Source: a virus. Taken from it: a stretch of DNA of 27,855 nucleotides. This document shows, in pieces, positions 1 through 27,855 of the stretch. The notes beneath the pieces are model-generated. The model ran no database searches, was not told the DNA's origin, and was given only the letters and a program-made list of their open reading frames with translations. The stretch covers positions 1 to 27,855 of IMG/VR virus record IMGVR_UViG_3300047276_000612. The stretch is one strand, 5' to 3'. Every line of letters begins with the position of its first letter. Positions within the stretch are counted from its first letter, which is position 1. The translations under genes were made by a program, and so were the position numbers.

Positions 1-1
1 G

Positions 2-640
2 GGTGGTGGGGGTGGGGGTGTGCCTGAAGCCCCAATTGATGGGGTTGAGTATGTCCGTAAGAATGGTGCTTGGTCTGCCAACTCTGGCATCCCTGAAGCC
101 CCGATTGATGGCACAAGCTATTCCCGCAACAATGGTGCGTGGACACCTTCGCCCACCTTCAATGGGGGCACAGTCTCTGCACCCATCAGCGTCACCGGGT
201 CTGGTGGCACAGCTACGCTTTCCGATACCGGTCTTGATTTGTCCGGCTCGACAGGTGGGGGTGGTGTGATTGTCGGAGCATCCGGCATCACTTTCCCTGA
301 TAGCACAAACCTGACCACAGCCCCTGCTTCTGGTCTGTCGTATAAGCAGACCATTGCTCAAACCTTTTCTGCCATCAGTGGTCAAGGCTATTGGACAGGC
401 AGCTATTACTACACAGGATTTAGTTTTGCTGGTGGGGTGTCCTACAATGATTGGGTAATTGCCAATAAGTTTAAGGTCAGCATCAATGGTTACCTGTTTA
501 GCTTTGGCTACACATCTTCTGGGGCACAGTATCTAAACCTTATGGATGACACCAGCACAGTCAGCTGTGTTGGAACAGGTGAAACACTTTATCTTCACTA
601 TGACGGAGAAACTGCACCCTATCCTTTCCTAATCACCTAA
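2..640 (+). CDS. Tail fibre-like protein, 5' end outside window
   Basis: Only the last 212 codons are visible; the frame is open from base 2, so the true start lies upstream. The visible part begins with a run of glycines (residues 1-6 of the fragment), then two tandem 23-residue repeats of the type PEAPIDGxxYxRxNGAW. Short repeats containing this PIDGxxYxRxNGxW pattern are common in phage tail-fibre and tail-collar proteins. A Ser/Thr/Gly-rich stretch follows and then a C-terminal region rich in Tyr, Gly and Ser with no cysteine pattern, which fits a beta-rich receptor-binding tip. It lies just before the lysis block, as tail-fibre genes often do. Seen: repeats and composition. Inferred: fibre role. 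The gene ends four bases before the next start. Confidence 0.7.
   Translation, partial: GGGGGGVPEAPIDGVEYVRKNGAWSANSGIPEAPIDGTSYSRNNGAWTPSPTFNGGTVSAPISVTGSGGTATLSDTGLDLSGSTGGGGVIVGASGITFPDSTNLTTAPASGLSYKQTIAQTFSAISGQGYWTGSYYYTGFSFAGGVSYNDWVIANKFKVSINGYLFSFGYTSSGAQYLNLMDDTSTVSCVGTGETLYLHYDGETAPYPFLIT
23..160 (+). repeat. Two tandem 69-bp coding repeats in the fibre gene
   Basis: Unit 1 (23-91) and unit 2 (92-160) each begin with CCTGAAGCCCC(A/G)ATTGATGG and encode a 23-residue PEAPIDG...NGAW unit. The first 20 bases differ at one position; the rest has diverged more. More units may lie upstream of the window. Confidence 0.75.
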
Positions 641-643
641 CCT

Positions 644-832
644 ATGGCCGTTAAATCCTATCCCGGCACAGGCTTTGCAGCCTATGTCTATAACAACAAG
701 GCTCACATCATCGGGGCTGTTAAGGCTGGCCAGACCTACCTTGTGCGTGACACAGCTAAGGTCATCTTCAACACTTCCTTGGAGGGTCTGCGTGCAGACC
801 TTATTGCCGAAGGCTATACCATCCTTAACTAA
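644..832 (+). CDS. Small hypothetical protein (62 aa)
   Basis: Not recognised. The ATG is preceded by CACCTAACCT, a start context shared by about ten other genes here, and begins 3 bases after the fibre stop. The product has no signal peptide or membrane segment. It has aromatic and glycine residues near the N-terminus (YPGTGFAAYVYNN) and a charged C-terminus. Sitting directly behind a fibre gene, it could be a fibre-assembly or attachment accessory, but nothing in the sequence shows this. Confidence 0.65.
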   Translation: MAVKSYPGTGFAAYVYNNKAHIIGAVKAGQTYLVRDTAKVIFNTSLEGLRADLIAEGYTILN

Positions 833-841
833 CCAACCATT

Positions 842-979
842 ATGCTCCTGATTATTTCCTCCGTTACCTGCTACCTGCTTGGTGCTGCCACAGGCATTGC
901 CATTTACCGCAACAATGTTGCCAAGCTTCAGGCCACTGAACAGAAGGCCAAGGCTGCACTTGATGCCCTGAAGAAGTAA
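842..979 (+). CDS. 45-aa single-span membrane protein, lysis-block candidate
   Basis: ATG at 842, TAA at 977-979. Residues 1-22 form a hydrophobic segment (MLLIISSVTCYLLGAATGIA), followed by a short basic turn (YRNN) and a Lys/Ala/Glu-rich helix (residues 27-45) likely to be a coiled coil. This is the layout of a small type II membrane protein, such as an inner-membrane spanin fragment or a holin accessory. It sits between the 62-aa gene (9-bp gap) and the lipobox protein (4-bp gap). Seen: composition and tight packing. Inferred: role in lysis. It is too short for any family assignment by eye. Confidence 0.6.
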   Translation: MLLIISSVTCYLLGAATGIAIYRNNVAKLQATEQKAKAALDALKK

Positions 980-983
980 GCCA

Positions 984-1757
984 ATGCGTGTGGCAATGGT
1001 GGCAGTGTTGGCCTTATTCCAAAGCTGCCAGCAGGAAGTTAAGCCTGACCCTCAGCCGGAAGCTAATCCCCAGACTACACAGGTGCTGGGTGAGAAGCTG
1101 GACAAAGCTGATAGCCGGGTTGCTTCTGCTGTGCAGGTAGCAAGGGAAGCCAACACTGCCGGCAAGCCTGACAAGGTAGAGGCAGAGCTTTCCGTTGCTG
1201 CGTCCTACCTGCCCAATCCCAAGCCCGGTGACTTAGCCTATGCCCGACAGCGTGCTGAGACTGCTGACCCTAAAGCCTACGCTGAGGCTGTTGCCTACGG
1301 CCAGAAGCTGAAGGCCGACAATGATGCCCTGTGGGGAAAGATGGAGGCACAGCAGAAGAAGGCACAGGCCGAGATTGCTGCCCTGAAGAAGCACTGTGAC
1401 GATAAGCAGCTTGAGCTTGAGGCTGGCCGGAAGGAAAAGGGTTTGCTTATCCTGACCTGCTTAGGTGCTGGGATGATTGCCCTAGGTGTCCTGCTTGTGG
1501 CTTTCGGCCATTGGGTAGGGGTCAACAAGCTGTCTGCCGGCTTGGTGGTCTTGGGTGGGGCTATGACTTCAGCCCTGCCTTGGGTCATTGAAAGCACTTA
1601 TTTCCCTTGGATTATTGGGGTGACCCTATCTGTTGCAGCCTTCCAAGCGTTGCTGGCTATGGGCATTAAGACCTATCGTTGGCTTAAGCCTGTGCCTGTG
1701 TTGACCGAAACTGCAAAGGTAACGGACACAGACAATGGCAGCAGCCCCAGCATTTGA
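984..1757 (+). CDS. Lipobox + coiled-coil + C-terminal membrane protein, candidate u-spanin
   Basis: 257 aa. Residues 1-15 (MRVAMVAVLALFQSC) look like a short lipoprotein signal ending in Cys15, although the lipobox (FQSC) is imperfect. Residues 16-80 are polar and Pro/Ala-rich. Residues 85-150 are a long charged helix rich in Lys, Glu, Gln and Ala, probably a coiled coil. Three hydrophobic segments follow at about 153-176, 183-201 and 207-230. A lipid-anchored N-terminus, periplasmic coiled coil and C-terminal membrane anchor is the architecture of unimolecular spanins such as T1 gp11, though those are shorter with one membrane span. The gene overlaps the holin start by 23 bp. Seen: segments and overlap. 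Inferred: outer-membrane disruption role. Confidence 0.6.
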   Translation: MRVAMVAVLALFQSCQQEVKPDPQPEANPQTTQVLGEKLDKADSRVASAVQVAREANTAGKPDKVEAELSVAASYLPNPKPGDLAYARQRAETADPKAYAEAVAYGQKLKADNDALWGKMEAQQKKAQAEIAALKKHCDDKQLELEAGRKEKGLLILTCLGAGMIALGVLLVAFGHWVGVNKLSAGLVVLGGAMTSALPWVIESTYFPWIIGVTLSVAAFQALLAMGIKTYRWLKPVPVLTETAKVTDTDNGSSPSI

Positions 1758-2112
1758 GTCAGTCACATCTGACGAAGCCCTGAAGCAAGGGGTTATCTCA
1801 GCTGCCCTTGGTGGGTCGGCAATGGTAGCCCGGCAGCTCCTGTCCACAGACCGGCCTACTTGGGGATACCTAGTCAGGTCTGGCATTGCTGCTATGGTGA
1901 CTGCCTATTTCGTTAACTTTGCGTGCAAGGATTATGTGCAGTCTGAAAACCTAAGGGTTTGCATCGTTGGCATTGCCGGTTTTGCCAGCCCGGAAATCCT
2001 TAACTACGGCCTAGCCTTCCTGAAGGCCAAGATGCAGGGTAAGGTTGAAGAAGCACAAAGGGGATTGAGCAAGGCCACCAAGCAACCTAAGAAAAAGAAG
2101 AAGGCCAAGTGA
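1735..2112 (+). CDS. Holin, LydA-like (phage holin superfamily III)
   Basis: 125 aa. Three hydrophobic segments at about residues 19-35, 47-64 and 73-97, separated by GGSAMVARQLL, a short TDRPTWGYLVRSG loop and an ENLRVCIVGIAGFASPEIL segment. The pattern of an ARxLL helix, R-x-W loop, then a GIAGFASPEIL-type third segment matches LydA-type holins, which form inner-membrane lesions that release or activate the endolysin. The C-terminus carries a strongly basic tail (KKKKKAK), typical of holins on the cytoplasmic side. It overlaps the candidate u-spanin upstream and the next membrane-protein gene downstream, so all are likely translated from one message. The endolysin is not adjacent but lies at 4817. 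Confidence 0.8.
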   Translation: MAAAPAFESVTSDEALKQGVISAALGGSAMVARQLLSTDRPTWGYLVRSGIAAMVTAYFVNFACKDYVQSENLRVCIVGIAGFASPEILNYGLAFLKAKMQGKVEEAQRGLSKATKQPKKKKKAK

Positions 2113-2453
2113 TGCCCGACACAGAAGCCAGACCTTATGGGATGCACCCGGCCAATCTGCTGATGGCTGTAATCGGATGCACAATCATTGCCGGCCTGTG
2201 TGCTTTGACTGTCTATCTCACAGCTGACTTCATCCTTACCAGCATCCGGTCAGCAAATGTGATGGCACTGTTGATAACCGATAACCCCGGCCAGACCTTT
2301 GTGGCTGATGATAAAAATCTTGAAAGGAATTTGAACAGTGCAACCCAAGCCCTGCTGACCTGCCGGGATGTGAGTCTGGCCTTGGGGGTGGGTTGCTGTA
2401 TGATTGCCGGGGCGTTGGGCTGGAAGCTGACTGTTGGTAAGCCGGCCAAGTAA
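2112..2453 (+). CDS. Two-span membrane protein next to holin
   Basis: 113 aa from ATG 2112, which overlaps the holin TGA by one base (TGATG); a GTG one codon earlier is a less likely start. Two hydrophobic segments at about residues 15-42 and 87-106 are separated by a polar loop of about 45 residues containing an Asp/Asn-rich stretch. No catalytic motif is visible. Placement directly after a holin suggests an antiholin or second holin. Family not recognised, so the lysis role is inference from context only. Confidence 0.65.
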   Translation: MPDTEARPYGMHPANLLMAVIGCTIIAGLCALTVYLTADFILTSIRSANVMALLITDNPGQTFVADDKNLERNLNSATQALLTCRDVSLALGVGCCMIAGALGWKLTVGKPAK

Positions 2454-2493
2454 GGCTTGCTTGCAGGGGTCTGGCTTGGCTTTCTAGGGGGGT

Positions 2494-2661
2494 ATGAAGT
2501 CCACCCCTAGACTTACCCTAGATGACCTGTCATCCCTGCTCAGGAAGGCAAAGAAGGCCAAGGCCAAGCCATTGGTAGCCCGGCTGACCAAGCTGATATG
2601 GCTGCGGAAACGGCAGGTAGCCCGGCAAGCCCTGCGGAAACAGGGGGCTAAGGCGTTATAA
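2494..2661 (+). CDS. 55-aa very basic small protein
   Basis: ATG 2494, TAA 2659-2661. It is preceded by AGGGGGGT three bases from the ATG, one of the few G-rich leaders in the window. The product is rich in Lys, Arg, Leu and Ala, with LRKAKKAKAK in the middle and a second basic helix (WLRKRQVARQALRKQ). It could bind nucleic acid or be a membrane-active peptide; nothing settles this. It is the last gene before the candidate promoter at 2677. Confidence 0.5.
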   Translation: MKSTPRLTLDDLSSLLRKAKKAKAKPLVARLTKLIWLRKRQVARQALRKQGAKAL

Positions 2662-2676
2662 ATCCCTGCCTTCAGT

Positions 2677-2682
2677 TATAAT
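2677..2682 (+). promoter_or_regulatory. Candidate -10 element (TATAAT)
   Basis: A perfect TATAAT lies in a 50-bp gap between the basic 55-aa gene and the leader ORF. The -35 hexamer at the expected 17-bp spacing (around 2654-2659, CGTTAT) is poor, so this would be a weak or activator-dependent sigma-70 type promoter. If used, transcription would start near 2689, giving a roughly 27-nt leader before the 13-codon ORF. Host promoter rules are unknown. Confidence 0.35.
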
Positions 2683-2706
2683 AGATGCCCTATCAAATGA
2701 TTTGAC

Positions 2707-2711
2707 GGAGG
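2707..2711 (+). promoter_or_regulatory. Canonical Shine-Dalgarno GGAGG
   Basis: GGAGG lies 4 nt upstream of the ATG at 2716. It stands out because nearly every other gene in the window has no such site. It decides the start of the leader ORF. Confidence 0.55.
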
Positions 2712-2715
2712 CACT

Positions 2716-2757
2716 ATGGGTATCCTAGTGTGCTGGTGTTCCAAACAACACCTATGA
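2716..2757 (+). CDS. 13-aa leader peptide candidate
   Basis: ATG 2716 to TGA 2755-2757 encodes MGILVCWCSKQHL. It has the best Shine-Dalgarno site seen in the window, and its stop overlaps the next ATG (2754) as ATGA. This arrangement suggests that ribosomes loaded at the leader couple into the 137-aa gene. The peptide contains Cys-Trp-Cys but no codon run typical of an amino-acid attenuator. No alternative hairpins were worked out. It might equally be a chance ORF with a chance GGAGG. Confidence 0.4.
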   Translation: MGILVCWCSKQHL

Positions 2758-3167
2758 CAACCCAAGCCATCAAGTCCCTTGCCAATTTCAATTACCTGCT
2801 GACCCAAGGTAGCGTTTCTGGTCAGCATTTGCAGGGCAACATTGAAGCCCGGGTTGCTTTCCTTGAAAAGAATTTCCCCACCTATCAGCTGCTGCTTAAT
2901 CACTATCAGGTTGGTGATTGCACTATTGGCTGTGTCCTTTCCCGTGTATCCTCTCACGACTTTTCAAACCTTGATGAGTCACAGGCCAAGGTTGATGGCT
3001 ACCTTGCTAGCTATCGCACCCGGCTTGCTGAGCTTCAGGCTGATGCCTATTCCCTTTATGTCCGCACTGTGCAGCAGCATAATGACAAAGCCCGGTATGA
3101 CCGCAGAATGAAAGCCAAGGAAGTCATTAGCTTTGAAGCCTTTGTTGCTAAGTTGCCTACCTTCTAA
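2754..3167 (+). CDS. Hypothetical protein (137 aa)
   Basis: Not recognised. ATG 2754 has the context CACCTATG and overlaps the leader-ORF stop; a GTG at 2730 would extend it by 8 residues but lies inside the leader ORF. The product starts MTTQAIK, is soluble, mostly helical by composition, and has two cysteines (in GDCTIGCVLS) and an Arg/Lys-rich C-terminal third (KARYDRRMKAKEV). It is the first gene after the candidate promoter, so likely an early gene of unknown function. Confidence 0.7.
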   Translation: MTTQAIKSLANFNYLLTQGSVSGQHLQGNIEARVAFLEKNFPTYQLLLNHYQVGDCTIGCVLSRVSSHDFSNLDESQAKVDGYLASYRTRLAELQADAYSLYVRTVQQHNDKARYDRRMKAKEVISFEAFVAKLPTF

Positions 3168-3176
3168 TCTTTCCCT

Positions 3177-3392
3177 ATGACCACACAACCTATGAAAACC
3201 CACCCCATCACTGAAGCCCTTGCCCTGCCGGGTGTGCTTCCCTCCACCAAGCACCGGGCTATCTTCTGGCTGAACAGCCTTGGCCAGAAGCCCAATGCCC
3301 TGAAGCGTAAGGTTGTTAACCAGATGCTAGCTAGCCTTGAATGGCAGTGCCGGCTGGAACACCAGACCTACGGCCACCGGGTCACCAAGTAA
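3177..3392 (+). CDS. Small hypothetical protein (71 aa)
   Basis: Not recognised. ATG 3177 (context TCCCTATG) is followed in frame by a second ATG at 3192 with the same CCTATG context, so either could be the start (71 or 66 aa). The product is basic, with a Lys/Arg segment (KPNALKRKVVNQML) that could be a helix, and no membrane segment. It is packed between two other small unknown genes. Confidence 0.6.
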   Translation: MTTQPMKTHPITEALALPGVLPSTKHRAIFWLNSLGQKPNALKRKVVNQMLASLEWQCRLEHQTYGHRVTK

Positions 3393-3409
3393 CCTTAGCC
3401 ACCAAACCT

Positions 3410-3607
3410 ATGAAGACCCTTATCCCGCCCCTGCCTACGCCCCCTAGCAAGGCCGTCAGCCAACACACGGCAGTTGAACAGCCTATGTCTCAAGCAGACT
3501 ATGAACAGGGCTGCTATGGCCTAGCCCTATTCTTCCTGACTATCCTTATCCCTATTGTGCTTGGGATTAGCCTGTGCCACCTGTTCACCGGAGGCCGTAG
3601 CAAGTAA
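3410..3607 (+). CDS. Single-span membrane protein (65 aa)
   Basis: ATG 3410 (context AACCTATG). The N-terminal 30 residues are Pro/Ser-rich and polar. Residues about 37-58 form one hydrophobic segment (YGLALFFLTILIPIVLGISL), and a short basic tail (GGRSK) ends the protein. Function unknown. It precedes the ligase gene by 5 bp, so it is in the same transcript. Confidence 0.65.
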   Translation: MKTLIPPLPTPPSKAVSQHTAVEQPMSQADYEQGCYGLALFFLTILIPIVLGISLCHLFTGGRSK

Positions 3608-3612
3608 CACCT

Positions 3613-4479
3613 ATGCTACCTATCAAGCCAATGTTGGCTAGCAGCAGCACCGGTGACTTCAAGCCCGGCAAGACTTGGGCAGTAGAGCCTAAGCTGGATG
3701 GCATCAGGGTCATCGTCACCATCAACCACAGTCAGGGATGGGTCACCTATGAAACCCGGAACGGCAATGCCGTCACCAGCCTTAACAAGCTCACCCCTGC
3801 CCTGCTCCGGATTGGCCGGGCTGTCGGCCAGACCATCTGCCTAGATTGTGAAGCCCTTGCTATGGGTGACTTCTTCACCGGGGTAGGTGAGCTGATGAAG
3901 AAGACCGGTGAGGCAGAGCTGGCTAAGCTGGCTATCTTTGATGTGCCTATGATTGAAGATTGGCTTAACACTGATGCTGTATGCTATCAGCATAGGCGTA
4001 TCTTCATTGAAAGCATTTTCAAGACCCTTGGGGCTGAGTCCCTATCTGATGAAGGCATCCTGCTTGTGCCGGTCTTTGAATACCTGAGCAGTGAAGACAT
4101 TGACCCTGAAACCCTGCTTGATACTGCCATCGGCCTAGGCTGGGAAGGCATTATGCTGAAGGATGTTGATAGCCCTTATAGCCCCGGAAAACGCACAAAG
4201 GCTTGGGTCAAGCTGAAGAATTGTGAAACCTATGATTGCACCATCATTGGCTTCACCCCCGGCAAAGGTCGCTATGACGGAGCAGCCGGGGCTATGCTGG
4301 TTAAGCACAATGGCACTATGGTTGCCGTTGGCTCTGGCCTAGATGACGGCCTGAGGATTGACCTGCACGACAACCCCCAGAAGTATGTTGGCAAGACTGC
4401 TGAAGTGGCTTGCCAGCAACTCACCCCTTCCGGGTCTATGCGTCACCCTGTGCTGGTCTGTATCCGCTGGGATAAGTGA
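3613..4479 (+). CDS. ATP-dependent DNA ligase
   Basis: 288 aa. It seals nicks in DNA, using ATP to form a lysyl-AMP intermediate. Motif I is EPKLDGIR with the nucleophile Lys27; Arg32 follows. The DCEA motif gives Glu80, motif III is AIFDVP (109-112 FDVP), motif IV is EGIMLK (Glu178, Lys183) and motif V is WVKLK (Lys200, Lys202). An OB-fold-like C-terminal segment (TIIGFTPGKGRYDGAAGAM) follows. Length and motif spacing match small phage ligases of the T7/bacterial LigD-like class that lack extra N-terminal domains. The start has the CACCTATG context, 5 bp after the previous stop. It is part of the replication and recombination gene group with the resolvase, annealing protein and helicase downstream. 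Confidence 0.93.
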   Translation: MLPIKPMLASSSTGDFKPGKTWAVEPKLDGIRVIVTINHSQGWVTYETRNGNAVTSLNKLTPALLRIGRAVGQTICLDCEALAMGDFFTGVGELMKKTGEAELAKLAIFDVPMIEDWLNTDAVCYQHRRIFIESIFKTLGAESLSDEGILLVPVFEYLSSEDIDPETLLDTAIGLGWEGIMLKDVDSPYSPGKRTKAWVKLKNCETYDCTIIGFTPGKGRYDGAAGAMLVKHNGTMVAVGSGLDDGLRIDLHDNPQKYVGKTAEVACQQLTPSGSMRHPVLVCIRWDK

Positions 4480-4511
4480 GGCTTGCCCATCCCTAACCTT
4501 TGACAAACCCT

Positions 4512-4820
4512 ATGCTATACAACCCACCACCCCCCCAAGTGAGCAAAGACCTAGCAACCTTTACCCTGCACAATGTCCTTCAGGAGTTTTACTTTCTAAA
4601 TGACCGGCTGTTGCAGGGTGACCTATCGGAAAAAGGCGTGCTGAAGAAGGCCAAGGCCATCCTTGCCGTTGAAGAAGCCCACCTGAAAACCCTGCCCTTC
4701 ATCAATGAAGTCTGGCTTGATGCCCACATTGCCTATGGTGGCTTTCTCGCCCTGAGTTACCGGCTCACTTGGCAGGATGGGGATGAACAGAAGGGCTACG
4801 CAATGCCTGTCCGCAAATGA
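4512..4820 (+). CDS. Hypothetical protein (102 aa)
   Basis: Not recognised. ATG 4512 (context ACCCTATG) is preferred over an in-frame TTG at 4500. The N-terminus carries a short proline run (NPPPPQ) encoded by a C7 tract. The rest looks helical and soluble, with an amphipathic central region and a Trp/Asp-rich segment near the C-terminus. Its last codons overlap the start of the endolysin (ATGA), suggesting translational coupling to it. Confidence 0.65.
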   Translation: MLYNPPPPQVSKDLATFTLHNVLQEFYFLNDRLLQGDLSEKGVLKKAKAILAVEEAHLKTLPFINEVWLDAHIAYGGFLALSYRLTWQDGDEQKGYAMPVRK

Positions 4821-5248
4821 GCAGAAGCGTCTTAGCCTTATTCCTGATGTGCAGCGTGACCAAGGCCACCATCACCCAAGATATGCTTAACAAGGTCATT
4901 GCCATTGAAAGCAGTGGTAACCCTTCTGCCCGGGGTGACAAAGGTGCTGGCCTTGGGCTGGCACAGTTTCACTACGCAGCTTGGCAGGACACATCCGCTT
5001 GGAGAGCCAAGCAAGGTCTGCCGGTCTATCCCTACCATAATGCCTTGGATGCCTCCGTTGCTAGGGACTACCTGCACAGCTGGCTGTCCATCAATGCTGC
5101 TAGGTTTGCCAAGGCCACAGGCCGGAAGGCTACGCTGGTTGACCTGTATGCCATCCACAACCTAGGTTTCAACGGATACCAGAAAAGAGGATTTGACATA
5201 GAGCGTTGCCCTGCCATCACCCTTCGCAAGTCAAAGCAACTGAGATAA
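4817..5248 (+). CDS. Secreted lytic transglycosylase (endolysin candidate)
   Basis: 143 aa. Residues 1-17 (MSRSVLALFLMCSVTKA) look like a Sec signal peptide. A lysozyme-fold lytic transglycosylase domain follows: the IAIESSGNPSARGDKG block carries the presumed catalytic Glu31, followed by GLGLAQFH, YHNALDASVARDYL and a C-terminal HNLGFNGYQKRGFD segment of the kind seen in phage SLT-like proteins. The enzyme class cleaves peptidoglycan glycan strands. With its own signal peptide it could reach the periplasm without the holin. It overlaps the upstream gene by 4 bp (ATGA) and lies 2.7 kb from the holin. Alternative: a virion-associated or entry enzyme, though such enzymes rarely have signal peptides. 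Confidence 0.82.
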   Translation: MSRSVLALFLMCSVTKATITQDMLNKVIAIESSGNPSARGDKGAGLGLAQFHYAAWQDTSAWRAKQGLPVYPYHNALDASVARDYLHSWLSINAARFAKATGRKATLVDLYAIHNLGFNGYQKRGFDIERCPAITLRKSKQLR

Positions 5249-5256
5249 TCCTGCCC

Positions 5257-5733
5257 TTGAAAACAAGCCTTCTAGATAACTTCCCTGCCGTTGCAGCCAT
5301 TGACCCCGGTGCTTCCGGTGGTGTGGCCGTAGCCACCAAGGAAGATGGCAAGCTGACCATCAGGCTGCACAAGATGCCTACTGATGCAACGGAGCTGGCA
5401 CAGGTCATCCCTTTTGGGGCTGTGGTCTATATCGAGAAAGTCCCTCCCTTCGTTGGCCGGCTAATCCCAAGCAGTGCTGCCTTCAAGCTAGGCAAGTCCT
5501 GCGGATGGCTTGAGGGTTGGGCTGCTGGCCGTCAGCACCGGGTCATCCTCATCACCCCTCAGGTCTGGCAAGCCCCCTTAGGCATTGCCAAGGGTCAGCT
5601 TACCCAAGGCCGATGGAAGGCAGCACTGAAGGCTGAGGCATCCCGCAGATACCCTTCCGTTGATGGCCTTATCTTAGACACGGCAGATGCCCTGCTGCTT
5701 CTGGACTACGCATTTTCTACCAACCAAAACTAA
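5257..5733 (+). CDS. RuvC-like Holliday-junction resolvase
   Basis: 158 aa from a TTG at 5257; no ATG is available at the N-terminus, and a TTG at 5206 would overlap the endolysin. RNase H-fold acidic residues are visible: Asp16 in AAIDPGASGG, Glu60 in VYIEKVP, and Asp141/Asp144 in LDTADALLLLDYA. The spacing and the F-K-L-G-x-x-x-G-W motif (76-84) fit phage RuvC-like resolvases, which cut branched DNA before packaging and during recombination. Neighbours (ligase, ERF, exonuclease) support a recombination role. It starts 8 bp after the endolysin stop. Confidence 0.85.
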   Translation: MKTSLLDNFPAVAAIDPGASGGVAVATKEDGKLTIRLHKMPTDATELAQVIPFGAVVYIEKVPPFVGRLIPSSAAFKLGKSCGWLEGWAAGRQHRVILITPQVWQAPLGIAKGQLTQGRWKAALKAEASRRYPSVDGLILDTADALLLLDYAFSTNQN

Positions 5734-5742
5734 ACCCACACT

Positions 5743-5949
5743 ATGGAAATCAAGCCCATCGGTAACACACCCTATGTCATCCTGCCCTGTGGCACTGTTG
5801 CCCGGAAGCTCAAGCCCATCATCCACAAGGGGCAGCAGCTCTGGAATTTGGGCACAGGCAAGGCCGGCCAGACCAAGCGTATCAACATCACCAATCAGGA
5901 AGCGTTGACTTCCTACCTCTCGCTGACCGAAAAGATTGAAAAGAAGTAA
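5743..5949 (+). CDS. Small hypothetical protein (68 aa)
   Basis: Not recognised. ATG 5743 (context CACACTATG). The product is basic and probably compact, with beta-prone residues (PYVILPCGTVARKLKPII) then a helical C-terminus. It ends 8 bp before the tRNA gene, so the tRNA is probably cut from the same transcript. Confidence 0.65.
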   Translation: MEIKPIGNTPYVILPCGTVARKLKPIIHKGQQLWNLGTGKAGQTKRINITNQEALTSYLSLTEKIEKK

Positions 5950-5957
5950 GGGACACT

Positions 5958-6029
5958 GCTTCAGTAGCACAATGGCTGTGCAACTCTTTTGTAAAGAGAA
6001 GGCTGCCGGTTCAAGTCCGGCCTGAAGCT
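5958..6029 (+). tRNA. tRNA-Thr (anticodon UGU)
   Basis: 72 nt with a full cloverleaf. The acceptor stem GCTTCAG (5958-5964) pairs with CTGAAGC (6022-6028). The D-stem GCAC/GTGC encloses AATGGCT with GG. The anticodon stem encloses TTTGTAA with anticodon TGT at 5990-5992. The T-stem GCCGG/CCGGC encloses TTCAAGT. No CCA is encoded (TCCCC follows), so the host must add it. Two oddities: the first anticodon-stem pair (5983/5999) is A-A, and the discriminator base is T instead of the usual bacterial A for Thr. It reads threonine ACA codons. It sits between two genes in a 111-bp gap. Confidence 0.9.
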
Positions 6030-6060
6030 CCCCTTTGATAACCCTTTCCCACCAACACCA

Positions 6061-6489
6061 ATGAAAAAGAAACACCAGAAAAAGCACCTGAAGACCCGAC
6101 CCAAGACGAAGGCCAAGCCAACGCCCAAGGAGAAGCTGCTGCAAGGCAACCTCATCGGGCTGGTTGACCGCCTCTATGATATCAAGACCAACACTGAGGC
6201 CAAGTCCTTGAGCAGCAGCAACAGGGAGCAAACGCTTCACTATGCCAAGTTGCTGAAGCGTCAGCTTGATGACCTGCACCCTTTCGCTTCTCCGGCTGTC
6301 AATCAGCTGCGTAACCTTACCAATGAAATCATTGCCCGGAATGAGGATAAAACCCTCATCTTCCAAGGTAAGACCTATGTGGTGCAGAGCGTTGAAGAAA
6401 CCGGATATCCCAGCAGTGGTTTCAAGCGTGTGAAGATTGAAGCCATCTGCCGTGAGCCTTCCCCGAATATGATTAAAGCCCCCTTCTAA
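6061..6489 (+). CDS. Hypothetical protein with lysine-rich N-terminus (142 aa)
   Basis: Not recognised. ATG 6061 (CACCAATG). Residues 1-25 are strongly basic (KKKHQKKHLKTRPK) and likely to be disordered or nucleic-acid binding. Residues 30-100 look helical, and the last 40 residues are beta-prone (TLIFQGKTYVVQSVEE). It lies directly upstream of the ERF annealing gene, so a role in recombination or replication is plausible but unproven. Confidence 0.65.
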   Translation: MKKKHQKKHLKTRPKTKAKPTPKEKLLQGNLIGLVDRLYDIKTNTEAKSLSSSNREQTLHYAKLLKRQLDDLHPFASPAVNQLRNLTNEIIARNEDKTLIFQGKTYVVQSVEETGYPSSGFKRVKIEAICREPSPNMIKAPF

Positions 6490-6507
6490 CCCACCCCCAA
6501 TACAACA

Positions 6508-7281
6508 ATGCGAAAGCCCAAAGACAGCACGCAACCTGAACAGGTTGAACCCATCAACGAAACCAGCAAGCCTGTCGGCACTCTGCCGGTAATCAGCGAC
6601 TATGCCCGACAGCTCAGCCCCAATGAAGCGTTGGTGCTGGCAGTCGCTCAGTGCGAGAATGTCGCTGCCGACAAATTCAACCCTCACTTCAAGTCCAAGT
6701 ATTTCGGGCTTGGTGACCTGCTGGCCGAAGTTAAGCCCATCTTCCTGAAGTATGGCCTGACCATCCTCCAGACGGCCTACACGGAGGAAGGCAAGATTAG
6801 CGTGAAGACCGAAGTGCTGCACTTCTCCGGCCATCGGTTTGACTTCAAGGAAATGGGCATCAAGTCCGAAGGCCAAAACCTTCAGCAGCTTGGTAGCGTC
6901 ACGACCTATCTCCGCAGATATTCCATCAGCACTTTGGCCGGCATCAGTGCCGATACGGACAATACTGATGATGACGGCAACGCTGCCACCCATAAGCCTT
7001 ACCCTCAGCAAGCCTACGCCAAGCCTTCCCGCCCGGCAGTCAATGCCAGCATCAGCCCGGCTATGCCCACCAAGGCACAAGCCAAGGAAGAAGGCAAGTG
7101 GTGGGTAACCATCGGCCTTCTGAGCGTTGACCAAATCAAGGCTGCTGAAGCCATCCTGTGGAAGAAGGGCTGGCTGAAGGAAGGTGAGCTGCTGGAATTC
7201 CTGCCTGATGACAAGGTGGAGATGCTGACCGGCAATCCCAAGATGACCCAAGCCTTTATGGAGGCCGTCAACAATGCCTAA
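6508..7281 (+). CDS. ERF-family single-strand annealing protein
   Basis: 257 aa. ERF superfamily proteins form rings that anneal complementary single-stranded DNA for phage recombination. Signature blocks are FKSKYFGLGDLL (61-72), AEVKPIFLKYGLTILQ (73-88), then QQLGSVTTYLRRYSISTLAG (126-145) and the acidic DNTDDDG (151-157). The C-terminal 100 residues are less conserved and include a Trp-rich, Lys-rich region (GKWWVTI, WKKGWLKEG) that may bind partners. It overlaps the next gene by 8 bp. The exonuclease downstream at 9683 would supply its ssDNA substrate, as in Red/RecET-type pairs. Confidence 0.9.
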   Translation: MRKPKDSTQPEQVEPINETSKPVGTLPVISDYARQLSPNEALVLAVAQCENVAADKFNPHFKSKYFGLGDLLAEVKPIFLKYGLTILQTAYTEEGKISVKTEVLHFSGHRFDFKEMGIKSEGQNLQQLGSVTTYLRRYSISTLAGISADTDNTDDDGNAATHKPYPQQAYAKPSRPAVNASISPAMPTKAQAKEEGKWWVTIGLLSVDQIKAAEAILWKKGWLKEGELLEFLPDDKVEMLTGNPKMTQAFMEAVNNA

Positions 7282-7573
7282 GCGTTACCATATCCCTGAG
7301 GCTTGGCCTGAAGAGCGTGACAATGGCTCTTGGGTAAAGTGGGAAGACCACCAGAAGGCCATCAGCACCTTTGAGCCTCCGCTGTATGGTTTCGTTACCT
7401 TTGCCGGTAAGGAATACCAAGTGTGCCGGATTGCTGCCAAGGCTACTGAAGGTCATTCCCCTGAATTCCCTGACGAAGCTTGCCCTGCCGTAATCGTTAA
7501 GGTGATGCTTGTTCCTTTCAACAAAGAGCCTGAAAACTACCACGGCAAATTCAGCGTCCGTGACAATTACTGA
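7274..7573 (+). CDS. Hypothetical protein (99 aa)
   Basis: Not recognised. ATG 7274 (AACAATG) lies inside the last codons of the ERF gene (8-bp overlap), suggesting coupled translation. The product is soluble with several aromatic residues (WPEERDNGSWVKWEDH) and a beta-prone centre (LYGFVTFAGKEYQV). No motif identifies it. Confidence 0.65.
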   Translation: MPKRYHIPEAWPEERDNGSWVKWEDHQKAISTFEPPLYGFVTFAGKEYQVCRIAAKATEGHSPEFPDEACPAVIVKVMLVPFNKEPENYHGKFSVRDNY

Positions 7574-7574
7574 T

Positions 7575-8099
7575 ATGAAAGACCCAATCAAACTCACCAT
7601 CAAGTATGGTGACAGCATCCTGTCTGCCGATTATGTCCTATGGGATGACTACAAGCAGCTGCGTGAGCAATTGCAGCGTAGCAAAGACAGCGGACTTTGC
7701 TGCATCCGCAGTATGCAAAAGGTCATTGATGACCAGCGTGATGAGCTGAGCAAGCTGCGTGCCCTTGATGTTATCAAGTCAGGCCGGCTGGCTAAGCCTT
7801 ACGATTATGCCATCCTTGAGGAAGAGAATTCCCTTCTGAAGCAACAGTTGGCCTTGGCCTCTAAGCAGGTCAATGTCGGCCTTCCTTACAGCGATTACCA
7901 CAAGCTCTGGGAACGGACTAGTGATGCAGAGCGTAAGGTTTCTAGGCTTTCTGACAGCAACAACGATTGGGCTGACCTTTGCCTTGCTCTCATAAAGGCC
8001 GGTGACCTGATGGATGAGCGTCTGTCTTGGTTTCCTGACTCTGACAATGCCCTTAACGCCCGGCAAAAGTGGCGTGAAGCCAAGGCATCAAAGCGATGA
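7575..8099 (+). CDS. Coiled-coil hypothetical protein (174 aa)
   Basis: Not recognised. ATG 7575 follows the previous stop by one base. Residues 25-60 and 75-95 are Leu/Glu/Lys/Gln-rich heptad-like helices (YKQLREQLQR, EEENSLLKQQLALA), so a coiled coil is likely. The first 20 residues are beta-prone. The C-terminus is basic. It overlaps the zinc-ribbon gene by 4 bp (ATGA). Confidence 0.65.
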   Translation: MKDPIKLTIKYGDSILSADYVLWDDYKQLREQLQRSKDSGLCCIRSMQKVIDDQRDELSKLRALDVIKSGRLAKPYDYAILEEENSLLKQQLALASKQVNVGLPYSDYHKLWERTSDAERKVSRLSDSNNDWADLCLALIKAGDLMDERLSWFPDSDNALNARQKWREAKASKR

Positions 8100-8329
8100 A
8101 ACGACCACGCATCCAATTTGACGCTCTTGAGCGTGACCTGTTTTGCAGCGTGCCCTGCCACTGCGGAAGTTTCCGCATCACCGGCTATGCTGACCGCTAC
8201 TTTTTCGAGCAGGTCAACGCAAAGCCCAAGATGATGGTATGCCCAAAGTGTGGACATAAGCACTCCGTCCAATGGTTTTATGATGGGGTTGAGTGCAAGA
8301 CTTGGGTTGAAGAGGGAGGCCAACAATGA
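8096..8329 (+). CDS. Small zinc-ribbon-like protein (77 aa)
   Basis: Two cysteine pairs are visible: CHC in VPCHCGSF (about residues 21-23) and CPKC in MVCPKCGHKH (about 49-52), about 25 residues apart. This is a zinc-ribbon or zinc-knuckle arrangement; the first pair is C-x-C, not C-x2-C, although Cys17 could replace one ligand. Such small proteins often bind nucleic acid or other proteins. It overlaps both neighbours by 4 bp (ATGA at each end). Exact function unknown. Confidence 0.65.
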   Translation: MKRPRIQFDALERDLFCSVPCHCGSFRITGYADRYFFEQVNAKPKMMVCPKCGHKHSVQWFYDGVECKTWVEEGGQQ

Positions 8330-8706
8330 GCGAACCAAAGCGATATGAGCCTGAAACAAGGTTTCAGGCTTTAGATGGAGAATGGTTTGCAACACCAATG
8401 CGTATTGCACCTATTGGCCGTTGGGTTGCTTACGAAGACTACGCTGCACTTAAGGCACAGCTAGACCGGCTTACCACTTGGCAACCTATCGAGACTGCCC
8501 CTATGGATGGGACTGCCATCCTTGGCTGTCAGGGCTGGTGCATTGAAGTCACGGCCTACCACAAAGGCACTAAGCCTTACCACCGGAAAGAGGCTTGGGT
8601 TGTGGCCAATGATGACGAAGGCTATGCCCAAGACTTCAAGCCTACCCATTGGATGCCACTGCCTAACCCAAACCCTCCGGTCAAAAAGACCAAGAGCAAG
8701 CGATGA
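8326..8706 (+). CDS. DUF551-like protein (126 aa)
   Basis: The block TWQPIETAPMDGTAILG (about 51-67) and the ending FKPTHWMPLPNP (about 104-115) match the DUF551 pattern, a widespread family in phages with no known function. The N-terminal 50 residues contain a short helix (YEDYAALKAQLDRL). ATG 8326 overlaps the zinc-ribbon gene by 4 bp. The stop overlaps the next tiny gene as ATGA. Confidence 0.75.
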   Translation: MSEPKRYEPETRFQALDGEWFATPMRIAPIGRWVAYEDYAALKAQLDRLTTWQPIETAPMDGTAILGCQGWCIEVTAYHKGTKPYHRKEAWVVANDDEGYAQDFKPTHWMPLPNPNPPVKKTKSKR

Positions 8707-8774
8707 TTTGCCTAGCCATCACAGTAGTCATCTGCGGAACAATCATCATCCTAGCTGCGATGAAAAAACTATGA
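8703..8774 (+). CDS. 23-aa single-span membrane peptide
   Basis: ATG 8703 to TGA 8772-8774. It is locked to both neighbours by ATGA overlaps (8703-8706 and 8771-8774). The product is almost entirely hydrophobic (MICLAITVVICGTIIILAA) with a KKL tail, so a positive-inside membrane peptide. The double ATGA overlap fits the gene-packing style here and argues that it is a real gene. Function unknown; a membrane regulator or superinfection-exclusion peptide are guesses only. Confidence 0.55.
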   Translation: MICLAITVVICGTIIILAAMKKL

Positions 8775-9181
8775 GCGACCCACAGCGTTTCAGACCCACA
8801 GGCAATAGCACTATGGTTTTCACAGGTGACGGAAACTATGTCAGATACTCTGACCATAGGGAGCAGGTTAAACGCCTAGAGCGTAAAGCTTCTAGGCTGT
8901 CGCTGGCCATTCAAGCCAAGTGGAAGTTTCAGGATATCATCAATGAAAACAAATCATTGAAGATACAGCTGGCAATCTATGCAGACATTATTGCCAAGGC
9001 CGGTCTTGCATCCATAGACCGGGAACACAATATGTGCTGTGATGCTGACTGCGAAAGGATGCAACTGCGTGAAGAAAACGAAAAGCTGAAGTCCCTGCTT
9101 GCGTCCATTGATGCCATCCTAAAGGTCTGCTTCTCTCCCATCCCAAAGATAACCCAACACACCAAAAACCGAAATGGTTGA
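8771..9181 (+). CDS. Coiled-coil hypothetical protein (136 aa)
   Basis: Not recognised. ATG 8771 (AACTATG). Residues 28-80 and 95-120 are helical and heptad-like (REQVKRLERKASRLSLAIQ; LREENEKLKSLLASI). Several cysteines cluster at NMCCDADCERM (about 89-95). It resembles its neighbours at 7575 and 9174 in style (short globular head plus coiled coil), suggesting a set of related accessory proteins. It overlaps the next gene by 8 bp. Confidence 0.65.
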   Translation: MSDPQRFRPTGNSTMVFTGDGNYVRYSDHREQVKRLERKASRLSLAIQAKWKFQDIINENKSLKIQLAIYADIIAKAGLASIDREHNMCCDADCERMQLREENEKLKSLLASIDAILKVCFSPIPKITQHTKNRNG

Positions 9182-9458
9182 AGATAACTCACAACAGCCC
9201 CCGAAGACCACCATCAGGCAGATGCTTGATATTATGGCAGACCTGATTAGCCGGCAGAAGGACATTGCTAGCACCTGCCTTCAGTTGTCACACGACCACC
9301 AGAAGACTATCGGTATGCTGGAAAACCTGCACAACCGAAACAAGGATATTGCCAGCATCTGCCGGCAGCTTGATTGGGATAACCGGGAGCTGCGTCTTAG
9401 GGTTGATGCCCTAGAGCGTCAGGCTGAGGCTTACCGGAGGAAATACCCCATTGAGTAA
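9174..9458 (+). CDS. Coiled-coil protein with internal repeat (94 aa)
   Basis: ATG 9174. The product is nearly all helix. Two similar segments, RQKDIASTCLQLSHDHQ (about 27-43) and RNKDIASICRQLDWDNR (about 55-71), show an internal duplication with the shared pattern KDIASxCxQL. A basic end (RQAEAYRRKYPIE) follows. Likely to oligomerise. Function unknown. It overlaps the preceding and following genes by 8 bp each. Confidence 0.65.
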   Translation: MVEDNSQQPPKTTIRQMLDIMADLISRQKDIASTCLQLSHDHQKTIGMLENLHNRNKDIASICRQLDWDNRELRLRVDALERQAEAYRRKYPIE

Positions 9459-9693
9459 GCCAATCAGATACACTGTTGAAGAAGGCCGTGATAGCAACGG
9501 AAGCACCAAGCACTTCATCTTGGTCACCGGTGGCCACTTCAAGCATAGCCCCGGCTTCCTGTCTTGGGATGGCCTACTGCTCCGGTTCGACACCAAGACG
9601 GATGCTGCCCTTTTCTGCCAGCTGGCCAACACCGGCTTCATTGACTTTCCTTTCTGCAAACCAACCAACACACCCAAACACAATGATAACTAA
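9451..9693 (+). CDS. Hypothetical protein with TTG start (80 aa)
   Basis: Not recognised. No ATG is available near the N-terminus; TTG 9451 gives a start overlapping the upstream gene by 8 bp, the same overlap as at 7274 and 9174. The product is small and beta-prone (KHFILVTGGHFKHSPGFLSW) with aromatic residues. It overlaps the exonuclease start by 11 bp. Its length and placement suggest a real gene. Confidence 0.55.
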   Translation: MSKPIRYTVEEGRDSNGSTKHFILVTGGHFKHSPGFLSWDGLLLRFDTKTDAALFCQLANTGFIDFPFCKPTNTPKHNDN

Positions 9694-10561
9694 ACAAATG
9701 ATTGATGCTCTGCCCACTGCCAATTGGTCTAGGGCTGACTATGATGCTTGTCCTAACCTGAACCAATCCGCTGCCAAGCTTCTCTTGGTCAGCCCGGGGC
9801 ACTTCAAGGATTACCTGACCCAGCCCCGGAAGGAAACAGCAGCCCTGCGGATGGGGAAGCTGGTGCATATGGCTACCCTAGAGCCTGAGCGTTTCAGCAC
9901 AGAGCTTATCACCATCCCTGAGGATGCCCCTAAGAAGCCCACGGAGAAGCAGCTTAACGCTAAGAAGCCCAAGCTGGAACACCTTGAGGCCAATGCTTGG
10001 TGGGATAACTTCAATGAGCTGGCCAAGGGTAAGACCATCGTTGACCTTGATGAGCAGCAGGACGCTAAACATATGGGCGTTGCCCTGCTCAGCGAAATGG
10101 AATATTGGGGAGTTAACCCGATTGCCCGGGAGCTGTCCGTTGTCTGCAATTATAGCGACATAGACCTGAAGGGGCAGCTTGATATTGTCACTGCCGATGG
10201 TTGGATTTATGACTTGAAGACCTTTGAGAAGAAGCTGAGCAAATACACTGTGCGTAGCTCAGTCTATAAGTATGGGTATCAATTCCAAGCAGCCTATTAC
10301 TGTCTGCTGTTCAAGCAGGTGTTTGGCTTCCGGCCTCAGGGCTTCCGTATGGTCTGCGTGGAGAAGCACAGCCCAAACGCTACCGGCATCTATGAAATCA
10401 GCGGGAAACTGCTGGCCGAAGGTATGGCACAGGTCAATCAAGCCTTTGACAGCTACAAGGCGTGCAAGGCTTTCGACAGCTGGCCGTTGTATCCCAAGCA
10501 AATCAACATCCTTGAGCCTTATGAAGATAAGGATGAGGTTGAAGCCATCACCTTTGCCTGA
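9683..10561 (+). CDS. RecE/PDDEXK-type exonuclease
   Basis: 292 aa. The N-terminal block NLNQSAAKLLLVSPGHFKDY and RMGKLVHMATLEPERF (56-71) is typical of the phage PDDEXK exonuclease group related to RecE/exonuclease VIII. The catalytic core is KGQLDIVTADGWIYDLKT with Asp167 and Asp177-x-Lys179, followed by YQFQAAYYCLLF (199-210), the helix that closes the active site. These enzymes chew one strand of a duplex end, exposing ssDNA for the ERF annealing protein encoded at 6508. The ATG at 9683 (ACACAATG) is chosen because upstream sequence in the frame overlaps the 80-aa gene. The downstream gene starts 3 bp after the stop. Confidence 0.85.
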   Translation: MITKQMIDALPTANWSRADYDACPNLNQSAAKLLLVSPGHFKDYLTQPRKETAALRMGKLVHMATLEPERFSTELITIPEDAPKKPTEKQLNAKKPKLEHLEANAWWDNFNELAKGKTIVDLDEQQDAKHMGVALLSEMEYWGVNPIARELSVVCNYSDIDLKGQLDIVTADGWIYDLKTFEKKLSKYTVRSSVYKYGYQFQAAYYCLLFKQVFGFRPQGFRMVCVEKHSPNATGIYEISGKLLAEGMAQVNQAFDSYKACKAFDSWPLYPKQINILEPYEDKDEVEAITFA

Positions 10562-10564
10562 CCT

Positions 10565-11104
10565 ATGGACGCTGTAACTACAAGCTGGCTGAAGATTGCC
10601 GGGCTGCTGACTGTGGCTGCTATTCAGGTTGGCCTTCTTATCTTTGCCTTCAAAGGTCTGAAGCAGTGCAAGGTATTGGTCAAAGACCTGCTTGCAGAGC
10701 AGGAAGAAGCCAAGGCCAACGATAAGCCCAAGGCTGATAGCTATTCTTACAAGGAATATAACCCAAAGGATAAGGCAACAGCCAACAAGGATTATAAGCC
10801 CGGTGCTTACTTTGACTGTGATGCCAACACCTTTAAGCCATTGCTCAAGCCGGTCTGGGTTGCTGAAGCCCGGAAGCCCAAGGAAGGTGACGGAACATCC
10901 ATCTACTTCTTCCATCTGAAAGGCCGGCAGTTTACTCCCAACGGCCTCATCCTAGGTGAGTGCTACCTTTACAGTGGAACAGGCAAATGCTTTGTGACCA
11001 CCACAGACCCCAAGACGGCACTGCTTATCCAGCAGCTGCTGAATGACGGCAACCTTACCACCAACGATATCAACAACAAATCCACTACCAATGACCTACA
11101 ATAA
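10565..11104 (+). CDS. Membrane-anchored hypothetical protein (179 aa)
   Basis: Not recognised. ATG 10565 (GACCTATG). Residues 8-30 are hydrophobic (WLKIAGLLTVAAIQVGLLIF), so the protein is probably anchored by its N-terminus. A Lys/Asp-rich linker (50-80) leads into a beta-prone domain with aromatic residues (SIYFFHLKGRQF, CYLYSGTGKCF). It overlaps the next gene by 14 bp. It is odd to find a membrane protein between exonuclease and ssDNA-binding candidates; function not inferred. Confidence 0.65.
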   Translation: MDAVTTSWLKIAGLLTVAAIQVGLLIFAFKGLKQCKVLVKDLLAEQEEAKANDKPKADSYSYKEYNPKDKATANKDYKPGAYFDCDANTFKPLLKPVWVAEARKPKEGDGTSIYFFHLKGRQFTPNGLILGECYLYSGTGKCFVTTTDPKTALLIQQLLNDGNLTTNDINNKSTTNDLQ

Positions 11105-11522
11105 CACCAACCGGCCTAAGCTCACAGCCATCACCAATCCCGGTGACTATGTGGTTAAGGTCTGCCGTATCCGTGACGAAGACATTTCCCAGACCCAGAA
11201 GGGTGATGCCAAAATCAAGGTGCTGATGACCACCAAGGATAGCCAGAAAATCAATGATGTATTCTTTGCCAGCACTGATGGTGCTTTGAAGCGTGCAGCT
11301 GCCTTTGTCAGCACAGCCACAGGCCAGAAGGTCGGTCTGCCTGTCCGGTCTGCCGATGGCCTGAAGTCCTTTCTGGCCAAGGCTGAAGGCAGCTGGCTTA
11401 AGGTAACTGTCGTAAAGGAAAGCGTCACCTTCTCTGACGGCACTACCAAGGATATCTGCAAGGTGACCAAGTTTCACAGCTTCACCCAACAGGTTGACAC
11501 CACGGAAGCCCCAGAATTCTAA
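11091..11522 (+). CDS. Possible ssDNA-binding protein (143 aa)
   Basis: ATG 11091 (ACCAATG). The body is beta-prone with alternating hydrophobic and basic residues (GDYVVKVCRIRDED, KIKVLMTTKD, SWLKVTVVKESVTF), as expected for an OB-like fold, and it ends in an acidic tail closing with Phe (TTEAPEF). SSB proteins use a similar acidic, Phe-ended tip to bind partner proteins. Position between exonuclease and helicase supports a replication or recombination role. No family signature is certain; alternative: an unrelated replication accessory protein. Confidence 0.55.
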   Translation: MTYNNTNRPKLTAITNPGDYVVKVCRIRDEDISQTQKGDAKIKVLMTTKDSQKINDVFFASTDGALKRAAAFVSTATGQKVGLPVRSADGLKSFLAKAEGSWLKVTVVKESVTFSDGTTKDICKVTKFHSFTQQVDTTEAPEF

Positions 11523-11535
11523 ACATAGGTTGACC

Positions 11536-11557
11536 AGCTGCCACCCCAAGGGCAGCT
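11536..11557 (+). other. Intergenic hairpin
   Basis: AGCTGCC (11536-11542) and GGCAGCT (11551-11557) pair perfectly around an 8-nt loop, in the 55-bp gap before the methyltransferase gene. No U-run follows, so it is not an intrinsic terminator. It could be an mRNA-stability or processing element, or affect translation of the methyltransferase. Confidence 0.5.
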
Positions 11558-11577
11558 TGCTGACCACCTAAGACCCA

Positions 11578-12201
11578 ATGACAACCCACAAAGCAAGGGT
11601 GCTGGTAGCCTGTGAGCTATCAGGCACTGTGCGTGACGCTTTCACAGCAAAAGGCTTCTATGCTATGAGTTGTGACCTGATGCCAAGCGACCAACCCGGG
11701 GCACACTATCAAGGTGACGCTCTCGACATTATCAATGAAGGCTGGGACTTGATTATTGCCCACCCTCCTTGCACCTATCTTTCCAAGGCCGGTGCTAGGT
11801 GGCTTTATCGTGCAGGTGAAATCAACCAAGACAGGTTGCAGCAGGGCTATGAAGGTAAGGCTTTCTTTGAGGCTATGCTTAACGCTGACTGCCCTAGGAT
11901 TTGCGTTGAAAATCCTACGCCACTTAAGGTGTTCAATCTACCCCCCCCCCAACAAATTATTCAACCATATGAGTATGGTCATCCGTATTCTAAACGGACT
12001 TTGCTTTGGCTTAAAAACCTTCCGCAACTCATCCCAACCAATGTGCTTGCTGAATTCAGGCCATACCTGCCGTCAAACACAGGCGGGAAGAAAAGAGGAC
12101 AAAGCTACTCAATCGGCATCAGCAAAAACGCAAAGCAAAGCAGCAAGACCTTTGAAGGCGTTGCTGAAGCTATGGCCGACCAATGGGGCAAACTGCTATG
12201 A
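11578..12201 (+). CDS. C5-cytosine DNA methyltransferase-like protein
   Basis: 207 aa. Motif I-like ACELSGTVRDAF (11-22) and CDL (32-34) would bind S-adenosylmethionine. The catalytic motif IV is HPPCTYLS with Cys65, and motif VI is ENP (111-113). The segment QPYEYGHPYSKRTLLWLKN (129-147) is typical of the compact phage cytosine-methyltransferase group. It is shorter than full C5 enzymes and lacks an obvious large target-recognition domain, so specificity cannot be read. A C10 tract lies at codons 122-125. The role is probably protection of phage DNA from host restriction. It overlaps the helicase by 4 bp (ATGA). Confidence 0.78.
   Translation: MTTHKARVLVACELSGTVRDAFTAKGFYAMSCDLMPSDQPGAHYQGDALDIINEGWDLIIAHPPCTYLSKAGARWLYRAGEINQDRLQQGYEGKAFFEAMLNADCPRICVENPTPLKVFNLPPPQQIIQPYEYGHPYSKRTLLWLKNLPQLIPTNVLAEFRPYLPSNTGGKKRGQSYSIGISKNAKQSSKTFEGVAEAMADQWGKLL
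11941..11950 (+). repeat. C10 homopolymer inside methyltransferase gene
   Basis: Ten consecutive C, read as Pro-Pro-Pro then the first base of Gln. Loss or gain of one C would shift the frame and remove the last 80 or so residues. Such tracts in methyltransferase genes are known slipped-strand phase-variation sites in bacteria; whether this one varies is inference. Confidence 0.75.
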
Positions 12202-13517
12202 CAACACATAAAGCCCCAAGCCAGCTGCCCCCATCTGACTTGGATGCCGAAAGGACTGTGCTTGCATCTATCCTAGTGGATGCAGGACAGGCCAACGGCA
12301 TACTTAAGATTTGTGCCGAGCTAAACCTTCAGCCGGCCACATTCTTTGAACCCAAGCACCAGACCATCTACCAAGCCTGTCAGCAGATGCTGGCCGAAGG
12401 CATCAACCCGGATGAGCTGACCCTTGGCAACCACCTACGCAGCACCCTAGCCCTAGAGCAAGCCGGAGGTGTGGCCTACATCAATGAGCTGACGGCAACC
12501 CTGTTCAGCCCATCCCCTAACATCAGGCCGGCTATCGGCATCCTGTCAGAGAAGCACCAAGCCCGGCAGCTCATCTACATTGCCCGGGACATTACAGCCA
12601 AGGCTCTCTCTGGGGCGTTTAAACCCTCAGAGCTAGCCACATCCTTCCAAGCCCAAGCCAAGGCTCTCCTAGAGGCAAGCACAGGCCAAAGCACCACACA
12701 GCGGATGGCCTTGGAAGACCTGATGGCCTTTGACCGGCACAATGACCCTAACAACCTGATTGGCAACCGGTGGCTATGCAAGGGTGGCAGTCTGCTCTTC
12801 TCTGCCCAAGCCGGCTGCGGGAAGTCCACCCTAGTTACATCTATGCTGGTCAATTGGTCGCTAGGCAAAGCCCTCTGGGGCATCAAGCCGGTCAAGCCCC
12901 TGCGGATAGTCCTGCTGCAATCGGAAAATGACGGAGGGGATTTAGGGGAGCAGTGGCAGGATATCCTAAAAGACCTTTACCTGACCCAAGCTGAACGGCA
13001 GATGCTGTTTGAAAATGTCTTCATCTACCGGGAGGCCGTGAAGACAGGTGACGCTTTCGGCCAGCTGATTGAAGACCTAGTTAAGACCCATAGTGCAGAC
13101 CTATTGGTTTGCGACCCCCTGCTGGGGTTCGCCGGTGGGGATGTATCCAAGCAGGAGTTTTGCAGCCACTTCCTGCGTCACATCCTTCAGCCCTGCCTGA
13201 TGCGGACAGGCTGTGCCCTGATTGCCGTCCACCACCAAAACAAACCCCCTAAGAAGGGTGATGGCAATGTGCAGTCCACCTATGATTTTACAGGAAGCAG
13301 TGAGCTGGCAAATTGGTTCAGAGCTACGGCCATCCTTAGGCGTGAAGACCAAGAGCAGCCCCACTTCATCTTCAAGCTTGGCAAGCGTGGAGGCCGGGCA
13401 GGGATGCGGGATGGCCAAGGTATGTTCACTGAGTCACTACGTATCCGGCACAGCAAGGTCAGAGGGGAAATTAAGTGGGAGATTAACAACGCCCCACCCC
13501 CCACTGAAGATGTGTGA
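12198..13517 (+). CDS. Replicative helicase: DnaB-N domain + RepA-like RecA-fold ATPase
   Basis: 439 aa. Residues 10-110 (PPSDLDAERTVLASILVDA onward) resemble the DnaB N-terminal domain. The C-terminal half is a RecA-fold ATPase: Walker A AQAGCGKST (203-211), Walker B LLVCDP (302-307) and VHHQNK (344-349). The form is closer to the RepA/AAA_25 hexameric helicase type than to full DnaB. It would unwind DNA at the phage origin. ATG 12198 overlaps the methyltransferase stop as ATGA; an in-frame ATG at 12183 lies deeper in that gene and is less likely. A repeat- and palindrome-rich non-coding region follows directly, a plausible origin for this helicase. Confidence 0.88.
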   Translation: MTTHKAPSQLPPSDLDAERTVLASILVDAGQANGILKICAELNLQPATFFEPKHQTIYQACQQMLAEGINPDELTLGNHLRSTLALEQAGGVAYINELTATLFSPSPNIRPAIGILSEKHQARQLIYIARDITAKALSGAFKPSELATSFQAQAKALLEASTGQSTTQRMALEDLMAFDRHNDPNNLIGNRWLCKGGSLLFSAQAGCGKSTLVTSMLVNWSLGKALWGIKPVKPLRIVLLQSENDGGDLGEQWQDILKDLYLTQAERQMLFENVFIYREAVKTGDAFGQLIEDLVKTHSADLLVCDPLLGFAGGDVSKQEFCSHFLRHILQPCLMRTGCALIAVHHQNKPPKKGDGNVQSTYDFTGSSELANWFRATAILRREDQEQPHFIFKLGKRGGRAGMRDGQGMFTESLRIRHSKVRGEIKWEINNAPPPTEDV

Positions 13518-13528
13518 TTTTATCACAC
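13512..13528 (+). other. Inverted repeat over helicase stop codon
   Basis: GTGTGA (13512-13517) and TCACAC (13523-13528) with a 5-nt centre. It includes the helicase TGA. No U-run follows. Could be a weak transcript end or a protein-binding site. Confidence 0.4.
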
Positions 13529-13539
13529 TTAGGCCGACC

Positions 13540-13575
13540 TTAACATCAGCTTAACATTGCTTAACATTTGTTAAG
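13540..13575 (+). repeat. Phased TTAACAT direct repeats (iteron-like)
   Basis: TTAACAT occurs at 13540-13546, 13551-13557 and 13561-13567, with a partial TTAAG at 13571. Spacing is 11, 10 and 10 bp, about one helical turn, so the copies face the same side of DNA. The region is AT-rich compared with its flanks. Iterons of this kind bind replication initiators or regulators; here the location directly after the helicase gene favours an origin, but a repressor operator is possible. Confidence 0.6.
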
Positions 13576-13600
13576 ATAAACAAAAAGACTGTTTATCTAA
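13571..13600 (+). promoter_or_regulatory. Imperfect palindrome, operator or origin hairpin candidate
   Basis: TTAAGATAAAC (13571-13581) and GTTTATCTAA (13591-13600) pair around a 9-nt A-rich spacer, with one extra A on the left arm. It overlaps the last TTAA of the iteron-like array, so the two may be one functional site. Confidence 0.5.
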
Positions 13601-13617
13601 TCGTTTGCAGACCCCAT

Positions 13618-13779
13618 ATGACCACCCCTATTTTGTCCCTAGTCCTAGGTTGGCACAGACCTATTACCCTAAAGGGTAATATAAAGGCTTTACCCCTTTG
13701 GGGCTTTAACGCTTCGCTAGCCCCTAGGGGATGCAGCCTTTACCCAACCCCTGCCCCTTTGCGTGTATTCTATGCCTAA
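13618..13779 (+). CDS. Possible 53-aa ORF across palindromic region
   Basis: ATG 13618 starts an open frame beginning MTTPILSLVLGW and ending at TAA 13777-13779, overlapping the next gene by 8 bp. The MTT start and 8-bp overlap are in the style of other genes here. Against it: the DNA is made of palindromes (13662-13681, 13721-13730) and the product is Pro/Leu-rich with no recognisable motif. More likely non-coding regulatory DNA. Confidence 0.2.
   Translation: MTTPILSLVLGWHRPITLKGNIKALPLWGFNASLAPRGCSLYPTPAPLRVFYA
13662..13681 (+). promoter_or_regulatory. Perfect 9+2+9 palindrome, operator candidate
   Basis: TATTACCCT-AA-AGGGTAATA is a perfect inverted repeat of 20 bp, ideal for a dimeric DNA-binding protein. 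It lies about 90 bp upstream of the basic 112-aa gene and in the only long regulatory gap of the window. The HTH protein encoded at 14220 is a candidate binder (inference). Confidence 0.55.
13693..13730 (+). promoter_or_regulatory. GC-rich palindromes CCCCTTTGGGG and CCCCTAGGGG
   Basis: CCCC-TTT-GGGG at 13693-13703 and CCCCTAGGGG at 13721-13730 lie between the 20-bp palindrome and the next gene. Each could fold into a short RNA hairpin or be bound as DNA. No U-run follows. Role unknown. Confidence 0.4.
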
Positions 13780-14110
13780 GAAATCCCTAAGACAGCTTTG
13801 CCGGCTTCAGCATTGGAAGAGGCAATGGAAGACCAACACTGAGGCTATGAAGGCCAATCTTGATGGCCTGATTGCCTCTAGGAAGGCTTTGAAGGAAAGA
13901 AAGGCATCAACTGTCAGCCAAGTCATCAAAAGGCTTCCTAGGGCATTTGAGGCAGTAAAGAGCAAGCAGCTGATGGCTGATGCCCTGATTGCCCAAGGGC
14001 TAGAGCCATCCAAGGCCAGACTTAAGAGGCTAAGGGTCTATGCTGTCAGGTATGGTCATCTGACCTATGACAAGGCCAAGAAGTTATGGTTAAACTCTCT
14101 GGTTGACTAG
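13772..14110 (+). CDS. Basic, probably DNA-binding protein (112 aa)
   Basis: ATG 13772 (TTCTATG); a GTG three codons upstream is possible. The product is very basic and helical. The C-terminal part, with MADALIAQGLEPSKARLKRL then VYAVRYGHLTYDKAKKLW, looks like a helix-turn-helix-type or winged fold. It is the first gene after the regulatory gap, so a regulator or origin- or packaging-related DNA-binding protein is plausible. No family recognised. Confidence 0.65.
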   Translation: MPKKSLRQLCRLQHWKRQWKTNTEAMKANLDGLIASRKALKERKASTVSQVIKRLPRAFEAVKSKQLMADALIAQGLEPSKARLKRLRVYAVRYGHLTYDKAKKLWLNSLVD

Positions 14111-14139
14111 ACATAATAAATCACCACACAGAGAAGCAC

Positions 14140-14210
14140 AGGTGGGCTTGCTGAACGATTGCTGCTGACCCATTTAAGCGTTAGCGGGAATTAGCCGGCA
14201 AGCCTCACCT
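14140..14210 (+). other. Structured intergenic element (two nested stems)
   Basis: AGGTGGGCTTGC (14140-14151) pairs with GCAAGCCTCACCT (14198-14210) with one bulged base, a 12-bp closing stem. Inside, CTGCTGAC (14162-14169) pairs with GTTAGCGG (14180-14187), including G-U pairs, around a 10-nt loop. No U-run follows. The outer stem ends 9 nt before the GTG of the HTH gene. It may act as a cis-regulatory RNA, a small RNA, or part of a cos/packaging region. Folding was done by eye. Confidence 0.5.
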
Positions 14211-14219
14211 CCCTTCCTT

Positions 14220-14897
14220 GTGGCATCAGACCCAATCAAACGCAGAAAGAAGGCACACCTTCAGCACCTGAGAGATGGGCGGGAGGAAGAAGCAGCCTTT
14301 GACGCTTGGTGGGATACGCTGACAGCTGAGCAACAGGCAACCTATCGGGGGCTTAATCCCCCAATCATTCCTTACAGGGAAATGCCTATGCCTAGGTTTG
14401 CCTTCCCTATCTATGCCAATGACACCAAGTATGCTACCGATGACCCACGCCGGCAGACTGAAGGCCAAGAGTCAGATGGCTGGGTAACAAGGGAGCGTGT
14501 GCAGGAGATAGTCAGTGATGTGCTGACTATGCTTGGTGCAAGCAGTGACAAGGCTGTGCAAGCTCACTTTGATTTGGTCAGGATAATCCTTCAGTGCCCT
14601 GATGCTCCCACACAATCAGCGTTGGCAGAAAGGCTGGGGCTTACCAAGCAAGCTGTGTCTGTCAGAGTGAAGAAGCTGGTGGCCTATGCCGGCCTGACTG
14701 CTCCCGGTCTGCTCTCTAGGATTAAACAGGCAGCACCTGCTGAAGATTATAATAAAGATTTAAATGAGGCTAATCGATTGGATATGACTGAAGGGGTGCA
14801 TAAGAAATCTATTCCCACCCCCGCCCAAGGGCGTGGGGCATCCACCACCGCCAAAAAACGCAAGGGCAGTGCGTCAAATTGTTCCGAAACCCACTAG
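14220..14897 (+). CDS. HTH protein, MarR-like winged helix (225 aa)
   Basis: The GTG at 14220 is the most likely start. The N-terminal 80 residues are charged and Pro-rich, possibly partly disordered. Residues about 127-157 (APTQSALAERLGLTKQAVSVRVKKLV) form a clear helix-turn-helix with the recognition helix TKQAVSVRVKKL, as in MarR-type regulators. The C-terminus is basic and low-complexity (AKKRKGSASN). Located just before the terminase genes, it is a candidate late-gene regulator or packaging-related DNA-binding protein. An AT-rich patch at 14743-14775 lies inside the gene. Confidence 0.7.
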   Translation: MASDPIKRRKKAHLQHLRDGREEEAAFDAWWDTLTAEQQATYRGLNPPIIPYREMPMPRFAFPIYANDTKYATDDPRRQTEGQESDGWVTRERVQEIVSDVLTMLGASSDKAVQAHFDLVRIILQCPDAPTQSALAERLGLTKQAVSVRVKKLVAYAGLTAPGLLSRIKQAAPAEDYNKDLNEANRLDMTEGVHKKSIPTPAQGRGASTTAKKRKGSASNCSETH

Positions 14898-14935
14898 GGT
14901 TTGTCCGGGCACGCTGAAACAATCATTTGCAATCA

Positions 14936-15511
14936 ATGACACAAAAGGAATTAGCTAAGCTGCTTGGTCTATCCATCGGCACAGTCAGCAAGAAATGCCA
15001 AGAGGGTATGCCAAAGGATTTGGAAGGGGCTAAGGCGTGGATAGAGCTACGCAAGGCCAACCGGCACAGGAAGCTTCCGCAGCCCAAGGCACAGGCCAAG
15101 GTTGCCGAAGTGCCACCGGCCTTGAAAGGGCTGACAGCCGGCACGCTGAGCTACGCCTTGGCACAGCACCGGATGCTGGTTGACCGGGCTAGAGAGACTT
15201 ACCTTGCAGCCATTGAAGGGAATGACCCTGCCCAAAACAAACTTCAGTCAGCCTACAACAGCAGCCTGAAGACCTTGATTGACCTAGAGGATGAAGAGAA
15301 GAAGAGAGCCATTGACGCTAGGGAATACATCAAGCTAACGGAGGCACAGGAAGTGATTGAGAAGTGGACTGCCCGGGTAGGCCAGAAGTGGGATAAGTTA
15401 GAGCTTGAGGCAGCTGAGCAGTGCAATCCTGACCGGCCTGAAGTGGCACAGAAGGCGTTGCAGAAGTGGACGCTGGAAGCCCGCAAATCCCTTTCTACTC
15501 CCCAGCTATGA
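14936..15511 (+). CDS. terS: Terminase small subunit candidate (191 aa)
   Basis: ATG 14936 (ATCAATG). An N-terminal helix-turn-helix (TQKELAKLLGLSIGTVSKKCQEGMP, residues 2-26) is followed by a basic linker and a long helical region. This matches Nu1-type small terminase subunits, which recognise the packaging site and hand DNA to the large subunit. The last 4 bases overlap the large-terminase start (ATGA), as expected for a stoichiometric pair. The family call is based on the HTH plus position. Confidence 0.78.
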   Translation: MTQKELAKLLGLSIGTVSKKCQEGMPKDLEGAKAWIELRKANRHRKLPQPKAQAKVAEVPPALKGLTAGTLSYALAQHRMLVDRARETYLAAIEGNDPAQNKLQSAYNSSLKTLIDLEDEEKKRAIDAREYIKLTEAQEVIEKWTARVGQKWDKLELEAAEQCNPDRPEVAQKALQKWTLEARKSLSTPQL

Positions 15512-17352
15512 CCGAACAGGAAGCCCGGCTGATTAAGGCAGCACAGGCCATCATCAAACCTAGTTACTCTGGGGATGTGGTGCAGTGGCTTGAAGACAAT
15601 GTGAATGATGTTCCTGATAGCCCTATCCGTGGGAAGCTTAACCTAAGCCGGACACCTTGGATAGCTGAGGCTTTGCGTATTGGGACAGACCCTGAAACCA
15701 AGCTGCTGACCATCCTTGCCAGCACGCAGTCCGGCAAATCCCTGTTTGCCCGGCTCTATTCCATCTGGCAAATCATCAACGCCCCTGCCCCATTTATGAT
15801 GCTTCAGGCCAATGACCCTGAGGCTAAGGACTTCTTCCTGCGTTATGTCCGGCCACTGTGGAAGCAGACCCCGATTGTTCAGGCTATGCTGTCTGAAGGG
15901 GATAACGACAAAAGCACAGTGGCTGACTTCAGCAATGGGGTGACAGTCTATTGCCGTGGGGCTTGGAATGAAAACAACCTGCAACGCCTGAGCTTGCGGA
16001 CAGTCATCATTGACGAAGCTTGGCTAGTCCCAAGGGGTCACATTGCTGAGGCTATGGCACGCACACAAAGCTTCAGCTTTATGGGGCGTGTGATTGTGAT
16101 GAGTCAGGGGGGCAATGATGGGGATGAATTCCACACCCTGCACAACGGCACAGACCAGCGTAAGTGGTGCTTCAGCTGCCCGGCCTGTTCCTATGTCCAG
16201 CCTTGGGATTGGGCTATGGTCAGATTTCCAGAAGATGCCAAGGTTGGCGGGATGTGGGACTTCCAGAAGGTGGAAGCCGGCACAACCTATGAGTGCTGCA
16301 ATTGCAATGTCCGTCTGAAGGATACACCCGGTGTCCGGGCTGAGGCTAACCGGATTGACCGGGGTGCAAAGTTTGTGGCAAGCACTCAAGCCAGCAGCTG
16401 GGGTAGCGTTGGCCTTCATTGGAATTGTTTGTGCAACAGCAGCTGGGGCAAGGAAAGCGTCAAGCTCCTTAAGGCTAAGGAAAGTGCTGACCTTTATGGG
16501 GATGATGCCCCACGCAGGGTGTGGAAGCAGAAGCGTTTGGCTCAGGCTTGGTCAGAGGATGGTGGGGAAATGGTAGCCCAAGCACAGGCTGGGGATTACT
16601 CCCTTGGGGATGCTTGGGACTTGGAAGCCAAGATTACACCTGAGGCCGGCATTGTGGACATTCACAGTGCAAACATCCCTGAAGGCTCAGTGCCGTTCAG
16701 GACGCTGGCCGTAGATGTGCAGCGTGGACACCTATGGGCAGAAGTAAGAAGTTGGGCTAAGACCGGTCACAGCCGGTTAAGGTGGTATGGCAAGCTTGAG
16801 ACTTGGCAGCAGGTTGATGACTTGGCCAAGACACACCAAGTGCATAAAGCCCTTGTGGGGGTTGACTGTGGTGACCAGACCCAAGAGGTCTATGCACAGT
16901 GTGCAGCTAAAGGATGGAAAGCCCTTAGGGGTAGTGGTCAGGCTGACTTCACTGTGCAGGACTTTGGAGGCAAGACCACCAAACGATTTTACTCTGACAA
17001 GCAGCTTATCTTTGTCCCCGGCCAGCAACGCAGGTGTGAAATGATTGTGCATAGCAACCTTAGCACCAAGGATTTTCTGGCAGGATTGCAGAAACGCCGG
17101 CTGCATACATACCCCCGGAATGTCCCTGAAGACTATGTGCAGCAGCTGACTGCCGAAGTCCGGGTGAAGGATAGCCGGACAGGGAAGCCCCATTGGATTA
17201 TGCCGGCTGGCAAGACCCACGGAAACCACGCTTGGGATTGTGCCCTGATGGGTCTTATCCTTGCAGTCCGTTGGGGTATCATTGGCCGTGAGGCTACTGA
17301 GGCAATGACGGCAGATGCCAAACAGGAAGACGCTAAACCAGAAGCAGGTTGA
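15508..17352 (+). CDS. terL: Terminase large subunit, GpA family
   Basis: 614 aa. It drives DNA into the head and cuts the packaged ends. The ATPase has a Walker A-like STQSGKS (72-78) and Walker B TVIIDEAW (165-172). A zinc-binding insertion has Cys221, Cys224, Cys227 and Cys263, Cys264, Cys266. The nuclease domain carries Asp403 (AVDVQRG), Asp453 (GVDCGDQ) and Asp577 (HAWDCALMG). Domain order and length match lambda gpA-type terminases, which use cos ends. ATG 15508 is chosen over an in-frame upstream ATG at 15466 because it gives the ATGA overlap with the small subunit. Confidence 0.94.
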   Translation: MTEQEARLIKAAQAIIKPSYSGDVVQWLEDNVNDVPDSPIRGKLNLSRTPWIAEALRIGTDPETKLLTILASTQSGKSLFARLYSIWQIINAPAPFMMLQANDPEAKDFFLRYVRPLWKQTPIVQAMLSEGDNDKSTVADFSNGVTVYCRGAWNENNLQRLSLRTVIIDEAWLVPRGHIAEAMARTQSFSFMGRVIVMSQGGNDGDEFHTLHNGTDQRKWCFSCPACSYVQPWDWAMVRFPEDAKVGGMWDFQKVEAGTTYECCNCNVRLKDTPGVRAEANRIDRGAKFVASTQASSWGSVGLHWNCLCNSSWGKESVKLLKAKESADLYGDDAPRRVWKQKRLAQAWSEDGGEMVAQAQAGDYSLGDAWDLEAKITPEAGIVDIHSANIPEGSVPFRTLAVDVQRGHLWAEVRSWAKTGHSRLRWYGKLETWQQVDDLAKTHQVHKALVGVDCGDQTQEVYAQCAAKGWKALRGSGQADFTVQDFGGKTTKRFYSDKQLIFVPGQQRRCEMIVHSNLSTKDFLAGLQKRRLHTYPRNVPEDYVQQLTAEVRVKDSRTGKPHWIMPAGKTHGNHAWDCALMGLILAVRWGIIGREATEAMTADAKQEDAKPEAG

Positions 17353-17356
17353 CAGT

Positions 17357-17461
17357 ATGACTATGGCAAACACATTCCTTGTAAGTCACACCTTGGGTAG
17401 AAGTGATGTAGGGTCTTCATATGCGTTGCTTGGGGCTATCCAAGGTGTGACCCTCAATTGA
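17357..17461 (+). CDS. Possible 34-aa small protein
   Basis: ATG 17357 (a second ATG is at 17363) to TGA 17459-17461 in the 126-bp gap between terminase and the gpW-like gene. The product (starting MTMANTFLVSHTLG) has a Gly/Ser/Thr-rich composition and a short hydrophobic end (YALLGAIQGVTLN). It starts 4 bp after the terminase stop. It fills the gap in the packed style of the genome, but it is too short to identify and could be a chance frame. Confidence 0.4.
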   Translation: MTMANTFLVSHTLGRSDVGSSYALLGAIQGVTLN

Positions 17462-17478
17462 CTTAGGTTGCACTTTAA
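17458..17478 (+). promoter_or_regulatory. Motif copy 1: TTGACTTAGGTTGCACTTTAA
   Basis: First of three similar elements placed directly upstream of late structural genes (others at 20411 and 23688). Shared pattern: TTGACT, four variable bases, KTGCA, then an AT-rich stretch. It abuts the ATG at 17479. Could be a phage late promoter or regulator site; no consensus is known for this host. Confidence 0.4.
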
Positions 17479-17733
17479 ATGGCTTCCGGCATTTTCATTG
17501 GGCTACCTGTCCTAACCCTTGTGGCAATGAGGGATGCAGCTTTGGCAGAGCTGACTACCGGACTTGTCACAATCAATTACTCTGACAGCGGAACATCCGT
17601 TGGGAAGACTGTGACTATGCCGGCCAAAGAGCGTTATGCCGAAGCTTGCTTTGCCCTATCCGTTGCAGACCCTGCCACCTATGGTGAAAGGACAACAGTA
17701 ATCCGACAGGATTGGAGCAACCTTCAGGATTAA
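17479..17733 (+). CDS. gpW-like head-tail connector candidate (84 aa)
   Basis: The gene lies between large terminase and portal, exactly where lambda W lies. The core (MRDAALAELTTGLVTINYSDSG) resembles the gpW start of an amphipathic helix followed by a short beta turn, and then a helical C-terminal part (AKERYAEACFALSV). gpW proteins seal the portal after packaging and join the tail. Identification is from position and weak similarity. Start: ATG directly after the TTGACT motif. Confidence 0.68.
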   Translation: MASGIFIGLPVLTLVAMRDAALAELTTGLVTINYSDSGTSVGKTVTMPAKERYAEACFALSVADPATYGERTTVIRQDWSNLQD

Positions 17734-17739
17734 CCTTTT

Positions 17740-19233
17740 ATGGCTAAGAAAGCAGAGCGTATCATCAAGACAACGGCAGAGGCTACCCAGACTAAGAAGC
17801 TGGCTGGCTCTCAGCAGTTTACCAGCATCCAGAATAACGGCAACCGGGCTGCCATCTACGGCACTGCCGTTGATTTCAGCGTGGACTATACGCCCACAGA
17901 CCGGCTGGAAATGATTAAGCGTCTGCGTTATGGTGAAAGAAACTGTGGCCTAGTCCGTCAAATCTTCAGTGACTTTGTTACCTATGTTGTAGGTGACGGC
18001 CTTACCCATCAGTCACATTGCTCTGATGCTGTGAAGGCTGCGAAGTATGAAGAAGCCTTTACCATTGCTGCAAAGAATTTGGACATTTCTGGACGCTTCA
18101 GCTGGGTGGAGATTATGCGTATCCTGCTTAGGGGTGCTATCCGGGATGGGGACAGCTTTGGCCTTTTCGTAAAGGATGAGGAAGATGCCCCTAAAATCCA
18201 GATGCTGGAAGGTCACCGGGTTGGAAATCCCACTGACCGACCTGTGCCTGATGGGATGATTGATGGTGTGCAGTTTGACAGCATTGGACGCATCAGGGCT
18301 TATAACATCCTTGAGGCCAATGGTAAGAGCAAGCTGCGTGAGGCTTCTTCTGTCCGTCAGATTTGTGAACAGGACTATTCTTCTGGTAGCCGGGGACTTC
18401 CCCTGCTTCAGCATAGCTGGTCTGATATTCAATCAGAGGATGAGCTGCTGAAGCTTGAGATGCTGGCTGTCCGCAATGATGCGGACTTTACCCGGGTGCT
18501 GAATAAGCAGGGTGGCTTTGTGGCCGGCCAGCTGAAGGAAGAAATGGGTGGTGGTGGCAGCGGGAACAGCGAAGGACTAGCCCGAAAACTTGGTGGCAAG
18601 CTTGCTGTGCTTGAACCCGGTGAAAGCCTTTCCAGCCTAGAGAGCAAGCGACCCAGCAATAACTTTGTGGCTTTCCTTGAGGCCGTCCAAAAGGACATTG
18701 CCCGGGGAACAATCCCCTATGAATTCACCAGCAATCCGGGTCAGGCCGGTGGTGCTGCCCTGCGTTTGATTGCAGCCAAGGCTGACCGAATTTTCTCCCG
18801 CTGGCAGACCATCCTGATTGAGAAGCTTTGCACGCCTGTCTATCTGTATGTTATCGGCACAATGATTGATAAGGGTGAGCTTCCGGACAGCCCCGATTGG
18901 TGGAAGGTCAGCTGGACTACCCCCAAGCGTCTGACCATTGACGCTGGCCGGGATGCTGCTTCTGACCGGGCTGATGTGGAGCTTGGCCTTCTGTCTATGT
19001 CTGAAATCTATGCACAGCGTGGCCTAGACCTGCGGACTGAAATGACCAAGCGTGCTGCTGACTTTAAGTTTATTATGCAGCTGGCAGAGCAGGAAGGCAT
19101 CCCGCTTTGGACGCTTTACAAGCCCGGCTTCAATTGGTTGCAGACAGGTCAAGGCAAGCCCACAGCTGCCGAAGTGCAGATGGGCGGGATGACTCCAAAC
19201 CCTGATAACCCTCCCACTGACCCCAACGCCTGA
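17740..19233 (+). CDS. Portal protein, lambda family
   Basis: 497 aa. It forms the ring at one head vertex through which DNA passes. Marks of the lambda portal family: an N-terminal helical region with YTPTDRLEMIKRLRYGERN, the wing segment VEIMRILLRGAIRDGDSFGL, and the conserved block KRPSNNFVAFLEAVQKDIAR then GTIPYEFTSNP (about 305-335), followed by a long helical stem. Length is near the family size. It lies 6 bp after the gpW-like gene; start ATG (CCTTTTATG). A Gly/Ser stretch (MGGGGSGNSEG) sits in a likely loop. Confidence 0.92.
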   Translation: MAKKAERIIKTTAEATQTKKLAGSQQFTSIQNNGNRAAIYGTAVDFSVDYTPTDRLEMIKRLRYGERNCGLVRQIFSDFVTYVVGDGLTHQSHCSDAVKAAKYEEAFTIAAKNLDISGRFSWVEIMRILLRGAIRDGDSFGLFVKDEEDAPKIQMLEGHRVGNPTDRPVPDGMIDGVQFDSIGRIRAYNILEANGKSKLREASSVRQICEQDYSSGSRGLPLLQHSWSDIQSEDELLKLEMLAVRNDADFTRVLNKQGGFVAGQLKEEMGGGGSGNSEGLARKLGGKLAVLEPGESLSSLESKRPSNNFVAFLEAVQKDIARGTIPYEFTSNPGQAGGAALRLIAAKADRIFSRWQTILIEKLCTPVYLYVIGTMIDKGELPDSPDWWKVSWTTPKRLTIDAGRDAASDRADVELGLLSMSEIYAQRGLDLRTEMTKRAADFKFIMQLAEQEGIPLWTLYKPGFNWLQTGQGKPTAAEVQMGGMTPNPDNPPTDPNA

Positions 19234-19266
19234 AGCTATTAAAGCAAAACCAATTATCATTTAATT
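19234..19266 (+). other. Short AT-rich leader before protease gene
   Basis: 33 bp between portal and protease genes. It contains TATTAAAGCA, which also occurs upstream of the tail-tube candidate (around 23703). No Shine-Dalgarno site is seen. Possibly a leader that helps initiation without Shine-Dalgarno pairing. Confidence 0.3.
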
Positions 19267-20406
19267 ATGCGTAGCCTTATTAAAGCCATCAACGGCCAGA
19301 AGCCTTTTCTGATTGATTACCAGATTGCCCAACAGCATCTGGCCACAACGGAAAAGCTAGGCTTTACTGACCTAATCACCAAGTGGCTTGGTGAGTCTCC
19401 CAAGCCCTATCAGGTTGGTGGCACATATGTCATCCCAATCAATGGTGTAATCGGCAAGGGGCTTAGTCCCATTGAAGCCATCGGTGCTACCGATGTTGAA
19501 GTGGTAGATGATTGGATTGACCAAGCTGTTGCTGCCAATCCTCAGCGTATCGTTTTCAACATCAATTCTGATGGTGGCACAGTGGATGGTGTCGAAGAAT
19601 TGGCTAACAAAATCCGCAACCTGAAAGTGCCAACAATTGCTTTCGGAACATCTATGAACAGCAGTGCCTATTGGATTGGCAGTGCTGCTGACCGGGTTGT
19701 TGTTACCCCTTCTGCCAGCGTTGGCAGCATTGGTGTCTTTGCCGTTGTGAAGGATTTGTCCGAACAGGCTAAGGCTATGGGCATCACAGTTAAGGTGTTC
19801 CGGTCTGATGAGCTGAAGGGCATTGGTGTTCCCGGCACGCAGATTACATCAGCACAGGAAGCCTACCTGCAAAAGTCCGTCATTGATACGGCCAATGTTT
19901 TCAAGGCTGATGTGAAGATGAAGCGTAAGATGGTTGCCGATGCCGACCTTACAGGTGCTTCTATGTCTGGCCGTGAGGCTGCACAGAAGGGCTTGGCCAC
20001 AGGGCTTGTCGATAGCTTCAAGGTGCTGATGGCTCAGCTTGAGCCGGGCTTTAAGGCCAACACCAAGTCCGCTGTGAAGACCACAGGCAAGATGGCTCTC
20101 AAGGCTCAGGCCAGCGAAGATACAGCCACTGAAGCCACAACTGAGAATGACGGCCTTACGCCCCGGCAGCGTTACCTTGTTGATGAGCTGGAAGGCGTGG
20201 TTGAAACCTTTGGTGAATTCAACCAGACAAGCAAAGCTGATGGGGCACACTATGTGGCTGCTTCTCCTTTTGTGAAGCAGGGCTTGGTTTGTTCAAACTG
20301 TGTGTTTTTCCAAGGTGGCCGGAAGTGTGGTCTGGTGTCTGGTGACATTGACCCCAATGCCATCTGCAAGCTTTGGGTCATCCCTGAAGCCTTGGTTAAG
20401 GAATGA
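19267..20406 (+). CDS. S49 head-maturation protease with C-terminal four-Cys domain
   Basis: 379 aa. The protease domain has the SppA/gpC fold: INGVIGKG (58-65), INSDGGTVDGVEELANKI (100-117), FGTSMNSSAYWIGSAAD with the likely nucleophile Ser132, and SDELKGIG with the likely base Lys184. Such proteases trim scaffold and capsid during head maturation. Residues 215-325 are a helical linker. The C-terminus (326-379) carries Cys342, Cys345, Cys354 and Cys367 (C-x2-C-x8-C-x12-C), resembling the small high-potential iron-sulphur-like cysteine modules seen in other phage structural proteins. This fusion is unusual. The gene precedes scaffold and capsid genes, as expected. Confidence 0.88.
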   Translation: MRSLIKAINGQKPFLIDYQIAQQHLATTEKLGFTDLITKWLGESPKPYQVGGTYVIPINGVIGKGLSPIEAIGATDVEVVDDWIDQAVAANPQRIVFNINSDGGTVDGVEELANKIRNLKVPTIAFGTSMNSSAYWIGSAADRVVVTPSASVGSIGVFAVVKDLSEQAKAMGITVKVFRSDELKGIGVPGTQITSAQEAYLQKSVIDTANVFKADVKMKRKMVADADLTGASMSGREAAQKGLATGLVDSFKVLMAQLEPGFKANTKSAVKTTGKMALKAQASEDTATEATTENDGLTPRQRYLVDELEGVVETFGEFNQTSKADGAHYVAASPFVKQGLVCSNCVFFQGGRKCGLVSGDIDPNAICKLWVIPEALVKE

Positions 20407-20410
20407 CCAT

Positions 20411-20433
20411 TTGACTCTTGTTGCATAAATAAG
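20411..20433 (+). promoter_or_regulatory. Motif copy 2 upstream of scaffold
   Basis: TTGACTCTTGTTGCATAAAT (20411-20430) continues into AAG and the ATG at 20434. It matches the motif at 17458 in TTGACT, TTGCA and the AT-rich end. It sits in the 27-bp gap between protease and scaffold. Confidence 0.4.
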
Positions 20434-20883
20434 ATGCCTAACGAAACCACATCCCTTACGCCTGAAGCTCAGGTTGAAAAGCTGGCCACATCCCTTACCG
20501 GCCTTCAGGCTGAGAAGGCCGACCTTCAGAAGTCCTTTGAAGCCCTTGCCTCTGAGAAGATGGCCATTGCTGATGAGGCCACAAAGCTGAAGGCTGAGTT
20601 TGAAGCACATAAACTTAAGGCCGAAACCGAAAAGGCTGAGCTTTCCAAGCTGCTTGCTGAGGCTCAGGCCAATCAGGTCACTGCTTCCAAGGAAGCTGCC
20701 AAGGTTATCTCTAGCCTTGGTATGAAGCCGGTTGATGTTTCCCCTGCCGACAAGCTTGCCTCTGAAGAAGCTGCTGATGCTAAGAGCATCTGGACTGCCT
20801 TCCTCAAGCTTCAACCCGGCACAGACAAACAGGCTTACTTCCGTAAGCATAAGGCCATCCTTGACCCTCTGGGTCTGTCCTAA
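20434..20883 (+). CDS. Scaffold protein candidate (149 aa)
   Basis: Residues about 10-90 are a long Ala/Glu/Lys/Leu helix (LQAEKADLQKSFEALASEK), a strong coiled-coil pattern. The C-terminal 30 residues (TDKQAYFRKHKAILDPLGLS) are basic and may dock onto the capsid protein. Coiled coil plus placement between protease and major capsid protein is the standard scaffold position. The gene could be a separate scaffold rather than a nested protease product as in lambda Nu3. No sequence family recognised. Confidence 0.72.
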   Translation: MPNETTSLTPEAQVEKLATSLTGLQAEKADLQKSFEALASEKMAIADEATKLKAEFEAHKLKAETEKAELSKLLAEAQANQVTASKEAAKVISSLGMKPVDVSPADKLASEEAADAKSIWTAFLKLQPGTDKQAYFRKHKAILDPLGLS

Positions 20884-20920
20884 TATTTCCACACTTAACC
20901 TAACCTAATAACCTAATACT

Positions 20921-21796
20921 ATGAGCAATACTTTCTCGGCAGCCCCGGCTGCTCTTTCCGAAATCATCCTTCCCGGCCTGAAGGGTCGCTTGGGCTTCCT
21001 CCCGGCCTTCAGCACCAACCTCACCACACGCACAGTGGGCAAGACCATTCAGGTCAACCTTGTGTCCGGTGGTGCTGCTAAGGAATTCTCCAAGGCCAAT
21101 GGTGGCTATAAGGAAGGTGACGATGCCAATCTGACTGCCGTTCAGGTGACGCTTAAGCACCTGCACAGCACTAAGGAATTCACCCCTGATGAAGTGGGTG
21201 AGTATGGTGAAGAATACCTTGCCCGGGCTTTCGTCCCTGAAGCCATCAACCAGCTTGTGAAGAAAGTTCACGCTGAAATTGGTGGCGTGCTTCTTAACGC
21301 TAACTTTTCTGCCAACGAAGTCATCACAGCTGCTAACTTCAACTACTCTCAGGTTGTTGACCTTAACACTGACCTGAATGACGCTAAGGCCGGTGACCCT
21401 CGCTGCTTGCTGGTCAATGGTGCTTATGCCGGTGCTTTGCGTAAGGATGCGACCCTTGTTGCCCCGATGCAGAACGGCCAGCAGAGCCTTGTTGGTTCGG
21501 GTCTTATCGGCAATATCTCGGGCTTCCAAGTCTTTGAGTTTACCGACCTTCCGACCAACGCTGAAAACCTTGCTGCGTTTGCCTGTGGTGCTGATGCGTT
21601 GGCTGTCGGTATGGCTGCCCCCTATATCAGCAACACCTTCCCGGGTGAAGTCTCCACGGCCACTGACCCTTCCGGTCTGTCGGTTCAGGTGCTGCGTGCC
21701 CAAGACCAAGACGGCATCCTGCGTCTGACAGCGACCATCCGTTTTGGTGTCAAGGCTGCTCGGGCTACTTCCGGCAAGCGTATCAAGACTGCCTAA
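20921..21796 (+). CDS. Major capsid protein candidate
   Basis: 291 aa. Directly after the scaffold and followed by the only clear terminator, the usual place of the major capsid gene. The N-terminus (SNTFSAAPAALSEIILPGLKG) and the segments GKTIQVNLVSGGAAKEF, EYLARAFVPEAINQLVKKV, CLLVNGAYAGALRKDATLVA and GNISGFQVFEFTDLP fit HK97-fold coat proteins (long helix, then P-domain), but the family is not certain. Codon choice is more biased than in neighbours (extra TCG, CCG), as for a very highly expressed gene. The leader has repeated CCTAA (20897-20918) and no Shine-Dalgarno. Confidence 0.82.
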   Translation: MSNTFSAAPAALSEIILPGLKGRLGFLPAFSTNLTTRTVGKTIQVNLVSGGAAKEFSKANGGYKEGDDANLTAVQVTLKHLHSTKEFTPDEVGEYGEEYLARAFVPEAINQLVKKVHAEIGGVLLNANFSANEVITAANFNYSQVVDLNTDLNDAKAGDPRCLLVNGAYAGALRKDATLVAPMQNGQQSLVGSGLIGNISGFQVFEFTDLPTNAENLAAFACGADALAVGMAAPYISNTFPGEVSTATDPSGLSVQVLRAQDQDGILRLTATIRFGVKAARATSGKRIKTA

Positions 21797-21818
21797 GCCT
21801 AGCAGCTTAGAAACAACG

Positions 21819-21850
21819 GCCTCCATCTGCGTAGCGGATGGGGGCTTTTT
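21819..21850 (+). terminator. Rho-independent terminator after capsid gene
   Basis: GCCTCCATC (21819-21827) pairs with GATGGGGGC (21837-21845), 9 bp with one G-U, 9-nt loop, followed by TTTTT (21846-21850). It is the only classic intrinsic terminator seen. It would partly end the capsid transcript and lower expression of the head-completion and tail genes downstream. Confidence 0.85.
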
Positions 21851-21946
21851 GTTTGTCTGCCCTAGTCAGGACATACCCCAGCCATCCTAAGGGCTTACTG
21901 TGGCATCCTAGGTGGCAAGGATTGGCGTTTGTCGGAAGGTGCATCT

Positions 21947-22279
21947 ATGATGGATGCCAATTTTGCAGCTATGAAGCTGGCCGATGCTCAGGCTATGTCC
22001 GCTGAGGCCGGCCAGACTGTGACTATCAATGCCGTCAATTATGCCTGTATGATTGAGGATGCCACCCTTTCACCTGCCTTTGAGATTGGCGGGATTACAG
22101 ATAGGATTGATGCCGTCATCAAAATTCCTGCCACCACTGCTGCCCTAGCAGCTGCAACCTATATGGCCATTGGTAAGAAGGTCACTTGGGATGGCCGGGT
22201 TTATCGCATCGTTTCAAAGTCCACCAAGCCGGGCAGCGGATGGGTGAAGCTCAGCTGTCAGGATGCAGACCAACACTGA
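21947..22279 (+). CDS. Head-completion / FII-like attachment protein candidate (110 aa)
   Basis: ATG 21947 is chosen because GGAAGGT lies 8 nt upstream, one of the few Shine-Dalgarno-like sites; TTG 21929 is an alternative. The C-terminal half is beta-rich (KKVTWDGRVYRIVSKSTKPGSGWVKLSC), like the small beta-barrel stoppers that cap the portal (lambda FII). Position straight after the capsid gene supports this. Sequence similarity is weak. It overlaps the next gene by one base (TGATG). Confidence 0.6.
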   Translation: MMDANFAAMKLADAQAMSAEAGQTVTINAVNYACMIEDATLSPAFEIGGITDRIDAVIKIPATTAALAAATYMAIGKKVTWDGRVYRIVSKSTKPGSGWVKLSCQDADQH

Positions 22280-23235
22280 TGGCTGATGTTGAAATCATCG
22301 TTGACCGCACTCTTGTCGATAGGCTCAAAAAGGTCTATGGTGACTTTGCCGATTACACCCAGCAGCTGACCAAAGACTTGGTTAAGGAAGAAGGAGCTTT
22401 GACCTGCCGTGAAGCCATCAATTATAGCCCCCCTTTAGATGGCAAAGCCGGAGGCAAAGGGGATAAGAAGATTGCCGAAAGATGGGGAAACTATGCCGTT
22501 GAAAATGACATTAAGGCTGTTGTTTCTGATGACAGCAAAAGCCTAGCCACTGCCGTAAGCTCTGGCAGCAATGCCCGGCAGAAATTCAACAAGTGGAGGT
22601 CTGGAAAATCCCCTGCCGTCTCAGGCATTATCAAGAAAATCTGGGAAGACCAAAATGCGGAGCGTGCCTTTAAGAAAGCCCAAAACCTATTTGGCCGTTG
22701 GGCTGGCCAGCGTCTTAACCTAATCCAAAACGAAACTGAGCTAAAGCTTAGGCACGAAAGGATTAGGGCTAACTACAAGGGACGCATCCGAAAGAATGGT
22801 GCTGTTAGCCCATTGGGTGGCATCAAGGGTGAAACCCCTGCCTATGCCGATAGGAAGCTGATTGAGTCCTACATCAAGAAGCGTCAGCTGAAGGTTGGCT
22901 ATATGAAGGCCGGCTGGGTTGATGCCATCAACAAGATTGGAAAGCCCAAGGTCAATGGGGTTGAAAAGACCTTTGGCCTTCGCAAGCTACCCACTTGGAT
23001 TACCAGACACAAGGTAGGTCACGGAGGCGTTGGCCTGAATGTCTATGAGGGTGCTGGAACAAACAATGTGATTATGAAGGTCAGGAATGACTTAGCCAAT
23101 ATCTTTGGTGTTGGATACCTAGCCGGAACAAAGACCTATGTTATGGCAGTCCGGGCTGGGAAGATGACCAAACGGATGAACCATTTTATGCGTGCAGCCA
23201 TTAAGAAGGCTAACAACAATCAATCACCTACCTGA
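22279..23235 (+). CDS. Tail-completion / minor tail protein candidate (318 aa)
   Basis: Not recognised by sequence. ATG 22279. The product is basic and helical in the N-terminal half (VDRTLVDRLKKVYGDFADYT...), with a Lys/Arg-rich centre. In this gene order (head completion, this gene, tail terminator, tail tube) it takes the place of lambda Z or HK97 gp10-type tail-completion proteins, although it is longer than most. It shares the end of a string of Lys/Arg-rich segments that could contact DNA. Confidence 0.55.
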   Translation: MADVEIIVDRTLVDRLKKVYGDFADYTQQLTKDLVKEEGALTCREAINYSPPLDGKAGGKGDKKIAERWGNYAVENDIKAVVSDDSKSLATAVSSGSNARQKFNKWRSGKSPAVSGIIKKIWEDQNAERAFKKAQNLFGRWAGQRLNLIQNETELKLRHERIRANYKGRIRKNGAVSPLGGIKGETPAYADRKLIESYIKKRQLKVGYMKAGWVDAINKIGKPKVNGVEKTFGLRKLPTWITRHKVGHGGVGLNVYEGAGTNNVIMKVRNDLANIFGVGYLAGTKTYVMAVRAGKMTKRMNHFMRAAIKKANNNQSPT

Positions 23236-23238
23236 CCT

Positions 23239-23673
23239 ATGCCGTCCAAATCTCCCCTAAATATCGTTGAAGAAGCAGTGTCCGCAGCCCTGAAAGCTGA
23301 GGCTACGCTTGCCGGCCTGACCATCTATCGTGGTGAGGAAACCAGCGAGCTTACTCTGCCGGCCATTATCGTCAGCTGTGAGACTGCCCAACCTGCCCCT
23401 GACATTGCACAGGGTCTAGGAAACTATTTGTGCAAGGTATCCGTTGGGGTGGTTCACAACATTGATGATAATACGGAGACAGACCACCGGAACATTACAC
23501 AGGAAGTGATGGGCATTGTAGATAATGTGACCAAGATTAAGGCTGCTTTCACGGCCATTGGGGATGCCACCTGCTATGACACCACCCTGCAAAACCTTAA
23601 CTACAAGCCGGGTGATAGGGCTTTTACATCAAACCTTGATTATGAAATCCTAATGGTGCTAGCCCCTGCATGA
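23239..23673 (+). CDS. Tail terminator candidate, gpU-like (144 aa)
   Basis: ATG 23239 (GACCTATG). N-terminal helix (NIVEEAVSAALKAEATLAG), then beta strands (TIYRGEETSELTLPAIIVSC, CKVSVGVVHNIDDN) and a helix (HRNITQEVMGIVDNV), the general alpha/beta order of tail terminator proteins that end tube growth. It lies immediately before the tail-tube candidate. Call rests on position and secondary-structure pattern only. Confidence 0.6.
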   Translation: MPSKSPLNIVEEAVSAALKAEATLAGLTIYRGEETSELTLPAIIVSCETAQPAPDIAQGLGNYLCKVSVGVVHNIDDNTETDHRNITQEVMGIVDNVTKIKAAFTAIGDATCYDTTLQNLNYKPGDRAFTSNLDYEILMVLAPA

Positions 23674-23687
23674 CCGGGCTAGGTTGT

Positions 23688-23709
23688 TTGACTTGGGGTG
23701 CATATTAAA
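23688..23709 (+). promoter_or_regulatory. Motif copy 3 upstream of tail tube candidate
   Basis: TTGACTTGGGGTGCATATTA (23688-23707) plus AA. It matches the motifs at 17458 and 20411 in TTGACT and TGCA at the same spacing. It lies 10 nt upstream of ATG 23719. Confidence 0.4.
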
Positions 23710-23718
23710 GCACTTCCT

Positions 23719-24066
23719 ATGTCCAACACAACCAAGGGCACAGCCCATATTTACGGCGTTAACGGCACTGTCACAGGTCTTACAGTCCAAAGCTACACAG
23801 TCACTACATCTTGGGCTAATGCGGATGAAGTTACCAATTCCGTTGGTGAAGTCATTGCTGTCCGTTATTCCGACAAGCGAACAAACCTGACCATTGAAGG
23901 TCTTGTGCCTACAACCTATGGTGCTGCCATTGGTGATGCCCTTACCTTCACAGGCAACGGCATTGCCTTCACAGCCGGCCACATCACCCAGATTGAAGAG
24001 CGTGGTGAGGCCAAGGGCTTTATGCGTATCAGCGTCACTGCCGTTGACTTTGAAAACATTGCTTAA
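23719..24066 (+). CDS. Major tail tube protein candidate (115 aa)
   Basis: ATG 23719 (TTCCTATG); GTG 23698 would add 7 residues. The product is beta-rich with Thr/Val/Ile (GTVTGLTVQSYTVTTSW, KRTNLTIEGLVP, ITQIEERGEAKGFMRISVTA), consistent with a beta-sandwich tube subunit. It sits between the tail-terminator candidate and the chaperone, as expected for a siphovirus tube. It is short compared with lambda gpV. Confidence 0.65.
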   Translation: MSNTTKGTAHIYGVNGTVTGLTVQSYTVTTSWANADEVTNSVGEVIAVRYSDKRTNLTIEGLVPTTYGAAIGDALTFTGNGIAFTAGHITQIEERGEAKGFMRISVTAVDFENIA

Positions 24067-24110
24067 GGCTGGTTGACAGTCTGGCAGATAATTAGACGCT
24101 GGTTGGCATA

Positions 24111-24671
24111 ATGGCTGACCAGCGTTTTTTTAATGCGTTTTTAACCCCGGCTAGGACAATCATTTTACGGAAGAGGCTTAAGCCTTTTAGCCTTAAGCAT
24201 CGGATATTCCTTGAAGGCATTGGCAGTCCATACCTTCAATCAGATAAGGAGATTAGCCCGGCTGACCTAATCATTGCACTTAAGATTTGTGCCGATGAAA
24301 GCCTAGATAGCTTCAGCCTTTGGGATAGGTGGATTGGGATACGGATGACCCTATCAAAACAATTCTTCGCAGATGCTTCTCTGAGCTTTGTCAGGTATGT
24401 GAACCAGCCAGATACATACCCGAAGTTTTATGAGAAGAAGGAAGCCGGGTCTTCGCAGGAGCAGATGCCTTGGCAGTTATCTATATTGGCTACCCTTATG
24501 AGGAATGGGGTTAGCTATGAAGCAGCAATGACTATGCCTGAGGCCAAGGCCATCTGGTTATCCACTGCCTTCAACATTCAGGCTGGTGCAAAGCTTCACC
24601 TGCTGACCACTGATGATGAAGAGCTGATTGAACAGCTGACAGCTGAAATGGCCAATGGGAAACCTGCCTGA
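24111..24671 (+). CDS. Tail assembly chaperone candidate (186 aa)
   Basis: Helical protein lying directly before the tape measure, the place of the G/GT-type tail chaperones. The 44-bp gap before it carries a short repeat (CTGGTTGACA, CGCTGGTTGGCA). GGGAAAC at 24657-24663 near the end could be a slippery site, but the -1 frame is closed a few codons later, so no long fused product is seen. Sequence family not recognised. Confidence 0.6.
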   Translation: MADQRFFNAFLTPARTIILRKRLKPFSLKHRIFLEGIGSPYLQSDKEISPADLIIALKICADESLDSFSLWDRWIGIRMTLSKQFFADASLSFVRYVNQPDTYPKFYEKKEAGSSQEQMPWQLSILATLMRNGVSYEAAMTMPEAKAIWLSTAFNIQAGAKLHLLTTDDEELIEQLTAEMANGKPA

Positions 24672-24707
24672 TTGACTAAATGGCAAAACTAAAGACACCC
24701 TAAAACT

Positions 24708-26129
24708 ATGGCAGACGGACTAGAATTCACGATTTCGGCCAAAGACCAAGCATCCAAGGCCGTCAGCACTGTTCAGAAGAAAATCAATGACCTTGGGAAA
24801 GACTTGGCCAAAGGCTTCCTTTCCTTTGCCGGCCCTATGGCAATTGTTCAATCGGCCATTGGCTATGTGACCGATGCCATTGAAGAGCATAAAAAGAAAA
24901 TGGCTGAAGCTTTTGAAGCCTATTCAACCATTGGTGACAAGGCTGCTGATATTGGCGTTGCAGCTGATGAATTCATTAGGCTTCAAAACGCAGCTGATGC
25001 TTCCGGGTCTTCCGTGGATAAGGTGGGCAAACTGTTCAAGGAAGTCACGGCCATCATCCAACAGGCCACAGTCTCAGGCAGCGACCAAGAGCGTATGCTT
25101 AAGGCTTTGGGCTTCTCCGCTGAAGAGATTGCATCAGGTCTTCTTAAGCCAACGGAAGTCATCAAGACGATGGCCGACACCCTGAACAGTGCCACAGGAA
25201 ATACGGAGAAATTTAGCGTAGCGACAGCTATGCTTGGTGATAAGGCTGCCGAACTTATCCCTTTGCTTACCAAGGCTGACAATATCCTAAAGGGATATGG
25301 TGAAGACCCGGGCATTTCCAAGGAAGAGATTGCACTGCTTGAGCAGCAGAAGCTGGCCGACAAGCAAAAGGAAAACCAAGAGAAAGCTGCGATGGCCAGA
25401 AAGCGTGCCTTAGAGGAAGCCCGGAAAAACCCGGAAGTTATCGCTGAATACAACAAGCTTTTCCCTAGGGTGCTGACTGAAGAGCAGATGAAGCAACGAT
25501 ATGGAACAGAAGAAGAGGCTAACAAGGCTGGTTACTCTAGGGCTACAAGCTTCAAGGAGGGATATCGTCAGGCTGATGTTTTTACGAAAACAAATCTTTC
25601 ACAAGATGCTGAGATTTTACAGGCTTTGCAGAATGTAGAGGAAAGAAAGCGTCAGGCCAGAAAGGACACTGTTGATGCAGCCAACAGCGAAAAGGCTGCT
25701 GAGCTTCACAACCTTGAAATGAAGAAGCTTAATGATGAGGCTATGCGTATCCTTGAGGCTGAATGGGCTGACCAAGCCAAGACTACGGAGAAAGAAGATG
25801 AAGACGCTTTGAAGAAGCGTAGAAAAGACCTTGGTGAATTGCTGGACGCTGAGCAGAAGGCCAAGGATGAAACAGCCAAGGATGCTGCTAAGAAGGCTGA
25901 GAAGGCCAACAGGCTGACAGTCTCTAGCCTCCGTGAGATTGGTGGTGCTGTCGCTGGTGAATTCCAGCCCGGCACAGCAGCCCCTGTTGTTGACTACCAG
26001 AAGGAAAGCCTGAATGTTGAACAGCGTATTTTGCTAGAGCTTGAGAAGCTAAATAACATCTTCAATGAAAACAAGCGTCCCGGTGTGGACTTCACCAAGG
26101 ATACGACTTCTACCACCTTCATTTCCTAA
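24708..26129 (+). CDS. Tail tape measure protein (short)
   Basis: 473 aa, by far the longest protein after the terminase and portal, with features of a tape measure: Ala/Lys/Glu-rich helices throughout, a hydrophobic segment near residues 37-55 (FLSFAGPMAIVQSAIGYV) and long coiled-coil regions (about 205-245 and 320-400). Tape length sets tail length; at about 0.15 nm per residue (a general rule), the tail would be near 70 nm. It lies between the chaperone and tail-tip genes. Its start has the AACTATG context. Confidence 0.75.
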   Translation: MADGLEFTISAKDQASKAVSTVQKKINDLGKDLAKGFLSFAGPMAIVQSAIGYVTDAIEEHKKKMAEAFEAYSTIGDKAADIGVAADEFIRLQNAADASGSSVDKVGKLFKEVTAIIQQATVSGSDQERMLKALGFSAEEIASGLLKPTEVIKTMADTLNSATGNTEKFSVATAMLGDKAAELIPLLTKADNILKGYGEDPGISKEEIALLEQQKLADKQKENQEKAAMARKRALEEARKNPEVIAEYNKLFPRVLTEEQMKQRYGTEEEANKAGYSRATSFKEGYRQADVFTKTNLSQDAEILQALQNVEERKRQARKDTVDAANSEKAAELHNLEMKKLNDEAMRILEAEWADQAKTTEKEDEDALKKRRKDLGELLDAEQKAKDETAKDAAKKAEKANRLTVSSLREIGGAVAGEFQPGTAAPVVDYQKESLNVEQRILLELEKLNNIFNENKRPGVDFTKDTTSTTFIS

Positions 26130-26132
26130 CCT

Positions 26133-26870
26133 ATGCCAATTGACTCTAAAGGTAACAAACTTACCACCCTTCAGCTTCAGCCCGGCTGGGTCATTGAAAA
26201 TGATGGCTCAGGTCTGCTGACTTCCCGGCTGACCTTCCGTTGTGATGCCTCCGTTGTGGAGGCTAAGAAGCCTAAGGATAATGAAGCCCACCCAAAGGAT
26301 GGCCGGCTGCTCTGCCACAGAGCTTCCTATGTCATCAATGAAAATGACATTGCCACCATTACTGCTGAGTATGTCGGCCTTGCTTCCGGCAACATCACAA
26401 AGGTAGTTATCACAGGTGACAATGCCTTGAGCAGTCAGCCTATCCAGACCCATCCTAAGTTTTACAAGGGGACTGTGGGACAGACCGGGAAACCCCTTAA
26501 AGACCTTGGTTGGGATGAGGCTACGCAGTCTTTCCCTGAGTCTAATTCTGATGCCATTTCCTATTCATTGGTTGGCATTAAATCCTACCAAGCACCTGAC
26601 CTGCAATATACCGGGACTTACTACACAAACAGTAAGGCATTGCTCTTGGATAATCAGAAGATGGTTGGTAAGACATTCCAGACCATTGCCGGCTCAAATG
26701 ATACAATCGTTGTGCCTCCAATCCTTGCACCAATCAGCCAATACCATCTGCGTTATGGTTTTGTTACTGCCGTCAACTATGAGCAGTATGCCAATGTTTT
26801 CAAAGTCCGTTACACCTTCCGTGTGGCCACAGGTGGCTGGCATAGCTTCATCTACGAAACACACAATTGA
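26133..26870 (+). CDS. Tail-tip / distal tail protein candidate (245 aa)
   Basis: Not recognised. ATG 26133 (AACCTATG), 3 bp after the tape measure stop. The product is beta-rich, with several aromatic residues, and no transmembrane part. The gene following the tape measure is often the distal tail protein, so this is the best guess. It overlaps the next gene by one base (TGATG). Confidence 0.6.
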   Translation: MPIDSKGNKLTTLQLQPGWVIENDGSGLLTSRLTFRCDASVVEAKKPKDNEAHPKDGRLLCHRASYVINENDIATITAEYVGLASGNITKVVITGDNALSSQPIQTHPKFYKGTVGQTGKPLKDLGWDEATQSFPESNSDAISYSLVGIKSYQAPDLQYTGTYYTNSKALLLDNQKMVGKTFQTIAGSNDTIVVPPILAPISQYHLRYGFVTAVNYEQYANVFKVRYTFRVATGGWHSFIYETHN

Positions 26871-27343
26871 TGAGTAATAAAATCCAGCAAGGCGTTGGAT
26901 ACACCTATCAATCTGATAGCCGGGGCTTTTCGTTGCAGATTGAGCAGCAGGGACGCAGACGGCATCCCTTGCAGGTGTTCAGCAATCCTGACAACGGAAG
27001 CCCTGCCATCAGCGTCTGGCCGGGGACAGTCAATGGGGCTATGCCTAAGATTGGTGGGGCTTACCTTGATGCCACTACAAGGCCGAAGCTGTCCATTGGC
27101 AGCAGTGGCTATGTCTATGTTAAGGTTACTAGGGCAACAGGGCAGGTATTCCCTAGCACCATTGATATTGAGTTTGCCAGCACTGTGCCGGCAGACACCA
27201 GCACCATTGGTTACTTTTCCATTGCCAGCATTACCAAGACAGGAAACAGCCTGACCATCAACCAGCTTGTCAGCCAGAGCCTCATTGTTGGCCGTCAGGC
27301 TTATAGCTCTAGTGGGGCAATCTTCTATTGGTTCAATGTCTGA
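26870..27343 (+). CDS. Tail-associated protein (157 aa)
   Basis: ATG 26870 (TTG one codon upstream is unlikely). The product is soluble and beta-rich (RGFSLQIEQQGRRRHPLQVF, GYVYVKVTRATGQVF, YFSIASITKTGNSLTIN), with a Gly/Ser-rich C-terminus. Composition is like short tail-fibre or baseplate-hub proteins. Function inferred only from position. It overlaps the next gene by 8 bp. Confidence 0.6.
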   Translation: MSNKIQQGVGYTYQSDSRGFSLQIEQQGRRRHPLQVFSNPDNGSPAISVWPGTVNGAMPKIGGAYLDATTRPKLSIGSSGYVYVKVTRATGQVFPSTIDIEFASTVPADTSTIGYFSIASITKTGNSLTINQLVSQSLIVGRQAYSSSGAIFYWFNV

Positions 27344-27855
27344 CCGATACCCAGCCGGCTTCTACCCAATCAATAGCACCACCCCTGCCAAGTGGACTGA
27401 TGCACCGGGTCAGCCTAATGTGGTTCAATTCAATGGCTTAGTTTATTTAAAGACTAGCCGGCACACAGGGGGCACAGGTAAGCCGAATGAAGAGGAAGTG
27501 GGAGGCATCAGGACTTGGCAGCTCTACACCCCTGCAAAGAATTGGAGCAAGGGCTTTAGGTATTATTGGCAGCATCTACATAGCTGCATCCCTGAAACCG
27601 GTAGCCCAATCGTCTATGATGAAGATATCTATTCAGGCACTTCAAATTACTTTCAAGAAGTCAGCTTTATTGGGTCTGCCTCACAAAACAAGTGGCCTGT
27701 AAGCACAGCTGCTACATCCCTGCGTATCCCTGTCCCCATTCCAGCCGGCGAGATTTTGCAGGGGACTTCTGGCATCTTTACAAGGTGGCATCTTAACTAT
27801 ATCCCGCCACCTTACATCACATTTATTGATGGCTTTAATGGGTATGCTTCAGCCC
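27336..27855 (+). CDS. Tail protein, 3' end outside window
   Basis: ATG 27336 starts a frame that stays open to the right edge (173 codons). It begins MSDRYPAGFYPINSTTPAKW and contains tryptophans and tyrosines with a GGTGKPNEEE loop and IPVPIPAGEILQGTSG, giving the look of a beta-rich tail-tip or fibre protein. It overlaps the preceding gene by 8 bp, as other genes here do. If the window end is joined to the window start, this frame does not match that of the left-edge fibre gene, so more sequence lies between them. Confidence 0.6.
   Translation, partial: MSDRYPAGFYPINSTTPAKWTDAPGQPNVVQFNGLVYLKTSRHTGGTGKPNEEEVGGIRTWQLYTPAKNWSKGFRYYWQHLHSCIPETGSPIVYDEDIYSGTSNYFQEVSFIGSASQNKWPVSTAATSLRIPVPIPAGEILQGTSGIFTRWHLNYIPPPYITFIDGFNGYASA

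Follow-up and report, generated by a model that had tools for sequence, protein, structure and literature searches.

Near-total loss of the tetramer GATC is known from T7, a phage of E. coli, and from phage K of Staphylococcus. A survey of dsDNA phages described the near-complete elimination of short, mostly palindromic Type II sites as a passive form of anti-restriction (Rusinov et al. 2018, PMC6286503). Elimination was complete or almost complete in about one-tenth of viral genomes, and as a trend avoidance was mostly limited to orthodox Type II sites, asymmetric sites usually not being avoided (PMC6286503). The phage contig analysed here resembles those cases in its near-complete loss of Type II sites, most of them palindromic, but it differs in that at least 14 palindromic motifs are lost at once within 28 kb, that asymmetric words are lost as well, and that its relatives swap their missing words wholesale. 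The asymmetric losses do not exclude Type II avoidance, because the palindromic words fit its definition. A partial search of the published literature gave only general surveys and no multi-motif purge or switching of this degree; the mechanism is a known one, and what appears to be new, at least to us, is how many words are purged and how completely the sets are switched among close relatives.

The window, by which we mean the whole contig of 27,855 nucleotides, encodes the proteins listed in Table 1 and, in addition, a tape measure protein, an ATP-dependent ligase and a homologue of Holliday-junction resolvases. The terminase, portal, tape measure, Erf, RecE-like nuclease, helicase, ligase and resolvase genes together indicate a tailed phage. 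Its genome is probably about 28 kb long and circularly permuted, since related contigs are nearly equal in length (27.7 and 28.1 kb) yet cut at differing points. Megablast against cultured phages gave no near-identical match to the window. A PADLOC search with six unassigned proteins returned a single weak match, of the 60-residue mad1 model to the N-terminus of ORF 14927-15511, which we put down to chance or to a shared DNA-binding fold.

Table 1. Position of features in the window and accessions of the related contigs referred to by letter.
Feature	Position	Strand	Remark
Window	1..27855		Whole contig; IMG/VR virus record IMGVR_UViG_3300047276_000612
Erf-like single-strand annealing protein	6508..7281	+	Pfam/PHROGs
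RecE/exonuclease VIII-like PD-(D/E)XK nuclease	9677..10561	+	Pfam/PHROGs
M3, small DNA-methyltransferase-like gene	11578..12201	+	Motif HPPCT; flanked by the 11091-11522 gene and the helicase gene
DnaB-like helicase gene	12183..13517	+	Pfam DnaB, AAA_25; basis of clade collection and tree
Sole ACGT	13439..13442		Within the DnaB-like helicase gene
Terminase large subunit (GpA-like)	15508..17352	+	Used for finding relatives and the likely host phylum
Portal protein gene	17740..19233	+	Query for further relatives
Sole CATG	23669..23672		Final codons of ORF 23239-23673
Contig A			3300020042_010673
Contig B			3300020044_008861
Contig C			3300037189_019805
Contig D			3300020042_010636
Contig E			3300032234_000798 (L004)
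Contig F			3300020044_011290
Contig G			3300046820_001346
Contig H			3300032050_001132
Contig I			3300004240_001258

A preliminary description, made by eye, had reported that GATC, GTAC, GCGC and CGCG are absent from the window, that CATG and ACGT occur once each, and that other palindromes are common. The computed counts agree exactly, down to the coordinates of the two single sites. Against an order-1 Markov expectation the observed numbers are 0 of 72 for GATC, 0 of 45 for GTAC, 0 of 86 for GCGC, 0 of 32 for CGCG, 1 of 174 for CATG and 1 of 30 for ACGT. TCGA, put at fewer than about ten, has 11 copies (35 expected), a small miss. The loss is selective, as had been stated: CCGG (223 copies), GGCC (200), AGCT (211), TGCA (135) and CTAG (86) are all common, and CCGG is over-represented 1.9 to 3 times under the Markov and codon-shuffle nulls.

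The same description had asked whether dinucleotide and codon usage could produce the pattern. In the codon null, synonymous codons were permuted 200 times within 45 ORFs, which cover 94% of the window, with protein sequence and codon usage held fixed. The shuffled sequences contained on average 111 GATC, 50 GTAC, 59 GCGC, 23 CGCG, 63 CATG and 52 ACGT (z from -5 to -15), and none of the 200 permutations came near the observed counts. Codon usage is thereby ruled out for the six words, each of which should have 23 to 111 copies under this null; the counts lie far below both expectations, and dinucleotide and codon usage fail as an explanation. Word depletion in the window thus exceeds what base, dinucleotide and codon composition account for, as expected of Type II site avoidance. 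The depleted words are preferentially palindromic, as orthodox Type II sites are. Among tetramers at 5% of expectation or less are 6 of the 16 palindromic ones and 0 of the 120 non-palindromic pairs (p = 1e-6), and among 5-mers, 6 of 31 split palindromes are emptied vs 7 of 457 others (p = 5e-5).

The preliminary description was right about its six palindromes but understated the pattern, since longer, degenerate and asymmetric words are equally empty. GGNNCC, CCWGG, GAWTC, GCSGC, ACSGT, CTRYAG and GRGCYC do not occur in the window and GGNCC occurs once, the codon-shuffle mean for each of these eight words lying between 13.5 and 97. Sister words with the other centre bases are common (observed vs expected, CCSGG 115 vs 51, GCWGC 159 vs 97, ACWGT 53 vs 34). 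Discrimination by the centre base is typical of Type II enzymes, and the emptied words match Type II recognition sequences. Asymmetric words are emptied too, with observed and expected counts of 0 and 49 for ACTGG, 0 and 25 for ACGAG, 1 and 41 for AGAAC, 2 and 43 for AGTTC, and 1 and 33 for ACGGG. ACGAG is also the methylated motif of a lake Verrucomicrobia bin (PMC6329791), an overlap that we treat as a coincidence, if one worth checking. The boundaries of motifs found by greedy search are approximate, and a conservative tally comprises 14 palindromic motifs, the six tetramers and the eight degenerate words above. The window has thus been stripped of nearly all copies of 14 or more short words, for the most part palindromes, that bacterial restriction enzymes cut.

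On a common scale, the same scan counted 22 lost motifs in the window and 14 to 30 in the members of its clade, as against 0 to 1 in relatives that are unpurged. T7 and phage K share the near-total loss of GATC with the window but have lost 4 motifs each vs 22; lambda has lost 1 and KHP30 3. For lambda, T7 and K the scan covered the first 28 kb, and in KHP30 and K, both AT-rich, it is less sensitive to GC-rich words. Two distant relatives by portal protein (23-25% identity), Verrucomicrobia phage P8625 and Akkermansia phage Moulinsart, each carry an annotated DNA methyltransferase and avoid 2 and 4 motifs in total, respectively; in P8625 GTAC is absent and GGNCC almost so.

The relatives of the window carry different sets of missing words. 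In the terminase alignment contig B is 95% identical to the window, E 89%, D 88%, L007 85% and L009 75%. In A, B and C the missing words are nearly those of the window. GGCC is gone from D (2 of 198 expected), E (0 of 143) and F (0 of 157), where GCGC and CCWGG are retained; L032 and L033 retain GATC and CCWGG, and L007 retains GATC and GCGC. CTAG is almost gone from G (1 of 38) and H, which retain GATC and CCWGG. CCGG and AGCT are missing from contig I and its kin, and I has 327 copies of GCGC. L009 and L044 lack CCGG, GGCC and GCGC and retain CATG, GATC and GTAC. All contigs are metagenomic.

The comparison of the window with D over homologous DNA is the evidence that we regard as decisive. 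Along 20.5 kb aligned at 75.4% DNA identity, GGCC occurs 151 times in the window vs 0 in D, GCGC 0 vs 67 and CCWGG 0 vs 157, with no shared site of any of the three words. Most of the differences that fall at unchanged amino acids are single-base changes: 70 of 89 for GGCC, 35 of 47 for GCGC and 79 of 84 for CCWGG.

Mapping the missing words on a helicase tree of 33 rows showed that they have changed state repeatedly. The tree, which was built quickly and leaves 11 forks open, gives minimum numbers of changes, without direction: 5 each for CATG, GGCC and CCWGG, 4 each for GCGC and ATAT, and 3 each for GATC, GTAC, ACGT, CTAG, GGNCC and GAWTC. GGNNCC is missing from all 29 of the purged-clade rows. 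At helicase identities from about 63% upwards every sampled relative is purged; most of those at 34-43% are unpurged, and a few independent partial purges lie outside the clade, for instance L122 and L128. L010 and L017, known by terminase and portal only (terminase 68-72% identical), are unpurged, so the pressure is not common to all relatives. The repeated changes on the tree and the reciprocal absence of words in close relatives indicate that depletion follows lineage-specific pressure, not ancestry. Base composition and ancestry both fail as explanations; a pressure that is external, changing and word-specific accounts for the pattern.

The host probably belongs to the Verrucomicrobiota. 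This assignment rests on the terminase, whose alignment against 84,980 species genomes gave matches only in Opitutales/Verrucomicrobiota MAGs and which, searched within that order, matched 23 of 223 genomes, and on P8625 and the Akkermansia phage as distant portal relatives. The matching MAGs were rejected as the host of this particular phage, because their phage regions are unpurged; their terminases are 49-58% identical. Indirect support from the host side is that some Verrucomicrobiota genomes are rich in methyltransferase matches, with up to 8 of the C5, 12 of the N6/N4 and 6 of the D12 type per genome, maxima that come from different genomes and count fragments. An endonuclease of the NgoBV family, which is named after a GGNNCC enzyme, was found in 3 of 388 Verrucomicrobiota genomes, and in all three a C5 methyltransferase gene lies 33 to 256 bp away, so that the two resemble an intact restriction-modification pair. 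In the sampled DNA of these three genomes GGNNCC, GGNCC and GRGCYC are partly avoided, and two of the genomes have hardly any CTAG. None of the sampled verrucomicrobial genomes rich in restriction-modification genes matches the word list of the window, the overlap being partial. G321, G338 and G398, three such genomes considered as hosts, share a partial avoidance of GGNCC and GRGCYC and, in two of them, of CTAG; we do not claim them as a match, because the window keeps CTAG.

A slot just upstream of the helicase gene holds different methyltransferase-like genes in different members of the clade. In the window, C, L029 and L033 it is occupied by M3, which matches phrog_757 (E 2.3e-51), annotated as phage DNA methyltransferases. 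Searched against Pfam with E up to 1, M3 hit no family, the catalytic domain PF00145 included, and for this reason methyltransferase activity of M3 is putative. In D, E, L037 and L041 the slot holds a full C5 methyltransferase, M1 (PF00145, E 1e-52), whose nearest solved enzymes are M.HaeIII and M.HhaI; in E it spans positions 3995-5098. A different small methyltransferase, M2, which spans positions 3440-4075 of L038, is present in G, L032, L033, L041 and L114; in those contigs that show its position, it lies upstream of the RecE gene. Since many contigs are fragments, a missing gene in a contig is no evidence of its absence.

It is possible, and we propose it tentatively as one component of the main reading given below and not as its rival, that M1 and M2 protect CCWGG, so that sites return where the gene is present. 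Each of the 8 contigs that carry M1 or M2 keeps CCWGG, and 9 of the 18 covered contigs that carry neither lack it (Fisher p = 0.016, kinship ignored). Within the closest group the word is kept by D, E, L032 and L033, which have M1 or M2, and is missing from the window, A, B, C, L029 and L030. On the other hand, CCWGG is also kept by nine contigs that have neither gene. Protection of GCGC by M1 was rejected, as the two do not track each other: GCGC is present in D and E but absent from L037 and L041, which carry M1 as well. A swappable methyltransferase near the helicase gene that spares some words, such as CCWGG, is a weak lead.

The pattern is very probably one of extreme restriction-site avoidance, an escape from many Type II systems of hosts that are probably Verrucomicrobiota. 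CpG is low throughout: in a comparison that took in 23 of the 39 rows, the window reaches 0.46 of the expected CpG and D-H reach 0.2 to 0.3, and as a result the codon-shuffle null may overstate the depletion of some words that contain CpG. Such words do start low, but we give next to no credence to dinucleotide, CpG or codon usage by itself as the cause: under the Markov and codon nulls each word should still have 23 to 174 copies, GATC, GTAC, CATG, GGNNCC and CCWGG have no obligatory CpG, CCGG is in excess, and relatives of similar GC content hold opposite words, the GGCC contrast in homologous genes refuting a compositional origin. Deamination of m5C to T at methylated sites, with no restriction involved, would draw on the same low CpG and on the potential m5C targets that several words hold. 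It is nevertheless very improbable, as the loss is total, not partial, and covers GATC, GTAC, GAWTC and CATG, which are usually adenine-methylated, and as deamination would have to be switched off completely and the sites refilled between relatives.

A different source of cutting could be the phage itself or a co-resident virus, encoding restriction-like nucleases against host or rival DNA, with the phage purging its own genome accordingly. Chlorella viruses encode such enzymes together with methyltransferases, and CATG and GTAC are sites of chlorella-virus enzymes; the phage also encodes a PD-(D/E)XK nuclease. That nuclease, however, is RecE/exonuclease VIII-like, no sequence-specific endonuclease was found among the window proteins scanned (10 with Pfam, 10 with PHROGs, 6 with PADLOC), and a 28 kb genome would need more than ten specificities, so that this reading appears quite improbable. 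The preliminary description had suggested several host restriction or modification-dependent enzymes; palindromicity, the match to Type II sites and the changes of set argue for the restriction part, and nothing points to the modification-dependent one. Its idea that the pattern might serve as a fingerprint for the host is a reasonable one.

Under restriction-site avoidance, the preferred reading, the hosts, singly or collectively, would hold many Type II restriction-modification systems. An active enzyme would cut incoming unmodified genomes, and site-removing, mostly silent single mutations would build up until no sites are left. When the host repertoire shifts, pressure on one word would lift and its sites would drift back while another word is purged, this being the presumed order of gain and loss. 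A changing host repertoire would therefore produce near-complete but differing lists of forbidden words among close relatives.

It is conceivable, although less likely than not, that single hosts among the Verrucomicrobiota have upwards of ten Type II systems active at once and swap them fast, and that the phage rewrites hundreds of sites between relatives of about 75% DNA identity and exchanges a methyltransferase cassette at one locus to regain words. If this is true, the set of missing words would be a readable record of the restriction repertoire of each host. The idea of site avoidance is not new, but most demonstrations concern one word or a few in a given phage; it is expected to be stronger in phages that are not temperate. 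The clade offers a natural series, the same genes under differing forbidden words, in which the rate, order and cost of site loss and regain can be measured, and in which the relief of avoidance by phage methyltransferases can be put to a concrete test. It also opens a route to the restriction repertoire of uncultured hosts using phage sequence alone.

CCGG was strongly over-represented in the window (positions 1-27855), with 223 occurrences against 71 expected under an order-1 Markov model, and permutation of synonymous codons over 45 ORFs (94% of the window) likewise gave 218 observed versus 117 expected. CCSGG was also in strong excess across the window, and the excess of both words was greater still in the related phage contigs A-F, at about 4.5 to 5 times for CCGG. 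These two words are perhaps where the displaced CpG and CC/GG content has gone.

AGCT was extremely abundant in the purged relatives L009 (1-6957) and L044 (1-5460): its 206 occurrences in 7.0 kb correspond to a site roughly every 34 bp, twice the dinucleotide expectation. Both loci have 42% GC and lack CCGG, GGCC, GCGC and CCWGG.

The window also carries a tRNA gene and an imperfect repeat, the latter coding for PEAPIDG and then a YxRxNGAW-like stretch.

Additional features of the window
Feature	Position	Detail
tRNA-Thr gene	5958-6031	anticodon TGT
Imperfect repeat	19-53 and 88-122	inside left-end ORF

In the restriction-modification-rich verrucomicrobial genomes G321 and G338, CTAG was nearly missing from the first sample of DNA (0/122 and 1/64; loci L254-L266 and L287-L306), GGNCC and GRGCYC were also low in sampled DNA, and an NgoBV-family endonuclease gene adjoins a C5 methyltransferase gene in both.

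Contig 3300032234_000470 (31 kb; L082 and L083), a distant relative by its terminase (46-47%), has a different purged set: GATC (1/171), CCWGG (0/72), GCAGC (0/80) and CACTG (0/49). Partial, independent purges were found in distant helicase relatives (41-43%; L118, L122, L123, L126, L128 and L129), among which the sets lost were ACGT with GCGC, CGCG with CATG, and GTAC with CATG and GGCC, suggesting that the purging pressure recurs outside the main clade.

Follow-up and report, generated by a model that had tools for sequence, protein, structure and literature searches.

It has been reported that pRN1 carries, 3' of its replication gene, a 100-nt stem-loop which is needed for replication and whose structure is conserved while its sequence is not, and a similar stem-loop is described in Bordetella phages (PMC4234260). 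The same source describes RSF1010, where RepC acts on iterons, RepA is the helicase and the ssi hairpins ssiA and ssiB are present. Rules for DNA mini-hairpins are given for GNA loops and for d(cGNNAg) (PMC11101458, PMC6479982, PMC8373063), and the hairpins of the phage N4 promoters are described as needing the same closing pair and the same G and A for extrusion, on the template strand (PMC4496689). In the open-access full-text literature on iterons, stem-loops, DnaB-like helicase and ssi, no description of the phage element family reported here was found among the matches listed.

The element lies on IMG/VR contig IMGVR_UViG_3300047276_000612 from an uncultured phage, which was analysed as one stretch (positions 1 to 27,855; 27,855 nt) and is called the window below. 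It is located in the gap between the gene for a DnaB-like helicase and the gene for a small protein, P115, and on the basis of sequence comparison we read this gap, with a probability of about 0.55, as a replication origin of the iteron-plus-hairpin type that would work with the helicase and perhaps with P115. The phage locus combines the layouts of pRN1 and RSF1010. As in the oriV of RSF1010 (IncQ), repeats are followed by hairpins, and a ring helicase is accompanied by a small separate DNA-binding protein, a role which P115 may fill. Unlike RSF1010, the phage has a helicase with a DnaB-type N-terminus, hairpins that change sequence freely, and repeats of mostly 12-13 bp, whereas the RSF1010 iterons are about 20 bp. 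No RepC or RepB' family (RepB'-type primase included) was found among the window proteins scanned, and the locus is therefore not classed with the IncQ origins and their set of RepA, RepC and RepB'. With pRN1 the locus shares a structure-conserved stem-loop region of about 100 nt just 3' of a replication gene, and in both a winged-helix domain is implicated. However, pRN1 has a primase and an SF3 helicase in one protein and no iterons, whereas the phage has a DnaB-like helicase (DnaB/AAA_25, not the prim/pol plus SF3 type), repeats and two hairpins.

The annotated genes of the window are on the + strand throughout. Protein family scans revealed a lambda-like head module (gpA-type terminase, portal, protease and capsid), and a DNA ligase, a resolvase, an Erf-like annealing protein and an exonuclease are also encoded, together with the helicase, whose gene lies directly 5' of the gap and whose product has a DnaB N-terminal domain and an AAA_25/RecA-like domain. 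In the solved-structure search the N-terminal domain had solved relatives, and none was found by sequence for the C-terminal part. Searching 50,697 named phage records with the helicase, terminase and P115 as queries turned up no close relative; in the GTDB genome contigs P115 had no match and the helicase had three weak ones. A tRNA-Thr (TGT) gene is located at 5958-6031 of the window, and it seems to be retained by the phage family since tRNA-Thr(TGT) accounts for 12 of the 13 distinct tRNAs detected in the loci that were fetched. The features referred to below are as follows (strand given where one applies).

12183-13517, + strand: DnaB-like helicase gene (Pfam DnaB 2e-18, AAA_25 1.2e-18; PHROG DnaB-like helicase)
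13539-13577: iteron-like direct repeats, three copies of CTTAACAT and a degenerate GTTAAGAT (shuffle test, Tandem Repeats Finder)
13574-13598: inverted repeat AGATAAACA / TGTTTATCT, also in L032/L002 and L003
13652-13657, + strand: GGCACA box ahead of hairpin 1, a possible protein site; conserved (GGTACA in L018)
13662-13681: hairpin 1, TATTACCC-TAAA-GGGTAATA (folding; compensatory changes)
13682-13742: hairpin 2 (folding, covariation)
13682-13689/13735-13742: lower stem of hairpin 2
13693-13697/13726-13730: middle stem of hairpin 2
13700-13705/13719-13724: upper stem of hairpin 2
13711-13717: apical GC-TTC-GC of hairpin 2, which is GC-GAA-GC on the - strand
13743-13771, + strand: C-rich spacer leading up to the start codon of P115, missing from the distant loci L065 and L068
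13772-14110, + strand: P115 gene, encoding a 112-aa basic protein (alignment of homologues; AlphaFold2 model)
14220-14897, + strand: P225 gene, encoding a winged-helix protein (Pfam MarR_2 and HTH_24; homologue alignment)
14834-14845: candidate cos site TGGGGCATCCAC, a 12-mer found at contig ends

The gap between the helicase and P115 genes (13518-13771, 254 nt) had been described in the original prediction as the longest gene-poor stretch, but it is the second longest in the gene list, since 2454-2729 is longer (276 nt, though with a 55-aa ORF inside). Its left part is indeed AT-rich (GC 0.34 in 13518-13620, 0.51 in 13621-13771) and directly follows the helicase gene, which ends at 13517. The three predicted TTAACAT copies were recovered as CTTAACAT starting at 13539, 13550 and 13560, and with the degenerate fourth copy at 13570-13577 the spacing is 11, 10 and 10. 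Elsewhere in the window TTAACAT does not occur on the + strand and occurs once on the - strand (27117). The tandem array scored above every one of 200 dinucleotide-shuffled versions of the gap (p=0.005, the lowest value attainable), had the top Tandem Repeats Finder score of the window (44), and was the sole array of lag 9-14 over the threshold used within all 27,855 bases. An inverted repeat adjoining these copies, predicted at 13571-13600, was found at 13574-13598 with 9-bp arms and a 7-nt spacer. A promoter over the TTAACAT repeats was rejected, as the single promoter-like match was near chance expectation, and a sigma-54 promoter, prompted by TGGCAC, was rejected since no -12 element was present. 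No intrinsic terminator was found on the + strand. A reading of the CTTAACAT repeats as Pho-box-like, after the Pho boxes of cyanobacteria, may be conceivable.

The conserved part of the gap is 13652-13742, in which hairpin 1 directly abuts hairpin 2. Hairpin 1 had been taken as a perfect 20-bp palindrome; in fact it consists of two 9-nt arms around AA, with a mismatch at the two central bases, and may be paired alternatively as 8-bp arms around a TAAA loop. The two GC-rich palindromes predicted further downstream, CCCCTTTGGGG (13693-13703) and CCCCTAGGGG (13721-13730), do exist, but they are better read as overlapping arm pieces of one long hairpin, hairpin 2, because relatives conserve that pairing by compensatory change. 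Folded as DNA, the 106-nt stretch gave a z of about -4.5 for each strand. The - strand fold was more stable in most sequences, but a strand preference was not derived from folding energy, as shuffles attributed most of this advantage to base composition. The C-rich tail (13743-13771), with equivalents in L026, L034 and L033, gives - strand G runs that fit a G-quadruplex pattern by eye, and it is absent in L065/L068.

A helicase search and a motif search for close relatives gave 22 loci and 42 contigs, respectively. Once duplicates, L001 (the copy in the window itself) and L051, a chance match of the motif search, had been set aside, 34 distinct sequences were left, window included. The hairpin pair lies between the DnaB-like helicase and P115 in these 34 sequences: the helicase is upstream of the element in 33, the 34th contig starting too late, and P115 is downstream in 32, the remaining two contigs breaking off 105 and 214 nt downstream of where the element begins. 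As part of the sequence is set by the motif search itself, a second retrieval was made with P115 only; it gave 43 loci, 42 of them with at least 150 nt upstream. A CCTAAAGG-type hairpin core was found in 41 of the 42, at 98-144 nt before the P115 match, and the last one (L097) also carries both hairpins, its core being CCCCTATAGGGG; the pair is thus present in 42/42 testable loci fetched by P115 alone. The GGCACA box is partly enforced by the motif-search pattern, but it is present too in loci fetched by helicase or P115 alone.

Extra genes occur between the helicase and the element (for example an insert of 700 nt in L053 and one of 328 nt in L018) and never between the element and P115. The inserted ORF about 700 nt upstream of the element in L053 resembles, by eye, the Mom DNA-modification protein. 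With a covariance model, one strong match per record was obtained in 10 of the 12 records searched whole, weak extras being mostly on the opposite strand; the two records without one, which contain L010 and L005, stop at the helicase match or no more than 60 nt from it, too early for the element to appear. A two-loop pattern was also matched by L066, inside a gene, and by L059-L064 and L067, which have other neighbours, and these loci were kept outside all counts. The latter (contigs up to 44.8 kb) are nearly identical and, in an unrelated gene setting, carry a GCC-TAAA-GGC core with a CCCCT..ACGCTACGCTA..AGGGG hairpin, a pair which may be due to chance or may be a distant counterpart.

The TTAACAT repeats, which the original prediction had expected in related genomes, are absent from the nearest relatives (L002/L032 and L003), which retain just the inverted repeat and the hairpin pair. 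When the gaps of 14 representatives of the window clade besides the window were cut to 60 nt upstream and tested for tandem repeats, the window passed (lag 10), L006, L029 and L053 were marginal (p<=0.05) and the other 11 failed.

RNAalifold analysis of the 34 sequences gave 19 column pairs, 11 of which had changed on both sides. The stem letters vary by subclade while the pairing is kept (TAAAGGC/GCCTTTA, ATAGGGG/CCCCTAT, GTGTGGG/CCCACAC, GTTAGGG/CCCTAAC), and the GC/GC mini-stem at the tip of hairpin 2 has a compensatory AC/GT version in L011. Such two-sided changes argue against a protein that reads double-stranded sequence, which would not need them. When L065, L068 and L097 were added to the 34, the helices of these 37 sequences, read on the + strand, contained 942 Watson-Crick, 19 A-C and 4 G-U pairs (G-U 4/965), and 28 hairpins of distant relatives gave 411, 3 and 1, respectively (1/415). 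The stems of 13 distinct tRNAs from the same contigs, used as a control, had 195 Watson-Crick, 6 G-U and 1 A-C pairs and 2 others. G-U pairs are thus rarer in the element than in tRNA (5/1,380 versus 6/204; Fisher p=0.001, to be taken as a guide only, since related rows are not independent). Should it be one strand that folds, the mismatches would be better accommodated in the - strand. The element most likely acts as DNA.

On the + strand the tip loop of hairpin 2 is TNC in 17/37 sequences and TNAC in 19/37, with L006 as the exception; the - strand accordingly reads C(GNA)G and C(GTNA)G, in agreement with the rule for stable DNA mini-hairpins. Among 28 hairpins with 3-4-nt loops in the gaps of distant relatives, the rule was obeyed by 10 on the - strand and none on the +, while among 177 hairpins elsewhere in the same loci the numbers were 10 (-) and 11 (+). 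Against this reading, the third base of the tetraloops on the + strand is always A, which the d(cGNNAg) DNA rule does not require. At N4 early promoters the C(GNA)G loop is likewise on the template strand, which corresponds to the - strand of the rightward phage genes, and 17 of the 37 tip loops here are exactly GNA, 19 being GTNA and one deviating. However, the hairpins of N4 are short and serve a virion RNA polymerase as promoters, whereas the phage has one site per genome, and no RNA polymerase family was found among the window proteins scanned.

An RNA element in the helicase-P115 mRNA, such as an antiterminator of the put type, a hairpin processed by RNase III or a leader for the translation of P115, could also account for a strong fold (z -4.1 when the 106-nt stretch is folded as RNA). 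The element is always co-directional with P115 and ends about 20-50 nt before the start codon, and its + strand tetraloops fit UNAC, described as a GNRA-like RNA loop (PMC5311481). The put RNA of HK022 is likewise described as two stem-loops (PMC9378689), adjacent and within less than 100 nt, in a lambda-like genome. However, put acts as RNA and occurs twice per genome downstream of early promoters, whereas the phage element is present as one strong copy per record, is nearly without G-U pairs, which on the + strand are outnumbered by A-C (4 versus 19 and 1 versus 3), and in distant relatives adjoins lineage-specific direct repeats that resemble protein sites on DNA. In searches of Rfam at gathering threshold and at E<=10, its matches were all far below the family thresholds. 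We therefore consider an RNA element unlikely.

More distant relatives were obtained by helicase alignment, which gave 46 further loci (L161-L206; 37-43% identity), among them the contigs of L065 and L068, already encountered in the two-loop pattern search. Five of the 46 end before P115 could appear. In the other 41, the P115 profile matched at the right place in 30 at E<=0.001 and in 37 at E<=0.07, and P225 matched in 37, three of the misses (L173, L176 and L194) ending within 633 nt and the fourth being L172. Clustering of 75 gaps by shared 8-mers left 33 representatives, namely 18 distant lineages, the window and 14 of its clade. The gaps of the 18 distant lineages cannot be aligned, but tandem repeats (lag 9-17) were found at p<=0.05 in 17 of them, 14 at the floor of 0.005, and only L172 failed. 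Twelve lineages have a lag of 12 and five a lag of 13, and the failing L172 has a lag of 9. Since 12 is divisible by three, the codon length, same-length windows of the helicase genes of the same loci were used as a control, and 4 of 72 reached p<=0.05. The P115 start was set by hand in seven loci of this test (L165, L168, L186, L192, L195, L198 and L199).

The distant repeats have a lineage-specific sequence and are mostly 12-13 bp long, as against 10-11 bp in the window, where the TTAACAT repeats hold the equivalent place. Most distant gaps run from repeats through a short spacer, hairpin 1, 0-3 nt and hairpin 2 to P115. In L165, L197 and L198 the automatic hairpin pick was poor and hairpin 1 was read by eye. 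A direct-repeat array of the kind known from iteron origins is found at the level of the family only, as most of the window's close clade is without one. In L162, L163, L170, L173, L177, L182, L184, L186, L188, L198, L200 and L202, hairpin 1 has unpaired bases only on the 3' arm.

Repeats beside a hairpin are also the layout of rolling-circle origins such as that of pMV158, and unpaired bases on one arm, as in hairpin 1 of the distant lineages, are a property of folded-strand recombination sites. A nuclease or recombinase might thus nick a hairpin beside its binding repeats. However, the window proteins scanned gave no recognisable domain of an HUH endonuclease or a recombinase, bar the Erf-like annealing protein, and the hairpin loops are without a constant nick sequence, and we regard a rolling-circle type origin or recombination site as highly improbable.

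The AlphaFold2 model of P115 (pLDDT 94.4) consists of a helical hairpin and a winged helix. Library searches assigned P115 to no Pfam or PHROG family at threshold and the solved-structure search gave nothing significant, while its fold matches in the PDB are generic winged helices (best Z 6.8). Because of this predicted fold, binding of P115 at the gap is plausible, and as its homologues adjoin the gap in distant relatives too, P115 is a candidate binding protein of the repeats or hairpins. For P225, the solved-structure search gave the Mos1 transposase (0.003), and the model is weak (pLDDT 66.3).

A small winged-helix gene just downstream of direct repeats of mostly 12-13 bp would also suit an operator or centromere, where P115 would bind repeats and hairpins as double-stranded DNA and either control its own operon (P115, P225, terminase) or partition the phage, with no start of replication. 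The position directly 5' of P115, as expected for an autoregulatory operator or an mRNA leader, speaks against an origin. TubR (6aht) is among the matches of the P115 model (Z 5.6), but it is one of many equal ones, with the winged helices of HetR, MecI, SelB and cullin scoring as well, and no tubulin-like partner (TubZ) was seen among the window proteins scanned. Furthermore, a double-stranded operator needs no compensatory changes across two long stems. An operator or centromere thus appears improbable to us.

The skew shift that the original prediction had called for is present, so that its refutation test, given the missing TTAACAT repeats of the nearest relatives, has a divided outcome. 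The cumulative GC skew of the window has its minimum at 13802, and in 9 of 9 large contigs (the window and eight fetched) the minimum is at most 0.8 kb from the element. This applies directly to the window and seven of the fetched contigs; for the eighth, G003, the minimum comes shortly after the start of the contig, and rotating the sequence to the element brings it to within 0.11 kb. For G006 it is 1.5 kb upstream unrotated and 0.1 kb downstream rotated, and for G001 and G002, whose totals are strongly unbalanced, the linear minimum is about 0.5 kb downstream. Third-codon skew steps up just right of the element, is raised for roughly the first 3 kb and has fallen back by about 3-6 kb; it does not divide the genome into two arms, and whole-arm replichores are thus not supported at these positions. 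Both skew turning points of the window sit at gene-module borders. The cumulative minimum fits an origin, while the third-codon result suggests that the whole-genome pattern comes largely from gene content. The candidate cos site lies about 1.1 kb from the element and is crossed by the P225 reading frame; the same 12-mer stands at both ends of G001, G002 and G003 (28.5-31.3 kb), and many contigs stop exactly there.

The origin reading draws its support from the hairpins, present in every testable relative fetched by P115, the repeats in 17/18 distant lineages and a skew minimum nearby, in a fixed order (helicase, repeats where present, hairpin 1, hairpin 2, P115) with one strong copy per genome. 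In the proposed origin, a phage protein, most likely P115, would bind the repeats and melt or bend the site under negative supercoiling. The hairpins would then fold in single-stranded DNA, the - strand being favoured by its GNA/GTNA loops, and the folded strand could receive the helicase and a primase, as their landing or priming site. As no primase was recognised among the window proteins scanned, the model would require the host primase. Replication would then run outward from the gap, about 1.1 kb from cos. Near relatives without repeats might rely on the GGCACA box or the hairpins alone.

A more specific form of the origin reading, which we hold only tentatively, is that these double-stranded DNA phages start replication at a site read by shape, where supercoiling extrudes two hairpins with - strand GNA/GNNA loops beside repeats of mostly 12-13 bp bound by P115 as a winged-helix initiator. 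Such an origin would be invisible to alignment between lineages, because nothing but the fold, the rule for the loops and the period of the repeats would be conserved, the sequence of the stems being free.

The origins of most uncultured phages are unknown, and an origin here, if true, would give a search rule that works across lineages: repeats of mostly 12-13 bp and two covarying hairpins with TNC/TNAC loops, adjoining genes for a DnaB-like helicase and a winged-helix protein. This rule would find origins in lineages whose DNA no longer aligns. It would also point to an unnamed candidate initiator family, and would offer a natural test of whether the extrusion of DNA hairpins, as at the N4 promoters, also starts replication.
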